Source of the DNA: Rhodocyclales bacterium
GTDB taxonomy: Bacteria > Pseudomonadota > Gammaproteobacteria > Burkholderiales > Rhodocyclaceae
Length of the DNA stretch: 64,000 nucleotides
Assembly (NCBI GenBank): GCA_016235805.1
Contig: JACRIY010000084.1
Span: 1-64,000 of the forward strand
Reading direction: 5' to 3'
Part shown: in pieces, positions 1-64,000 of the stretch
Numbering within the stretch: the stretch's first letter is position 1
Layout: each line of letters begins with the position of its first letter
Notes under the pieces: generated by a model
Database searches by the model: none
What the model saw: only the letters and a program-made list of their open reading frames with translations
What the model was told of the DNA's origin: nothing
Position numbers and translations under genes: made by a program

Positions 1-1298
1 ATGTCGGTCTCGTGACCGGGGAAGACCTTGATGAAATGCGCGCGTGGCATATGCGCCTTGTCCACGCAGAGATGCAGGATCTTGCGTTCGTGGCTGCGCA
101 CCGCTTCGACCATGCCGCGTACCGAGTCGCACAGGCGCTCGATCGACTTGGCGGTGAAGCGGATGTTCATCAGTTCATCGGAAATCTGCTTCTGCAGGCG
201 CAGGTAGCCCTTGTCCTGCGAGCCCTTCTTGGCCAGCGTCGGCTGCAGGCGGGCGAACAGGGCGTGGATTACCGAGAAGCGTTCGAGGGCGTCCTGCTTG
301 AGTTGCAGCAGCGAGGCCGAGATGCGGGCGCTGCCATCGTCGTCCTCGTCTTCGCTCTCCTCATCGACTTCCATTTCCTCGTCTTCGGCCAGCGCCTCGA
401 TGTCTTCGTCGGTGGCGTTGGGATCGATCAGGCCGTCGACCAGTTCGTCGATGCGCATTTCGTCGCGCGCCACCTTGCCGGCGGTTTCCAGCATCTCGGC
501 GATGGTGGTCGGGCAGGCCGAAATGGCCATGATCATGTGCTTGAGGCCGTCCTCGATGCGCTTGGCGATCTCGATTTCGCCCTCGCGCGTCAGCAGCTCG
601 ACCGAGCCCATCTCGCGCATGTACATGCGTACCGGGTCGGTGGTGCGGCCGAATTCCGAATCGACCGTGGACAAGGCCTGCTCGGCTTCTTCTTCGACCG
701 CTTCGGCATCGACCGGGGCCGGTGCCGATTCATTGAGCAACAGGTCATCGACGGCAGGCGCCTCGTCGAAGACCTGGATCGCCATGTCGTTGAAGGTGGA
801 GATGATCGATTCGATCTGCTCGGCATCGACCAGGTCGTCCGGCAGGTGGTCGTTGATCTCGGCGTAGGTCAGGTAGCCGCGTTCCTTGCCCAGGGCGATC
901 AGGTTCTTCAGCCGGGTGCGCTTGGTGTCGAGGTCGATCGGCGTCGCCTCGGGGGCGACCAGCTTCTCGCGACTCTTGCGGCCACGCGATTCGGCGATGG
1001 CCTTGGCCACCGACTTCACCGGAACGGGCTGGACGGCCGGCTTGGCGGGCGTCGCGACGGCTTCGCTGACCACGGCAGCCGGTTTCGCCGGCTTGGCGAC
1101 GGCGGCCTTCACCGGCGCTTTTTCGGGCGCCGGTTTGGCGGGCTTCTTGGCCGGTGCCTTGGCGGAAACTTTTGCGGGAGCTGGTTTCTTGGCCGGCACA
1201 GGCTTCTTGGCCGGCGCCGCCTTCTGCGGTGCTGGCTTCTTCGCGACCGGCTTGGCGGCGGCCTTCGACTTGCTCTGCTTGGCGGTGACCTTCGGCAT
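1..1298 (-). CDS. rpoD: Sigma factor RpoD (sigma-70), N-terminal 432 residues; gene runs off the window
   Basis: Primary sigma factor that directs RNA polymerase to housekeeping promoters. The visible part holds region 1.1 from about residue 130 (GKERGYLTYAEINDHLP), region 1.2 from about D221 (DPVRMYMREMG), and the acidic non-conserved region (run of E and D). It ends in the stretch aligning with the E. coli FPGNET segment, so regions 2-4 lie beyond base 1. Compared with E. coli RpoD there is a Lys/Ala/Pro-rich N-terminal extension of about 115-125 residues, which I believe is common in betaproteobacteria. The ATG at 1298 starts MPKVTAKQ. It is the last gene of the rpsU-yqeY-dnaG-rpoD operon, 118 bp after dnaG. 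Confidence 0.96.
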   Translation of the reverse strand, partial: MPKVTAKQSKSKAAAKPVAKKPAPQKAAPAKKPVPAKKPAPAKVSAKAPAKKPAKPAPEKAPVKAAVAKPAKPAAVVSEAVATPAKPAVQPVPVKSVAKAIAESRGRKSREKLVAPEATPIDLDTKRTRLKNLIALGKERGYLTYAEINDHLPDDLVDAEQIESIISTFNDMAIQVFDEAPAVDDLLLNESAPAPVDAEAVEEEAEQALSTVDSEFGRTTDPVRMYMREMGSVELLTREGEIEIAKRIEDGLKHMIMAISACPTTIAEMLETAGKVARDEMRIDELVDGLIDPNATDEDIEALAEDEEMEVDEESEDEDDDGSARISASLLQLKQDALERFSVIHALFARLQPTLAKKGSQDKGYLRLQKQISDELMNIRFTAKSIERLCDSVRGMVEAVRSHERKILHLCVDKAHMPRAHFIKVFPGHETD

Positions 1299-1416
1299 GA
1301 CTATCCTCGGCTGGAGCGTGTTTCCGGTGCGACAAAGTGGGCCGGGGGAACGCCGCAACGATCACGGGCCGGCCGACTCCGCGCGCCGTGTAAGCGCAGG
1401 AGAACCGTTAAGTATA

Positions 1417-3171
1417 TCAGATCGGGCCGTTCGACGCTGAAGGCGCTGCTGGGCGCTTCTTCGCCAGCAGTTCCGCCAGCCGCTGCCGCTCCTCGGCGCT
1501 CAGGCCCTGCCTGGCGCGGGCGGTAAGTCGCTCTATTTCCGCGGTCAGGGCGCCATGGCGCAGGTGGGCCACCGAATCGTTGAACATCGCCTCCAGCGCG
1601 CCCAGATCGACCGCTTCCACCATATTGGCCGCAATGCCCGAAATCAGGGCCTCGTGCGGCGTGCCGCGGAAGAACTCCAGCAGCAGTCCGAAGCCGCCGG
1701 CCGGCAGTTCGCCGTGCTCGATGGCATCGGCAATGGCGATCAGCGCATCGCCCTCGACACGCTCGCGGTCGATCAGTTCCAGCGGCAGGCGGGCGGCCCA
1801 TTCCGGCTTGTGCAGCAGGATTTGCAGCAATTTGTACTCGATCGATGAGGGAATCGGCCGCTGTTTCATCTGCGCCGGCGCATAACGGCTGCGGGCGAGC
1901 GGCTTGAGGCCGCATTCGGCTTCGACTTCGGCCTGCGACAACTGGGCGCGCTGGGCGATTTCCTTGGTCACCTGCACCCGCAGGATGGGAGCGGATATCT
2001 TCTGCAACAAGGGCTTGGCTTCGTGTACCAGCAGGGCGCGCCCCTCGACGGTGCCCGGATTGGCCTTCTTCACCAGTTCGCGCAGCAGGAACTCACTGAG
2101 CCGCGTTGCGTTGCGGGTCTGCTGCACGAAGGCCTCGCGGCCGTGTTCGCGGATGAACTCGTCCGGGTCCTGGTTGCCGGGCATCTGCAGGATTTCGACC
2201 GTCTTGTTGTCGGCCAGGTGGCCCAGGCTGACTTCCATCGCGCGCCAGGCCGCGCGGTCGCCGGCGGCGTCGCGGTCGAAGCAGAACACCACGCGATTGG
2301 CCTGTTTCAGCAGCTTTTGAACGTTGGCGTCGGTGGCGGCGGTGCCCAGCGTGGCGACCACGTTCTCGACGCCGCATTGCACCAGGCCGACCACGTCCAT
2401 GTAGCCCTCGACCACCAGCACCGTGTCCTCTTCCTGGATCGCCTTGCGCGCTTGCGGCAGGCCGTAGAGCTCTCGGCCCTTCTCGAACAGGGGGGTTTCC
2501 GGGGAATTCAGGTATTTCGGTTCGCCTTCACCGATCACCCGGCCGCCGAAGCCGATCACGTTGCCGCGCTGGTCCTGGATGGGGAACATCACCCTGTCGC
2601 GGAAGCGGTCGTAGCGGCGGCCCGCGTCATTGACGATGACCAGGCCGCATTCGACGAGGGCGGCGTCGTTGTAGTCGGGGAAGACCTGCTGCAGGCCCTG
2701 CCAGCCGTCCGGCGCGTAGCCGAGGCCAAACTTCGCCGCGATTTCGCCGGTCAGCCCGCGGTTCTTCAGGTAATCGACGGCCTTGGGCGAAGCCTTCAAT
2801 TGCTCGCGGTAGAACATCATGGCGCGCGCCATGAGTTCGGTCAGCGGCGCCTTTTTCGCCCGCTCGGCGCGATTGCGCTCTTCCTGCGGCACCTGCAAGC
2901 CGACCGACGACGCCAGGTCCTCCACCGCCTCAACGAAGCCGATGCCGGCGTGTTGCATCAGGAAGCCGATGGCGCTGCCGTGCGCGCCGCAGCCGAAGCA
3001 ATGGTAGAACTGCTTGGAAGGGCTGACCGTGAAGGACGGGGTCTTCTCGGAATGGAAGGGGCAGCAGGCGCTGTAGTTGGCGCCGGACTTGCGCAGCGGC
3101 ACGTAGCGCTCCACCACGTCGACGATATCGACGCGGGCCAGCAAATCCTGGACGAAGCTTTCGGGGATCAC
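1417..3171 (-). CDS. dnaG: DNA primase DnaG
   Basis: Makes RNA primers for Okazaki fragments with DnaB helicase. The N-terminal zinc finger is intact (C37-P-F-H40 ... C58-F-G-C61), followed by the primase catalytic core and a Toprim domain with VVEGYMDV and DPDEF; the C-terminal part is the helicase-binding region. Length is 584 aa from the chosen start. A GTG at 3171 is preferred because the protein then starts IPESFVQDLLARVDIVDVVERY, like known primases, and begins 7 bp after the yqeY stop. An upstream ATG at 3222 in the same frame would overlap yqeY by 44 bp and add a non-conserved leader. Second-to-last gene of the macromolecular-synthesis operon. Confidence 0.96.
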   Translation of the reverse strand: MIPESFVQDLLARVDIVDVVERYVPLRKSGANYSACCPFHSEKTPSFTVSPSKQFYHCFGCGAHGSAIGFLMQHAGIGFVEAVEDLASSVGLQVPQEERNRAERAKKAPLTELMARAMMFYREQLKASPKAVDYLKNRGLTGEIAAKFGLGYAPDGWQGLQQVFPDYNDAALVECGLVIVNDAGRRYDRFRDRVMFPIQDQRGNVIGFGGRVIGEGEPKYLNSPETPLFEKGRELYGLPQARKAIQEEDTVLVVEGYMDVVGLVQCGVENVVATLGTAATDANVQKLLKQANRVVFCFDRDAAGDRAAWRAMEVSLGHLADNKTVEILQMPGNQDPDEFIREHGREAFVQQTRNATRLSEFLLRELVKKANPGTVEGRALLVHEAKPLLQKISAPILRVQVTKEIAQRAQLSQAEVEAECGLKPLARSRYAPAQMKQRPIPSSIEYKLLQILLHKPEWAARLPLELIDRERVEGDALIAIADAIEHGELPAGGFGLLLEFFRGTPHEALISGIAANMVEAVDLGALEAMFNDSVAHLRHGALTAEIERLTARARQGLSAEERQRLAELLAKKRPAAPSASNGPI

Positions 3172-3178
3172 GGGGGAA

Positions 3179-3628
3179 TTATGCCCCCGCCAGTTTCGCC
3201 TTGACGAGTTTGGATATTTCACCCATGTCGGCCCGCCCGGCGACCTGCGGCTTGACCAGGGCGATCACCTTGCCCATGTCGGCCGGGCCCTTGGCGCCCG
3301 ATGCCGCCACGGCGGCGGCCACGATCGCCTCGACCTCGGCGGCGGACAGGCCCTGCGGCATGTAGTCGGCGAGCACCGATGCCTCGAATTTCTCGGCATC
3401 GGCCAGGTCCTGGCGCTTGGCGGCCTCGTACTGGGTGATGGAATCCTTGCGCTGCTTGAGCATTTTCTCGATCACGGCAATCACTGCCGCGTCGTCGATG
3501 ACCAGCTTTTCGTCGACGCGCTTCTGCTTGATCGCCGCGCGCAGCAGGCTCAGCGCATCCTTGCGGGCCTTCTCGCCGGCCTTCATGGCGGCTTTCCAAT
3601 CGTCGTCGATACGGGTTTCGAGGCTCAT
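3179..3628 (-). CDS. yqeY: GatB/YqeY domain protein
   Basis: A 149-aa all-helical protein of the YqeY family, related to the tail domain of the GatB amidotransferase subunit. The family is suggested to bind tRNA or assist aminoacyl-tRNA metabolism, but its exact role is not established. Visible family features are the N-terminal helix MSLETRIDDDWKAAMKAGEK, the segment LADYMPQGLSAAEVEAIV, and the C-terminal MGKVIALVKPQVAGRADMG. The start ATG at 3628 is preferred over upstream in-frame codons because it matches homologues and lies just after the rpsU attenuator hairpin. It sits between rpsU and dnaG, as is usual in betaproteobacteria. Confidence 0.93.
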   Translation of the reverse strand: MSLETRIDDDWKAAMKAGEKARKDALSLLRAAIKQKRVDEKLVIDDAAVIAVIEKMLKQRKDSITQYEAAKRQDLADAEKFEASVLADYMPQGLSAAEVEAIVAAAVAASGAKGPADMGKVIALVKPQVAGRADMGEISKLVKAKLAGA

Positions 3629-3653
3629 GATCAATCCTTTGCACAAGAACAAA

Positions 3654-3671
3654 AACCGCCGAAAGGCGGTT
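3654..3671 (-). terminator. Attenuator hairpin between rpsU and yqeY
   Basis: Read on the minus strand, a 7-bp stem AACCGCC / GGCGGTT closes a TTTC loop and is followed by a T run. It lies between rpsU and yqeY-dnaG-rpoD. E. coli has a partial terminator at the equivalent place, which lets S21 be made in excess over primase and sigma-70; the same role is inferred here. Confidence 0.85.
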
Positions 3672-3723
3672 TCTTGGTTGAAGCGGTACTGCGTGCTGCC
3701 CGGCGCGGCCTTGGCCGCACCGA

Positions 3724-3936
3724 TCAATACATCTTCGGCGGCAGGAGCTGGCTGCGAATGCGCTTGTGATGGCGCTTGACGGCAGCGGCGGCCTTGCGCT
3801 TGCGCTCGGTCGTGGGCTTTTCGTAGAACTCGCGTGCGCGCAACTCGGTCAGCAGACCGGTCTTTTCGATGGCACGCTTGAAGCGACGGATCGCAACTTC
3901 GAACGGCTCGTTTTCCTTGAGGCGAATACCCGGCAT
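3724..3936 (-). CDS. rpsU: 30S ribosomal protein S21
   Basis: A small basic protein of the 30S subunit, needed for efficient initiation on mRNAs with Shine-Dalgarno pairing. The 70-residue product starts [20 protein letters not shown] and has the Lys/Arg-rich C-terminal tail ([14 protein letters not shown]) typical of the family. The ATG at 3936 is preceded by AGGA at suitable distance; upstream in-frame codons are not conserved. First gene of the macromolecular-synthesis operon, behind the promoter at 3971-3998. Confidence 0.97.
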
Positions 3937-3970
3937 GTAAATAATCCTGGAGAAACGGGGAAAGGCGCGC

Positions 3971-3998
3971 ATTCTAAACGCTTCGCCATTGAAGTCAA
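3971..3998 (-). promoter_or_regulatory. Sigma-70 promoter of the rpsU operon
   Basis: On the minus strand TTGACT (3998-3993) and TAGAAT (3976-3971) are separated by 16 bp, a near-consensus sigma-70 promoter, with transcription start expected about 30 bp upstream of the rpsU start. It lies between the rpsU start and the pbpC stop. Confidence 0.75.
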
Positions 3999-4003
3999 TT
4001 GTT

Positions 4004-6196
4004 TCAGCGTCGTCCGCGCAGGGCACGCACCTCGAAGCTCACCGCATCCAGTTCGACGTCGGCGGCATCCACCAGGGCCAGGCGATGTTTGCCCGGTTGC
4101 GGCAGCCAGCGGCTGCTCCGGTCGGCGCGTCCGGCCGGCTTGCCGTCCATGCGCCATTGCCAGCCGGTTTCGGCCCGCGATGACAACTGCAGCGGCAGGC
4201 GCTGGCGTCCCGGCGGTATGTCGGGATCGAGCGCGATCACCGTGCCCTGCGCCGGATAGCTGATGCGCGCCAGCGCCTTCCCTGCAGCCGCGCGAACAAT
4301 GGCGCGTTCGGTGCCGGCGAGGAACCATTCGCGGCGTGGCGGTTCGGGATCCTGGCCCGCAAGCGGCTCGAAGCGCACGGTGCGAGCGGTTACTCCGGCC
4401 GGAGGGCTTGGTGCAGAGCTGCCGACCCTGCGGCGCCCGGCATCATCACCCCGATGCAGCCAGTCCATCACCTCGCGCCACACCGGCGCCGCGCCGGCGA
4501 TGCCGGAAACCTCGTGCATCGACGCGCCGCTGGCATTGCCGATCCAGACCGCGACGGTGTAGCGGCGCGAATAGCCGGCGCACCAGTTGTCGCGCATGTC
4601 CTTGCTGGTGCCGGTCTTGGCTGCGCTCCAGTAGGGCGTCGCCAGCCAGGATTCGAGGCCGAAGCTGCCGGCGCGCGCGGCGCGGTCGGCGAGGATGTCG
4701 CCCACCAGGAAACTCGCCGTCGGCGCCAGCGCCTGGCGCGGCGAGCCGGCGAAGGCGCCGCAATGGTCGCCGCGACATGGCGCCGACTTGCCATCGGCAG
4801 TCGCGCGCAAGGCGCTCCAGCGGCCTGCATTGGCCAGCGTACGGTAGGCATTGGCCAGCGCCAGCAGCGAGACGTCGGCCGACCCCAGCGCCAGGCTGTA
4901 GCCGTACCAGTCGCCGCTTTTGGTCAGGCTGTCGAAGCCGAAGCGGCGCAGGCCCTGCTGGAACTCGTCGGCGCCGAGGCGCACCAGGGTCTTCACCGCC
5001 GGCACGTTGAGCGAAGCGGCCAGCGCGGTGCGCGCGCTGATCCAGCCGCGATGGTCGGGTTCGTAATTCTGCGGCGCATAGAGCCCGTTGCCGGTGGCAA
5101 GCGTCAGCGGCGCGTCTTCGATCAGCGAGGCGGCGGTGAGGTCGCGGCGCGCGAAGGCCATGCCATAGAGGAAGGGCTTCAGCGTCGAGCCGGCCTGGCG
5201 CAGCGCGGTCACGCCATCGACGTCGGGCGCTTCCGAAAGTTCGCCGCTGGAACCGACCCAGGCGAGGATTTCGCCGGTGGCGTTGTCCGTCACCAGCACC
5301 GCGCCGTCCTCGACGTTGCGCCGGTCGAGCGCGCGCAGGTGGCGGCGCAGGGTCTCGCCGGCAAAGCGCTGCAGGTCGGCATCCAGCGTGGTCCGCAGGC
5401 GCTGGCCGGGCCGGACGAGGAGCTTCCTGGCCAGGTGCGGGGCCAGTTGCGGTGTCTGGTCGGCGCGTTGCAGGGTACCGGACAGCGTCGCCGCGGCGAC
5501 GGCCTCGAGGTCATGACATAAAGATTCGCGCCGCATCTCGCGCAGCAGGGCGCAGGCGCGCCGGGAAACGACAGCGGTGCCGGCGTTCGGCGCGCGCAGC
5601 AGTGCGGCGGCCAGCGCCGCTTCCTGTTCGTCCAGCCCTTGCGGCCACTTGCCGAACAGCCCGCGGCTCATCGCCGCAACGCCTTCGAGTTCGCCGCGAA
5701 ACGGCGCCAGGTTCAGATAGGCTTCGAGGATCTGGTCCTTGCTCCAGCTCTGCTCCAGGCGCAGCGCGGCGGCCGCCTGGTCGAGCTTTTCCAGCAGGTT
5801 GCGGCGGCCCTTGCGGTTTGCTTCGGCGTCGAGCAGGCCGGCCAGTTGCATGCTGAGCGTGCTGGCGCCGCGTGTCTTCTGGTTGCGCAGGTTGCTCCAG
5901 GCGCCCGCCGCGGCAGCCTGCCAGTCCACGCCGGCATGATCCAGGAAGCGCTTGTCCTCCGAAACCAGCACCGCACGGCGCAGGGCCGGCGTGATCTCGG
6001 CGAGGGGTACCCAGGGCAGGCGGCGTACCGTGCGGTCGAGGCGCAATGTTGCGATCGGCGTGCCGTCGCGCGCCAGCAGCCAGGCATCGGAGGGGCGGTG
6101 CGCGGCGCGCACTTCGCTGAAGTTGGGCAGCGCCATTGCCGCCAGGCTTGGCAGCAGAAGGGCAAGCGCGGCAGTGCGCCGAAGATGGCGCCACAT
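4004..6196 (-). CDS. pbpC: Penicillin-binding protein 1C (bifunctional PG synthase)
   Basis: Inner-membrane-anchored peptidoglycan glycosyltransferase/transpeptidase, 730 aa. An N-terminal signal anchor (about residues 7-22) is followed by the GT51 domain with catalytic ED motif at E80 ([10 protein letters not shown]). The transpeptidase has S337-T-L-K340 and the K527-T-G triad, and the C-terminal 90 residues fit the BiPBP_C domain specific to PBP1C. In many proteobacteria pbpC lies next to an alpha-2-macroglobulin gene, thought to trap attacking proteases while PBP1C repairs the wall. Here the two are in one run but separated by a glycosyltransferase and a receiver-like gene. The ATG directly abuts the TGA of the preceding gene. 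Confidence 0.95.
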
Positions 6197-7273
6197 TCAG
6201 TGAAGTCCCAGCGTCGATACCAGGCACTGCGCGGCCTGCTGCGCGCCGCTCGCCAGCGGTCGCGGCGGCGCCGGGCATTGCCAGAGCCGCTGCATGGCCG
6301 GGATGAAGTCGCCGGCCAGTACCTGCTCGCGCGTCAGCACCTGCGCGCGCGCATGGCGGGCGAGCCAGGCGGCGAAGGGGGCCGATTCCGGCCAGTCGTC
6401 GCGTTGCAGGTAGAGGATCGGTATTCCGCCGCAGGCCGCCTCGACGAAGGTGCCGTAGCCGGGCTTGCTCAGTACGACATCGACGCTGGCCAGCAGGTCG
6501 GAAAAATGCAGGCCGGGGACATCGATGTTGCGCACGTCGTCGCGCGCGATCGCCAGTTCCGCTGGCACCAGCCAGCACAGTCCGGGTGTGCGCGGCCAGT
6601 CGGCCAGCGGCAGGTGGAACTCCATGCCGCCCATGGCGACCAGCGCCCAGCGCAGGGCCGGGTCGAGTCCGAGCAGCCGCGCGATGCGCTCGCGGTCGCG
6701 CTGTTCGTGGCGCGCGATCGGGGCGATGTCCTGGCGGCGCGACAGGTCGGACATCGGCAGGCCAGGGGTGACGCGAAAAAACGCCGCTGCCGAATTGTAG
6801 GCGGTCAGCATATCTCGGTGGATCGGCGCGGCCCAGGCTTCGCCGGGGAAGTAATGGGTGAACAGCTCGGCCCAGTTCAGCGAGCACAGTCCCGCGGCCG
6901 GAAGGCCTGCCGCCCCCGCTCCCGCCAGCGGCAGGTAGGCGACGTTGGCGACCAGCGCATCGACCTTGTGCGCGCGCAGCCAGTCGGCTTCCGCGGCCAC
7001 CCGTTGCGGCCAGTCGGCATGGAACTCGCGGTAGCGTTGCGCGCTGGCGGCGAGGTCGATGTCGACGGCGTTGTGCATCACGAAGCCGAAGTCGCGCGCT
7101 TCCGCGATGTGTTCGAAGGCGGCGTCGATGCGCCGTCGCAGGCGTTCGAGCGGCAGCGCGCTGCGCACCGTCAGCCGCAGTCCGGGGCGCAGCGCGGCCA
7201 GCGCGTTGAGCACCGGCGCGATCTGCGACAGGTGGCCCAGGCCGTGCCCCGAAATGTCGGCCAGCAGGTGCAT
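6197..7273 (-). CDS. Glycosyltransferase-like protein (GT28/MurG-like fold)
   Basis: 358 aa. The N-terminus MHLLADISGHGLGHLSQ has the glycine-rich GHG-x-GH loop of GT-B glycosyltransferases of the MurG/GT28 type, also seen in L-arabinokinase N-terminal domains. A C-terminal nucleotide-sugar-binding-like segment contains LSKPGYGTFVEAACGGIPIL, close to the MurG family signature. No signal peptide or membrane segment is seen, so it is probably cytoplasmic or peripheral. It lies between the receiver-like gene (1-bp overlap) and pbpC (directly abutting), so it is translationally coupled within the A2M-PBP1C run. Its substrate is unknown; an envelope glycan is inferred from context. Confidence 0.7.
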   Translation of the reverse strand: MHLLADISGHGLGHLSQIAPVLNALAALRPGLRLTVRSALPLERLRRRIDAAFEHIAEARDFGFVMHNAVDIDLAASAQRYREFHADWPQRVAAEADWLRAHKVDALVANVAYLPLAGAGAAGLPAAGLCSLNWAELFTHYFPGEAWAAPIHRDMLTAYNSAAAFFRVTPGLPMSDLSRRQDIAPIARHEQRDRERIARLLGLDPALRWALVAMGGMEFHLPLADWPRTPGLCWLVPAELAIARDDVRNIDVPGLHFSDLLASVDVVLSKPGYGTFVEAACGGIPILYLQRDDWPESAPFAAWLARHARAQVLTREQVLAGDFIPAMQRLWQCPAPPRPLASGAQQAAQCLVSTLGLH

Positions 7274-7590
7274 CAGCCGGGCAGTTTGAACAGGCGCGCC
7301 ACGCGCCGGTCGACGAAGCCGCGCGCGGCGAAATCCGTGGCGCCGGCGAGCTTGGCAGCTTCCACCGCACTCTCTTCGAAGCTTGCGGCGCAGGCGATGA
7401 TGGGCAGATCGGGATGCACGGCCCGCAAGCCGGAAATCTCCGCCAGCGCCTCGCGCCTCCCGAGGTCCACGACGATGCAATCCGGCGTCTCGCCGCCGTC
7501 CTTTTTCAGCATGCGGACGCCTTGCGCGGTCCAGGCCGATTCGAGCCGCAAGCGGGTGGTCAGGTCGTGGCACAGCAGTAGTATCTTCAT
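7273..7590 (-). CDS. Stand-alone pseudo-receiver (CheY-like) domain
   Basis: 105 aa, starting MKILLLCHDLTTRL. The length and beta/alpha pattern match a response-regulator receiver. The beta-3 aspartate is present (CIVVDLG), but the acidic pair after beta-1 is reduced to CHD and the conserved Lys after beta-5 is missing (AARGFVDRR). Ordinary phosphorelay chemistry is therefore doubtful. No output domain and no kinase are nearby. The stop codon overlaps the glycosyltransferase start by one base. The upstream start at 7722 would add a non-conserved leader read through the dispersed repeat at 7623, so 7590 is chosen. Confidence 0.65.
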   Translation of the reverse strand: MKILLLCHDLTTRLRLESAWTAQGVRMLKKDGGETPDCIVVDLGRREALAEISGLRAVHPDLPIIACAASFEESAVEAAKLAGATDFAARGFVDRRVARLFKLPG

Positions 7591-7622
7591 TGCAGAGTTC
7601 CTCGCGGGTAGGTGTTGCCGCA

Positions 7623-7646
7623 CCGTGTCACCGGCGCCGACTTTTC
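7623..7646 (+). repeat. Dispersed 24-bp repeat, copy 1
   Basis: Intergenic copy between the receiver-like gene and the A2M stop. It carries the GCGCCGACTTTTC right half and CCGTGTCACC left half, with one change from the commonest left half. Confidence 0.85.
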
Positions 7647-7666
7647 GGGCCGGGCTGCCAAAGTCT

Positions 7667-10600
7667 TCAATTCCCCACCACGACCTTCGCGTTAGGCACT
7701 TCGCCGAACACGTCGGGCGCATACATGGCTTCGACCCGCGTCGGCGGCAGGGCGAACTCGCCGGCGTTGTTGATGCGCAGCGTGTAGTCGATGCTGAAGC
7801 GGCCTTTGGGCACGACTTCGTAATAGGCGCGGAAATTGGCGAAGGTCCGTTCGACGAAGGTCGGCCAGACGCGGCGCGCGCGGCGGTCTTCGTCCAGCGT
7901 CGCGATGCGCGAATCGCGGCCGTCGCCCTCGCCGAGGATGCGACTGCCCGCCGGGATCGGGTCGCTGACCACGACCCAGCCCATGTCCTGCTCGGCGTCG
8001 ATGGTCAGCGTGACGCGCCACAGGTCGCCGCGAGTGAACTTGCCTTTTTCCTTTTCCTGCAGTGGCGTCACCTGGCGCGTGACACGGTAGCCGAAGGCGC
8101 GCGGGCCGCCGGCGGGAATCGCGGCAAGTGCCTGGATGCTGGCCCAGGGCTTGCCGCTGCCGTCGTGCGTGACCGCGAGCGTGGCCTCGCCCGCGGGCCA
8201 GGGCAGGGCCAGGCGCGGTGCGTCGTCGGCGCCTTGCCAGCGATGCTCGGCCTTGCCCGTGCCGAGGCTGGCGCGCGTGGTGCCGGCCACGGCTTCTTTC
8301 TCGAAGCGTCGTCCGTAGCGATCGAGTGCGATAGCGGCCCAGGCATTGGCCGTGGTGGTGAACCAGCGGCCGCGCACCTGGCGTTCCAGAGCGCCGCGGA
8401 GCAGTTTCGGCAGGTCGTCGCGCCAGCCCGGTTCGTCCATCACCGCCTCGATCAGGCGGAAGGCGTTGGAATCGCCGCTGACCATCAGCCACCACCAGTA
8501 GTCGCTCTTCTCGGTCGTGAAGCTCAGCCTCCCACTGGCGTAGGACAGGCGATTGCGCAATTCCCGCTCGGCCGCGGCGAGCTTCTCCGTGCGCTGCGGC
8601 AGGTCGGCGAGGCGCTTGACCACGAGGTACCAGTCGATCAGCGCCGAGGTCGGCAGGCGCAGCGGCTCGACCTCCAGCGCGGCGGCGGCCTTGACCGGAT
8701 TGCGTCCGGCGCGGCTCAGGGCTTCCAGCGCGAGCAGCTTGCCGGCGAGCTGCGCGTCGGTCGCGGCCGGCGACCACAGCGGCGCCTTGAAGCGCGCCTC
8801 GACGAAGCCGGCGAGGCCGTCTTCCAGGCGCGTCCTGAGTTCCGCCGGCAGCGCCATGCCGCTGGCCAGAGAGATGTCGAGCAGGTAGGCGGTGAGCGTC
8901 GCGCTGCCGGCGCTGTTGGCAAGCGAGTCGCCCGGGAAGTAGCGCGCCAGGCCGTTGCCGTCGAGCAGCGCCGGGAGGCTGTCGACCACCTCCTTCCAGC
9001 GCGCTTCGTCCTTCAGGCCGACCGCGACCGAGGCCCGCTGTTCGAGGCAGGCGAAGGGGTAGTCCTCGAAGTAGCGCCGCAGTCCCGGCGGCGGCGTCGA
9101 CAGCTTCGCCGAGAGGCCCAGTTCGATGCCGCCGCGACCCGGCAGCGCGCCCGGCGGCACGGCGACGGGCAGTTCGAGCTTGCCCTCGACGCGGACGAAG
9201 CTGGCCTGCTGCACCGTGACCGGCACCGCCGCCTCGATCTTCTGCGTGATGCGCAGCCGGTCGCGGCTGGGGTTTTTGTTGCTCTCGTCCCTCTCGGTCG
9301 CCTCGAATTCCCATGTCATGGCGGTGGCACCTTCCGGCGCCTGCGCATTCCATGCCAGTTCCGCCGCGCCTTCGGCGGCGAGCTTCACTTCCTTCGCGTC
9401 GAGTGCCTGCGTCCCGGCGCGCGCCGTGACATTCACCGTCATCGCCCGCGTCGTGCCGTTCCTCACCGTCAGCAGTGCCTGGTAGCGGTCCTTCTCGCGT
9501 ACCAGCGGCGGCAGGCCGGACACCATCTGCAGGTCCTGGCGCGTGCGCACGGTCGCCGCGCCGCTGCCGAACAGCGCGGCGCCGGCAGTGGCAATGCCGA
9601 CCAGCTTGAATTCGGTGAGCGAATCGTTGATCGGCAGCTTCACCGTCGCCGTACCGTCAGCGCCGACTTTCACGCGCGGCTGCCAGGTCAACAGCGTGTC
9701 GAACAGTTCGCGCGCCGGCGCGCGGCCGCCGCCGCCGCCCGGCGGCACCGCCTTGCGGCCGAAGTGGCGCTTGCCCAGCACCTGCGATTGCGCGGTGGCT
9801 GTCGTCACCTCGTAGGCGCGGCGTGGCGTCATGGCTTCCAGCAGGTTCCAGCTTTCGTTGGGCCGCAGTTCGAGCAGCGCCTGGTCGACGGCGGCGAAGG
9901 CCAGTTCGGTGCCGGCCGGCAGCGTCTTGCCCGCGGGCGGCGAGACTTTCAGGCGCACCGTGGCTTCCTCGCGCGGCCGGTATTCCTTGCGTTCCGGCAG
10001 CACTTCCACCTTGAGCCGCAGGCTTTCCGTGCCGACACCGAGTTCGGCCAGCCCCAGGCGCCAGGCCGGCTTGGCCAGGTCGACCATCGCCGTCGGCTGT
10101 TGCGGGTTCCACCAGTCGCGGAACCAGGTCAGCGGCTCGCGCCAGCCCCACTGGAACAGCGAATACCATTTCAGCGGCTCGATCCGCCCGCGCACCACCA
10201 GCACCGACACGAAGACATTGGGCGCCCACTCGCCCTTGACCGGCACCTCGATCACCGGGCTGAAGCGCGACAACGGGCGGACGAAGGTTTCGATGATGCC
10301 GCCGGCCTCGACCGAGATCAAAGCCGTCGCCTCGCGGAAGGGCGTATGCACCCGCAAGCGCGCGGCGTCGCCGGCTTGATAACTGCGCTGTTCGGGCACC
10401 ACGTCGATGCGGTCCTGGTTGCCGGCGGTGAACCAGGGATCGTCGCCGCCACCCGCCGCCCAGTAGCTGGCGCCGCTACGCGCGGCGTTGCCTTTGGCAT
10501 CGCGCGTCTGCGCCAGCAGGTAGATCTCGCCCGAGCCCGGCACCTTCGGTTCGCAGCGCAGCAGGCCGCGCGCATCGCTGCGGCCGCTGCACACGGTGCC

Positions 10601-13339
10601 GAGGTCGGTGAACTCCTCGCGGTTCTCGTAGGCGTAGAAGCCGCCCACCACGCGGCGTCGGTGCGAATGCGAAATGCGCCGCTTGGCCGATACCTCGATC
10701 TCCTGCCCGGCGACCGGCTTGCCGTCGAGGTCGAGCGCCAGCAGATCGACGCGGCCCTTGTCGGCGGGCGAGCTCCAGTCCGGGATGCGCATGCCCAGCA
10801 CCACCGCCGCCGGCCACAGCGGCACCGTGCCGCGGATGGTCTGCACCTCGCCGTTGGGATCGTTGAAGCTCATCTCGGCATAGATCTCGGCGGGACCGCG
10901 CGGCTTGCGCCCGAGCGCCACGTCGAGCTTGCCGGCGCCGGCCTGGTCGAGCGTCAGCGCCTGCTTGTCCACGATCAGCTGCTCCCGTTCGCGGCCGTTG
11001 TCGATGCCGAAGGCATTGAGCGCGGCCTCGCCGAAATCGGCGTTGAAGCTGTAGCCGTCGTAGCCGGGCCAACTCGGCCAGGTCGGCCGCAGGGTGGCCG
11101 AGACCTGCACCGGATGCGCCTTGGCCGCGCCGCCATTGAGAAAGGACAGGCCCAGCGCCAGCGGCACGCTGCCGGGCGCGACGAAGCGCTTGCCGGCGCC
11201 CTGCACGCTGCCGGTGAATACCGGCAGGCGAAAGTCGGAAACGCGGAACTCTGCATCCGATCGGGTTGGACCCGTACTGCCGCGCAGCTCGACGGCATAA
11301 GTGCCGCGCTTGGCCGCCTCGGGAATCTTCCATTGCGCCAGCGCCACGCCTTGCGCATCCCAGGCCAGCGGCAGCGTATATTCAGTGCCGCTGTCGTGGC
11401 GGATCACCGCCTGCTTGGGCAGCGTCGCCGGATCGGCGTAGCCCATGCCGCGGCTGTTGCGCTCGCGCGCGATGTGCTTCATCGACACGGTCTGGCCGGG
11501 GCGCAGCAGCGTGCGGTCGAATACCGTGTGGATCAGGCTCGGGCCGGCGCCTTCGCCCCAGGTGTTGACGCCGAAGCGCCAGGGCTCGATGCCCTCGTTC
11601 CAGTCGCTGCGCGCGAAGCTGTAGTCGTCACCGAGCCGAGCGCTGGCGAAGAGGAAGCTGGCACCGCCGCAAGCGGTTTCGCCCAGCGCGCGCTCGGCCA
11701 GGGCGCGGCCCTGGGCATCGGTCTTGCCGCTCCAGAGCAAGGCGCCCTTGCAGTTCGAGACGCGCACCTCGGCGTTCGCCACCGGCTTGCCGCTGTCGAG
11801 CGCCGTGACCCAGACCAGCGCGTTGTCCGCGCCGCGCTTGAAATGCACGGCCATGTTGGTCACCAGAGCGGCGGACCGCACGTACATCGGCTTGGGCCCA
11901 TCTTTGCCGCTCGCCAGCAGAGCCGCGCCGAGCAGCCGGCTCTCGATTTCGACCACGTGGTAGCCCGGCTTCGCCAGCGGAATGCCCAGCACCTCGAACT
12001 CGGCGCCGCCGCCGGGCTTGGGCAGTTCGCGGCGGGTGACGCCGGGGGCCTGTGCGAGGTAGCTCAGTTCGCGGGAGTGGTAAGGATCCTCGTAGTCCTC
12101 CTCCTTGCCCTCGCGCTGTACCTTCAGTTTCTTCGTGCGGCGGTTGAATGCCGCCAGTTCCTGCATCGTCGCGATCACCGCGGCATCGTCGACGAGATGG
12201 CGTTCGGCCAGGCGCAGGCTGGCCTCGACATTGCGCAGGGTGACCGGCAAGAGGCCGCCCTCGCGCAGTTCGACGATGCCGAAATCGCCGGGGAACTTGG
12301 CCAGCGGCGGCAGCGCGGCGATGGCGAACTTGAGCGGGAAGTTCGCCGCGTTGGCCAGCGGCCGTCCGGCTTCGTCCTTGATGCCGGGCGGCAGTTCGAG
12401 GCGCAGCTCGGCGTTCTGCGCAAAGGGCTTGGCGAAGACGAAGCGGGTCGCGGTGTTCTCGCGGCGGCCTTCCTTCAGCGTCGGATCGAGCGGCAGGCGT
12501 TCGCCGGCCGGCGTCAGCAGCCGTATCTTGCCGCGCAGCGCCGCATCGACCGGCGCGGAAAACTCCAGCGTCAGGCTGGACAGCGGCGAGCAGGGCGCGC
12601 CGGCCTTCTCGCGCTCGCAACTCAGCGTGGCGCGGAAGGGCTCGCGTACCGGGTAGACGAAGCTTTCCTCTTTCGTCGAGATCGCTCCATTTGTGGCTTC
12701 GATGCCCTTGCCCCATACCAGCTTCATCTTCGTCCCGGCGGGCAGGCGTTCGCTGCAGCTCAGCACGATTTCGTCCCTGCCGCCGCGCCGCGTCACGTCG
12801 AGCACCTCGGCGCGTTCCTTCGCAGCCAGCAGGCGCACCGGAATGCGGTTGCCGACGCCATCCGCTTCGCACCAGGCGTTCTGTTCCACCGAAGCCGGCT
12901 TCACCGCGCCGGCCGGCGTGATGACGAAGGCCTGGTCCTCCTCGATGCCGCTGCCCGGCGACGGATAAACGGCGCGCGGCCATGGCCCCGGTGCGTAGAA
13001 GCGGTAGCGGTTCTGGCCCTGGATGGCCTCGCCATTGACCGCGCGGAAACTGCCGCGCACCGCGAACAGGCAGCGCTCCCCCGGTTGCAGGGGCCGCTCC
13101 AGCTGCCAGGCCCAGGTGCGGGTATCGACCCAGCGCGCGGACCCCATGGCGGCCCCGCAATCGACGCTGAAGGGTGACGGCGCATCGGGCCGGCCCAGCG
13201 CCACCATGTCGGTATTGAAGGTCGCCGTGGCGCGGGTCTGCTGGTCGACCAGTTCCTGCGGCGTGAACTGCTGCACCCAGGCGGCGTGCGCGGCGCAGGA
13301 CAGGAGGAGGCAAAGCAGGCCGGCGGCGCGCGTGGGCAT
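7667..13339 (-). CDS. Bacterial alpha-2-macroglobulin (YfhM-type), thiol-ester class
   Basis: 1890-aa periplasmic protease trap. The N-terminal signal MPTRAAGLLCLLLSCAAHA allows either signal peptidase I cleavage after AHA or, less typically, lipidation at the Cys of LLSC. A series of MG beta-sandwich domains leads to the thiol-ester region with C1431-L-E-Q (PFACLEQRAS); CLEQ is the form found in E. coli YfhM. After this come the alpha-helical TED domain and the receptor-like domain. Proteases cleave a bait region, and the thiol-ester then traps them. It is the first gene of the run leading to pbpC. The ATG at 13339 is chosen for its signal peptide. Confidence 0.93.
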   Translation of the reverse strand: MPTRAAGLLCLLLSCAAHAAWVQQFTPQELVDQQTRATATFNTDMVALGRPDAPSPFSVDCGAAMGSARWVDTRTWAWQLERPLQPGERCLFAVRGSFRAVNGEAIQGQNRYRFYAPGPWPRAVYPSPGSGIEEDQAFVITPAGAVKPASVEQNAWCEADGVGNRIPVRLLAAKERAEVLDVTRRGGRDEIVLSCSERLPAGTKMKLVWGKGIEATNGAISTKEESFVYPVREPFRATLSCEREKAGAPCSPLSSLTLEFSAPVDAALRGKIRLLTPAGERLPLDPTLKEGRRENTATRFVFAKPFAQNAELRLELPPGIKDEAGRPLANAANFPLKFAIAALPPLAKFPGDFGIVELREGGLLPVTLRNVEASLRLAERHLVDDAAVIATMQELAAFNRRTKKLKVQREGKEEDYEDPYHSRELSYLAQAPGVTRRELPKPGGGAEFEVLGIPLAKPGYHVVEIESRLLGAALLASGKDGPKPMYVRSAALVTNMAVHFKRGADNALVWVTALDSGKPVANAEVRVSNCKGALLWSGKTDAQGRALAERALGETACGGASFLFASARLGDDYSFARSDWNEGIEPWRFGVNTWGEGAGPSLIHTVFDRTLLRPGQTVSMKHIARERNSRGMGYADPATLPKQAVIRHDSGTEYTLPLAWDAQGVALAQWKIPEAAKRGTYAVELRGSTGPTRSDAEFRVSDFRLPVFTGSVQGAGKRFVAPGSVPLALGLSFLNGGAAKAHPVQVSATLRPTWPSWPGYDGYSFNADFGEAALNAFGIDNGREREQLIVDKQALTLDQAGAGKLDVALGRKPRGPAEIYAEMSFNDPNGEVQTIRGTVPLWPAAVVLGMRIPDWSSPADKGRVDLLALDLDGKPVAGQEIEVSAKRRISHSHRRRVVGGFYAYENREEFTDLGTVCSGRSDARGLLRCEPKVPGSGEIYLLAQTRDAKGNAARSGASYWAAGGGDDPWFTAGNQDRIDVVPEQRSYQAGDAARLRVHTPFREATALISVEAGGIIETFVRPLSRFSPVIEVPVKGEWAPNVFVSVLVVRGRIEPLKWYSLFQWGWREPLTWFRDWWNPQQPTAMVDLAKPAWRLGLAELGVGTESLRLKVEVLPERKEYRPREEATVRLKVSPPAGKTLPAGTELAFAAVDQALLELRPNESWNLLEAMTPRRAYEVTTATAQSQVLGKRHFGRKAVPPGGGGGRAPARELFDTLLTWQPRVKVGADGTATVKLPINDSLTEFKLVGIATAGAALFGSGAATVRTRQDLQMVSGLPPLVREKDRYQALLTVRNGTTRAMTVNVTARAGTQALDAKEVKLAAEGAAELAWNAQAPEGATAMTWEFEATERDESNKNPSRDRLRITQKIEAAVPVTVQQASFVRVEGKLELPVAVPPGALPGRGGIELGLSAKLSTPPPGLRRYFEDYPFACLEQRASVAVGLKDEARWKEVVDSLPALLDGNGLARYFPGDSLANSAGSATLTAYLLDISLASGMALPAELRTRLEDGLAGFVEARFKAPLWSPAATDAQLAGKLLALEALSRAGRNPVKAAAALEVEPLRLPTSALIDWYLVVKRLADLPQRTEKLAAAERELRNRLSYASGRLSFTTEKSDYWWWLMVSGDSNAFRLIEAVMDEPGWRDDLPKLLRGALERQVRGRWFTTTANAWAAIALDRYGRRFEKEAVAGTTRASLGTGKAEHRWQGADDAPRLALPWPAGEATLAVTHDGSGKPWASIQALAAIPAGGPRAFGYRVTRQVTPLQEKEKGKFTRGDLWRVTLTIDAEQDMGWVVVSDPIPAGSRILGEGDGRDSRIATLDEDRRARRVWPTFVERTFANFRAYYEVVPKGRFSIDYTLRINNAGEFALPPTRVEAMYAPDVFGEVPNAKVVVGN
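9649..9671 (+). repeat. Dispersed 24-bp repeat, copy 2 (inside A2M gene)
   Basis: Divergent left half (CCGTACCGTC) with a perfect AGCGCCGACTTTC right half. On the coding strand it reads as KVGADGT in the macroglobulin. Confidence 0.7.
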
Positions 13340-13434
13340 GGCGGAAGGCGGGAAGTTTGGCGTCGGCCGATTATAGCCAGCGGTCGTTGCCGGCTTGTGC
13401 CCCGCGCCGTGCCGCCAGCGAGCGAAGGAAGTAC

Positions 13435-13454
13435 CCGTGGGGCGCCGACTTCTC
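13435..13454 (+). repeat. Degenerate copy of the dispersed 24-bp repeat
   Basis: GGCGCCGACTTCTC follows a shortened left half. A separate left half alone, CCGTGCCGCCAGCG, occurs about 30 bp upstream near 13408. This looks like a decayed or rearranged copy between the A2M start and the first PEP-CTERM terminator. Confidence 0.45.
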
Positions 13455-13478
13455 ACTGGCAGTGCCGCAAACAACAAC

Positions 13479-13495
13479 GGGAGCCGAAGCTCCCG
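13479..13495 (-). terminator. Terminator of PEP-CTERM gene 1
   Basis: A 7-bp stem GGGAGC(C) / GCTCCC with tetraloop; on the minus strand it is followed by TTGTTGTTT. The same hairpin ends all three PEP-CTERM genes. Confidence 0.8.
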
Positions 13496-13518
13496 CTTTG
13501 TGCTGCGTCAGGCGGCGA

Positions 13519-14028
13519 TCAGACGGAAGCCTTCAGCTTGCGGCGGCGGGCCATGAAGCCGAGCATGCCGAGGCCGGCCAGCATCATGGCGTAGGTTTCG
13601 GGTTCGGGCACGGGAGCCGCGGACCAGACGTAGTTCGTTGCCGAAATCCCGTCGCTGACCCAGGCCGAATAGGCGTACTTGCTGAAGCCGTTGCCGTCGA
13701 GATAGCCCAGCGGGTCTTGATATGGATCGGGGTCGTTGTAGCCCGGCGCGCCGAAATCCAGCTTGAAGTTTTCGTTAAAAATGCGGTCGCTGTGGTCGCC
13801 CCATCCGTCATAGTGAGCGGTATGTGTGACGAACAGGTTGCTGGTCGACACATAGTAGTCAGATGCAGAGCCGCCGAAGATCGCTGCCGCGGCTTCCGTG
13901 GCGCTATAGACGGTCGGATTGGTGGTCCAGTGCGGACCGGATTCGACCTGGAAGGAACCGATCAGCACCGGGGCGGCATTTGCGGAAACCGATGCGACGA
14001 GCAGCATCGACATGGCCAATTTTTTCAT
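13519..14028 (-). CDS. PEP-CTERM sorting domain protein 1
   Basis: 169-aa exported protein. Signal peptide MKKLAMSMLLVASVSANA is followed by a divergent body rich in Tyr, Asp, Ser and Gly. The C-terminal sorting signal is VPEPETYAMM, then a hydrophobic helix (AGLGMLGF) and the basic stop MARRRKLKASV. Such proteins are processed by exosortase/archaeosortase enzymes and usually belong to exopolysaccharide or floc matrices; no exosortase gene lies in this window. AGGAAG stands 9 bp before the ATG. It is transcribed separately from its two relatives, with a hairpin terminator at 13479 and the shared palindrome at 14167. The body shows no similarity I recognise. Confidence 0.9.
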   Translation of the reverse strand: MKKLAMSMLLVASVSANAAPVLIGSFQVESGPHWTTNPTVYSATEAAAAIFGGSASDYYVSTSNLFVTHTAHYDGWGDHSDRIFNENFKLDFGAPGYNDPDPYQDPLGYLDGNGFSKYAYSAWVSDGISATNYVWSAAPVPEPETYAMMLAGLGMLGFMARRRKLKASV

Positions 14029-14166
14029 TCGTTTCTTCCTTTCAAAAAGAGTTGGGACGACGATTGGCACCCTGCCGATCCTGCCAAGTCCATGGGGAAT
14101 GGACTGATAGATAAACAGTCCAAAACCCGCACACTTATAAGGTAATCGATCGACGTCAAGCCTCGC

Positions 14167-14185
14167 AATAGTCCGAACGGGCCAA
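14167..14185. promoter_or_regulatory. Shared palindrome upstream of PEP-CTERM gene 1
   Basis: AATAGTCCGAACGGGCCAA. It fits the pattern TAG-n-CCG-nn-CGG-n-CTA except for one base in the last triplet (CCA), about 140 bp upstream of the start. I find no -24/-12 site with correct spacing between it and the gene; the nearest pair is spaced by 11 instead of 10. Confidence 0.6.
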
Positions 14186-14245
14186 TGCGGGATTTGAAAA
14201 TTGCGGATCATTCTGATCGACGGGGCATTGTCGGGACGGCCGCTT

Positions 14246-14276
14246 CAAAAAAAACGGGAGCCGAAGCTCCCGTTTT
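14246..14276 (-). terminator. Terminator of PEP-CTERM gene 2
   Basis: CGGGAGC / GCTCCCG stem with CGAA loop (14255-14272), flanked by an A run on the left and T4 on the right. It can terminate minus-strand transcripts strongly (eight T after the stem) and possibly plus-strand ones. Confidence 0.88.
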
Positions 14277-14295
14277 GTACTGCGTCAGGCGTCGA

Positions 14296-14991
14296 TCAGA
14301 CAGAAGCCTTCAGCTTGCGGCGACGGGCCATGAAGCCCAGCATGCCGAGGCCGGCCAGCATCATGGCGTAGGTCTCGGGTTCCGGTACCGGCTGTGCGGT
14401 GGTGTTGTAGTCCAGATAGGCGAGCGGCGTACCGCCGCCCCAGCCGAAGATCGCGATCTGGTCGTTGGTGTTCTGCGGGAAGGGGTAGGTCGTCGTGATC
14501 GAGCCGCCGAAGTTGAACTGGCCGCCGGCGGCCGCATTCAGCGCGGCAAGGCCGGTACCGTTCAGCGAAATGCCGACATAGTGGCCGACGCCGGTGTTGG
14601 ACGACAGCAGCGTCACCGAACCCAGGCCGGGGCCGTTTTCCAGGCCGCTGAAAGTGAAGCTGCTGGCTTCATGGACGGTGTAGAAAGCATTGGCATCGTA
14701 GGGAGACGGATCGGGGTTGCTCCCTTCGTTCCAGATGTACAGCGTCGCGTTGCTGAACGAGGTATTGGGCAGCAGGAAATTGAACCAGTTGTTGTATTCG
14801 CTGCCTTCCCAACCGGCGAAGGTGTTGTTGATACCGTCGTTGAAGCCGGCGGCGTTCGAGCCACCGCCAGAATTGATCCAGCCTACGTTGCTGGCGAAGG
14901 TGGTGGCAGCCTGTGCCGGTGCGGCCAACGCGAAGGTGACGGCGACAGCGGCTGCGATCTTGCAGACCGTGAATTTCCTGAAATTGTTCAT
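14296..14991 (-). CDS. PEP-CTERM sorting domain protein 2
   Basis: 231-aa exported protein. The signal peptide ends in FALAAPAQA. The body is beta-rich with many Asn, Gly and Thr, and the tail VPEPETYAMMLAGLGMLGF plus MARRRKLKASV is identical to protein 1. The predicted mature protein has no Cys and no enzyme motif that I recognise; a structural matrix role is inferred from the family. It has its own upstream palindrome (15139-15154), a weak -24/-12 site and its own terminator, so it is a monocistronic member of a co-regulated set. A Ser/Gly/Asn-rich body and low codon bias toward rare codons give no sign of recent foreign origin. Confidence 0.9.
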   Translation of the reverse strand: MNNFRKFTVCKIAAAVAVTFALAAPAQAATTFASNVGWINSGGGSNAAGFNDGINNTFAGWEGSEYNNWFNFLLPNTSFSNATLYIWNEGSNPDPSPYDANAFYTVHEASSFTFSGLENGPGLGSVTLLSSNTGVGHYVGISLNGTGLAALNAAAGGQFNFGGSITTTYPFPQNTNDQIAIFGWGGGTPLAYLDYNTTAQPVPEPETYAMMLAGLGMLGFMARRRKLKASV

Positions 14992-15067
14992 GACCGAAAC
15001 TCCTCAAATAAAAGTTGGGGACCTCGCTATTCGGTCCCGACCATCTCGAACGGCGCGCCGCGCTCGG

Positions 15068-15081
15068 GCATGGACTTTACC
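15068..15081 (-). promoter_or_regulatory. Candidate sigma-54 promoter of PEP-CTERM gene 2
   Basis: On the minus strand TGGGTAAAGTCCATGCC has GG and GC separated by exactly 10 bp. The -24 box matches the TGGCAC consensus poorly, so this is a weak call supported mainly by spacing and by the better site in gene 3. Confidence 0.4.
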
Positions 15082-15138
15082 CAATTTGCAACCCCGGCGG
15101 CGGAAGCGATAGTACCAAGATGCGTTCAGGGAGATATA

Positions 15139-15154
15139 TAGCCCGTTCGGACTA
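15139..15154. promoter_or_regulatory. Shared palindrome upstream of PEP-CTERM gene 2
   Basis: TAGCCCGTTCGGACTA, a full 16-bp TAG-n-CCG-nn-CGG-n-CTA palindrome, in the opposite orientation to the copies of genes 1 and 3. It lies about 57 bp upstream of the candidate -24 box, a normal distance for a sigma-54 enhancer-binding protein. Confidence 0.65.
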
Positions 15155-15211
15155 AGGGCGTGATCAAGTCGGTGCGCGCAGGCAACGAAAGTCCGGGTGC
15201 GCCCAAGCGGT

Positions 15212-15235
15212 CCGTGTCGCCCGCGCCGACTTTTC
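15212..15235 (+). repeat. Dispersed 24-bp repeat, copy 3
   Basis: Intergenic copy between PEP-CTERM genes 2 and 3: CCGTGTCGCCC joined to GCGCCGACTTTTC, close to consensus. Confidence 0.85.
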
Positions 15236-15253
15236 ACCGGCAGCGCCACAAAC

Positions 15254-15280
15254 AAAAACGGGAGCCGAAGCTCCCGTTTT
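15254..15280 (-). terminator. Terminator of PEP-CTERM gene 3
   Basis: Same CGGGAGC / GCTCCCG hairpin with CGAA loop (15259-15276); on the minus strand it is followed by a T5 run. Confidence 0.88.
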
Positions 15281-15302
15281 GTCTTGCGTCAGGCGTCGAT
15301 GA

Positions 15303-16091
15303 TCAGACGGCAGCCTTCAGCTTGCGGCGGCGGGCCATGAAGCCCAGCATGCCGAGGCCGGCCAGCATCATGGCGTAGGTTTCGGGTTCGGGAACCGGGT
15401 TGACGTTCACATTCGACGCGTAAAGCAGCTCATTCACACGCAGCTGGAACGGGTCGCTACCATTGACGCTCTGGTGGAAGTACGTGCTGGTCTGGCCGCC
15501 GAGCAGGGCATAGCCGCCGCCGAAGGCGCCGCCGGTGAGGATGGTCTCTCCCGCATCGCCGGTGATGAAGGTCGAAAAGCTGGCGCCAGCGGTGATCACG
15601 TTGTGCGCGAACCAGTTCCCCTGCCACGAAGCGCCTGCACCGGCGAACAGCGGGTCACCCGGATTGACGGCGTAGCCAAACGAGCTGTAGCCGTTGTTGG
15701 CGCCTTCCGTGGTGGTGGCGCCGAAAATCAGCCCGTAGTTGATGCCGTAGTTATAATTGGATGCCGCATTGAGGAAGAGCCTGCCGCCACCGGTGACATA
15801 GTTCTCCAGAGCCGCCTGATTGCTCGCGACGTAGTTGTAGAAACCGCTGCCCGCGAAGTCGCCTCCGTCGGCGTATACGAACGAGTATCCGGCGATCGAG
15901 TCGCCAAAGTTGATGCGGTCCCAGTTGCCGGCGCCGAACGCGGCATCCATGGCGTCCACATTGCTATTGACGCCCCACGGTTCTCCGCCGCTATCGCTCA
16001 TGTAGGCAAAGTTGGCGGCCAGGGCGGCGGATGACAGGGACAGCCCGATCACCGAAATCGAGACAGCGATGATGTTGCGCGCTTTTTTCAT
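15303..16091 (-). CDS. PEP-CTERM sorting domain protein 3
   Basis: 262-aa exported protein. The signal peptide runs from MKKARNIIAVSISV to AALA; the C-terminus is VPEPETYAMMLAGLGMLGF with MARRRKLKAAV, one residue different from the other two. The body contains glycine-rich segments (GGDFAGSGFYNYV, GGGRLFLNAASNYNYG), and its pattern of a 'gap in a flat rod' type Rossmann-like segment is weak; I cannot assign a function. The ATG at 16091 has AGGAG 8 bp upstream, so it is preferred over upstream in-frame codons. It has the clearest sigma-54-like promoter of the three and a complete upstream palindrome. Confidence 0.9.
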   Translation of the reverse strand: MKKARNIIAVSISVIGLSLSSAALAANFAYMSDSGGEPWGVNSNVDAMDAAFGAGNWDRINFGDSIAGYSFVYADGGDFAGSGFYNYVASNQAALENYVTGGGRLFLNAASNYNYGINYGLIFGATTTEGANNGYSSFGYAVNPGDPLFAGAGASWQGNWFAHNVITAGASFSTFITGDAGETILTGGAFGGGYALLGGQTSTYFHQSVNGSDPFQLRVNELLYASNVNVNPVPEPETYAMMLAGLGMLGFMARRRKLKAAV

Positions 16092-16135
16092 GTTGATACT
16101 CCTGTAGTAGTTCGGGTTTTCGGGCGAATCATGGC

Positions 16136-16150
16136 GCACATCGTATGCCA
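16136..16150 (-). promoter_or_regulatory. Sigma-54 promoter of PEP-CTERM gene 3
   Basis: On the minus strand TGGCATACGATGTGCG has GG-N10-GC spacing and a good -24 box (TGGCA). The start point is expected about 34 bp before the ATG. Confidence 0.65.
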
Positions 16151-16167
16151 TGCGTCAGCCTGCCGAC

Positions 16168-16186
16168 AATAGTCCGAACGGCCTAA
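16168..16186. promoter_or_regulatory. Shared palindrome upstream of PEP-CTERM gene 3
   Basis: AATAGTCCGAACGGCCTAA contains a full 16-bp TAG-n-CCG-nn-CGG-n-CTA palindrome about 20 bp upstream of the -24 box of the sigma-54 site. Confidence 0.65.
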
Positions 16187-16304
16187 CACTCGCAGGCTGG
16201 TGCCCGCTCCGGCGGTGCCCATCCCTGCGCGGAGCGCCTGCCGTGGCCGGCGGGATGGCTCGCTACAATGCGCCCATGCCACTTCCGGCCCATTCCTTTC
16301 CGCC

Positions 16305-17378
16305 ATGAAAACCACCGGCCCCCGCAAAGGCCGCGGCGCGGTCGTGTCGCCGGATGGGCGCTTCGATGCCTGGGAGCGCGAGGCTGCCGAGGACGGCTGG
16401 TGGAACGAGGACGAGGAAGCGCCGGCCACCGAATTGATCGTCGATAGCGCGAAGTCAGTGATCACTTACAACGACTCGCCGGACATTCCATACGACCGCT
16501 CGATCAATCCCTATCGCGGCTGCGAACACGGTTGCGCCTACTGCTTCGCGCGGCCGTCGCACGCCTACCTTGGCCTGTCGCCGGGGCTCGACTTCGAGAC
16601 GAAGCTCGCCTGGAAGGCCGACGCCGCGCAAACCCTGCGCCGCGAACTGGCCAAGCCCGGCTACGTCTGCCAGCCTGTGGCGCTGGGCATCAACACCGAT
16701 GCCTGGCAGCCGGTCGAGCGCCGCCTGAAGGTGACGCGCGGCATTCTCGAGGTGCTGGCCGAAACTCGTCATCCGGTCACCATCGTCACCAAGTCGGCGC
16801 TGATCCTGCGCGACCTCGACCTGCTGGCCGAGATGGCGCGCGGCAATCTTGTCCATGTCGCGGTGTCGATCACCACGCTCGATCCGGGCCTGGCGCGGAC
16901 CATGGAGCCGCGCGCGCCGTCGCCCCAGCGCCGACTTTCGGTGATCGCGGCGCTGGCGGCGGCGGGCATCCCGACCGCGGTGATGGTGGCGCCGCTGATC
17001 CCCGCGCTCAGCGACCACGAGCTGGAGGCCATCCTCGGTGCGGCGCGCGAGGCGGGCGCGAGTTCGGCCGGCTACATCCTGCTGCGCCTGCCGCATGAGG
17101 TGAAGCCGCTGTTTCGCGCCTGGCTGGACAGCCACCAGCCGGGACGCGCGGAACACGTGTTCAGCCTGATGCGCCAGATGCACGGCGGCAGGGAATACGA
17201 CAGCGCCTTTGGCACGCGCCAGCGTGGCAGCGGGCCGCTGGCGGAGATCATCGCCCAGCGCTTTCGCGGCGCGGTGCGCCGGCTGGGCCTGGATGCGCCG
17301 ACGCCGCCGCTCGATGTCAGCGCATTTCGTCCGCCGCCGAAGCCCGCGACCGCGACGCCGCAGATGGCGCTGTTCTGA
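16305..17378 (+). CDS. PA0069-family radical SAM protein (SPL-like)
   Basis: 357 aa. The iron-sulfur motif C-x3-C-x2-C appears as CEHGCAYC near residue 75, within the block [24 protein letters not shown] typical of the PA0069/spore-photoproduct-lyase-like group. The reaction of this group is not known to me. Partial TIM-barrel strands follow ([29 protein letters not shown]). The ATG at 16305 is the first in-frame start before the conserved region; the earlier in-frame frame opens without homology. It is divergent from PEP-CTERM gene 3. Copy 4 of the dispersed repeat lies inside it (SPQRRLS). Confidence 0.88.
16917..16939 (+). repeat. Dispersed 24-bp repeat, copy 4 (inside radical SAM gene)
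   Basis: CCGTCGCCCC joined to AGCGCCGACTTTC. It is read in the sense direction as part of SPQRRLS. Confidence 0.8.
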
Positions 17379-17419
17379 ATCCGCCGGGGTCGCGTACCCC
17401 GGCCGGTAGAATGCCGCCG

Positions 17420-18436
17420 ATGAAAGTCCTCGGCATCGAATCCTCCTGCGATGAAACCGGCGTCGCGCTCTACGACACCGAGCGCGGCCTGCTCGGCCAT
17501 GCCGTGCATACCCAGGTGGCGATGCACGAAGCCTATGGCGGCGTGGTGCCGGAGCTGGCCTCGCGCGACCACGTGCGGCGCCTGATCCCGCTGCTCGAAA
17601 GGGTGCTGGCCGACTCGAACTGCGCGCGTGGCGAGATCGACGCCATCGCCTACACGGCAGGGCCGGGCTTAGCCGGCGCCTTGCTGGTCGGCGCCAGTTT
17701 CGCCGAGGCGCTGGCCATGGCGCTCGGCGTGCCGGCCGTGCCGGTGCATCACCTCGAAGGCCACCTGCTGTCGCCCCTGCTTGCCGACGAGGTGCCGCAA
17801 TTCCCGTTCATCGCCCTGCTGGTGTCGGGCGGCCATACCCAGTTGATGCGCGTGGCGCGCGTCGGCGATTACGAACTGCTCGGCGAGTCGCTCGACGACG
17901 CGGCGGGCGAGGCCTTCGACAAGACGGCCAAGCTGCTCGGCCTGGGTTACCCCGGCGGGCCGGCGCTGGCGAAACTGGCCGAAACGGGCAAGCCCGGCCG
18001 CTACAAGCTGCCGCGGCCGATGATGAACAGCGGCGACCTTTCCTTCAGCTTTTCCGGGCTGAAGACGGCGGTGCTGACCGCCGCGCGCGCGGCCGAGCTG
18101 ACCGAGGCGGACCGCGCCGACCTCGCGGCGGAATTCCAGGAAGCGGTGACCGAAGTGCTGGCGGCCAAGGCGGTGGCCGCGTGTCGCCAGCGCCGACTTT
18201 CGTCGCTGGTGGTGGCCGGCGGCGTCGGCGCCAACCGGCGCCTGCGCCAGCGTCTGGACGCGGCGATGGCGAAGATCGGCGGCCGGGTGTTCTATCCGGA
18301 ACTGGAGTTGTGCACCGACAACGGCGCGATGATCGCTTTTTGCGGTGCGCAGCGATTGATGCAGGGTGAATTGCCGGCGCTCGGCAAGGGTGCTTTCGCG
18401 GTGCGGCCACGCTGGCCGCTCGCCGAAATTTCCTGA
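17420..18436 (+). CDS. tsaD: tRNA N6-threonylcarbamoyltransferase TsaD
   Basis: Transfers threonylcarbamoyl from TC-AMP to A37 of ANN-decoding tRNAs, with TsaB and TsaE. 338 aa. ASKHA-fold motifs are intact: [16 protein letters not shown], the metal-binding [16 protein letters not shown], and the C-terminal [13 protein letters not shown] and DNGAMIAF. The start at 17420 is chosen over an ATG 9 bp upstream because it gives the conserved MKVLGIE beginning. Neighbours plsY and folB often accompany tsaD in betaproteobacteria. Copy 5 of the dispersed repeat falls in the segment CRQRRLSSL. Confidence 0.97.
18179..18201 (+). repeat. Dispersed 24-bp repeat, copy 5 (inside tsaD)
   Basis: Perfect GTGTCGCCAGCGCCGACTTT core plus C. 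Sense reading gives CRQRRLSS just before the conserved [10 protein letters not shown] of TsaD. Confidence 0.9.
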
Positions 18437-18462
18437 GCGGCGGACGCCGGTGCCTGCGGCGC

Positions 18463-19380
18463 TCAGCCGCCGAGCAGGCTGCCGATATGCAGCACGCGCG
18501 CGCTCATCGAACGCATCAGCGCGACGCCGAAGGCGGGGCGCGATTTCACCATGGCGAGGAATTCGTTGCGGCCGATCAGCAGCCAGGCGCTTTCCACCTC
18601 GGCGGTGGCCGTGGCCGAGCGTCCGGAGCGGTCGACCAGCGCCATCTCGCCGAACACTCCGCCAGGACCGACGTGTTCGATAACGTTGCCGTCGACCGAG
18701 ATCGCGATGCGGCCCTGCGTGACGACGAACATGCAGGCGCCGACCGAGCCCTTGGTGACCACGGTCTTGCCCGCGCCGGCGCTGGTCGGCGTCGGGTTGC
18801 CCAGCGCGCGCTGCAGGTCGGCGATCATTTTCTTGTCCAGCGTCTGCGTGTGTTCCAGCACTTTCACGGAAGCCACCTTCGCCGCGGCCAGGCGCGCGAC
18901 GCCGCGGCGCAGGCGTTGGGCCATCACGCTCATCAGCATCAGGGCAAATTCCGGCATCTGCTGCAGCGCCTGGAGGAAGGCTTTCTCGTCGAGCGACAGG
19001 GCGCGGCAATTCTTGCGCGCCGTGGCCGTGGCGCTGCGCGGCGTGTCGGCGATGGCGGCCATCTCACCGAAGATTTCGCCGGGCAGCACCAGTTCCAGCG
19101 GCTTGCCCTTGATGGTCAGCGCGACATCGCCGTCCAGCAGCAGGTACATGCGCGCGCCCTTGGCGAAGAAGCCGGAGCTCTTTTCATTCTCGACGAAGAT
19201 CTGGCTGCCGGCGGCGAACTGCTCGAGCGCCCCGGCGATCTTGAAGAAGGCCAGCGCCAGCTTCGGGTCGTAGAGGGATGCCGCTTCCGCGACCGGTGCG
19301 GGCTTGGCCGCCGGCGCGGGTGCCGGAGTGCTGGGCGGGGCGGGCTTGGCCGGGGTGCCTGAGAAATCCAGATCGTCCAT
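18463..19380 (-). CDS. Protein with two cyclic-nucleotide-binding domains
   Basis: 305 aa, cytoplasmic. A Pro/Ala-rich leader (residues 1-35) precedes two CNB domains. Each has a phosphate-binding-cassette-like stretch: GEIFGEMAAIADTPRSATATA in the first and GGVFGEMALVDRSGRSATATAE in the second. No DNA-binding helix-turn-helix, kinase or transporter domain is visible, so it may be a sensing or regulatory subunit for a partner elsewhere. The conserved R-S-A-T motifs suggest ligand binding could be real. It is convergent with tsaD and stands about 104 bp downstream of the plsY stop on the same strand. Confidence 0.8.
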   Translation of the reverse strand: MDDLDFSGTPAKPAPPSTPAPAPAAKPAPVAEAASLYDPKLALAFFKIAGALEQFAAGSQIFVENEKSSGFFAKGARMYLLLDGDVALTIKGKPLELVLPGEIFGEMAAIADTPRSATATARKNCRALSLDEKAFLQALQQMPEFALMLMSVMAQRLRRGVARLAAAKVASVKVLEHTQTLDKKMIADLQRALGNPTPTSAGAGKTVVTKGSVGACMFVVTQGRIAISVDGNVIEHVGPGGVFGEMALVDRSGRSATATAEVESAWLLIGRNEFLAMVKSRPAFGVALMRSMSARVLHIGSLLGG

Positions 19381-19484
19381 GGGTGTGTTTCCTTATGTCG
19401 CCGTTCGCCGGTTGGGCTCGCTATTCCCGGGCGAGGGAAAATGGGCTGGAACCGAAAGCGCGATTATAGGGAAAGCGAAACGCG

Positions 19485-20117
19485 CTATCGCTTCTTGCCG
19501 CCGACGCGGGATTCCGTGCCGGCCAACAGTTTGCCGATATTGCTCTTGTGCCTGTAGATCAGTACGGCGCACATCAGGCCCACCACCACCGTGGTCTCGG
19601 TGCTGTGCAGCAGCCACGCGGTGAGGAAAGGTGCCGCCGCCGCCGCCGCCAGCGCCGCCAGCGATGAATAGCGGGTGAGCAGCACGACGCCGAACCAGAC
19701 CGCCGCCGTGAGCCCCGCCAGCGCGCCGGAAAATCCGAGCAGCACGCCCAGCGCCGTGGCCACGCCCTTGCCGCCCTTGAAGCCCAGCGTGAAAGGAAAC
19801 ACGTGGCCGAGGAAGGCGGCCAGTCCGGCCACCGCGACCGCCGTGTCGCCGGCGCCGTCCCCTCCGGGGATACCGCTTTGCATAACTTTCGAGGTGAGGA
19901 ACATCGCCAGCCAGCCCTTGGCCGCGTCGCCGATCAGGGTCAGCGCGGCGGCCGCCTTGCTGCCGCTGCGCAGCACGTTGGTGGCGCCCGGATTGCCCGA
20001 GCCGAAGCTGCGCGGATCGGCTAGGCGGAAAGCACGCGAGACGATCACGGCGAAGGGGACCGAGCCGAGCAGGTAACCCAGCACGGCATAGATGAGCAGG
20101 TTCAGCGTGGAATCCAT
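19485..20117 (-). CDS. plsY: Acyl-phosphate:glycerol-3-phosphate acyltransferase PlsY
   Basis: Inner-membrane enzyme making lysophosphatidate from acyl-phosphate and glycerol-3-phosphate. 210 aa with the expected set of membrane helices. Family motifs are GYLLGSVPFAVIVSR, RSFGSGNPGATNVLRSG and FKGGKGVATALGV, the last two being PlsY active-site loops. It is divergent from folB, sharing a very short promoter space of about 30 bp. The Lys/Arg-rich tail is cytoplasmic. Confidence 0.95.
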   Translation of the reverse strand: MDSTLNLLIYAVLGYLLGSVPFAVIVSRAFRLADPRSFGSGNPGATNVLRSGSKAAAALTLIGDAAKGWLAMFLTSKVMQSGIPGGDGAGDTAVAVAGLAAFLGHVFPFTLGFKGGKGVATALGVLLGFSGALAGLTAAVWFGVVLLTRYSSLAALAAAAAAPFLTAWLLHSTETTVVVGLMCAVLIYRHKSNIGKLLAGTESRVGGKKR

Positions 20118-20147
20118 AGAATGTCCCGAATTCTAAACGGAGGCGGG

Positions 20148-20495
20148 ATGGACTTCATCTTCATCGACGACATGCGGGTCGAGGCCCACGTCGGCATCTT
20201 CGAGCGCGAGAAGGCGGCGCCGCAGACGCTGGAAATCAGCCTGACCTTCGGCGTGCCCGACGCGGCGGCGCAGAACGACGACATCGACCAGACCATCCGC
20301 TACGACGCCGTGATCGACCGCATCCGCGCCGAACTGGCGACGCGCCACTTCAACCTGCTGGAGACGCTGGGTGAATACGTGATCGGACTGTTGCTGAACG
20401 AGTTCGGCGCGCCCTGGGTCAAGATCAGCATCGCCAAGATGGGCATCATGAAGGGCGTGCGCCGCGTCGGCGTGCAGATCGAACGCTCGCGATGA
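20148..20495 (+). CDS. folB: Dihydroneopterin aldolase FolB
   Basis: Folate pathway enzyme cleaving dihydroneopterin to 6-hydroxymethyldihydropterin and glycolaldehyde. 115 aa, typical length. Motifs are FIDDMRVEAHVGIFEREK (GIFxxE region), YDAVIDRI, LLETLGEYV and the end motif ISIAKMGIMKGVRRVGVQIER. The ATG at 20148 has GGAGG 5-6 bp upstream and is preferred over an ATG 27 bp earlier that is not conserved. Its stop overlaps the next gene by 4 bp. Confidence 0.95.
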   Translation: MDFIFIDDMRVEAHVGIFEREKAAPQTLEISLTFGVPDAAAQNDDIDQTIRYDAVIDRIRAELATRHFNLLETLGEYVIGLLLNEFGAPWVKISIAKMGIMKGVRRVGVQIERSR

Positions 20496-21118
20496 ACCTG
20501 CTGGCGCCGGCCGAACTGGTCTATGCGCTGGGTATGGCGGCGGTGGCGGTCAATGCCGCCTCGGCGGTGCTCGAAACCGAAGACAAGAAGATGGACCTGG
20601 TCGGCGCGGTGATCGTCGGCCTCGCCACCAGCCTGGGCGGCGGCACCGTGCGCGACCTGCTCTTGAACCGGCCGGTGTTCTGGCTGGTCGATGTCGCCTA
20701 CCTGGGCTGCGGCCTGCTCGCGGTGGGCCTCACCTTCGCCCTCGCGCGGCGCGTGCGGGTGCGCCCCGGCCTGTTCGTGATCCCGGACGCGGTCGGCCTC
20801 GCCCTGTTCACCGTGGTCGGCTGCCAGGTCGGCCTCGCCGCCGGCGTGCATTGGCTTTCCGTCTCGCTGCTGGCGGTGATCACCGGCGTCGTCGGCGGCA
20901 TGCTGCGCGACATCCTGGTCAATGAGTTGCCGCTGGTGATGCGCCCCGGCACGCTCTATGCCACGGCGTCCTGGCTTGGCGCGCTGACCCTGCTCGGGGC
21001 CCTGCACCTGGGGCTGGGCGATGCGGCGGCTGCGGCGGCTGGTGCCGCGGTGGTGCTCGGTTTGCGCCTGGCCGCGATCCGCTACCAGCTCATCCTGCCG
21101 ACGTATAAATCGCGTTAG
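20492..21118 (+). CDS. UPF0126/TRIC-type membrane protein (YicG-like)
   Basis: 208-aa polytopic inner-membrane protein with two repeats of the UPF0126 (Gly-transporter) domain, about seven helices. Each repeat has the G-G-x-x-R-D signature (GGGTVRDLL and GGMLRDIL) that forms kinked helices in prokaryotic TRIC-like channels. Family members are described as cation channels; the natural substrate here is not shown. ATGA overlap with folB indicates translational coupling. Confidence 0.88.
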   Translation: MNLLAPAELVYALGMAAVAVNAASAVLETEDKKMDLVGAVIVGLATSLGGGTVRDLLLNRPVFWLVDVAYLGCGLLAVGLTFALARRVRVRPGLFVIPDAVGLALFTVVGCQVGLAAGVHWLSVSLLAVITGVVGGMLRDILVNELPLVMRPGTLYATASWLGALTLLGALHLGLGDAAAAAAGAAVVLGLRLAAIRYQLILPTYKSR

Positions 21119-21121
21119 CCG

Positions 21122-21613
21122 CTAGTCCTTAAGCGCGCACTCGACGATCTTCGGCTGCAGCACGCGCAGGATGTCGTGCGGATGCACGCCGACCAGGTAA
21201 CCGCGCCGTCCGCCGTTGATGTAGACCAGCGGCAGGTCGAGGATGGACTTTTCCAGATGCACCGGCAGCGCTTTCTTGGTGCCGAAGGGCGAGCAGCCGC
21301 CGACCATGTAACCGGTGTGGCGCAGGGCGTCCTCGGGCTTGCAGGGGCCGACTTTCTTGACGCCGATCTGGCGCGCCAGTTCCTTGGTCGACACCTTGCG
21401 GTCGCCGTGCATCAGGACGATCAGCGGCTTTGCAGTCTCGTCTTCCATGACCAGGGTCTTGACCACGGCGTGCTCGGCGACGTTGAGTTCGCGCGCCGAC
21501 ACCTTGGTGCCGCCGTGCTCCTCGTACTCGTAGAGATGGTTGGAATGGGCGATGTGGTGCTTGTGCAGGAACTTGGTCGCCGGCGTTTCGGGGGCTTGGG
21601 TATCTGTTTTCAT
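21122..21613 (-). CDS. ybaK: Cys-tRNA(Pro) deacylase, YbaK family
   Basis: 163-aa editing enzyme that hydrolyses Cys from mischarged tRNA(Pro) in trans. Conserved parts are the lysine-containing AVVKTLVMEDE strand, the GCSPFGTKK loop, and the GGRRGYLVGVHPHDILRV end. It is convergent with the UPF0126 gene, the two stops lying only a few bases apart, and is followed on the minus strand by nothing in the same operon. The start at 21613 gives normal family length. Confidence 0.93.
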   Translation of the reverse strand: MKTDTQAPETPATKFLHKHHIAHSNHLYEYEEHGGTKVSARELNVAEHAVVKTLVMEDETAKPLIVLMHGDRKVSTKELARQIGVKKVGPCKPEDALRHTGYMVGGCSPFGTKKALPVHLEKSILDLPLVYINGGRRGYLVGVHPHDILRVLQPKIVECALKD

Positions 21614-21651
21614 GATGGGGAAATTCTACTCCCGCGCCGCGACGCCGGCAT

Positions 21652-22557
21652 CTAGCCGCGCGGATGGTGCTGCTGGTGCAGTTGCTTGAGGCGTTCGCGC
21701 GCGACGTGGGTGTAGACCTGCGTGGTCGAGATGTCGGCATGGCCGAGCAGCAGCTGCACCACGCGCAGGTCGGCGCCATGGTTCAGCAGGTGCGTGGCGA
21801 AGGCGTGGCGCAGCACGTGGGGCGAGATGCGTTCGCGCGGGATGCCGACCTGCAGCGCGTATTTCTTGACCAGGTTCCAGAACATCTGCCGCGTCATGGC
21901 GGCGCCGCGCATCGTGACGAAGATGGCGTCCGACACGTGCTGCTTCAGCAGTTCGCCTCGCGCGCCCGCGATGTAGCGCCGCAGCCAGTCGGCGGCGACC
22001 TCGCCCAGCGGCACCAGCCTTTCCTTCGAGCCCTTGCCCACCACGCGCACCACGTTGTCGTTGAGGCTCAGCTCGAACAGGCGGATGCCGACCAGTTCCG
22101 ACACGCGCAGGCCGGTGGCATAGAGCAGTTCCAGCATGGCGCGGTCGCGCAGGCCCAGCGCGGTATCGATGTCGGGCGCCGCGAGCAGGGCTTCCACCTG
22201 CTTTTCCGACAGCGTCTTGGGAAAGCGCTGGATCGCCGCCGGCTTGTCGATATTGAGCAGCGGATCGGCCTGCAGCCGTCCCTGGTCGAGCAGCCAGCGG
22301 TAGCAGCGGCGCAAGCTCGCCATCAGCCGCCGCTGGCTGGTCGACTTGATGCCGCCGGGGCGGGCATGCAGGTGGGCGAGGTAGGCGTTGATCGCCGTGT
22401 GGTCGGCGCCGACTATCGAACCGCCGGACGGCGCGAGCCAGGCCGCGAACAACGCCAGGTCGCTGCGGTAGCTGGCCAGCGTGTTCTTCGACAGCCCGTC
22501 GGCCAGCCACAGGGCGTCGATGAATTCGTCGATCAGCTCGGCGTCAGATGACGGCAT
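21652..22557 (-). CDS. xerD: Tyrosine recombinase XerD
   Basis: Chromosome-dimer resolution recombinase acting at dif with XerC and FtsK. 301 aa. The N-terminal SAM-like DNA-binding domain is followed by the catalytic domain with R (ATGLRVSELV), H-x-x-R (HVLRHAFATHLLNHG), and H...Y (LLLGHADISTTQVYTHV). The ATG at 22557 overlaps the ogt stop by 14 bp and gives the normal beginning (MPSSDAELIDEFIDALW); longer in-frame starts lie in ogt. The presence of ogt directly upstream suggests cotranscription. Confidence 0.95.
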   Translation of the reverse strand: MPSSDAELIDEFIDALWLADGLSKNTLASYRSDLALFAAWLAPSGGSIVGADHTAINAYLAHLHARPGGIKSTSQRRLMASLRRCYRWLLDQGRLQADPLLNIDKPAAIQRFPKTLSEKQVEALLAAPDIDTALGLRDRAMLELLYATGLRVSELVGIRLFELSLNDNVVRVVGKGSKERLVPLGEVAADWLRRYIAGARGELLKQHVSDAIFVTMRGAAMTRQMFWNLVKKYALQVGIPRERISPHVLRHAFATHLLNHGADLRVVQLLLGHADISTTQVYTHVARERLKQLHQQHHPRG

Positions 22558-23014
22558 TCTCGTGTCGCAGCAGCCATTTCTTGACCTCCAGCAGAAAGCC
22601 ACCCGAGTTCTTCCCGAAGCCGCCCAAGGCGTGGTTCGCGGCGACGACGCGATGGCAGGGCACGACGATCGGGTAGGGATTGGCGCCGCAGGCATTGCCG
22701 ACGGCACGCGGGCCGCTGCGGATCGCCGCGGCGACTTCGCCGTAGCTCAGCGTCTGCCCGCTCGGAATCGCCGCGATCCGGGTCCACACCCGGCGCTGGA
22801 AATGCGTGCCGGCCGGTTCCAGCGGCAGGCCGAATTCGAAGCGAGGGTCCGCCAACCAGGCACGCAATTGGCGCACGGCCTCTTTCGCCAGAGGAGTCTT
22901 CGGCGCGATTTCGGCGCAGGGTTCAAGGTAATCGATGCCGGTGATCTCGTCGGCATTGCATTCGATGCCGATGCTGAAGGATGGGGCGGCAACAATGGCG
23001 GCATAGCTTTTCAT
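22544..23014 (-). CDS. ogt: Methylated-DNA-[protein]-cysteine S-methyltransferase
   Basis: Suicidal repair of O6-methylguanine and O4-methylthymine. 156 aa with the active-site block PYPIVVPCHRVVA and the helix-turn-helix segment SYGEVAAAIRSGPRAVGNACGANP. The downstream GFGKNSGGFLLEVKKWLL closes the domain. The start ATG at 23014 overlaps the DUF1850 stop. No Ada-type regulatory domain is present, so it is a stand-alone Ogt. Confidence 0.95.
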   Translation of the reverse strand: MKSYAAIVAAPSFSIGIECNADEITGIDYLEPCAEIAPKTPLAKEAVRQLRAWLADPRFEFGLPLEPAGTHFQRRVWTRIAAIPSGQTLSYGEVAAAIRSGPRAVGNACGANPYPIVVPCHRVVAANHALGGFGKNSGGFLLEVKKWLLRHENAVI

Positions 23015-23381
23015 CGGGGGCACTCGCGCAGTTCGATGGTTGCGGTATTGTCGATTCCCGGCAAGTGATCCGCAAGCGGGGCGCACACGGTCGACGTGCA
23101 CAGCGTATAGCCGCCGGCGTGCGGCGAATGGGAAAGCCTAAGCACGGGCTGCGGTGGCAAGGCCGGACGGTAGTGCCAGACGCCGTTCTGCAGCACGCTG
23201 CCGGCGGGCGGCTCCATGCCGGCGCCGCTGCCGCGGATGCGCGCTTCGGTGATCACCAGAGCACCGGCCTCGATGCGCCAGTCCTCCTCCCAGCGGATTT
23301 TTTCGATCGAATGGATCCAGGTCAGGGTGAAGCTTTCCATGGCGAGCACGGCGGAGACCGCGCCGGCCGCGAGGCAGAGGC

Positions 23382-23385
<4 letters not shown>
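23011..23385 (-). CDS. DUF1850 protein, partner of the TRAP transporter
   Basis: 124-aa exported protein. A hydrophobic leader (SLCLAAGAVSAVLA) precedes the DUF1850 core with SFTLTWIHSIEKIRWEEDWRIE and the conserved GSGAGMEP. Genes of this type commonly follow fused TRAP-T permeases of the TAXI class; their role is unknown. The likely start is TTG at 23385, overlapping the TGA of the permease (TTGA); the first internal ATG at about 23341 would remove most of the leader. The junction falls inside copy 6 of the dispersed repeat. Confidence 0.75.
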
Positions 23386-25484
<2,099 letters not shown>

Positions 25485-25496
25485 GTCAGGTCCCGC

Positions 25497-26444
25497 TTAC
25501 TTGATCAGCCCGACTTCCCTGTAATACTTTTCGGCGCCGGCGTGCAGTGGTGCCGGTGGCGCCTTTGCGGCATTTTCCCTGGTGATGGCCTTGGCGGCGG
25601 CATGCGCGGCCTGCAATTCCGGCAGGTGCTCGAAGATGGCCTTGGTCATCTTGTAGCCGGCATCCGTCGACACGCCCTCGTGGCTGACCAGGAAGTTCTG
25701 GATTGCCACCGTGGCCGTCGCTTCGGTCTGGCCGTTGTAGGTGTTGGCCGGAACCGTGCCCGCCTGGTAGGCAGCCTCGCCAATCTTCGCCACGACATCG
25801 GCGGGAATCGGCACCAGGACGATCTTGACCGAGGTGGCCAGGTCGCGAATGGCGGCAACGCCGAGGCCGGCGGAGATAAGCGTGGCGTCGAGCTGGCGGT
25901 TCTTCATCAGTTCAACCGATTCGCCGAAGGGCAGGTATTCGACCTTGGCGAAATCCTTGTAGCTCATGCCGGCACCCTTGAAGATGTCGCGTGCATTGAG
26001 CTCGGTGCCGGACTTCGGCGCGCCGACGGCGACGCGCTTGCCCTTGAGGTCGGCCAGGCTCTTGATGCCGGAATCGGCATTGGCGACGATCTGGATGTAG
26101 TTGGGATAGATCGCGGCGATGGTGCGCAGCTTCTTGAGAGGTGTCTTGAAGCCGGCTTCCTCGTTGCCCTTCCAGGCCTCGTTCAGCGCGTCGCCGAGGG
26201 TGAAGGCGATCTCGCCGCGGCCGGCCTGCAGCAGGTTGAGGTTCTCGGCGCTGGCTTTGGTCACCTGGGCCGAAGTCTTGGCGCCGGGCATGGCCTTGCC
26301 GTAGATCTGCGAGAGGGCGACGCCCATCGGGTAATACACGCCCGAGGTGCCGCCGGTGAGCACGGTGACGAATTCCTGGGCGTGGGCGACACCGGCCAGG
26401 GCCAGGGTGGCGGCGGCGAACAGCAGGGTACGCGCTTGCTTCAT
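25497..26444 (-). CDS. TAXI family TRAP transporter solute-binding protein
   Basis: Periplasmic binding protein of 315 aa for the adjacent fused permease. The signal peptide is MKQARTLLFAAATLALAGVAHA, cut before QEF. TAXI features are VTVLTGGTSGVYYPMGVALSQ, AGRGEIAFTLGDALNEAW and LADLKGKRVAVGAPKSGTELNARDI. The ligand of TAXI proteins is seldom known; glutamate-like or aromatic acids are candidates for the class. GGAGG stands 7-8 bp before the ATG. Divergent from the SulP gene across a 143-bp gap. Confidence 0.94.
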   Translation of the reverse strand: MKQARTLLFAAATLALAGVAHAQEFVTVLTGGTSGVYYPMGVALSQIYGKAMPGAKTSAQVTKASAENLNLLQAGRGEIAFTLGDALNEAWKGNEEAGFKTPLKKLRTIAAIYPNYIQIVANADSGIKSLADLKGKRVAVGAPKSGTELNARDIFKGAGMSYKDFAKVEYLPFGESVELMKNRQLDATLISAGLGVAAIRDLATSVKIVLVPIPADVVAKIGEAAYQAGTVPANTYNGQTEATATVAIQNFLVSHEGVSTDAGYKMTKAIFEHLPELQAAHAAAKAITRENAAKAPPAPLHAGAEKYYREVGLIK

Positions 26445-26587
26445 GGTTGCATCCTCCGGATATCTGTTTTATTGAGAACTCAAGCTTACAACACTCCGCA
26501 ATCGCCGACGGCAAAAATGCGCGGCGGGGCATGGCAGACACGGGGTAACATTGTGTCGTTCGTCTTCCGTCTTTCCGTCCATCGCGC

Positions 26588-28789
26588 ATGAAACTGCCAA
26601 CGCTGGAAAACCCCTCGGGTGATTTCTGGGGCGGCTTTGCCGCCATGCTGGTGGCATTGCCGTCGGCGATCGCCTTCGGCGTCACCATCTACTCGGTCCT
26701 GGGCGGCGCCTACGTTGCGGTCGGCGCCCTGGCCGGCATCCTCGGCGCGACCGCGATCGGCATCGTCGCGTCGACTTTCGGCGGCACCAACCGGCTGATA
26801 TCGGCGCCCTGCGCGCCTGCGGCCGCGGTGGTCTCGGCATTCGCCATCGAGGCGATGCACAGCGGCACGCCGGTGGATACGACCCTGCTGCTGCTGACCC
26901 TGCTCGGCCTGCTCGCCGGCCTCATGCAGGTGCTGTTCGGCGTGCTGCGCCTGGGCCTGCTGATCAAGTACATGCCCTACACCGTGGTCAGCGGCTACCT
27001 GTCCGGCGTCGGCCTGATCATCATCGGTAGCCAGGTGCCCAAGCTGCTCGGCACGCCGAAGGGCGTCGGGTTCTGGACCGCGCTGGTGACGCCAGAGCAC
27101 TGGCGCTGGCAGGGCATCCTGGTCGGCGTCGCGACCATGGCGGTGATGCTCGGCGCGCCGCGCGTGATCAAAGCCGTGCCCGGCGCGGTGCTCGGCCTGA
27201 TCGCCGGCGTGGCGGTGTACTTTGGCCTGGCGCTGCTCGATCCGGCGCTGCTGAACCTGCAAGGCAATGCGCTGGTGGTCGGCGCCCTCGACGGCGGCGG
27301 CGACGGCAGCTTCTTCGCCGGCCTCGCCGCGCGCTGGTCCTCGCTTTCCAACATCGGCCCGCAGCAGATATGGATGCTGATGATCCCGGCGCTGACGCTG
27401 GCCGTGCTGCTGTCGATCGACACCCTGAAGACCTGTGTGGTGCTCGATGCGCTGACGCGTTCGCGCCACGACTCAAACCGCGAGCTGATCGGCCAGGGCC
27501 TGGGCAACCTCGCTGCCGGCGCGATCGGCGGCGGTCCCGGCGCGGGCACCATGGGCGCCACCCTGGTCAATATTTCCGGTGGTGCCAGCACGCGGCTTTC
27601 CGGCCTGATCGAGGGCGTGCTCGCGCTGCTGGCTTTCCTGCTGCTGGCCAAGTTCATTTCCTGGGTACCGGTGGCGGGGCTGGCCGGCATCCTGATCGTG
27701 ATCGGCGTGCGCATGATCGACCGCAACAGCCTGACCTTCCTCAAGTCGCGCTCGACGATCCTTGATTTTGCCGTCATCGTCGCGGTGATCGGCACGGCGC
27801 TGACGGTGAGCCTGATCGCGGCCTCCGGCGTCGGCATCTTGCTTGCCGTGGTGCTGTTCATCCGCGAACAGATCGGCGGCTCCATCATCCGCCGCAAGCT
27901 CTTGGGCAACGAAACCTTCTCCAAGCGCGTGCGCACCCACGCCGAAATGGAAATCCTCACCGCGAAAGGTGACCGCGCCGCCATCGTCGAACTGCAGGGC
28001 AGCCTGTTCTTCGGCACTGCGGACCAGCTGTACCGGGCGCTGGAGCCCGACCTCAAGACGCGCGATTTCCTGATCCTCGACCTGCGCCGCATCCAGACCG
28101 TGGACGTCACCGCCGCGCACCTGCTGGAACAGATCAAGGACATGCTGGCCGAGCGCCACGGTTTCCTGATCTTCAGCCAGATTCCGGACAATCTGCCGTC
28201 GGGGCGTGACCTGCAGGAATACTTCGACCAGGTCGGCCTGCTGCATCCCGACAGCCCCGTGCGCGTCTTCCCGACCCAGGACGACGCGCTGGAATGGGTC
28301 GAGGACCGCATCATCCACGACGCGGCGTTGTTGAAGGACGAGGAGATCGCGCTCGAACTGCACGAAGTCGAGATCTTCGCCGGACGCAAGCAGGAGACCC
28401 TGGCGGCGCTCGAGCAGTGCATGGAAAAACGCCACGTCGCGGCCGGCGAAAAAATCTTCTCGCGCGGCGAGTCGGGCGATGAACTGTTCCTGATCCGGCG
28501 CGGCGCGGTGCGCATCATCCTGCCGCTGTCGGACCGGCAATCGCACCATCTTGGCACCTTCGGCCGCGGCGCCTTCTTCGGCGAGATGGCCTTCCTCGAT
28601 GGTGATCCGCGTTCCGCGAACGCGGTCGCCTTCACCGATTGCGAGCTCTACGTGCTCTCCCGCCATGCCTTCGACAAGCTGGCGGACGAACATCGCAAGT
28701 TGTGCCTGCGCCTGATGGAAGGGATCGCCAGCGTGCTTGCGAGCCGCCTGCGCTACACCAATGCCGAATTGCGGGTGCTGGAGAGCTGA
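26588..28789 (+). CDS. SulP-family anion transporter with STAS and cyclic-nucleotide-binding domains
   Basis: 733 aa. The N-terminal two thirds (about residues 10-420) form the SulP/SLC26 transport domain with its hydrophobic helices. A STAS domain follows (about 440-560, VELQGSLFFGTADQLYRALEPDL), then a C-terminal cNMP-binding domain (about 600-730, GAFFGEMAFLDGDPRSANAVAFTDCELYVL). SulP proteins carry sulfate, bicarbonate, dicarboxylates or other anions. The added CNB domain suggests direct gating by a cyclic nucleotide or similar ligand; this is inference. It is convergent with the HDOD gene. Confidence 0.9.
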   Translation: MKLPTLENPSGDFWGGFAAMLVALPSAIAFGVTIYSVLGGAYVAVGALAGILGATAIGIVASTFGGTNRLISAPCAPAAAVVSAFAIEAMHSGTPVDTTLLLLTLLGLLAGLMQVLFGVLRLGLLIKYMPYTVVSGYLSGVGLIIIGSQVPKLLGTPKGVGFWTALVTPEHWRWQGILVGVATMAVMLGAPRVIKAVPGAVLGLIAGVAVYFGLALLDPALLNLQGNALVVGALDGGGDGSFFAGLAARWSSLSNIGPQQIWMLMIPALTLAVLLSIDTLKTCVVLDALTRSRHDSNRELIGQGLGNLAAGAIGGGPGAGTMGATLVNISGGASTRLSGLIEGVLALLAFLLLAKFISWVPVAGLAGILIVIGVRMIDRNSLTFLKSRSTILDFAVIVAVIGTALTVSLIAASGVGILLAVVLFIREQIGGSIIRRKLLGNETFSKRVRTHAEMEILTAKGDRAAIVELQGSLFFGTADQLYRALEPDLKTRDFLILDLRRIQTVDVTAAHLLEQIKDMLAERHGFLIFSQIPDNLPSGRDLQEYFDQVGLLHPDSPVRVFPTQDDALEWVEDRIIHDAALLKDEEIALELHEVEIFAGRKQETLAALEQCMEKRHVAAGEKIFSRGESGDELFLIRRGAVRIILPLSDRQSHHLGTFGRGAFFGEMAFLDGDPRSANAVAFTDCELYVLSRHAFDKLADEHRKLCLRLMEGIASVLASRLRYTNAELRVLES

Positions 28790-28792
28790 CCG

Positions 28793-29662
28793 CTAGCCCA
28801 TGCTGTCGAGGATGTTGCCTGCGCCGTTGCGCAGCCCGTCCAGTTGGTCTTCGCCGATGCCGAGCACTTCGAGCCGATCCGTGCCGGTCAGGTTCCAGCC
28901 GTGGTCCGCGCCGCCGGTGAGGTCGGCGTGGAGTTTTTCCGCCAGTTGTCCAAGCGCGATCAGGCGGCGCGTGCCGGCGGCGAGTCCGGGCATGTTCGGC
29001 GGAAAGATGCGGTCGGCATGATGGTGGAGGATGGCCTGGACGTGGATTTCGGGCAGGAACCAGCTCTCGGCCATGACGGAGCCCACCTGGGCATGGCTCA
29101 GCTCATGGCGCTCGATCTCGATCTCGGCGTATGAACGGTCCGCCTCGCGACTCGAGGTAAAGGTCTGCTCGTAACCGGGAAGCGAATGCAGCAGCACCGG
29201 AATGCCGCAATCATGGAACAGGGCGTAGGTGTAGGCATCCTCCGAGCGGATGCCGTCGCGAATGCCGAGTTCCCGCGTCAGCCAGCCGCAGATGAAGGCG
29301 GTGCCCGACGAGCTTTCCCAGAAGCCCTTCATTGCCGGCGATTCGGGCAGGACCGTGCGCAGCGAAAGTCCGGCGAGCGTGCGCAGCACGTTGATCAGGC
29401 CGAGCATGGTAAGGGCGTCGCGCACCGTGGTGGCCTTGCTGCGATAGCCGAAGGCGGGCGCGTTGGCGGTCTTGATCAGGCCCGCGGCAAGGCCGACGTC
29501 GGCGACGATCAGGTTGGCCAGGCGGCGAAAATCCGGATCGTGGGACTGCATTTCCGCCATTACCTTGTCGAGCACGGCCGGGCGCGGCGGGATTTCGATG
29601 CCGGCCAGTGTCTTCGCCAGGGATTCTTCGATGCCGCTTTGGGTCGCTACGCTGTCCGTCAT
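28793..29662 (-). CDS. HDOD domain protein
   Basis: 289 aa made almost wholly of an HDOD domain, a degenerate HD phosphohydrolase fold used in bacterial signalling. Visible segments are IEIPPRPAVLDKVMAEMQ, ADVGLAAGLIKTANAPAFGYRSK and YALFHDCGIPVLLHSLPGYEQ. The last includes an HD pair, but the other metal ligands are incomplete, so catalysis is uncertain. No GGDEF, EAL or receiver partner is fused. It is convergent with the SulP transporter and about 70 bp upstream of the CaiB gene stop. Confidence 0.88.
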   Translation of the reverse strand: MTDSVATQSGIEESLAKTLAGIEIPPRPAVLDKVMAEMQSHDPDFRRLANLIVADVGLAAGLIKTANAPAFGYRSKATTVRDALTMLGLINVLRTLAGLSLRTVLPESPAMKGFWESSSGTAFICGWLTRELGIRDGIRSEDAYTYALFHDCGIPVLLHSLPGYEQTFTSSREADRSYAEIEIERHELSHAQVGSVMAESWFLPEIHVQAILHHHADRIFPPNMPGLAAGTRRLIALGQLAEKLHADLTGGADHGWNLTGTDRLEVLGIGEDQLDGLRNGAGNILDSMG

Positions 29663-29730
29663 GTCGATTCCAGATGCTGAAGTTGGCGAGAGTTTAAGAC
29701 TTTTTCCGGGGCCTGATGCAGGGCGTGGGG

Positions 29731-30954
29731 CTAGACGATACCCCCTGCGCGCAGCGCGGCTATCTCAGCTTTGCTACGGCCCAGTTCCTGCAGCAATGCC
29801 TCGGTGTCCTGCCCAAGCAGCGGCGGCGCACGCCCGTGATCGATCGGCGTCGCCGAGAAATGGATCGGGTTGGCGACCTGCGGTGCAATGCCTCCTGCGG
29901 CATGCGGCAGGTCGACGCGCAGGCCGCGATGCATCACCTGCGGATCGGCGAAAACGCCGGCCAGGTCGTTGATCGGGCCGCAGGGCACGGCGGCATTCTC
30001 CAGCGCGGCGATCCATTCCGCCGTGGTCCTCATCACCGTAGCCTGGCGCAGCAGGGGCAGCAGTTCGGCGCGATGCTTGACGCGCGCGGCGTTGCTGGAA
30101 AATCGCTGGTCCTGCGCCCACTCGGCATGGCCGGCGATCTCGCAGAAGCGCGCAAACTGGCCGTCGTTGCCGATGGCGAGGATCATGTCGCCGTCGGCCG
30201 TGGGGAAATCCTGGTAAGGCACGATGTTGGGATGGCCGTTGCCCATGCGTCGCGGCGCCTTGCCCGAGACCAGGTAGTTCATCGCCTGGTTGGCGAGGCA
30301 GGCCACCTGCACGTCGAGCAGGGCGAGGTCGATGTGCTGTCCCTGTCCGGTCTTCTCGCGGTGCAGCAGCGCCGCCAGGATGGCGTTGCCCGCGTACAGT
30401 CCGGTGAGGATGTCGGTCAGTGCCACGCCGACCTTCTGCGGCCCGGCGCCGTCCTCGCCTTCGGCGCGACCGGTGACGCTCATCAGGCCGCCCATGCCCT
30501 GGATCAGGAAATCGTAGCCGGCGCGCGCGGCGTAGGGCCCGTCCTGGCCGAAGCCGGTGATCGAGCAATACACGAGCTTCGGATTGATCGCGGCGAGGCT
30601 GGCATAGTCGAGGCCGTAGGCCGCAAGGCCGCCGACCTTGAAGTTCTCCAGGACCACGTCGGCCCGTGCCGCCAGTTCGCGCAGGATGGCCTGGCCTTCG
30701 GGTCGGGTCATGTCCACGGTCAGCGAGCGCTTGTTGCGGTTGGTACACAGGAAGTAGGCGGCGTCCGTGGTCGGCTGGCCGGCGCCGTCGGCCAGCCAGG
30801 GCGGACCCCAGCCGCGCGTGTCGTCGCCGCTGCCGGGCTTTTCGACCTTGATCACCTCGGCGCCGAGGTCGCCCAGCAACTGCGAGGCCCAGGGCCCGGC
30901 CAGGACGCGCGAGAGGTCAAGGACCCTGAGTCCGGCGAGGGCGCCATCCGCCAT
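29731..30954 (-). CDS. CaiB/BaiF family CoA-transferase
   Basis: 407-aa class III CoA-transferase. It starts MADGALAGLRVLDLSRVLAGPW, with the family arginine segment and the conserved aspartate that forms the acyl anhydride intermediate in GYDFLIQGMGGLMSVTG. The substrate acid cannot be told from sequence; formyl-, succinyl- and itaconyl-CoA type enzymes share this scaffold. The start overlaps the stop of the chalcone-isomerase-like gene by one base, so the two are coupled, though no metabolic link is evident. Confidence 0.92.
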   Translation of the reverse strand: MADGALAGLRVLDLSRVLAGPWASQLLGDLGAEVIKVEKPGSGDDTRGWGPPWLADGAGQPTTDAAYFLCTNRNKRSLTVDMTRPEGQAILRELAARADVVLENFKVGGLAAYGLDYASLAAINPKLVYCSITGFGQDGPYAARAGYDFLIQGMGGLMSVTGRAEGEDGAGPQKVGVALTDILTGLYAGNAILAALLHREKTGQGQHIDLALLDVQVACLANQAMNYLVSGKAPRRMGNGHPNIVPYQDFPTADGDMILAIGNDGQFARFCEIAGHAEWAQDQRFSSNAARVKHRAELLPLLRQATVMRTTAEWIAALENAAVPCGPINDLAGVFADPQVMHRGLRVDLPHAAGGIAPQVANPIHFSATPIDHGRAPPLLGQDTEALLQELGRSKAEIAALRAGGIV

Positions 30955-31589
30955 CAGGACGCCTTGCCGAGCAGCTTTTCCTTGAGGTCGTCCTGCGCCG
31001 GGTTGTCGCCCAGCCAGATGCGCAGCAGCGCGCGATAGAAGTCCTCGCCGGCGATGTCGGCGCCCTTCTGCGCGCCATTGAAGGAAAGTCGCGTCCCGGT
31101 GTCGGGCAGCCAGTCCAGATTGACCACAGATTTTTCCGGGGCGTTGCCGATGGTCAGCATGGTGCTGCGGAACTGGTCGATCTTCGGTTGCAGCGACTTC
31201 AGCGTCGGTTCGTCGTGGTTCTTCTTCAGGGCCGAGATCAGGGCGTCGACGAACTCCTCGGCGGTAAGGTCGCGCAGGGTGACGATGGCGATGCGCTTGG
31301 CGCCCTTTGCGGCCAGCACGTCAGCCGTGGTGGAGGCCTTCTGCGGCAGGTAGAGGCCGAGCGCATAGACCTTGAAGAAGGCCCGGTTGCGCAGCCCGGC
31401 GCCATTGATCACCGTGTCGCCAGCGCCGACTTTCACCTTGTCTTCGAACTTCACGCCGGCGACTTCGAGCGCAGCCAGTGCCGGCAGGGATAGGGCCATG
31501 AGCAATGCGGCGGCAAGTTTCTTAGCTCCGGCCGCTGCGCTTAACGCCGATAGTGCCGGCGTTAGCCTGCACTGAAACTCCGTTTTCAT
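30954..31589 (-). CDS. Exported chalcone-isomerase-like protein
   Basis: 211 aa. A signal peptide (AAALLMALSLPALA) precedes the chalcone-isomerase-like core with VAGVKFEDKVKVGAGDTVI, LRNRAFFKVYALGLYLP and LPDTGTRLSFNGAQKGADI. Bacterial members are thought to be fatty-acid-binding or of unknown role rather than flavonoid enzymes. The start ATG at 31589 has AGGAG 7 bp before it. Copy 8 of the dispersed repeat encodes its KVGAGDT. Divergent from the DUF4139 gene. Confidence 0.85.
   Translation of the reverse strand: MKTEFQCRLTPALSALSAAAGAKKLAAALLMALSLPALAALEVAGVKFEDKVKVGAGDTVINGAGLRNRAFFKVYALGLYLPQKASTTADVLAAKGAKRIAIVTLRDLTAEEFVDALISALKKNHDEPTLKSLQPKIDQFRSTMLTIGNAPEKSVVNLDWLPDTGTRLSFNGAQKGADIAGEDFYRALLRIWLGDNPAQDDLKEKLLGKAS
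31412..31434 (+). repeat. Dispersed 24-bp repeat, copy 8 (inside chalcone-isomerase-like gene)
   Basis: Exact match to the commonest form, CCGTGTCGCC followed by AGCGCCGACTTTC. It encodes KVGAGDT on the minus strand. Confidence 0.9.
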
Positions 31590-31675
31590 CTCGATGCTCC
31601 TTTGGGTTTCGATCTCGCCATGATACCGCCGATGCAGTCATGCTATGTTTGAAGACCCTCGACGTGGAGATTGCC

Positions 31676-33088
31676 ATGCAACGAATATCCCTGACATTGA
31701 CGATGCTGCTGGCGGCGACGCTAACGCACGGCGCCGAGAGCGCCAGGGACGTCGGCTCCGGTGCCGCCGACCGTGAGGCGGTGGCCGTGACCGTGTACAA
31801 CGACGACCTGGCGCTGGTCAAGGAGCGCCGCCGGGTCGATCTGCCGGCCGGCCTGGCGCGGCTTTCGCTCCGCGAAGTGGCGGCACAGATGCGCCCCGAA
31901 ACGGCGCTGTTGCGCGCGGTCAGCGGCCAGCCATTCGTGCTGATCGAACAGAACTTCGATTTCGACCTGCTGACGCCGCAAAAGCTGCTGGAAAAATACG
32001 TCGGCCGCGAAGTGACGGTGATCCGTTCGCATCCGACCAGCGATGCCGAACGCCGCGAAACGGCCACCGTGCTCGCCGCCGGACAAGGCACTGTGCTGCG
32101 CTTTGCCGACCGCATCGAGACCGGCGTGCCCGGACGCCTGGCCTTCGATTCCGTGCCGGCCAATCTGCGCGATCGTCCTACGCTGTCGGTGCTGCTCGAT
32201 GCCGCCGGCGACAAGCAGTCGGTGGAGCTGTCCTATCTCACGGCGGGTCTCGCGTGGAAGGCCGACTACGTCGCCAACCTGTCCTCCGACGGCAAGAGCC
32301 TGGACCTCAACGGATGGGTGACACTGACCAATCGCAGCGGCGCAGGTTTCGACAACACCACGCTGCAGCTAGTCGCCGGCACTGTGAATCGGGTGCGGCC
32401 GCCGCAGGCACAGATGGCTTACGCGATGGCCCCGGCGCCGGCGCGCGCGAAGGCGGCAGAAGCGACGCAGGAAGCGCTGATGGATTACCACCTCTACAGC
32501 TTCGAGCGGCCGACCTCGATCGCCGACAACCAGACCAAGCAGCTCGCGCTGCTCTCGGCCGCCGCCGTGCCGGTGCGCCGCGAGTATCTTCTGGCCGGCA
32601 ACGACTGGTACTACCGCGACCGCTACACGCAGGTCGGTCAGAAGCTGAAGCCCGCCGTCTTCCTGGAATTCGAGAACAAGGGCGGGCAGCTCGGCAAGCC
32701 GCTGCCGGCCGGCATCGTGCGCGTCTATGCAAAGGACAGCAAGGGTGCGGCGCAATTCGTCGGCGAGGACCGCATCGAGCACACGGCGAAGAACGAAAAG
32801 CTCAAGCTCAGGCTGGGCGAGGCCTTCGACATCACTGCCGAGCGCAAGCAGACCGGCTACAAGCGCATCGCCGACAATGTCAGCGAATCCTCCTGGCGCA
32901 TCGAGTTGCGCAACGCCAAGGACGAGGCGGTGACGGTGCGCGTGCAGGAGCCGATGCCCGGCGACTGGGAGATGATCCAGGAATCGCAGAAGCATACGAA
33001 AGACTCGGCGCGCGTCGCCTCGTGGCTGGTGACGGTGCCGCCGGGTGACAAGGTGCTGCTGGACTATACGGTGCGCGTGAAGTGGTGA
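31676..33088 (+). CDS. Exported DUF4139 domain protein
   Basis: 470 aa. The signal peptide is MQRISLTLTMLLAATLTHGA. The rest carries a DUF4139-type C-terminal beta domain (LSYLTAGLAWKADYVANLS, WVTLTNRSGAGFDNTTLQLVAGTVN, and the end VPPGDKVLLDYTVRVKW), also seen in mucoidy-inhibitor-A-like proteins. Function is unknown; a surface or periplasmic adaptor is possible. The ATG at 31676 has GGAG 7 bp upstream and gives a signal peptide, unlike the upstream in-frame start. It overlaps the next gene by 4 bp. Confidence 0.85.
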   Translation: MQRISLTLTMLLAATLTHGAESARDVGSGAADREAVAVTVYNDDLALVKERRRVDLPAGLARLSLREVAAQMRPETALLRAVSGQPFVLIEQNFDFDLLTPQKLLEKYVGREVTVIRSHPTSDAERRETATVLAAGQGTVLRFADRIETGVPGRLAFDSVPANLRDRPTLSVLLDAAGDKQSVELSYLTAGLAWKADYVANLSSDGKSLDLNGWVTLTNRSGAGFDNTTLQLVAGTVNRVRPPQAQMAYAMAPAPARAKAAEATQEALMDYHLYSFERPTSIADNQTKQLALLSAAAVPVRREYLLAGNDWYYRDRYTQVGQKLKPAVFLEFENKGGQLGKPLPAGIVRVYAKDSKGAAQFVGEDRIEHTAKNEKLKLRLGEAFDITAERKQTGYKRIADNVSESSWRIELRNAKDEAVTVRVQEPMPGDWEMIQESQKHTKDSARVASWLVTVPPGDKVLLDYTVRVKW

Positions 33089-33888
33089 TTCGCCGCGCCC
33101 TTGCGCTGCTTTCGCTACTTGCCGCGCTGCTCGGCTTCGCGTCCCCGGCTTGGGCGCGCTGTCCGCCCCACGAGTTCACCGCGCCGGCCGACGTGAAGCC
33201 GGCAGGCGATGCGGTGCTGATCGTGACCCACGCCACATCCTTCCACGACGCCCGGTTCTCCACCAAGCGCGGCGTCGACGAGGCGGTGCGCTTCGCCAGG
33301 GAACGCCGCATTCCGGTCATCTACCTGCAGGACGACTCGCCACTCGAGTATTACTTCATGGACGACTGCAACCCCGACTATTGGGTTTTCTCGCAGGGTG
33401 GCGAGTTGAAGTTCGAGGTGACCGCATCCCATGTCTATATCGTCGGCGGGCATCTCGAAATGTGCATGTCGGCCACGCTGCACGACCTCATCTACCAGTG
33501 GTCGAAGCAGCCGCCGCGCAACCGGCAGATCACCTACTTCATGGACGCGATCTATTCCAATGGCAAGCTCGTTGATCCGGGCGATGCTTTTTATGCGGAC
33601 TTCCAGCGCTTCATGGGCGTTGTGACCTACGGCCGGCCCGGCGGCGAGCACTGGCCGAAGCTGACGCTGCTGGAAACCATGGGCGTGATCATTCGCGAAG
33701 AACACGAACTGGACTACCTGAAGCAGGCCCTGCCGCGCTGGGACCGCACCTTTCCTGCGAACTACCGGATCGAGCTGCAGCTCAACGATTCGGTGAAGAA
33801 GGTCCTGCGCACGGCCGACGGCTGGCATCCGCCCACGGTGTTGTTCCGCTTCCTCGATTCGGCGCTCAGCCTGACCGCGCCAATGTAG
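33085..33888 (+). CDS. Exported protein of unknown function
   Basis: 267 aa that I do not recognise. It has a signal peptide (ALALLSLLAALLGFASPAWA) and then a compact alpha/beta pattern: AVLIVTHATSFHDARFSTKRG, RRIPVIYLQDDSPLEYYFMDD, HVYIVGGHLEMCMSATLHDLIYQW. The spacing of strands, D and H residues suggests a Rossmann-like or hydrolase-like fold, but no known motif is complete. The start is GTG at 33085 (GTGA overlap with DUF4139) or GTG at 33082. Coupling to DUF4139 suggests a joint envelope function. Confidence 0.75.
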   Translation: MIRRALALLSLLAALLGFASPAWARCPPHEFTAPADVKPAGDAVLIVTHATSFHDARFSTKRGVDEAVRFARERRIPVIYLQDDSPLEYYFMDDCNPDYWVFSQGGELKFEVTASHVYIVGGHLEMCMSATLHDLIYQWSKQPPRNRQITYFMDAIYSNGKLVDPGDAFYADFQRFMGVVTYGRPGGEHWPKLTLLETMGVIIREEHELDYLKQALPRWDRTFPANYRIELQLNDSVKKVLRTADGWHPPTVLFRFLDSALSLTAPM

Positions 33889-33906
33889 GCGAGCGCCGCG
33901 TGGCCT

Positions 33907-34293
33907 CTATTTCAAGGCCTGCAGCACCCAGACGCGTACTTCGGTGCGCGACAGGATCCAGCCATCCAGCACCACCGTGTTTCGCGTATCGAAATCGCGC
34001 CGGACGGCGGCGGCGAGGGCATCGACCAGGCTCGCACCGGCGCCGCTCGGCGCGACCGCCGCGAGCAATTCCCTTTCCAGGAATTCGGCGCTCTTCTCCG
34101 TCGGGTGGCTGGCAAAGTATTTCTCGGCGACGTGCAGCAGCGCGTCCGGATCGAGGCGAAACCCCGGCAGCAGCGGGTTGCCGCCGGAGAAGACCAGCAC
34201 CCCGGTGGCGACGCCACCGGCGCCGAGCGCGACGCCGAGGCCCGAAACGAGGAGGAGAAACTTGCGGCGATCGAGCTTCGGCCATTTAGCCAT
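33907..34293 (-). CDS. Tat-exported small subunit of a GMC oxidoreductase (gluconate-2-DH subunit-3-like)
   Basis: 128 aa. The N-terminus has a twin-arginine motif, D-R-R-K-F-L-L-L, followed by a hydrophobic stretch (SGLGVALGAGGVATGVLVF), so it is Tat-exported or Tat-anchored. The C-terminal region resembles gluconate 2-dehydrogenase subunit 3, the small partner of membrane-bound GMC dehydrogenases, but it is short. It overlaps the GMC gene by 8 bp and follows it. The catalytic GMC subunit has no signal of its own and may be carried through Tat with this protein, as in known three-subunit dehydrogenases; no cytochrome c subunit is adjacent. Confidence 0.65.
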   Translation of the reverse strand: MAKWPKLDRRKFLLLVSGLGVALGAGGVATGVLVFSGGNPLLPGFRLDPDALLHVAEKYFASHPTEKSAEFLERELLAAVAPSGAGASLVDALAAAVRRDFDTRNTVVLDGWILSRTEVRVWVLQALK

Positions 34294-35851
34294 GGGACGC
34301 TCCGCCTTGATGCAGCACACTGCGCGCGAGATGATCGGCGATCCTGTGCGCCAGCGCGATGATGGTGAAGGTCGGATTGACGAAGCCGGCGGACGGAAAG
34401 ACGGAACTGCCGGCGACATACAGGTTGCGTGTGCCATGCACGATGCAGTCGCGGTCGACCACGCCGCGCCTGGGGTCGTCGTGCATGCGCGTCGTCCCCA
34501 TGTGATGCTGGTCGGCTACTCGCGTGGCCGGGTCATGCGCATTGAATTCGATGCGGACCCGCCCCAGTGCCTGGCCGCCGAGCCGGTTCGCGATGAGGGC
34601 GAGGGATCGCTCCAGGTTCTGCGCTTCCTGTTCGCTGGTCTGAAAGCGCACGCTGACGCGGCGTATGCCGTAGTCGTCGCTGCGGTTCGAGAGCGTGACC
34701 CGGTTGTCCGGGTCCGGCACCGCTTCGGGCAGTGCGAAAAAGGAGAACAGCGCCGCCTCGCCCTGGCCCGTGCTTTTGGCGAAGCCCGCGACGGCGCGCT
34801 CGACGAAATCGTTGTTGCCGCTGTCGCCCGCACCGAGGTTCAGACCGATACCGAGTTTCAGCAATTGCTCGCGCAGCCTGGCGACCTGGCGTTCGCCACG
34901 ATACAGGCGCTGGCGGCGACCGTACTGCAGAGCGAGGCCCAGGTTCAGGAGGCGCTCCCGCCGCTTTATGTCATCGTCGAGCGAAAGGCAGATCCGCCCC
35001 TTCGTGGCGCGGAGCCGGCCTTCCATGTCGCGGGCCGGGCTGTCGGCGAAGACGATCTGGCCCGCACCCCAGATCGGCGTGTGCGACATGAAGTAGCGGC
35101 CCAACTGGTCGTGCCGGTTGCCCAGGCCGGCTGGGTGCGCGTTGGTCGAATTGAGCAGGATCCTGGCGTTCTCGATGCCGCCGGTGGCCAGCACGAAGTA
35201 CCGGGCGCTGATGGTTGAACGTTGCTTTGCCTTGTCGACCAGCTCCAGCGCGCGGACATCGCCGTTCGGTGCGCTGTCGAAAGCCATGGCGTTGGCGTGA
35301 AGGAACAGCGTGATGTTCTCCGCGCGCACCAGTTCATCGCGAAACTCGGTGCCGAAGCGCATCGTGGGATCGCTGTGCTGAAACGGGATTAGCACCAGGC
35401 CTTCCGAGTGGCCGCCGTCGCGGGTAAGAGCCCGGCGGTCGCGGCCATCGGCAAAAAAGGATTGAAGTCCCAGCAGTTGCGATGCCCGGTCGTAATAGGG
35501 GAGCAGTTCCTCGCGCCCGAAGGGCCAGGCGATGCTGGCCGGCAGCCAGTCCTTGCGCTCCATGTCGTAGGCATCGAGCGGCCGGCAGACGCCGCCCCAG
35601 CAAAAACTGCTGCCGCCGAACAGCCGCGAACGGGTGGTGGACAGGTAGTCCGGCGGCAGGCCGACGGTGTCGCCCTCGTAGCTCTTCTGCGAGTCCGCCT
35701 CGTAATCGAAGCCGCCGGCTTCGACCAGGGCGACACTGAGCGATTTCGGCAGGCTGCGCGCGACGGTGATGCCCGCCGGGCCGGAACCGACGATGCAGAC
35801 ATCGAATGGCTGGTCCGGTCTGCCTGCAGTGGTGGCGGCGCTGGCAATCAC
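34286..35851 (-). CDS. GMC family oxidoreductase (FAD-dependent)
   Basis: 521 aa. The N-terminal Rossmann FAD motif is DVCIVGSGPAGITVARSL (about residues 17-34). The C-terminal catalytic segment has DQHHMGTTRMHDDPRRGVVD and HGTRNLYVAGSSVFPSAGFVNPTFTI, with the His and Asn expected in GMC enzymes. Members oxidise alcohols, sugars or sterols; the substrate is not evident. It is followed by the Tat small subunit, which suggests periplasmic oxidation coupled to an electron acceptor. Confidence 0.92.
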   Translation of the reverse strand: MIASAATTAGRPDQPFDVCIVGSGPAGITVARSLPKSLSVALVEAGGFDYEADSQKSYEGDTVGLPPDYLSTTRSRLFGGSSFCWGGVCRPLDAYDMERKDWLPASIAWPFGREELLPYYDRASQLLGLQSFFADGRDRRALTRDGGHSEGLVLIPFQHSDPTMRFGTEFRDELVRAENITLFLHANAMAFDSAPNGDVRALELVDKAKQRSTISARYFVLATGGIENARILLNSTNAHPAGLGNRHDQLGRYFMSHTPIWGAGQIVFADSPARDMEGRLRATKGRICLSLDDDIKRRERLLNLGLALQYGRRQRLYRGERQVARLREQLLKLGIGLNLGAGDSGNNDFVERAVAGFAKSTGQGEAALFSFFALPEAVPDPDNRVTLSNRSDDYGIRRVSVRFQTSEQEAQNLERSLALIANRLGGQALGRVRIEFNAHDPATRVADQHHMGTTRMHDDPRRGVVDRDCIVHGTRNLYVAGSSVFPSAGFVNPTFTIIALAHRIADHLARSVLHQGGASHG

Positions 35852-35905
35852 GGTCGGTAGGGCTCGGCTGGGGATCAGTCTATTTCGCCGGGCTCGCGAA
35901 CAGCG

Positions 35906-37162
35906 TCAGGCGCGTACCTCGCCATTGCCGAGCACGATCCACTTCAGCGAGGTGAGGCCTTCGAGGCCGACCGGGCCGCGGGCGTGGAACTTGTCCGTGG
36001 AAATGCCGATCTCCGCGCCAAGCCCGAATTCGAAGCCGTCGGCGAAGCGCGTCGAGGCGTTCACCATGACCGAGGCCGAATCAACTTCGCGCAGGAAGCG
36101 CATCGCGTCGGTGTAGTTCTCGGTGACTATGCTCTCGGTGTGGCCGGACGAATAGGTGTTGATGTGCGCGATCGCCTCGTCGATGCCGGCGACGATCTTC
36201 ACCGAGATGATCGCGGCGAGGTATTCGGTGTACCAGTCCTCTTCGGTCGCGGCGATGGCCTGCGGCACCAGCTTGCGGGTTTCCTCGCAGCCGCGGATCT
36301 CGACGCCCTTGGCGGAGAGCATGGCGCAAAGAGTCGGCGCCAGCGACACGGCGACGCCACGCGCGATCAGCAGCGATTCGGCGGTGTTGCAGGTGCCCAG
36401 CCGCTGGGTCTTGGAATTCTCCAGGATGGCCAGCGCCTTCGCCGCGTCGGCCGCGCCATCGACATAGACATGGCAGTTGCCGTCGAGGTGCTTGATCACC
36501 GGCACCCGGGCCTCCTTCGACACGCGCTCGATCAGTCCCTTGCCGCCGCGCGGCACGATGACATCGACGTATTCCGGCATGGCGACGAGGTGGCTCACCG
36601 CCTCGCGGTCGGTGGTTTCGACCACCTGCACCGCGCTTGCCGGCAGGCCGGCGGCGGCGAGGCCTTCGCGCACGCAGGCGGCGATGGCCTGGTTGCAGCG
36701 GATGGCTTCCTTGCCGCCGCGCAGGATCGCGGCATTGCCGGACTTGAGGCACAGCGCGGCGGCGTCGGCCGTGACGTTGGGCCGTGCCTCGTAAATGATG
36801 CCGACCACGCCCAGCGGCACGCGCATTCGGCCGACCTGGATGCCGGAAGGGCGGCGCTTCATGTCGCTGATTTCGCCGATTGGGTCGGGCAGGGCGGCGA
36901 CCTGTTCCAGGCCCAGCGCCATGGCTTCAACGCCTTTTTCGGTGAGCGTCAGGCGGTCGAGCATCGCCGCGTCGAGGCCATTGGCTTGGGCTTCGGCGAC
37001 ATCGGCGGCATTGGCGGCGAGCAGTTCGGATACGCGCGCGCGGATGGCCTGTGCCATCGTCAGCAGGGCGGTGTTCTTGGCGGCGGTCGAGGCGCGTGCC
37101 GTGGCGCGCGAGGCTTCGCGCGCCGCCTTGCCGACCTGCTGCATGTAGTCCTTCACGTTCAT
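35906..37162 (-). CDS. proA: Gamma-glutamyl phosphate reductase ProA
   Basis: Second step of proline synthesis: NADPH-dependent reduction of gamma-glutamyl phosphate. 418 aa, family length. The catalytic Cys sits in [12 protein letters not shown]; other conserved blocks are [23 protein letters not shown] and [16 protein letters not shown]. The ATG at 37162 ([17 protein letters not shown]) is chosen rather than an ATG 42 bp upstream. It follows holA by 28 bp, a common betaproteobacterial order. Confidence 0.96.
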
Positions 37163-37190
37163 TACCGTTCCCGTGTTCCAGTTTGCCGCG

Positions 37191-38135
37191 TCAGCGGCCT
37201 GCATCGGTCACCCCTCTCCCCTGGGGAGAGGGGCGGGGGTGAGGGTGCATTCCCTGACGAGTTATCTTCAACGCCAGTTGAAGAAACTCGTCCCATATGT
37301 CGCCGCGCGCGAGTCCCTTGATCATGCGGTCAATCTTCGCCGCGTGCAAGAGCGCAGGACGGGCGGAACTGCTGCGCGCTTCGGTGGCCAGCGCCCAGAG
37401 CACCAGCGGCGGCGCGGCGTCCTCGCCCTTGAGGCCTTCCAGCGTGCGTGCGGCGCGTACCGTGTCGCGGCCTTTCAGCGCGTCGCGCAAATCCGACACA
37501 TCGTAGCGGGCGACGTTCATCACGGCGGCTTCGACCTGTTCCAGGGAGATTTCGCCGGGCGGATGGATCAGGCCGAGTTTCTGGATTTCTTGGTGTGCGG
37601 CGAGCAGGTTACCCTCGACGTGGGCGGCGATGAATTCCAGCGCGGCCCTGGGCGCGCTCTGTTTCTGGCGCGCCATGCGCTCGGCGATCCACTGCGGCAG
37701 GCGCGTCAGCGGCGGCGCGTTGCATTCGATGGCCACGCCGGCGTTCGACAGCGCCGTGACCCAGGCCGCCTTCTTCGCCTGCCAGTCGAGTTCGGGCAGG
37801 GTGATCAGGGTGACGATGCCGGGCCCCAGGGTTCCGGTGTAGCGTTGCAGCGCCTCGCTGCCTTCGCGTCCCGGCTTGCCGGAGGGAATGCGCAGGTCGA
37901 CCAGCTTGGAGCCGCCGAACAGCGACATGTTGCCGGCCGCCATGAACAGGTCGTCCCACTTGAAGCCGGTGCCGACGACGATCACTTCGCGCTCTTCAAA
38001 GCCCTGTTTGCGCGCCGCGGCGCGGATCGCGTCGCCGGCCTCGATCACCAGCAGCGGTTCGTCGCCGTGCAGCAGGTAGAGCGGCGCCAGCGGCTTGTCG
38101 AGATGCGCCGCGAGCTGTTCGGGCCGCAGCAGCAT
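37191..38135 (-). CDS. holA: DNA polymerase III delta subunit HolA
   Basis: Clamp-loader subunit that opens the sliding clamp. 314 aa. It begins [30 protein letters not shown] and includes [17 protein letters not shown] and [12 protein letters not shown]. The last ~19 residues ([19 protein letters not shown]) are read from a GC-rich inverted repeat at 37209-37248 and are not a HolA feature. The start at 38135 gives normal length; upstream sequence in frame belongs to the lptE region. Next genes are lptE (5 bp away) and leuS upstream. Confidence 0.94.
37209..37248. repeat. GC-rich inverted repeat at the holA 3' end
   Basis: CACCCCTCTCCCC / GGGGAGAGGGG palindrome followed by GGGGGTGAGGGTG. Such C-tract/G-tract hairpins are common intergenic repeats in proteobacteria. 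Here it provides the final codons of holA before the stop at 37191. Confidence 0.7.
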
Positions 38136-38140
38136 GTTCG

Positions 38141-38719
38141 CTACTCGGCGACCTTGGCCGGCTGCAGTCTGGCCGCGGCCAGCCGGCGCATCAACTGCTG
38201 TACCAGGTCGTTCTGCATGTCGCGCAGGAGCAGGGCCTCTTCGGACTCCTTGGACAGAACCAGGTCGTCGCTGAAGGTGATTTCGCGGCGCAGCGTGATC
38301 GTGCTGGTGGGCAGGTATTCGGTCGGGCCGGCCACCGGCGCGTCGCTGTACTTGACCGGCGGTGCCGCCGGCGTGGCGGCGTTGCCGTGCACCTTGAATG
38401 TGAAATGGCGCACCAACTGGTATTCGCGGGCGCGTCCGGCGGCGGTGAGCGACAGGATGATCTTTTCGCTGCGGTCGCCGAGCACGGCGAGCACGGCTTC
38501 CGCCTCGCGCGGGTCGGACACGACGCGCGTGCCCGGGGAGGAGGCCTCGATGGTGCGCTTGAGCTGGGCGTAGAACTCGGAAGTTTCCGCCAGCGACAGC
38601 GCGATGGTGGCGAAGGGCAACCGGTAGCCGGGCAGCTCCGCGCTGCCGCGCAGCTTGAAGCCGCACCCGGCCAGCAGTACCAGCAGCAGCGTGATGATGC
38701 TCAGTTTGGCGGCGCGCAT
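38141..38719 (-). CDS. lptE: LPS-assembly lipoprotein LptE
   Basis: Outer-membrane lipoprotein that plugs the LptD barrel and helps insert LPS. 192 aa, lipobox L-A-G-C with lipidated C19, followed by GFKLRGSAELPGYRLPF, typical of LptE. The rest fits the lipopolysaccharide-assembly LptE family. It lies 17 bp downstream of leuS and 5 bp upstream of holA in the same operon, a frequent order. Confidence 0.93.
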   Translation of the reverse strand: MRAAKLSIITLLLVLLAGCGFKLRGSAELPGYRLPFATIALSLAETSEFYAQLKRTIEASSPGTRVVSDPREAEAVLAVLGDRSEKIILSLTAAGRAREYQLVRHFTFKVHGNAATPAAPPVKYSDAPVAGPTEYLPTSTITLRREITFSDDLVLSKESEEALLLRDMQNDLVQQLMRRLAAARLQPAKVAE

Positions 38720-38736
38720 TGCAGCTCCCCGAATAG

Positions 38737-41388
<2,652 letters not shown>

Positions 41389-41421
41389 TTATACCCGCCG
41401 ACTCTGTTTGAAAGGATTTGC

Positions 41422-42294
41422 ATGCGTCCCCTGAACCGGCTGTTCGCCTGGGTTTTCACCCTTGCCGTCTTCCTTTCCACGACCACCTGGGCCGCGGCGC
41501 CCGCCATCGTCGAAGTCGTGCAGGCGCCTGCCTGGCTGGATCGCGGCGGCATGACGCAACCGCTGGCGGCCGGCATGGCACTGAAAAGCGGCGATGTGCT
41601 GCGTACCGGGCCCGGCGCGCGCGTCTACCTGATGCTGGCCGAAGGCAGCCGGGTCAAGCTCGGCGAGTCGGCGCGTTTCAGCCTGCACACCCGCAGCCTG
41701 CAGCCGGAGAAGGCATTTCGCGGCGCGCTCGATGTCCTCGCCGGGGCGTTTCGCTTCACCACCGGGAAGCTGAAAAAGGCCTTGCCGCGTGACGTTGCGA
41801 TCCGTGTCGGCACTGCAACGATCGGCATTCGCGGCACCGACGTCTGGGGCAAGACCGACAAGGACGGCGACCTGGTGGCCCTGCTTGAGGGGCGCATCGA
41901 AATCACTCGCGCCGGTCAGTCCACGGAGATGTCCCAGGCCATGTCCTATTTCGATGCACCGGCCGGCAAGGGAGCCGAAGTGAAGGCGCTGGACATGGAA
42001 ACCTTCGCGAAACTGGCACGGCAGACAGACATCATCTCCGGCGACGGTGCTGCCGGTACGCGCGGCAAGTGGCGCGTCGTCGCCGGCAGGGCCGACAGCG
42101 AGGCCGGTGCCCTGTCGATCTACGACCAGGCGCGCGATGCGGGCTTCGCAGCGCGCATCCGCCCGCAGGCAGCGGAAGGCGGCGGTTGGACCTACGACGT
42201 GGTGCTGGGGGGCTATGCCAGCGCGGCCGACGCCGAGAGGGCGGCTGCCCGCCTGAAGGCGGCGACGGAACTCACGCCGCGCGTGGCGAAGTAG
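41422..42294 (+). CDS. Exported FecR domain - SPOR domain protein
   Basis: 290 aa. Signal peptide (LFAWVFTLAVFLSTTTWAA) followed by a FecR-type domain: LKSGDVLRTGPGARVYLMLAEGSRVKLGESARFSL and GTATIGIRGTDVWGK. The C-terminal ~75 residues (KWRVVAGRADSEAGALSIYDQARDAGFAARIRP ... GGYASAADAERAAARLKA) form a SPOR domain, which binds denuded peptidoglycan strands. The FecR fold without the FecR anti-sigma N-terminus is common in surface proteins. The ATG at 41422 has AAAGGA 6 bp upstream. Placed divergently from leuS. Confidence 0.85.
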   Translation: MRPLNRLFAWVFTLAVFLSTTTWAAAPAIVEVVQAPAWLDRGGMTQPLAAGMALKSGDVLRTGPGARVYLMLAEGSRVKLGESARFSLHTRSLQPEKAFRGALDVLAGAFRFTTGKLKKALPRDVAIRVGTATIGIRGTDVWGKTDKDGDLVALLEGRIEITRAGQSTEMSQAMSYFDAPAGKGAEVKALDMETFAKLARQTDIISGDGAAGTRGKWRVVAGRADSEAGALSIYDQARDAGFAARIRPQAAEGGGWTYDVVLGGYASAADAERAAARLKAATELTPRVAK

Positions 42295-42352
42295 CGTGAA
42301 TCGACCGGTTCTGAGTGCCTGGTGATAGTCGAGCGCAACGAGCGAATTTCAC

Positions 42353-42372
42353 CCCCCGCCTCGAGGCGGGGG
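42353..42372. repeat. 20-bp perfect palindrome
   Basis: CCCCCGCCTCGAGGCGGGGG in the short gap between the FecR-SPOR gene and a convergent small gene. It may act as a bidirectional terminator-like hairpin, though no clear T run follows. Confidence 0.5.
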
Positions 42373-42385
42373 TAGGGGCGGAAAC

Positions 42386-42739
42386 TCAGCCCGGCAGTTG
42401 CTGCCGCTGGTTCCTTGCGGAGCCGAGCAGGCGCCAGCCCCGTGCGGTCAGCGCCGACCCTTCGTGCATCACCTGCATCGAGACGGCCCAGAAGCGGGCC
42501 TGGGTGCGCGCCCATGGCCGCCAGCCAAACGAGGCGGCGTCGGCGCGCAGCGATTCCGCAGCGACCAGTTCCATCAGGCGATCCACCGCGAGTTTGAAGT
42601 AGGTCGAGGAACCGGGTGCCGCCTGACGCGCGGCCCAGCGTTCGGCGTCGTGCCAGAGGGCTGCGGCGCGTACGTCGCTGATGCAGGCCTTCTTGGCCAG
42701 CCAGGGCAGCAGTTTCGGTGTCTTGGGGGCGGTTCTCAT
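42386..42739 (-). CDS. Small helical protein of unknown function
   Basis: 117 aa, Ala/Arg-rich, no signal peptide. The segment RAAALWHDAERWAARQAAPGSSTYFKLAVDRLMELVAAESLRADAASF is predicted to be amphipathic helices. I do not recognise the family; a phasin-like or granule-bound role is only suggested by the upstream TGC-n3-GCA sites shared with another small gene. The ATG at 42739 has GGAG 10 bp upstream. It is convergent with the FecR-SPOR gene and divergent from uvrD. Confidence 0.7.
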   Translation of the reverse strand: MRTAPKTPKLLPWLAKKACISDVRAAALWHDAERWAARQAAPGSSTYFKLAVDRLMELVAAESLRADAASFGWRPWARTQARFWAVSMQVMHEGSALTARGWRLLGSARNQRQQLPG

Positions 42740-43001
42740 GGTGGTTCTCCTAAATTTCGGGCCATCCCGGCCTTGTGAGCCAGGAAGGCCTTCAAGCACA
42801 CAATGTGGTGCATTGCAGCATGGCGGATTCTACAGTCAACGTATGGGTGAATTGCTCTAAAGCAAGAAAAGATTGTGCAATGCAAAAAAATCAATATTTG
42901 CTCCTGATTCCAGTGCCGGCGACCATTGTTAGTGCTTACTCCGGAAGAACGCGGCAGCGGCTCGGTCGATATAATCGAGCTTCCACCCGCCGGCCCAGCC
43001 C
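42740..43001. other. Intergenic promoter region between a small gene and uvrD
   Basis: 262 bp, lower GC than its surroundings near 42830-42910. It holds the 13-mer GTGCATTGCAGCA (42808-42820) and the inverted 9-mer TGCAATGCA at 42877-42885, then an AT-rich stretch and the uvrD leader. I find no gene in it. Promoters for both directions are probable but not assigned. Confidence 0.65.
42808..42820. promoter_or_regulatory. TGC-n3-GCA operator-like site, copy 1
   Basis: GTGCATTGCAGCA, 69 bp upstream of the small helical gene, with an inverted TGCAATGCA 57 bp further on. TGC-n3-GCA resembles PhaR operator half-sites known from PHA-granule gene promoters. Confidence 0.45.
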
Positions 43002-45199
<2,198 letters not shown>

Positions 45200-45203
<4 letters not shown>

Positions 45204-45982
45204 ACTCTGTGGAAGTCAATGGCATCACCATCAACTACAGGATCGAAGGCAGCGGGCCCTGGGTCACGCTCTCGCATTCGCTGACCTGCGACCTGAGCAT
45301 GTGGGATGCGCTCGCCGTGTCGCTGGCGCCGACTTTTACGGTGCTGCGCTACGACACGCGCGGCCACGGCGGAACGACCGCACCGGAAGGCGCCTACAGC
45401 TTCGACCAGCTCACTGCCGATGTGGTCGGGCTGCTCGATGCGCTGAAGGTCGAACGCACGCACTTCGTCGGCCTGTCGATGGGCGGCATGATCGGCCAGC
45501 ATCTCGCGCTCGCCGTGCCGCAACGCCTGGACCGGCTGGTGATCGCCAATTCGACCAGCCGCATACCGCCCGAGGCCGGCCCGCTGTGGGACGAGCGCAT
45601 CGCCATCGTGGGCGCCCAGGGCTGCGCCGGCGTGGTCGAGGGTACGCTGGGGCGCTGGTTTACCCCCGGCTTCCGAAGCGCGCAGCCGCTCGAGGCGGCA
45701 CGCATTGCGAAACTCATTGCCGATACTCCAGCCGCCGGTTACATCGGCTGCGCCAGCGCCATTCGCGCGCTCGACATCACCGGGAAAATCGGTGCCATCA
45801 CCACGCCGACCCTGGTCATCGCCGGTGCCGACGATCCCGGCACGCCGCCGGCGATGTCCGAAATCATCGCCGCGACGATCCCCGGCGCACGGCTCGAAAT
45901 CATTCCTTCTGCCTCGCATCTCTCGTGCATCGAGCAGCCGGAAACCTTCAACCGCTTGGTCGCGTCTTTTCTGAAAGGCTGA
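45200..45982 (+). CDS. Alpha/beta hydrolase (enol-lactonase-like)
   Basis: 260 aa. Nucleophile elbow G-L-S-M-G-G with Ser, and the C-terminal His in ASHLSCIEQPETFNRL. Overall similarity is to 3-oxoadipate enol-lactonase-type hydrolases (RYDTRGHGGTTAPEGAYSF). The actual substrate is not clear, as no other beta-ketoadipate gene is near. ATGA overlap with uvrD and 2 bp to the SDR gene. The dispersed repeat at 45315 encodes its SLAPTFT. Confidence 0.88.
45315..45337 (+). repeat. Dispersed 24-bp repeat, copy 10 (inside hydrolase gene)
   Basis: CCGTGTCGCT then GGCGCCGACTTTT. Sense reading gives SLAPTFT. Confidence 0.8.
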
Positions 45983-45984
45983 AC

Positions 45985-46764
45985 ATGGATCTCGGAATCA
46001 AGGGCAAGTCCGCGCTGGTCTGCGCATCGAGCAAGGGCCTCGGCCGCGGCTGCGCCTTCGCCCTGGCGCGCGAAGGCGCCAATGTCACGCTGGTGGCGCG
46101 CGGCGCCGAGGCGCTGGAACGGACCGCGGCCGAAATCCGCGCCGCGACCGGGGTCACCGTGACGGCCGTGGCCGCCGACATCGTGACGGCGGCAGGCCGC
46201 GCCGCCGCGCTGGCTGCCTGCCCGCAACCGGACATCCTGGTCAACAACGCCGGCGGCCCGCCGCCGGGTGACTTCCGCAACTGGTCGCGCGACGACTGGC
46301 TCGCCGCGCTCGATGCCAACATGCTGGCGCCGATCGAAATGATCAAGGCCACCGTGGATCACATGATTGCAAAGAAATTCGGCCGCATCGTGAACATCAC
46401 CTCGGGCGCGGTGAAGATGCCGATCGATGTGCTGGGCCTGTCGAACGGCGCGCGTTCCGGCCTCACCGGCTTTGTCGCCGGCCTAGCGCGCAAGACCGTG
46501 GCGCACAACGTGACGATCAACAACCTGCTGCCAGGTTTCTTCGACACCGACCGCATCGCCACGGTGATCGGTGGCCAGGCCAAGGCGCGCGGCCTGCCCT
46601 ACGAGCAGGTGCTCGCGGAGCGCGTGGCGACGATTCCGGCGGGCCGCATCGGCAATCCCGAGGAATTCGGTGCGGCCTGCGCCTGGCTGTGTTCCACGCA
46701 GGCCGGCTTCATCACCGGGCAGAACTGGCTGCTCGACGGCGGCGCCTATCCGGGCACATTCTGA
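45985..46764 (+). CDS. Short-chain dehydrogenase/reductase-like protein with altered active site
   Basis: 259 aa with an SDR fold. The coenzyme loop reads ASSKGLGRG, and the NAG motif is VNNAGGPPPG. At the Y-x-x-x-K site, however, the segment is LGLSNGARSGLTGFVAGLAR: the usual Tyr is Ser and the Lys is Arg, so classic hydride transfer is doubtful. The C-terminal signature (ITGQNWLLDGGAYPGTF) is otherwise normal. Such degenerate members exist in other betaproteobacteria, as I recall; they may act as binding or scaffold proteins or use a different mechanism. It is in one run with the hydrolase and an aminotransferase. Confidence 0.85.
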   Translation: MDLGIKGKSALVCASSKGLGRGCAFALAREGANVTLVARGAEALERTAAEIRAATGVTVTAVAADIVTAAGRAAALAACPQPDILVNNAGGPPPGDFRNWSRDDWLAALDANMLAPIEMIKATVDHMIAKKFGRIVNITSGAVKMPIDVLGLSNGARSGLTGFVAGLARKTVAHNVTINNLLPGFFDTDRIATVIGGQAKARGLPYEQVLAERVATIPAGRIGNPEEFGAACAWLCSTQAGFITGQNWLLDGGAYPGTF

Positions 46765-46802
46765 AATCCCTTGAAAACTTTCTTGACTTGATGGAGCTGA
46801 AA

Positions 46803-47930
46803 ATGCGTGCCCTGCTGCCCGATGTGGACCCCGACGGGCTCCTCGAATATTCCGTGGTCTACACCGACCGCGCCCTGAACCATATGTCGAAGGCCTTCCA
46901 GGGCGTGATGCGGGATATCTCCGCCACCCTCAAACGGGCCTATGGCGCGGACGCCGTGGCGGTGGTGCCCGGCGGCGGCACTTATGCCATGGAAGCCGTG
47001 GCGCGCCAGTTCGCCGGCGGTGCGAACTGCCTGGTGCTGCGCAACGGCTGGTTCAGCTTCCGCTGGTCGCAGATCCTCGACACGGGCGGCTTCGCCGCGA
47101 CGACGACGGTGCAGAAGGCACGGCGACAGGGCGAGGGGGCGCAGGCGCCGTTCGCGCCCGCGCCGATCGCCGAGGTGGTGGCGGCGATCCGTACCCAGCG
47201 CCCGGCCGTGGTCTTCGCGCCGCACGTCGAAACCGCCTCCGGCATGCTCCTGCCCGACGATTACCTGCGCGCCGTCGCCGCCGCCGTGCGCGAGGTCGGC
47301 GGCCTCTTCGTGCTCGACTGCATCGCTTCCGGTGCGCTCTGGGTGGACATGCGCGCGATCGGCGTCGATGTGCTCATCAGCGCGCCCCAGAAGGGCTGGA
47401 GCGGGCCTTCCTGCGCCGGGCTGGTTGGCCTGGGCGAACGCGCCATCGCGCGCATGGCGGAAACCACCAGCAGCAGCTTCGCCTGCGACCTGAAAAAGTG
47501 GCGCCAGATCATGGAAACCTACGAGACCGGCGGTCACGCCTACCACGCCACCATGCCCACCGATGCCCTGCGCCGCGTGCGCGACGCGATGCGCGACACC
47601 GAAAGCTTCGGCCTGGAGCTGGCGCGCACCCGGCAACTGGAACTGGGCGCGCGTGTGCGCGCCATGCTCGTCGGCCGCGGCTATGCCAGCGTTGCCGCGG
47701 CCGGGTTCGAAGCGCCCGGCGTGGTGGTCAGTTACACCACCGACCCGGGCATACAGTCTGCGCAGAAGTTCGTCGCGCTTGGGCTGCAGGCCGCCGCCGG
47801 GGTGCCGCTGCAGTGCGACGAGGGGGCGGAGTTCAGGAGCTTCCGCGTCGGCCTGTTCGGCCTCGACAAGCTGGGCAATGTCGAACGCACGGTGACCTCC
47901 CTGGAAGACGCGGTGAAGCGACTCGCCTGA
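46803..47930 (+). CDS. Class V aminotransferase-like PLP enzyme
   Basis: 375 aa. The PLP-lysine is in [15 protein letters not shown]; other conserved parts are [18 protein letters not shown] and [23 protein letters not shown]. The closest groups are alanine-glyoxylate / 2-aminoethylphosphonate transaminase relatives; the amino donor is unknown. The ATG at 46803 has GGAG 7 bp upstream; an ATG at 46791 is the alternative. It follows the SDR gene by 38 bp and may share its transcript. Confidence 0.86.
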
Positions 47931-47950
47931 TCCCGCGTCGCGAGCGAAGC

Positions 47951-47974
47951 GAAAAGTCGGCGCCGGCGGCACGG
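47951..47974 (-). repeat. Dispersed 24-bp repeat, copy 11
   Basis: Intergenic, between the aminotransferase and rapZ. Minus-strand reading CCGTGCCGCC then GGCGCCGACTTTTC. Confidence 0.85.
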
Positions 47975-48015
47975 CGCGCTGCCTGCGCCGCGCGTTATCC
48001 GCTATTCTTTCGGGC

Positions 48016-48858
48016 ATGCAAGTCGTGCTCATCAGCGGCCTTTCCGGGTCCGGCAAGTCCATCGCGCTCAACGTGCTGGAGGATGCCGGCTACTACTGCG
48101 TCGACAACCTGCCCGCGCCGCTGCTGTCCGACCTGGTTTCCCACCTGCGGCTGGAAGGCCACATGCTGGTCGCGGTGGCCGTGGACATGCGCGGCGGGTC
48201 GAGCATCGCGGCGCTGCCGCCGCAGTTGCGCAAGCTTGAATCCGAGGGCATCACGCTGCGCTTCCTGTTCCTCGACGCGCGCGACGACGTGCTGATCCAG
48301 CGTTTCTCGGAAACGCGCCGGCGCCACCCGCTGGCCGGCGACGACGTCACCCTGGCGGAGGCCATCGCCATCGAGCGCGAGGCGCTGGAGACCCTGGCCT
48401 CGCTCGGCCACCATATCGACACCAGCAACCTGCGCGCAAATGCCTTGCGCGCCAGCATCAAGGAATTCGCCGCGCTCGACGAGCGGCGCGGGTTGACGCT
48501 GCTGTTCGAGTCCTTCGGCTTCAAGCACGGCATCCCGCTCGACGCCGACCTGGTGTTCGACGTGCGCTGCCTGCCCAACCCGCATTACGATCCCGCGCTG
48601 CGCCCGCTCACCGGGCGCGACGCCGAGGTGATCCGCTTCCTCGAAGCGCAGCCGGAAGTGGCCCGCATGGAGGCCGACCTGCGCCGCTTCATCGGCGACT
48701 GGCTGCCGGCTTACGTGCGCGACAACCGCTCCTACCTGACTGTCGGCATCGGCTGCACCGGCGGCCAGCACCGCTCCGTGTATCTCGCCGAAAGACTGGC
48801 CGCGCATTTCGGCGAATCGGCGCGCGTGCTGGTGCGGCACCGCAGCCTGATCGAATGA
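48016..48858 (+). CDS. rapZ: RNase adapter protein RapZ
   Basis: 280-aa GlmZ/GlmY RNA-binding adaptor that directs RNase E to the sRNA GlmZ in enterobacteria, tuning amino-sugar synthesis; the betaproteobacterial role is less clear. The P-loop is GLSGSGKS (residues 8-15), and the C-terminal RNA-binding part has [19 protein letters not shown]. It does not sit beside hprK/ptsN here, as it often does. Its stop codon is the first part of a dispersed 105-bp repeat. Confidence 0.95.
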
Positions 48859-48960
48859 GCGTTGCGCCGGGCCGCCCCAAGCGGCGCCAGTCAAGCCACG
48901 GAGCCGCGCAGCGGCGAACACTCGTCACCCCCTTCCATTGGGAGGGGAATGGGGGGAGGG
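48856..48960 (+). repeat. 105-bp dispersed element, copy A
   Basis: It begins at the rapZ stop (TGAGCGTT), continues as CGCCGGGCCGCCCCAAG and AGCCGCGCAGCGGCGAAC, and ends in a CCCCCTTCC/GGAGGGG hairpin. It is about 78% identical by eye to the element at 51573-51680, in the same position behind a stop codon but on the other strand. Confidence 0.75.
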
Positions 48961-48967
48961 TAGTCCA

Positions 48968-49414
48968 ATGACGCAGCGGATTCCCGACGGCCTGCGAGAG
49001 TTGCTGGAGCAGGCGGCGGGCCCGGGTCAGGCTCCCTGGCGCACGCTGCTCAGGCCGGGTGACTGGCTGTTGCTGCTGTGCTGTGCCGCGCTGGTCGCGA
49101 CGTCCTTCCCTCTGCTGTGGCGCGGGGGCGTGGCGGATCGCGCCATCGTCAAGCGCGACGGGCAACTGGTCACCGAACTGGCGCTCAACGTGGCGCGCAA
49201 GTACGAAGTCACCGGCGCCATCGGCACCACCGTGATCGAGGTGCAGCCAGGCCGCGCCCGCGTCCTCTCCGACCCCGGCCCGCGCCAGTACTGCGTGCAG
49301 CAGGGTTGGCTGACGCGCGCCAACGCGGTGGCGATCTGCGCGCCGAACCACGTCACGCTGCAACTCGCCGGTCGCGGCGGAGCGCATGCCGGTTATGACA
49401 CCATCAACTATTGA
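48968..49414 (+). CDS. NusG domain II protein (membrane-anchored)
   Basis: 148 aa. One N-terminal transmembrane helix (DWLLLLCCAALVATSFPLLW) precedes an extracytoplasmic NusG-II domain: AIVKRDGQLVTELAL, YEVTGAIGTTVIEVQPGRARVLSDPGPRQYCVQQGWL. Proteins of this type occur beside Gx transporters and often beside ApbE/FMN-binding proteins in flavin-linked redox or energy-converting complexes. No ApbE is nearby. The ATG at 48968 lies just beyond the repeat element; translation overlaps the next gene by 29 bp. Confidence 0.82.
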   Translation: MTQRIPDGLRELLEQAAGPGQAPWRTLLRPGDWLLLLCCAALVATSFPLLWRGGVADRAIVKRDGQLVTELALNVARKYEVTGAIGTTVIEVQPGRARVLSDPGPRQYCVQQGWLTRANAVAICAPNHVTLQLAGRGGAHAGYDTINY

Positions 49415-49928
49415 GCTGCCGGTCACGGCCGACGACTACCGCATCGCGCGCTATGCGGCGGCGGCAATCGCGCTGTCCGTTGCGGAAACGGCGCTGCCCA
49501 GCCCGCTGCCGGGCATCAAGCCGGGGCTGGCCAACATCATCGTGCTGGTGGTGCTGGCGCGCTACGGCTGGCGTGACGCGGCCTGGGTCAGCCTGCTGCG
49601 CGTGGTCGCCGGCAGCCTGGTGATCGGCCAGTTCCTCGCGCCGGGCTTCTTCCTCGCGCTCGCCGGTGCCCTGTGCAGCCTGGCGGTGCTGGCGGCAGCG
49701 CAACACCTGCCGCCGCGCTTCTTCGGCCCGGTGTCGGCCAGCGTGCTGGCGGCCTTCGCCCATATCGGCGGCCAGTTGCTGCTGGCGCGCGCCTGGCTGG
49801 TGCCCCATGACGGCGTGTTCTACCTGCTGCCGCTGTTCGCCACCGCGGCATTCCTGTTCGGCACCATCAACGGCCTGGTCGCCGCGCGCCTGCTGGCCAA
49901 ACCATCAACGGAGCCGCCCACGCCATGA
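49386..49928 (+). CDS. Gx transporter family protein (heptaprenyl-diphosphate-synthase component I-like)
   Basis: 180-aa polytopic membrane protein with about five or six helices. The segment LPSPLPGIKPGLANIIVLVVLARYGW carries the family G-x-K-x-G-L-A-N motif. Annotated homologues are called heptaprenyl diphosphate synthase component I or Gx transporters, usually beside NusG-II proteins. Substrate unknown; a vitamin-like or quinone-related ligand is a guess. Either ATG at 49386 or the one 9 bp later could be the start. It overlaps the LON gene by 4 bp. Confidence 0.85.
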   Translation: MPVMTPSTIELPVTADDYRIARYAAAAIALSVAETALPSPLPGIKPGLANIIVLVVLARYGWRDAAWVSLLRVVAGSLVIGQFLAPGFFLALAGALCSLAVLAAAQHLPPRFFGPVSASVLAAFAHIGGQLLLARAWLVPHDGVFYLLPLFATAAFLFGTINGLVAARLLAKPSTEPPTP

Positions 49929-50530
49929 TCGTTCCTCTGTTTCCCCTCGGTTCGGTGCTGTTCCCCGGCGGACGGCTGCCGCTGCGCATCTTCGAGCAGC
50001 GCTACATGGACATGGCGAAGGCTTGCTTCAAGGAGTCCGGATCCTTCGGCATCTGCCTGATTGCCGCCGGCGAGGAAGTCGCCCGTCCCGGCGAAAAGCC
50101 GGCCGAGCCGCATGCCGTCGGCACGCTGGCCCACATCGCCGACTGGGACATGCAGCAACTCGGCGTGCTGGACATCGTCGCCCAGGGCGGCGATCGCTTT
50201 CGCCTGAAGCGCCATTGGGTGGAGCCATCCGGCCTGCTGCGCGGCGAGGTCGACCTGATCGAGTCGCCGCCGGTGCTGCCGGTGCCCGGCTCCTATGCGC
50301 GACTGGTGCCGCTGCTGCGCGCCATCGTCGCCGACCTGGGCACCGCAGCCAGCGCGCCGGCCACGCCGCACCGTTTCTTCGATGCCGGCTGGCTGGGCAT
50401 GCGTTATGCCGAACTGCTGCCGATCCCGCTCGTCGCCCGGCAAAAACTGCTGGAGATCGAGGACAGCATCGACCGCCTGGAAATCATCTATCGCTTCCTG
50501 GAAAGCAAGGGGCTGCTGCCGGACGCCTGA
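49925..50530 (+). CDS. LON N-terminal (substrate-binding) domain protein
   Basis: 201 aa, the LAN/LON substrate-recognition domain alone with no AAA or protease domain. It begins MIVPLFPLGSVLFPGGRLPLRIFEQRYMDM, which is typical. Such small proteins are widespread in betaproteobacteria; their role is not known. Its 3' end overlaps the mutY 3' end by 43 bp on opposite strands. ATGA overlap with the previous gene shows coupling. Confidence 0.9.
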   Translation: MIVPLFPLGSVLFPGGRLPLRIFEQRYMDMAKACFKESGSFGICLIAAGEEVARPGEKPAEPHAVGTLAHIADWDMQQLGVLDIVAQGGDRFRLKRHWVEPSGLLRGEVDLIESPPVLPVPGSYARLVPLLRAIVADLGTAASAPATPHRFFDAGWLGMRYAELLPIPLVARQKLLEIEDSIDRLEIIYRFLESKGLLPDA

Positions 50531-51636
50531 AGCGCTTCGAGGATGCGCCTGACCGGCGCCGGCAGCGCGGCCGCGGCGAGATCGTCGCCGGCGATCCAGC
50601 GCAGGCCGGATTCCATCGCTGCAGATTGCGGCTCGACGTCCAGCAGCAGCGGCGAGATGCGCAGGCGGAAATGGCTGAAGGCGTGCTCAAGAGTCGGCGC
50701 TGGCGCTACGGCGATCACGCGGCAGGCGAAGCGTTGCGCCGCCCACTGGCGGGCGTCCGTGGCCTCCGGCAGTTCCGGCAGGGACAGCAGGCCGCCCCAG
50801 ATGCCTGCCGGCGGGCGGGTTTCGAGCAGGATGCGGCCGTCGTGGCAGAGCACCAGCAGCGTTGCCTCGCGTTGCGGGATCGTCTTGCGCGGTTTCGGTT
50901 CGGGCAGCTCGCCGGTGCGGCCCGCGGCGCGAGCGACGCAGATGTCATCGAGCGGGCAGGCGTCGCAGCGCGGCTTGCCGCGCGTGCAGACGGTGGCGCC
51001 GAGGTCCATCTGCGCCTGGTTGTAGACGCCTCCTTCGCGCTTCGGCATCAATTCGCCGGCCAGTCGCCACAGGCGCTTTTCCACCACCGAATTGCCCGGA
51101 AAGCCCTCGATGCCGAAGGCGCGGCACAGCACGCGCTTGACGTTGCCGTCGAGGATGGGCGCCTGAGCGCCGAAACAGAAGGTCGCAATTGAGTTGGCCG
51201 TCGAGCGGCCGATGCCCGGCAGTCCGGCAATCACGTCCGGATGACGCGGAAACTCGCCGCCATGCTCGCGCATCACCGCCTGCGCGCAGGCATGCAGGTT
51301 GCGCGCGCGGGCGTAGTAGCCCAGCCCGCTCCACAGCGCCATGACCTCCTCGACCGGCGCGGCGGCGAGGTCGGCGAGCCGTGGAAAGTGCCGCAGGAAG
51401 CGCTCGTAGTAGGGCGTCGCGGTCGTCACCTGGGTCTGCTGCAGCATGATCTCCGACAGCCAGACGCGGTAGGGATCCGTGGTGTTCTGCCACGGCATGT
51501 CGTGGCGACCGTGACGCTTGTGCCAGCGGATCAGGCGCGCGGCAAAGCCGCGCGGCTGGGGCGATGAAACGGCCTTCCCCCCGGCACCCTCCCCGTGGGA
51601 GGGGGTGACTACGGTTCGCCGCTGGCGCGGCTCCAT
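50488..51636 (-). CDS. mutY: A/G-specific adenine glycosylase MutY
   Basis: Removes A mispaired with 8-oxoG or G. 382 aa from ATG 51636. Catalytic Glu in SEIMLQQTQV, helix-hairpin-helix and catalytic Asp in LPGIGRSTANSIATFCFGAQ / ILDGNVKRVLCRAFG, and the [4Fe-4S] cluster C-x6-C-x2-C-x5-C in CTRGKPRCDACPLDDIC. The C-terminal NUDIX-like part ends with HAFSHFRL. The N-terminal ~25 residues before FAARLIRWHKRHGRH are encoded by the 105-bp dispersed element, which supplies the ATG; a GTG at 51681 (overlapping the purT stop) is the alternative. Copy 12 of the dispersed repeat encodes VAPAPTL. Confidence 0.95.
   Translation of the reverse strand: MEPRQRRTVVTPSHGEGAGGKAVSSPQPRGFAARLIRWHKRHGRHDMPWQNTTDPYRVWLSEIMLQQTQVTTATPYYERFLRHFPRLADLAAAPVEEVMALWSGLGYYARARNLHACAQAVMREHGGEFPRHPDVIAGLPGIGRSTANSIATFCFGAQAPILDGNVKRVLCRAFGIEGFPGNSVVEKRLWRLAGELMPKREGGVYNQAQMDLGATVCTRGKPRCDACPLDDICVARAAGRTGELPEPKPRKTIPQREATLLVLCHDGRILLETRPPAGIWGGLLSLPELPEATDARQWAAQRFACRVIAVAPAPTLEHAFSHFRLRISPLLLDVEPQSAAMESGLRWIAGDDLAAAALPAPVRRILEALQASGSSPLLSRKR
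50689..50711 (-). repeat. Dispersed 24-bp repeat, copy 12 (inside mutY)
   Basis: Minus-strand reading CCGTAGCGCC then AGCGCCGACTCTT, as in copy 6. It encodes the segment VAPAPTL just before HAFSHF. Confidence 0.85.
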
Positions 51637-51680
51637 GGTCTTGACGGCGTTCCCTTGGGGCGGCCCGGCGGGAACGCTCA
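51573..51680 (-). repeat. 105-bp dispersed element, copy B
   Basis: On the minus strand it starts at the purT stop (TGAGCGTT), runs through CGCCGGGCCGCCCCAAG and AGCCGCGCCAGCGGCGAAC, and ends in a CCCCCTCCC/GGGAGGG hairpin. Partner of copy A at 48856-48960. It lies inside the N-terminal coding part of mutY. Confidence 0.75.
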
Positions 51681-52901
51681 CCCCTTGACGGGCTTCACCC
51701 GGCTGGCGGCGAGCTTGGCGCGCTGCCGCGCTTCGTCCGTGGTGTCGGCGTTCGCTACGGCCACGCCCATGCGCCGCTTGACGAAGCTTTCCGGCTTGCC
51801 GAACAGGCGCAGGTCGGATTCCGGCACCTGCAGCGCTTCCGCCGCGCCCTCGAAGGCGATGCCCTTTTCCTCCATGCCGCCGTAGATCACCGCCGAGGCA
51901 CCGGGCCGGCGCAGGCTGGTATCTACCGGCAGGCCGAGGATCGCCCGCGCATGCAATTCGAATTCCGAGAGCCTTTGCGTCGCCAGCGTCACGAGGCCCG
52001 TGTCGTGCGGGCGCGGGCTGACTTCGGAGAACCAGACCTGGTCGCCCTTGACGAACAGCTCGACACCGAAGATGCCGCGTCCGCCGAGGTTGGATGTCAC
52101 GGCGCGGGCCATGTCGCGCGACTTCTGCAGCGCGACCGAAGTCATCGCCATCGGCTGCCAGCTTTCCACATAGTCGCCATTCACCTGGACGTGTCCGATC
52201 GGCTCGCAGAAGAAGGTTTCCACGTCGCCCGAGGCGCCGACGGCGCGCACCGTGAGCTGGGTGATCTCGTAATCGAAATCGATGAATCCTTCGACGATGA
52301 TGCGCCCCGCGCCGACGCGGCCGGCGGCCTGCGAGTAGTCCCAGGCCTGCTGCACCTCGGCGGCGGATCTCACCAGCGACTGTCCCTTGCCGGAGGACGA
52401 CATTACCGGCTTGATCACGCAGGGATAACCTATGCCGCCGTCGATGGCGGCTTGCAGCTCGGCCAGCGAGTCGGCGAATTTGTAGGGCGATGTCGCCAGT
52501 CCCAGTTCCTCGGCGGCCAGGCGCCGGATGCCCTCGCGGTTCATGGTCAGTTGCGCCGCGCGCGCGGTGGGAATGAACTCGGGGAAATGCCCGGCCACGC
52601 CGTCGCGCTCCATCTCGACCAGCGCGGCGGTGGCGATGGCCTCGATCTCGGGCACCACCAGCGCCGGCTTCTCCTTTTCGATCAGCGCATGCAGCGCTGC
52701 GCCGTCGGTCATGTTCACCACGTGGCTGCGATGCGCCACCTGCATGCCGGGAGCATCGAGGTAGCGATCGACGCCTATGACTTCGCAGCCCAGGCGCTGC
52801 AATGCGATAATGACCTCCTTGCCCAGTTCGCCGCAGCCGAGCAGCATGACCCGCGTAGCGGAAGGGGAAAGCGGAGTGCCGATACGTTTGGCGATGCCCA
52901 T
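51678..52901 (-). CDS. purT: Formate-dependent phosphoribosylglycinamide formyltransferase PurT
   Basis: Converts GAR, formate and ATP to fGAR in purine synthesis, independent of tetrahydrofolate. 407-aa ATP-grasp enzyme. It begins with the PreATP-grasp part [24 protein letters not shown]-grasp motifs are [21 protein letters not shown] and [33 protein letters not shown] lies before the ATG. Its stop begins the dispersed element that leads into mutY; the two may be cotranscribed. Confidence 0.96.
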
Positions 52902-52959
52902 CAGGTGCTCCAGAAATATTACAGGTCGCCGATTTTAGAGCCTTTGACGGTCAACCCCA

Positions 52960-53451
<492 letters not shown>

Positions 53452-53457
53452 GCGACG

Positions 53458-53943
53458 TTACGGCTGCGCCAGGTAGGCTGCGCGGATCGCCTCGATGCGT
53501 TGCCGGTTCGCCCCGAAATCCTTGCGTCCGATCCGGCTCGCGCTGCGCAGTTCGATCACGCCGGACGCGGGATTGACCCAGAACTCCAGGTCGTCCACGA
53601 ACTTCAGCCAGCGCGTCTGCGCCTGGGCGTAAAGGTAGTCGGGCCGCTGCTCGATGACTTCGATGCCCGGCATGCCCCGCAGCACGCCTTCCAGTACCCG
53701 CAATGACGGTGCCGCGCCGCCGGCCTTCAACGGAAGCGGCTTGATGTCCGCATAGTCACGCTGCGGATGGCCGGGATAGAGCGCGGCCTGGCTGGAGACG
53801 CTGTTGGGCGTCGATGACAGCGGCTTCAGGCGCGACTGGCTGACGCCGATGTCCGCAGGGCGGCTTCCGCTGAGCGCGCCGAACTGGATCGCGATGGTGG
53901 CGACCACGAGCAGGGTAAGGAGAAGGTAGAGGGTGGTTTTCAT
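53458..53943 (-). CDS. DUF1499 family protein
   Basis: 161 aa with one N-terminal membrane helix (TTLYLLLTLLVVATIAIQF). The DUF1499 core is recognisable: STPNSVSSQAALYPGHPQRDY, RWLKFVDDLEFWVN and RSASRIGRKDFGANRQRIEAI. Function is unknown. The ATG at 53943 is preferred to an upstream in-frame ATG because the helix then follows directly. Convergent with the flavin reductase gene, stops 6 bp apart. Confidence 0.88.
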   Translation of the reverse strand: MKTTLYLLLTLLVVATIAIQFGALSGSRPADIGVSQSRLKPLSSTPNSVSSQAALYPGHPQRDYADIKPLPLKAGGAAPSLRVLEGVLRGMPGIEVIEQRPDYLYAQAQTRWLKFVDDLEFWVNPASGVIELRSASRIGRKDFGANRQRIEAIRAAYLAQP

Positions 53944-54042
53944 CGGCGCAGAGACTGGATGGTACATCCTACGGCGCTCACTGACGCAGCGCCTGCCCGC
54001 CAGGAAATTACACCCAATGTTGGTACACGGAGCGAGCCGTGA

Positions 54043-55662
54043 TCACTGACCGATGCTGGCGCCGGGCCCGCCAAGCCTCCTGACCAGTACGCCGGCGATG
54101 CCGTGGCGCATCGCCGCGGCCTTGATGCCGTCAAGTCCATTGGTGGCGCCCCTGACGGCCGGGATATCGACCTTGATGCCTGGTGTGGCGTTGTCGATCA
54201 GGCTCAGGGGCGCGCTGGGCAGTGTCGCGCCTCCGCTAAGCGGGGCACTGCCCCTCCTGTCGACAATCTGGATGCCACCGCCCACGTGGGTCGAAACGCC
54301 GGTCTGGGGAAATATCCTGGCAAAGGTAAAGTCGGTGATGGCCTGCAACCGCGCGGCATGAAAATCGGCACTGATGACGCGCTGTGTGCTGGCGACGAAG
54401 CCGGCGGTATCAACCCGCCCGCCGGGACTGATCATGATGCCGGCCGGATTCACTAGCCAGAACTTGTCGTTGGAGTTCAGCGTGCCATAGAGCGTCCACC
54501 GGTCGCTTAGCCCCCGGTTGAGTGCCGCGGAAGAAATCGACGGCTGCTGAAAGGTGATGCTCCCGCCGGCCGGGACGGAGAAGTTGTTCCAGTTGATGAT
54601 GGCACCGTTGCCATTGGCGAGCGACAGAGATCCTCCGGTCTGGTTGATGACGGAGTTGCCACCGATCACGCCGGGATTGATCGGCGCCGCAAAAATTGGC
54701 GGGCCTAGAGGCTGCTGTCCCTTCATCTCGACCAATAGGCTGCCACCGGCATCAATGCTGGCATTGTCCGTCACAGTAACCTGGTTGCCGATAATTTCGA
54801 TGTGGCCCCCCGGGTTTCCTGTCGCATTGATGCGTCCGTTGCCGTCGACTGAAACATCCTGGCTGGCCCGAAGGAAGATGCGTCCGCCCTCATTGACGAC
54901 CGAGGACGCGTTGGCCAGCCCGCTGTTCCTGACGATGACACCAGCGATGCCGATGCGCCCGGCCTCGGCCGTGATCTGCCCCAGGTTGGTGGCGTTGCCC
55001 GCCGCCCCGGTGATGTCGACCTTGACGCCCGGGGTGGCGCTGTCCACCAAGCTCACGGTGGCTCCCGCCGCCAGTATCGTTTCGCCTTGCGGCGTGCTGA
55101 TGAGGCTTTCGTTGGCGACGTTGCTGCCGATCAGGTACACGCTGCCGCCGGCCGGGGTCCTGATTTCACCCTGGTTGATCACGTTGCCGGCGCCTGGCGT
55201 GTTCTCGAACAGCTTGCGTCCGGCGAGGAAGTTCTCATTGCTGATGTTGAGCGTGCTGGCGACGAAGCCTGCCGTGTCGATCCGCCCGCCGGGGCCGACC
55301 ATGATGCCGGCCGGATTCACCAGCCACACTTTGCCGTTGGAGCTCAGCGTGCCGTAGATCGCGGTCGGGTCGTTGAGCACCCGGTTGAGCACGGTGCTGG
55401 AGGCCGCCGTCTGGGCAAAATGCGTCGTTTCTCCCGCCTTGATGCCGAATTTGTCCCAGTTGATGATGGCGCCGTTGCTGTTGGTCACCGTCAGCACGTT
55501 GCCGGCCTGGTTGAAGCTCGCCGTGCCGTTCACCACCACCGGATTTGTCGGGTTCGACAGCGTTGGCGAGGCAATGCACCATGCGCCAAGCGTAGCCAAG
55601 CCGAGCCGTCCAGCCTTGGCCATTGCGGGGTAGGCATTGCAAAAATGGAGGCCGTGGCTCAT
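54043..55662 (-). CDS. Secreted protein with two tandem TPS (filamentous-haemagglutinin N-terminal) domains
   Basis: 539 aa from ATG 55662; an AGGAGGG-preceded TTG at 55701 is a plausible alternative. A long leader with hydrophobic part LGLATLGAWCIASP precedes the first haemagglutination-activity domain (about residues 45-150: NGAIINWDKFGIKAGET, VLNRVLNDP, NGKVWLVNPAGIMVGPGGRIDTAGF). A second, internally duplicated copy lies at about 330-440 (NGAIINWNNFSVPAGGS, SAALNRGLSD, NDKFWLVNPAGIMISPGGRVDTAGF). TPS domains normally serve as the secretion signal at the start of long beta-helical adhesins and pass through a TpsB (Omp85-family) pore. Here the repetitive body is short and no tpsB gene is visible. 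Confidence 0.85.
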   Translation of the reverse strand: MSHGLHFCNAYPAMAKAGRLGLATLGAWCIASPTLSNPTNPVVVNGTASFNQAGNVLTVTNSNGAIINWDKFGIKAGETTHFAQTAASSTVLNRVLNDPTAIYGTLSSNGKVWLVNPAGIMVGPGGRIDTAGFVASTLNISNENFLAGRKLFENTPGAGNVINQGEIRTPAGGSVYLIGSNVANESLISTPQGETILAAGATVSLVDSATPGVKVDITGAAGNATNLGQITAEAGRIGIAGVIVRNSGLANASSVVNEGGRIFLRASQDVSVDGNGRINATGNPGGHIEIIGNQVTVTDNASIDAGGSLLVEMKGQQPLGPPIFAAPINPGVIGGNSVINQTGGSLSLANGNGAIINWNNFSVPAGGSITFQQPSISSAALNRGLSDRWTLYGTLNSNDKFWLVNPAGIMISPGGRVDTAGFVASTQRVISADFHAARLQAITDFTFARIFPQTGVSTHVGGGIQIVDRRGSAPLSGGATLPSAPLSLIDNATPGIKVDIPAVRGATNGLDGIKAAAMRHGIAGVLVRRLGGPGASIGQ

Positions 55663-55815
55663 GTCATCTGAAAATGCCAAAGAGCTAGCCTTATAGCACA
55701 ATATCCCTCCTAGAATTATGGGTTGGATCAAGTGCCCCACCGAAATCGGGCGCCCGCTGAATCGCGTCTCCGTGTCGTCGGCAATTCACCGTCTGCTGTT
55801 AGCTACCAAAAAAAA

Positions 55816-55838
55816 GCCCCACCGAATTCGGGTGGGGC
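55816..55838 (-). terminator. Terminator of the small 55.9-kb gene
   Basis: On the minus strand an 8-bp stem GCCCCACC / GGTGGGGC with a 7-nt loop is followed by T8. It ends the 91-aa gene and separates it from the TPS gene. Confidence 0.9.
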
Positions 55839-55888
55839 GAGCGGCCTGAATGTGCAGGCCGAGGAGGAGGCGGTGGTGGAACGCCAGG

Positions 55889-56164
55889 TCAGTGCGCCTG
55901 CGGGTTCCAGCTGAAGAGGGTGCGCAGCGACAGGCTGGCGCGGGCGAGCAGCGAGGGGCCGCTGGCGCGGTGGCTGGGCTTGGCGTTCTGCGGGTTCCAG
56001 GAGAACAGGGGACGCAGGGCTTCGCCGGCGTCGGCCAGGGATCCGGCCAACAGTCGGACATAGACCCCGAGGCGAGCAGTCATCAGTCCCTGGATGCGGC
56101 GCATTTCCGCGGCGCGCATTTCCCGGGCTTGTCTGACGATTTCGTTGGTGTCGTAGCTGTCCAT
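55889..56164 (-). CDS. Small protein of unknown function with duplicated tail
   Basis: 91 aa, no signal peptide. The N-terminal helix is basic and acidic (NEIVRQAREMRAAEMRRIQGLM), resembling short betaproteobacterial phasin-like or stress proteins, but I cannot assign it. The C-terminus contains the direct repeat RPLFSWNPQ ... RTLFSWNPQ, matched by a DNA repeat of about 25 bp. The ATG at 56164 has GGAAA 7-8 bp upstream, and a strong hairpin terminator follows. The TGC-n3-GCA site at 56181 sits between promoter region and gene. Confidence 0.75.
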   Translation of the reverse strand: MDSYDTNEIVRQAREMRAAEMRRIQGLMTARLGVYVRLLAGSLADAGEALRPLFSWNPQNAKPSHRASGPSLLARASLSLRTLFSWNPQAH

Positions 56165-56180
56165 GATGATTTCCTTTTTT

Positions 56181-56193
56181 TGCTGCAATGCAC
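56181..56193. promoter_or_regulatory. TGC-n3-GCA operator-like site, copy 2
   Basis: TGCTGCAATGCAC, the exact reverse complement of the 13-mer at 42808. It lies 17 bp before the start of the 91-aa gene, a position suitable for repression. Confidence 0.5.
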
Positions 56194-56284
56194 TATCGCA
56201 TGACTGCAATGTAATTACTTTTACGGAAAACAACAATAAACACTTAAGTCACAACATTGGTGAAAAATATTCCATAATAACCCC

Positions 56285-57193
56285 ATGGATCGTGCCGGCG
56301 AGATGACTGCTTTTGTTCGTGCCGTGGAAACCGGGGGGTTTTCTGCTGCAGCGCGGGATATGGGCTTGACGCCGTCGGCACTGTCGAAGCTGGTGACCCG
56401 GCTGGAAGACCGGCTCGGTGCCCGCCTGCTGCAGCGGACCACGCGCCGCCTTCAACTGACGGCCGAGGGCCAGGCCTTCTTCATGCGGGCGCGCGACATC
56501 CTGGCGGCGATGGAAGAGGCCGAGGCCGAGGTGGCGGAGGCCGGCGCCAGTCCGCGTGGCCAGTTGCGCCTGCATTGCGGCTCGACCTTCGGCATGCACC
56601 AGCTGGCGCCTGCGATTCCCCGCTTCCAGGCGCGCCATCCGGCGGTCGGCATCGACATCACGATCAGCGACGAAAGACTGGACATGATGCAGGAAGGCGT
56701 GGACCTGGCGATCCGCATCGGCCCGCTGGAGGAATCCTCGCTCGTGGCGCGCCGCATCTGCAACCTGGAGCGCGTGATCTGTGCGTCACCCGACTACCTG
56801 GCGCGCCATGGCACGCCGCATACGCCGGACGAACTGCAGCGCCACAACTGCCTGTGGATGACCAGCCTGCCGGCGCTGCGGCGCTGGCCCTTCGATACCG
56901 ACGACGGCATCCGCGTCGTCCATGTCGACGGCAACGTCGTCACCAACAACGCCGAGACCGTGCTGCAACTGGCAGTAGCCGGCGTCGGTGTCACGCGCCT
57001 GTCCGACGTGGTGGTGGCCGATGCGATCCGCGCTGGCAGCCTGGTGCCGATCCTTACCGACTGGCACCACGTCGAGCCGGTGCCCCTGTTCGCGACCTAC
57101 CCGAGCGGACGCAACCTGTCGCCCAAGGTGCGCGCCATGGTCGATTTCCTGGTCGAGGAGTTCGGCGGCGCGCCTTGGCGCAGGCCGCGCTGA
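56285..57193 (+). CDS. LysR family transcriptional regulator
   Basis: 302 aa. N-terminal winged helix-turn-helix (FVRAVETGGFSAAARDMGLTPSALSKLVTRLEDRLG) and a C-terminal periplasmic-binding-fold effector domain with HCGSTFGMHQLAPAIPRFQARHP and VVTNNAETVLQLAVAGVGVTRLSDVV. This matches LTTRs of the AaeR/DsdC-like or 'CrgA-like' subgroup. The target and inducer are not evident; the divergent 91-aa gene or the downstream rlmI are candidates. AT-rich DNA precedes the ATG. Confidence 0.93.
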   Translation: MDRAGEMTAFVRAVETGGFSAAARDMGLTPSALSKLVTRLEDRLGARLLQRTTRRLQLTAEGQAFFMRARDILAAMEEAEAEVAEAGASPRGQLRLHCGSTFGMHQLAPAIPRFQARHPAVGIDITISDERLDMMQEGVDLAIRIGPLEESSLVARRICNLERVICASPDYLARHGTPHTPDELQRHNCLWMTSLPALRRWPFDTDDGIRVVHVDGNVVTNNAETVLQLAVAGVGVTRLSDVVVADAIRAGSLVPILTDWHHVEPVPLFATYPSGRNLSPKVRAMVDFLVEEFGGAPWRRPR

Positions 57194-57226
57194 GCACGCC
57201 CTGCGATTACGCCGCACAATGACGCC

Positions 57227-58417
57227 ATGGCAACCCTGATCCTCCATCCCGGCAAGGAAAAATCCGTCCTGCGCCGCCATCCCTGGCTGTTCTCCGGCGC
57301 CGTCGCGCAGCTCGACGGCCGCGCCCGGCCGGGTGACACGGTCGACGTCGTTTCCCACGAAGGCCGCCCATTGGGCCGTGCGGCCTGGAGTCCGGCCTCG
57401 CAGATACGCGCCAGGATGTGGAGCTTCGCCGCCGAAGAGACCATCGACCACGCTTTCTTCAAGCGCCGCGTCGCTGCCTCGGTGGCGCGCCGCGACGCCC
57501 TGCCGGAGCTTGCCGGGCAGCAGGGCCTGCGCCTGATCCACGCCGAATCCGACGGGCTGCCGGGCATCATCGCCGACCGCTACGGCGATACGGTGGTGGT
57601 ACAACTGACCACGGCGGGCGCCGACAAGTGGCGTGCCGCCATCGCCGACTCTCTTCAGAAGGCCACCGGCTGCGCGCGCATCTACGAACGCTCGGATGTC
57701 GAGGTGCGCAATCTTGAAGGCCTCGAAGCGGTCACCGGCTGGCTGCATGGCGGTGCGCCCGAAGGCGATATCGTGATCGCCGAAAACGGCGTGCGCATGG
57801 CGGTCGACATCGTCGGCGGCCACAAGACCGGCTTCTACCTCGACCAGCGCGAGAACCGCCGCCGCGCCGCCGATCTGGCGCGCGACCGGCGCGTGCTCAA
57901 CTGCTTCTGCTATACGGCCGGCTTCTCGCTGCAGGCGCTGGCCGGCGGTGCGCGCGAGTTGGTGTCGATGGACAGTTCCGGCCCGGCGCTGGCCACCGCG
58001 CAACGCAACCTGGCCCTGAATCCGCAACTCGACGCGGCGCGCGCGATCTGGCTCGAAGCCGATGTCTTCGCCGAACTGCGCAGCCTGCGCGCGGCCGGCG
58101 AACGCTACGACCTCGTCATACTCGACCCGCCCAAGTTCGCCAACACGGCGGCGCACGCCGACCGCGCAGCGCGCGCCTACAAGGACATCAACCTCCATGC
58201 CATGCAATTGCTGGCGCCGGGCGGCTTGTTGATGACGTATTCGTGTTCGGGCGGCGTCGATGCCGAGCTGTTCCGCAAGATCGTCGCCGGCGCCGCGCTA
58301 GACGTGGGGCGCACGGCGCGCGTGGTGCAGCACCTGCATGGCGCAGCCGACCATCCGGTCGATCTCGCCTTCCCCGAAGGCGAGTACCTCAAGGGCTTGT
58401 TACTGCAAGTGGATTGA
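57227..58417 (+). CDS. rlmI: 23S rRNA (cytosine-C5)-methyltransferase, RlmI type
   Basis: 396 aa, the same length as E. coli RlmI, which methylates C1962 of 23S rRNA. An N-terminal PUA domain (LRRHPWLFSGAVAQLDG) precedes an EEHEE connector and a SAM-binding Rossmann domain: VLNCFCYTAGFSLQALAGGARELVSMD, LVILDPPKFAN. The catalytic Cys is in MTYSCSGGVD. Its TGA overlaps the first base of copy 13 of the dispersed repeat. Confidence 0.93.
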   Translation: MATLILHPGKEKSVLRRHPWLFSGAVAQLDGRARPGDTVDVVSHEGRPLGRAAWSPASQIRARMWSFAAEETIDHAFFKRRVAASVARRDALPELAGQQGLRLIHAESDGLPGIIADRYGDTVVVQLTTAGADKWRAAIADSLQKATGCARIYERSDVEVRNLEGLEAVTGWLHGGAPEGDIVIAENGVRMAVDIVGGHKTGFYLDQRENRRRAADLARDRRVLNCFCYTAGFSLQALAGGARELVSMDSSGPALATAQRNLALNPQLDAARAIWLEADVFAELRSLRAAGERYDLVILDPPKFANTAAHADRAARAYKDINLHAMQLLAPGGLLMTYSCSGGVDAELFRKIVAGAALDVGRTARVVQHLHGAADHPVDLAFPEGEYLKGLLLQVD

Positions 58418-58439
58418 AAAGTCGGCGCTGGCGCCACGG
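58416..58439 (-). repeat. Dispersed 24-bp repeat, copy 13
   Basis: Starts in the rlmI stop codon; minus-strand reading CCGTGGCGCC then AGCGCCGACTTTTC. The adjacent inverted repeat GGCGCCACG / CGTGGCGCC (58430-58458) partly overlaps it. Confidence 0.85.
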
Positions 58440-58458
58440 CGATTGCGGGCGTGGCGCC
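58430..58458. repeat. 9-bp inverted repeat between rlmI and the zinc operon
   Basis: GGCGCCACG and CGTGGCGCC with an 11-nt loop. It could be a bidirectional terminator, though no T run follows. It overlaps copy 13 of the dispersed repeat. Confidence 0.5.
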
Positions 58459-58473
58459 TTGGTGGAAGCCGGT

Positions 58474-59016
58474 TCAGCGCTTGCGCTTGTCCTCCGGCGG
58501 TGGTGCCGGGTTGAAGTTCTCCATGCGCTCCAGCGTCAGCCGGTAGCCAGCCGAGCCCCAGGGCGTATTGGAGTATTTCAGGCTCATGGTGCCGCTGACC
58601 ATGACCGTGTCCATGCTGTGCAGGTTGCTCACGGGCTTGCTGGTCACGACGTGGATGATCTGGTTGGCCGGTGGCGGCGGGCTGTGGATGCAGGCGCCGA
58701 AGTAGGGCACCAGCAGGAACTCGGAGACCTTGCCGCCCTTGTTCTCCAGCGGGATGGCGAAGCCGGGCAGCTTGACCTTCGCTCCGGCCAGCGTCGGCTC
58801 GGTGGGCGCGGCGTCCCACAGCGCGCGCATCTTCTCCAGCGCTTCCATCGCACGCGGGTCGGAGTCCTGCAGCTTGCCGAGGTCGAGCGCTTTGAGGTCC
58901 TTGGCCGGATCCCAGCCCTTGGGCACCAGCGCCTCCCACTTGATTTGCTTGTAGTCGTCGGCCGCGTGCAGCGGCAGGGCGAGGCATAGTGCGAGCAGGA
59001 ACAGAAGTTTGCGCAT
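58474..59016 (-). CDS. DUF3299 protein of a zinc-linked ABC operon
   Basis: 180 aa, exported (MRKLLFLLALCLALPLHA). The DUF3299 core has FLLVPYFGACIHSPPPPANQIIHV and the conserved MSLKYSNTPWGSAGYRLTLE. This is the counterpart of PA4066 of Pseudomonas aeruginosa, as I recall part of a zinc-responsive four-gene unit (PA4063-PA4066). It is the last gene of the operon. Function unknown. Confidence 0.8.
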   Translation of the reverse strand: MRKLLFLLALCLALPLHAADDYKQIKWEALVPKGWDPAKDLKALDLGKLQDSDPRAMEALEKMRALWDAAPTEPTLAGAKVKLPGFAIPLENKGGKVSEFLLVPYFGACIHSPPPPANQIIHVVTSKPVSNLHSMDTVMVSGTMSLKYSNTPWGSAGYRLTLERMENFNPAPPPEDKRKR

Positions 59017-59024
59017 GGGCTTCC

Positions 59025-60284
59025 TCAGAGTTTCGGTGTCAATCCGTCAGCCAGCGACATGCGCCAGGCGCGCCAGCCCGGGATCAGGCTGGCGATGAGA
59101 CCGGTGGCAATGACCGCGCCGACCAGGGCAAGTTCCTCGCGGCCCGGCCAGCGCGTGCCGAGCACCACGCCGAGGCGATCCAGCAGCCAGGGCGCGGCGA
59201 GACCGCTGCCGATAGTCAGCAGCACGAGGCCGAGTAGCGCGCCGGCCGTGGTGACCAGCACACCCTCGGCAGTGAGCATCAGGAATATGTCGCCCGGTTC
59301 GGCGCCCAGTGCGCGCAGGATGGCGAGTTCGCGACGGCGCTCGTTGAGCCCCGCCAGCAACGTCGCCGCCAGCCCGGCCAGACCGACCAGCACCACCAGC
59401 GCGGAGACGGTGAGCAGGGTGCGTTCCATCATCGCGATGTTCTGCCACAACTCGTCCAGCGCGACGCCGGGCAGCACCGCCAGCAATGGTTCGCCGCGAT
59501 ACTGGTTGACGAAGCGCTGCATGCGGAACACGTCGCCGCGCTGCTTGAGGCCGACCAGCGCGGCGGTGATCTGTTTCGGTTGCAGGTCGAACTTGGCGAC
59601 ATGCTCCGTGGGTATGACCAGGCCCGGCACCGGCGCCCCGCCGATCCAGTCCAGGTGCAGCGCGCTGATCGCTTCCAGGCTGACATGCACCGTGCGGTCC
59701 ACCGGCGTGCCGGTAGCCGCGAGGATCCCGGCGACGCGGAAGGGCTTGTCGCCGTGCGCCGGGCCGAGTTCGCCGAGGCCGTGGTTGAGCGTGATGGTGT
59801 CGCCGGTTCGGTAGCCCAGGCGGCGCGCCACTTCGCTGCCGAGCACCGCTTCGAAAGTGCCGGTGAAGGGCTGGCCGGCGGCGAACTGCAAAGCCTCGCG
59901 CTCGCCATGGCGGAACAGGCGAAAGTAATCGACACTGGTACCCAGCACCGGGAAGCCGCGATGCGAATCCCCCAGCGCCAGCGGCAGCGCCCAGTCCACC
60001 GCCGGGTGCGTGGCGATGGCGCGGTAGCTGTCCCAACTGATGCCGTTGCTCGCGGCGCCGGCATGGAAAACCGCGTAGAGCATCAGTTGCACGCTGCCGG
60101 TGCGCGCGCCGACCACGAGATCGACGCCGGAGACCGACTGCGTGAAGCTCTGCCGCGCGTCGACGCGCAGGCGCTCGACCGCGAGCAGCAGCGTCACGGC
60201 CAGCGCGATGGCGACCAGTGTCAGGCCCAGTGTCAGGCGCCGGCTCCAGGCCGAGAGCGCGGCGAGACGCAGCACGGCCTTCAT
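59025..60284 (-). CDS. ABC transporter permease, MacB/FtsX type
   Basis: 419 aa with one N-terminal helix, a long periplasmic MacB-like domain (about residues 40-260), and a C-terminal FtsX domain with three helices (LTVSALVVLVGLAGLAATLLAGL and following). Such proteins often do not carry solutes but drive mechanical work across the periplasm. It overlaps the ATPase gene by 4 bp. Confidence 0.9.
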   Translation of the reverse strand: MKAVLRLAALSAWSRRLTLGLTLVAIALAVTLLLAVERLRVDARQSFTQSVSGVDLVVGARTGSVQLMLYAVFHAGAASNGISWDSYRAIATHPAVDWALPLALGDSHRGFPVLGTSVDYFRLFRHGEREALQFAAGQPFTGTFEAVLGSEVARRLGYRTGDTITLNHGLGELGPAHGDKPFRVAGILAATGTPVDRTVHVSLEAISALHLDWIGGAPVPGLVIPTEHVAKFDLQPKQITAALVGLKQRGDVFRMQRFVNQYRGEPLLAVLPGVALDELWQNIAMMERTLLTVSALVVLVGLAGLAATLLAGLNERRRELAILRALGAEPGDIFLMLTAEGVLVTTAGALLGLVLLTIGSGLAAPWLLDRLGVVLGTRWPGREELALVGAVIATGLIASLIPGWRAWRMSLADGLTPKL

Positions 60285-60976
60285 TCCTTCCGCTCCGGGG
60301 CGGCGAGGCTAATGTCATGCAAGGCGACGCTGCGATCGAAATGCCCAGCCAGCCGCTGGTCATGGCTGACGAAGATGAGTGCGGCGCCGACCGCGGCAGA
60401 TTCCTGCAGCAGCAGGTCGATGAAGACCTGCTGGCGTTCGGCGTCGAGCGCCGAGGTCGGCTCGTCGGCGATCAGGATTTCCGGGCGGCCGATCAGCGCG
60501 CGAGCGGCGGCGACGCGCTGCTGCTGGCCGACGGAAAGCTCCCCGGCCGGCTTGCGCCAGTTGGTCGTGTCGAGGTCGAGGTGGCGCAGCATGCGCTCGG
60601 CTTCGGCGCGCGGGTCGGCTCCTGCGCGTTCGCGGCGGCGTGCGGAAAAGGTGCAGGGCAGCAGCACGTTGTCGATCGCCGGCAGCCAGGGCAACAGGTT
60701 GAACTGCTGGAACAGGAAGCCGATGTGGTCGGCGCGAAAGCGGTCGCGGGTTCGGCTGGAGAGTCGCGTGATGTCGGTGCCGAGCAGTTCGATGCGGCCG
60801 GCTTGTGGCACGGCGACGCCGCCGAGCAGGCCGAGCAGGGTGCTCTTGCCGCTGCCGCTGGCGCCATGCAGGAAGACCCGTTCGCCGGCGGCGAGTTCGA
60901 AGCGCGGAATGTCGAGGCAGGACGCCGCCTGGCGCGGCCAGCGAAATACCAGGTTGGTGATTCGCAGCGCCGTCAT
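60281..60976 (-). CDS. ABC transporter ATP-binding protein
   Basis: 231 aa. Walker A GASGSGKSTLLGLLGG, Q-loop LFQQFNLLPWL, signature LSVGQQQRVAAARAL, Walker B EILIADEPTSALDAE, and H-loop LIFVSHDQRLAGHFDR. Sequence is of the LolD/MacB class. It pairs with the FtsX-type permease, and lies 10 bp downstream of the DUF2796 gene. Confidence 0.95.
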   Translation of the reverse strand: MTALRITNLVFRWPRQAASCLDIPRFELAAGERVFLHGASGSGKSTLLGLLGGVAVPQAGRIELLGTDITRLSSRTRDRFRADHIGFLFQQFNLLPWLPAIDNVLLPCTFSARRRERAGADPRAEAERMLRHLDLDTTNWRKPAGELSVGQQQRVAAARALIGRPEILIADEPTSALDAERQQVFIDLLLQESAAVGAALIFVSHDQRLAGHFDRSVALHDISLAAPERKE

Positions 60977-60986
60977 GGAGCGGTTG

Positions 60987-61481
60987 CTACCAGGTGATTG
61001 CAGGACTCTTCGGCGTCAGCCGCGCCGCGCCCTGCCCGGTGGGCCCGGCGCGCTGCGCTTCCAGGCGGTAGAGGCGCTTGAACTGCTTGAAGATCCCGGT
61101 TTCGACGCCCTTCAGCGCTGCCGGGTTGGCGCAGCGGAAGGCGTAGCTCGCATCGATGTCGCCATGGTCATCGGCTCCGGCCTTGGCGCCGAATGCCGGC
61201 ATCACGACTTTGGGCGGCAGTGCCTTGCAGTTGGCGGCCGGCGTCGGCACGAACAGCGCTGCATCGCCCAGCGCCTTTTCCGCCGCGGCCAGCGCAGCCT
61301 TTTCGCGGTCGTTCTTCGGCGCCCGTTCGAAGCCGACGGCGGCATCGAGCGGAAGTTCCAGGTTGATGGCGATGCTGTCCTTGTCGATCACCACGTCGAG
61401 CTTGCCCTCGCCGTGGGCGTGCTGGGCATGGGCAGGTAGCGACAGGATGGCGAGCAGGGCGAGCAAATGTGTCGGGCGCAT
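60987..61481 (-). CDS. Exported DUF2796 protein
   Basis: 164 aa. Signal peptide (LLALLAILSLPAHA) followed by the His-containing motif QHAHGEGKLDVVIDKDSI and the DUF2796 core (LELPLDAAVGFERAP). The PA4063-like family is thought to bind Zn in the periplasm. It stands between the ZIP transporter and ABC genes in one operon. Confidence 0.85.
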   Translation of the reverse strand: MRPTHLLALLAILSLPAHAQHAHGEGKLDVVIDKDSIAINLELPLDAAVGFERAPKNDREKAALAAAEKALGDAALFVPTPAANCKALPPKVVMPAFGAKAGADDHGDIDASYAFRCANPAALKGVETGIFKQFKRLYRLEAQRAGPTGQGAARLTPKSPAITW

Positions 61482-61501
61482 GGTGGATTCTCCGTGCCTG
61501 G

Positions 61502-62314
61502 TCAATGCGAATGGCCGCCGCTGCCGAACACCACCACGGCGATGCCGGCGGCGAGCAGCAGGCCGTGCCAGCCGACCGATTTCGTTTCGCGCTTGAGGCG
61601 CGGCATCAGGTCGGCGATCGCGATGTAAAGGAAGCTCGCGGCGGTGATGGTGAGGATGTAGGGGACCCAGTCGCGGGCGTTCTCGAAGGCGAAGTAGCCG
61701 ATGATGCCCCCGGCCACCGCGGTCAGGCTGGACACGCCGTTCCACAGCAGCGCGCGGCCGCGCTTCCAGCCGGCAGCGAGCAGGATGGCGAAGTCGCCGG
61801 CTTCCTGCGGCACCTCGTGGGCGATGATGGCCAGCGTGGTGCCCCAGCCCAGCGCCGGATCGGCGAGGAAGGCCGCCGCGATCAGGAGGCCGTCGGTGAA
61901 ATTGTGGAAGCCGTCGCCGACCAGGATCGACAGCGTCTCGCCCTGGCTGCCGGCGGCGCCATGCAGGTGATGGTGGCTGTGGGTGTGGTCGTCGCACTGG
62001 TGGCCGTCCTGGTGCATGTCGGAATCGGCGGTGGCGTGGGCGTGGCGCCACAGCGCGTATTTCTCCAGCATGAAGAAGGCAAGGATGCCGCCCAGCAGCA
62101 GCGGGAACACCTCGCGCGGCGTGAGGCCGCTTTCCAGCGCCTCGGGCAGCAGGTGCAGCGTCGCCGTCGCCAGCAGCAGGCCGGTGGAAAAGCTCACCGT
62201 GAAGCCCAGCCACTTGCGCGGCAGGCCGAACATCACCAGCGCGGCGGCGGCCACGCTGAGCAGGCCGCCGAGCAGGCAGGCGAGGACGATCTGGGTGAGC
62301 AGGGGTGCGGACAT
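61502..62314 (-). CDS. ZIP family zinc transporter
   Basis: 270-aa inner-membrane protein with eight helices expected. Metal-site motifs are GFHNFTDGLLIAA (H-N-x-x-D) and IAHEVPQEAGDFAILL (H-E-x-x-x-E). A His-rich cytoplasmic loop (DMHQDGHQCDDHTHSHHHLHG) fits zinc uptake. The start ATG 62314 (MSAPLLTQIVLA) is preferred over an upstream ATG at 62356. First gene of the operon; the 23-bp palindrome lies 61 bp upstream of its start. Confidence 0.92.
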   Translation of the reverse strand: MSAPLLTQIVLACLLGGLLSVAAAALVMFGLPRKWLGFTVSFSTGLLLATATLHLLPEALESGLTPREVFPLLLGGILAFFMLEKYALWRHAHATADSDMHQDGHQCDDHTHSHHHLHGAAGSQGETLSILVGDGFHNFTDGLLIAAAFLADPALGWGTTLAIIAHEVPQEAGDFAILLAAGWKRGRALLWNGVSSLTAVAGGIIGYFAFENARDWVPYILTITAASFLYIAIADLMPRLKRETKSVGWHGLLLAAGIAVVVFGSGGHSH

Positions 62315-62374
62315 CGGGGCTGGTTGGTACGGGCGCCGTGAAACGGGAGGCGCCATTCAATCACAGCAAGGCCA

Positions 62375-62397
62375 CAAATGCAACAGTGTTGCATTTG
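62375..62397. promoter_or_regulatory. Perfect 23-bp palindrome, probable Zur operator
   Basis: Half-sites CAAATGCAA and TTGCATTTG are separated by CAGTG, in the gap between the ZIP gene (minus) and the Fur-family regulator (plus). Location, symmetry and size fit a Zur box controlling both sides. Confidence 0.8.
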
Positions 62398-62423
62398 CAG
62401 GCGGGCTATGGTTTCATGCGCAC

Positions 62424-62876
62424 ATGGTCCGCGCATCCGCCACCGCCGAAGAGCCTCTGTCGTCCGAACTGATCCGCGCCGCCGGCGTCAAGGTGACGCG
62501 CGGCCGGGTGCGCGTGCTCGACGCGCTGCGCGCGGCGCGCCAGCCCCTGTCTCATGCGGAAATGGAAGCGCTGCCGGCCGGCGCCGGCGATGCGGCGATC
62601 GACCGCGTCACGCTCTACCGCGTACTGGATTCGCTGGTGGCCTGCGGCCTCGCGCTGAAGGCGGTGGATACGCGCGGCGTGTTCCGCTTCTCCGCCGCCG
62701 GGGCGCAACGCCAGCATGCCAAGCACGTCCATTTCCGCTGTACCGGTTGCGGCGGGGTGTTCTGCCTCAAGGCCGAGCCGCCGCCGCCGCCCAGGTTGCC
62801 GCGCGGCTTCCGCTTGCAGCAGGTCGAGTTCGACTTGCGCGGTTTGTGTGCCGGCTGCGGTGCACTGGCGTCATGA
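62424..62876 (+). CDS. zur: Fur-family regulator, probably the zinc sensor Zur
   Basis: 150 aa. N-terminal winged helix (LIRAAGVKVTRGRVRVLDALRAARQPLSHAEMEAL) and C-terminal dimer domain with the structural zinc pairs (HFRCTGCGGVFCL and LCAGCGALAS). The assignment to Zur, not Fur, rests on context: ZIP transporter, zinc-linked ABC operon and palindrome. Sequence alone does not separate the two. ATG at 62424 is the first in-frame start after the palindrome. Confidence 0.85.
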   Translation: MVRASATAEEPLSSELIRAAGVKVTRGRVRVLDALRAARQPLSHAEMEALPAGAGDAAIDRVTLYRVLDSLVACGLALKAVDTRGVFRFSAAGAQRQHAKHVHFRCTGCGGVFCLKAEPPPPPRLPRGFRLQQVEFDLRGLCAGCGALAS

Positions 62877-62883
62877 GTTCGGC

Positions 62884-63249
62884 ATGAGGCGCCCGCGCCG
62901 CCACATCCTGCTGGCCTGCTGGCTGGTGGTGCAGTTGCTGTTCGGCCAGCAACTGGCGCTGGCGCACATGGTCGGCCATGTCGGCGACGCCCTTGCCCAT
63001 GCCGTCGCCGGCGCCGATGCCGGTGCCAGCGAAGAAGACAGCGAGCATGGCGGTGCCGAAGCGCTGACCCACGTCTGCTCCGCCTGCGCCAGTGGTCTGG
63101 GCGCCGACATGCTGCCCGCTGCCGGGCGGTTCGCCCGTGTCGATCCCGGCAGCGGCGATCAAGGACTTTCCGGCGCCGTGTCGCCAGCGCCGACTTTCGG
63201 CTCGCGCGCCGCCTTTCGCAGTCGCGCACCTCCCCCGTTCCAGGCCTGA
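62884..63249 (+). CDS. Small exported Cys-containing protein, unknown
   Basis: 121 aa. Signal peptide (ILLACWLVVQLLFGQQLALA) then a His- and Glu-containing stretch (HMVGHVGDALAHAVAGADAG, EEDSEHGGAEALTHVCSACASG), resembling DUF2946-type small proteins. The H/E/C residues could bind metal. It follows zur closely and precedes the outer-membrane protein, so it is inferred to belong to the zinc locus. Its tail (AVSPAPTFG) is encoded by copy 14 of the dispersed repeat. Confidence 0.65.
   Translation: MRRPRRHILLACWLVVQLLFGQQLALAHMVGHVGDALAHAVAGADAGASEEDSEHGGAEALTHVCSACASGLGADMLPAAGRFARVDPGSGDQGLSGAVSPAPTFGSRAAFRSRAPPPFQA
63176..63198 (+). repeat. Dispersed 24-bp repeat, copy 14 (end of small exported gene)
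   Basis: Exact match to the commonest form, CCGTGTCGCC then AGCGCCGACTTTC. Sense reading gives VSPAPTF. Confidence 0.9.
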
Positions 63250-63309
63250 TCCGGATGTTTCCGTCCGGCGCAATGCGCCGGGCCTGTCCCTGTCTACCTG
63301 GAGTACCCC

Positions 63310-64000
63310 ATGAAGAACGTACCACTGTTCGCGCTGGCTGCCGCCGGTGCGCTATCGGCATTTCCCGCAAGCGCCGCGGATGCCGACCTTAAAGCCCTGC
63401 GCGAGGAAATCGCGCAGATGAAGAATGCCTACGAGCAGCGCATCAACGCACTGGAGAGGCGCCTGGTGCAGGCCGAATCCACTTCGACCCAGGCCAAGGC
63501 CGCCGCCGACAAGGCGACGACGCAAACGGCGCGCGCCGGCGAAGGAAAGGCCAGCGCCTTCAATCCGGAAATCGGCCTCGTTCTGCAAGGTCAGGCCAAG
63601 CGCATGCAGGACGTGCCCGAGCGTGTCGTCTCCGGCTACTGGCCCTCCGGCCACGACCATGGCGGCGATCGGCGCGGCGTCTCGCTGGAGCACTCCGAGC
63701 TGATGTTCTCGGCCAACATCGATCCCAGCTTCCGCGGTGTCGCCCGTTTCGCCGTGACCGGCGCCGGCGAGGTGGAAGTCGAGGAAGCCAGCGTTTCGAC
63801 GCTTGGGCTGGGCAACGGATTCAGCGTGCGTGGCGGCCGCTTCGCCTCGGACATCGGCTACCAGAACGCCCAGCATCCGCACGAGTGGGACTTCGCCGAT
63901 GCCACCCTGATGCAGAAGGTGCTGTTCGGCAACGAGGGCTACCGGCAGGACGGCGTGCAGGTGAAATGGCTGGCACCGACGCCTTTCATGCTGCAGTTCG
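63310..64000 (+). CDS. Zinc-locus outer-membrane channel/receptor, N-terminal part; runs off the window
   Basis: Signal peptide (LFALAAAGALSAFPASA) followed by a predicted coiled coil (ADLKALREEIAQMKNAYEQRINALERRLVQAE), then beta-barrel-like sequence containing GYWPSGHDHGGDRRG and VSLEHSELMFSANIDPSFRG. Homologues in similar zinc loci are annotated as zinc-regulated outer-membrane receptors or porins; no TonB plug motif is visible in the part shown. The end lies beyond base 64000. Confidence 0.75.
   Translation, partial: MKNVPLFALAAAGALSAFPASAADADLKALREEIAQMKNAYEQRINALERRLVQAESTSTQAKAAADKATTQTARAGEGKASAFNPEIGLVLQGQAKRMQDVPERVVSGYWPSGHDHGGDRRGVSLEHSELMFSANIDPSFRGVARFAVTGAGEVEVEEASVSTLGLGNGFSVRGGRFASDIGYQNAQHPHEWDFADATLMQKVLFGNEGYRQDGVQVKWLAPTPFMLQF

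Follow-up and report, generated by a model that had tools for sequence, protein, structure and literature searches.

Copies of the word in the window

Across the 64-kb window, the whole stretch of DNA analysed here, taken from a Rhodocyclaceae MAG (the host), one short word recurs inside and between genes. What repeats is a 24-bp word of two blocks, CGCCGT-N7-GCGCCGACTTT, whose middle reads gtCGCCA and which carries about 36 bits. A model of this word with 17 fixed positions, accepting up to 2 mismatches, finds 16 copies, namely the 14 listed in the initial annotation plus those at 22393 (+) and 36330 (-). A search with the 18-mer core at up to 3 mismatches also gave 16 matches, compared with an expectation of 0.22 (at most 2 in any of 100 shuffles), and recovered all 14 listed copies, 10 on the plus and 4 on the minus strand as had been claimed. 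Against the full 24-bp model, a further match at 57635 differs at 4 positions and may be due to chance. The word copies, together with two words split by inserts, are as follows.

7621..7644, +, word copy, 1 mismatch, intergenic
9647..9670, +, word copy, 0 mismatches, inside alpha-2-macroglobulin-like gene 7667-13339(-)
13405..13452, +, word split by 24-bp insert, type B: CGAAGGAAGT...GTGGGG
15210..15233, +, word copy, 2 mismatches, intergenic
16915..16938, +, word copy, 0 mismatches, PA0069-family radical SAM gene 16305-17378(+)
18177..18200, +, word copy, 2 mismatches, tsaD 17420-18436(+)
19839..19889, +, word with GCGCCG and ACTTT separated by a 27-bp hairpin insert, type A: TCCCC..GGGGATACCG..GCATA, in predicted gene 19485-20117(-)
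22393..22416, +, word copy, 1 mismatch, tyrosine recombinase gene 21652-22557(-), newly found
23385..23408, -, word copy, 1 mismatch, at stop codon of DctM-type transporter gene 23382-25484(-)
25212..25235, +, word copy, 2 mismatches, also within DctM-type gene 23382-25484(-)
31410..31433, +, word copy, 1 mismatch, chalcone-isomerase-like gene 30954-31505(-)
36330..36353, -, word copy, 1 mismatch, aldehyde-dehydrogenase-family gene 35906-37204(-), newly found
38845..38868, +, word copy, 1 mismatch, leuS 38737-41349(-)
45313..45336, +, word copy, 0 mismatches, pcaD-like gene 45200-45982(+)
47953..47976, -, word copy, 0 mismatches, intergenic
50690..50713, -, word copy, 1 mismatch, mutY-like gene 50488-51681(-) with HhH-GPD and NUDIX_4
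58418..58441, -, word copy, 0 mismatches, intergenic, immediately past gene 57227-58417(+)
63174..63197, +, word copy, 0 mismatches, predicted gene 62860-63249(+)

The copies reported within tsaD, leuS and the mutY-like gene, and the one at a stop codon (23385), lie where the initial annotation had placed them. It had also described a decayed copy at 13435; this is a word split by a 24-bp insert (13405-13452 including the insert) rather than a decayed one. Variation had been thought to concentrate in the left half of the word. The near-fixed GCGCCGACTTT holds, but CGCCGT is a second fixed block, conserved almost as well as the right one, and the loosest positions are at the start of the middle. 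No flank conservation was found beyond about 25 bp around the word.

Abundance and placement in the host genome

In the host MAG the 24-bp model matches 629 copies, compared with 9 for the reversed pattern, in nearly even orientation (305 forward, 324 reverse); such extreme over-representation of a single short word on both strands is a trait of uptake sequences. The 18-mer core at up to 3 mismatches gives 571 matches in the host against 18 for its reversed pattern, and a control with N6 in place of N7 gives 0. Mismatch counts are two-peaked, with 47, 47, 14 and 20 copies at 0-3 mismatches and control means of 0, 0, 0.1 and 4.3. The genome-wide count and the codon-shuffled control proposed earlier have both been carried out: 70 in-gene copies in 463 kb stand against 6-19 (mean about 13) in 20 within-gene synonymous-codon shuffles, about a 5-fold excess, and the word is also abundant outside the window and in relatives.

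Words are over-represented between genes in two samples, with 34/108 where noncoding sequence is 8.8% of the DNA (p=2e-11) and 26/66 where it is 11% (p=2e-9). Reading frames are unevenly used (6/6 occupied in the host, 4 in a related genome, G002). Intergenic excess, restricted frames and a count above the codon null together make up the permissive-site trait of uptake sequences. Density in enriched samples is about one word per 3-9 kb.

Relatives, dialects and losses

All 31 genomes searched in the host genus are enriched, with 67-747 copies each. A survey of the family Rhodocyclaceae (68 genera, 395 genomes) found strong enrichment in 7/68 genera, the host genus and six more (g1, g8, g19, g78, g85, g86, g119), and weak enrichment in 4/68 (g10, g16, g23, g96); the remaining 57 have at most 14 copies in any genome. 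In the rest of the order, no genome among those searched (338 of 349 order genomes) has more than 5 exact copies. Isolated consensus words occur in word-free families, and four genomes have them in pairs spaced by about 4-8 kb. Among records beyond the host's immediate neighbours, the closest named TsaD proteins (79 and 80%) belong to two MAGs, one of Sterolibacterium and one of Rhodocyclaceae, and both of these genomes have the word at control level.

Spelling shifts genome-wide between genera, as in the clade-specific dialects of uptake sequences. Genus g85 uses GCGTCGACTTT in 14/15, g8 is divided between GCACC (9/18) and GCGCC (8/18), and g19 has TGCCGT in 2/3 sampled genomes. Near-complete loss is seen in two single species, G016 and G344, and no substitute word was seen in 60 kb of the former or 35 kb of the latter; the top 10-mer of G016 stems from a repeat internal to a single region. 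G356 is word-poor as well.

Depletion in a conjugative region

Of the three word-free stretches of the sampled complete chromosome, two, L209 and L378, are neighbours of low GC (0.55) and together span 40 kb. Annotation of part of L209 shows TraN/TraU F-type T4SS and HipA genes; L378 was chosen as adjacent and low in GC. Depletion in recently acquired mobile DNA, another uptake-sequence trait, is thus seen for one region. Across G002, the 14 bins of 5 kb with GC below 58% contain a single word, compared with 111 words in 113 bins at 62% GC or more. The 33 bins at 58-62% GC are also less dense, with 18 words, so composition may account for some of the depletion. The word was also found in IMG/VR contigs, which may be phage or host DNA.

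Probable meaning and alternative explanations

The word is quite probably a DNA uptake sequence, a 'self' watermark for kin DNA. Among the four meanings offered in the initial annotation this one fits best, while a polar segregation or recombination signal is disfavoured because words show no G-rich strand bias and occur in 37/40 stretches, and a proliferating inserted repeat because the word replaces native sequence at equal length in several genes.

Sites of chromosome architecture such as KOPS, Chi and matS are short, frequent and over-represented, and so is the word. It could be bound by a protein that organises, segregates or repairs the chromosome (as at those sites and at Noc/SlmA sites, or a nucleoid protein), which would suit the hundreds of strongly fixed copies round the chromosome, the genus-specific variants and the low density on foreign DNA. 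This is unlikely, however. With the G-rich strand taken as leading and words in weak-skew stretches left out, 108/199 words lie on the G-rich strand (61:51 and 47:40, p=0.26), so that the strand test suggested earlier reveals no bias, whereas KOPS/Chi-type sites have a strong one. Words occur in nearly all 40 stretches sampled from the complete chromosome, with no macrodomain pattern of the kind known for matS-like or SBS-like sites. A core chromosome function would also sit oddly with strong enrichment in so few genera and with the losses in G016 and G344.

A miniature mobile repeat (REP, MITE or palindromic element) proliferating by insertion is very unlikely, although copy number is high, intergenic sites are in excess and, among aligned pairs lacking the word (a redundant set), 168/344 have a gap or length change within it. 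These fall at the gene end 23385 (72), at 25212 (45), at the hairpin-interrupted site 19839 (31), at 22393 (12) and elsewhere (8); pure substitution is therefore not the route at every site. The length changes count against the uptake reading too, as does the absence of the word from G002 at the two intergenic host sites alignable to that genome. An insertion facing an empty orthologous site was not seen, however, in tsaD or the radical SAM gene. The tsaD word aligns gap-free in 19/19 relatives, of which 14 have it with at most 3 mismatches and 5 have it eroded by substitutions, and none of 65 aligned pairs without the word changes length; for the radical SAM gene no aligned pair lacks it. As judged from these alignments, the word in both genes stands in for native codons at the same length. 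The comparison of orthologues proposed in the initial annotation thus yields in-place substitution in tsaD and, elsewhere, indels as well. The lack of conserved flanks also speaks against a mobile repeat, as does the fact that genuine short inserts land within the word.

A regulatory site repeated near genes (operator, part of a terminator or RNA element) is scarcely plausible. The intergenic excess and the copy abutting a stop codon at 23385 would agree with it, but predicted genes fully contain 70/108 and 38/66 copies, which are oriented both ways (35/70 and 16/38 on the gene's strand), and inverted pairs closer than 150 bp are rare (2/87 and 3/93 spacings). That the word merely follows from codon usage or a protein motif held in common is practically untenable, despite its GC-rich letters and a commonest coding reading that is xVGAGDTx-like on the opposite strand (28/70 in that frame). 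This reading is refuted by the synonymous-codon shuffles and by reversed and permuted patterns that give about 0 matches at 0-2 mismatches, and contradicted by copies in several frames and between genes, as the initial annotation had argued for protein ancestry.

The word as a probable DNA uptake sequence

The data show the word's abundance, shape and distribution, its dialects, its in-place origin in several genes, its loss in some species and its absence from a conjugative-element region, while competence, a receptor and an uptake bias are the parts of the uptake model that we infer. A putative surface or pilus DNA receptor of these Rhodocyclaceae would prefer DNA carrying the two-block word during natural transformation; kin DNA would then be taken up and recombined, word-enriched recombinants would accumulate, and the word would spread by substitution and conversion where gene function tolerates it. 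Drift in receptor preference would carry the whole genomic word population with it, giving dialects, and words would decay once recognition is lost.

The Neisseriaceae DUS, read by the minor pilin ComP, is a 12-mer of the ATGCCGTCTGAA type, and the Pasteurellaceae USS has extended T-rich flanks, which have no clear counterpart in the Rhodocyclaceae word beyond a terminal TTT(Y). Known uptake words have 9-12 nt, and the fixed core here is roughly double that length, which counts against the uptake reading. According to a 2025 paper, uptake words are known only from these two families (PMC12616744), and literature searches returned none on record for Rhodocyclaceae. As described in earlier papers, the DUS has clade-specific dialects with many copies in and between genes (PMC3630211, PMC7371117, PMC2397512), the dialects sharing a CTG core (PMC3630211). 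The Rhodocyclaceae word resembles the DUS as an abundant single short word within and between genes with clade-specific dialects, in its atypical distribution in conjugative elements, and in mobile DNA seemingly using it as a landing site (PMC3630211, PMC7371117, PMC2397512). It differs in sequence, its consensus CGCCGTgtCGCCAGCGCCGACTTT having no CTG in the fixed blocks, in its longer core of two blocks with a semi-fixed middle, in that its uptake role is presumed, in its density, in having few inverted pairs and in the lack of a discriminating ComP homologue in the genomes searched. The USS, given as AAGTGCGGT or ACAAGCGGT (PMC3630211), is likewise a genome-wide word at permissive sites with two versions in one family (PMC2397512), but neither core has similarity to the Rhodocyclaceae consensus.

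The evidence leans towards a wider reading, in which Rhodocyclaceae would be a third bacterial family to have independently evolved self-DNA uptake, with a word of about 24 bp in two blocks (core above 9-12 nt), about four genus spellings, repeated losses, a receptor other than plain ComP, and hairpin elements evolved for precise insertion into the word. If so, self-DNA discrimination by a word would have arisen independently a third time, in environmental bacteria related to Accumulibacter and Zoogloea. The origin, spread and dialect change of uptake words would become testable by comparison, for which seven word-rich genera, dozens of word-free genera next to them and individual species with words lost provide material. 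The word could also serve as a watermark tracing community DNA to its clade.

Competence genes and candidate receptors

ComEC was detected in 73/74 genomes, host included, and DprA over the cut-off in 41/45, with no DprA match from the host MAG (80% complete) or the word-rich G005 (99% complete). Both are retained in G016 and G344, where most words are lost, and neither is a discriminator because they are equally common in word-free genera. The ComEA model matched 36/45 genomes, only 6 of them over the cut-off. Pfam ComP_DUS (PF16732) matched 58/62 genomes irrespective of words, with the best scores mostly in word-free genomes and no match in the word-bearing G114. As presence/absence predictors of words, ComP_DUS, ComEC and DprA were rejected, none of the three separating word-bearing from word-free genomes.

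Hairpin inserts

Short hairpin inserts land inside the word itself; in the window an insert of type A (27 bp, a hairpin) and one of type B (24 bp) each split a copy. Counts and lengths of type A inserts come from a source other than the stem-rule hairpin scan, which misses short-stem inserts. At site 19839, the word is intact in other species of the genus (269/340 aligned pairs).

Shape of the word and its copies in the window

The word has two blocks, CGCCGT-N7-GCGCCGACTTT. In 463 kb of host sequence GCGCCGACTTT has 67 exact copies; aligned, they give a conserved unit of 24-25 bp, (r)t-CGCCGT-gtCGCCa-GCGCCGACTTT-y. Its two outer blocks are near-fixed, its middle is looser, and the flanks outside it show no clear conservation. 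Counting informative positions only, the summed information content is 37.2 bits for 108 host copies and 35.9 bits for 130 copies from G002, a relative with a complete chromosome. In the window, the 18-mer core with up to three mismatches has 16 matches against 0.22 expected, among them all 14 copies listed in the initial annotation. The word model (17 fixed positions, up to two mismatches allowed) also finds 16 copies, of which 11 are on the plus strand and 5 on the minus strand. Mismatch counts show two peaks, and a spacer shortened by one base has no match in the host genome.

Occurrence in the genus, family and order

A genome-wide count, proposed at the outset as a check, found the word abundant outside the window: the host assembly, 3.83 Mb in 130 contigs at 80% completeness, holds 305 forward and 324 reverse copies, compared with 9 for the reversed pattern used as control. 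The host belongs to Rhodocyclaceae in the broad sense, as shown by two genomes of its family whose match positions coincide with those of known MAGs, G130 with a Zoogloeaceae MAG and G343 with an Accumulibacter MAG. Relatives are enriched too, with all 31 genomes searched of the host genus (g1) carrying 181-747 copies, apart from G016 with 67. A survey of the family (395 genomes, 68 genera; R/Y at two positions, at most one mismatch) found strong enrichment in g1 (23/23 genomes; G016 just 35 copies), g19 (17/19; G356 has 82 copies and G344 3), g8, g78 and g85 (1/1 each), g86 (4/4) and g119 (9/9). Enrichment is weak in g10 (16 genomes, 0-43 copies), g23 (48 and 2), g16 (23 and 2) and g96 (24), and the other 57 genera have at most 14 copies in every genome. 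Among 349 genomes of the order, 11 of them family members, those outside the family hold at most 5 exact copies each, and the reversed control gives 0 or 1 per strand.

Dialects

In sampled stretches of 20-463 kb per genome, spelling shifts genome-wide from genus to genus. GCGCC is used in 107 of 108 host copies and GCGTC in 14 of 15 copies of g85, in agreement with a separate listing of g85 copies; g8 is mixed (GCACC 9/18, GCGCC 8/18), and in g19 two of the three genomes sampled have TGCCGT where the others have CGCCGT. Samples of G052 (40 kb), G176 (20 kb) and G344 (20 kb) contain no copies, consistent with low counts there. Because sites within one genome have shifted together, the dialects point to a putative reader of the word whose preference changed. 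The Neisseria DUS is ATGCCGTCTGAA, and its start resembles the g19 spelling GTGCCGTC (stretches L109-L112, L239-L240), a likeness that is probably due to chance.

Distribution along the genome

Genes were called with a purpose-built simple hexamer gene finder. Intergenic words make up 34 of 108 in the host sample, where noncoding DNA is 8.8% (p=2e-11), and 26 of 66 in the first 20 G002 stretches, where it is 11% (p=2e-9). Words inside genes use both orientations (35/70 on the gene's own strand in the host, 16/38 in G002) and favour particular frames in both samples. Synonymous-codon shuffling within host genes, a control also suggested in the initial annotation, left 6-19 copies, well below the real 70.

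The complete G002 chromosome was sampled in 40 stretches of 20 kb (21%), 38 about evenly spaced and 2 picked beside an empty one, and words are present in 37. Where GC skew was at least 0.01 (18 words in G002 and 21 in the host, in weak-skew stretches or short ends, being excluded), the G-rich strand carries 61 words vs 51 on the C-rich strand in G002, and 47 vs 40 in the host. Mean spacing within stretches is about 4 kb, a value biased low by stretch length, and inverted pairs closer than 150 bp are rare (2/87 and 3/93 spacings in host and G002 samples).

Loss and interruption at orthologous sites

Twenty syntenic stretches from other species of the host genus were compared. In tsaD, all 19 aligned relatives are gap-free, with the word kept (at most three mismatches) in 14 and lost by substitutions in 5; in a radical SAM gene it is kept, at the same threshold, in 11/11. 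Over all sites there are 1399 redundant pairs: 1055 have the word, 176 have lost it at unchanged length, and 168 have lost it together with a gap or an altered length, the last falling at 23385 (a gene end, 72), 25212 (45), 19839 (31), 22393 (12) and others (8). Between host and G002, the word is kept at 13/18 coding, 1/1 gene-edge and 0/2 intergenic sites. The word-poor species G016 and G025 have decayed versions at the tsaD site, and 60 kb of G016 showed no other word in its place.

Some g1 words are interrupted at one point by short inserts. Type A is a small hairpin element, TCC..GGGATACCG..CATA, lying between GCGCCG and AC(TTT) of the word, 22-39 bp long and a multiple of three in 10 of 11 cases. 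Of these 11, the host sample has 2 and the 800 kb sampled from G002 has 9. Type B is a 24-bp insert, CGAAGGAAGT..GTGGGG (in full CGAAGGAAGTnnnnGTGGGG), which splits the word at AGCG/CCGACTTT; it has three copies in the host sample and none in that of G002.

Interrupted words in the window and sampled stretches (L)
Window 19839-19889, type A, host
L014 9078, type A, host
L200 10668, type A, G002
L201 3411, type A, G002
L202 5115, type A, G002
L202 17258, type A, G002
L208 12088, type A, G002
L213 2843, type A, G002
L215 17240, type A, G002
L374 5871, type A, G002
L382 8774, type A, G002
Window 13405-13452, type B, host
L014 7777, type B, host
L014 1989, type B, host

The copy at 13435, first described as decayed, is the word split by the type B insert. 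At window 19839 the host word is interrupted, and other species have it intact in 269 of 340 pairs; two other sites are intact in the host and interrupted in G002. A precedent is a Neisseria conjugative element whose attP is apparently adapted to DUS motifs (PMC7371117).

Free-standing and tandem versions of the type A hairpin occur elsewhere in the genus (TATCCCACC..GGGGATACCGTC..GACATA). Intergenic DNA of the window carries three copies of a repeat about 150-175 bp long, at 13442-13614, 14247-14391 and 15223-15398; it recurs on contigs C127, C19 and C11 of the host and in G017.

Competence genes and interpretation

As far as sequence comparison goes, the trait set of the word matches that of DNA uptake sequences, and no rival fits as well; from this we infer uptake preference, a receptor and competence in word-bearing Rhodocyclaceae. 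Known uptake words are 9-12 nt (PMC12616744). Of 74 genomes tested, 73 have ComEC, the host among them, the sole exception being word-free. DprA is above cut-off in 41 of 45 genomes searched; the host MAG, G005 and G180 gave no match, and G176 a partial one. Pfam ComP_DUS is found in 58 of 62 genomes, unrelated to the presence of words, and the ComEA model matches 36 of 45, just 6 above cut-off. Since ComEC, DprA and ComP_DUS are common regardless of words, competence genes are present and give no account of which genera carry words. In G356, the word-poor g19 genome, the ComEC domain is in two pieces on separate contigs (C4:108352-109074 and C77:2406-2492), which reflects either disruption of the gene or a break in the assembly.

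No literature on uptake sequences in Rhodocyclaceae or Rhodocyclales was found in a search with most subscription papers and preprints outside its scope, and priority is unproven. Judged by title, the wider uptake-sequence literature has nothing on Rhodocyclaceae among the matches listed, and no paper containing the core sequence, in either orientation, is on uptake words.

Mobile, foreign and viral-labelled DNA

The word is absent from three of the 40 stretches sampled in G002 (L209, L378, L369). L209 and L378, the latter selected for adjoining the former, have a GC of 0.55. Annotation covered 8 of the 19 predicted genes of L209 and found the F-type conjugation proteins TraN and TraU, HipA, McrBC, an AAA ATPase, SRAP and an exonuclease domain, with one of the eight giving no match. 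Counted by 5-kb bins, words in G002 number 1 below 58% GC (14 bins), 18 at 58-62% (33 bins) and 111 above that (113 bins); the corresponding host counts are 0 (1 bin), 3 (8 bins) and 103 (82 bins).

A few consensus words occur in otherwise word-free genomes of other families, some paired about 4-8 kb apart on one contig (G071 C29, G094 C3, G500 C34, G609 C24). Such isolated or paired words may be footprints of DNA from word-bearing donors. Isolated consensus words in G047, an Accumulibacter-genus genome otherwise free of them, may have such an origin too. Among IMG/VR viral-labelled contigs (L247-L326), at least 120 stretches have the exact 17 fixed bases; of the distinct copies examined, 70 of 80 match at least four of the seven consensus middle letters. 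The contigs so labelled may be phage or host DNA.
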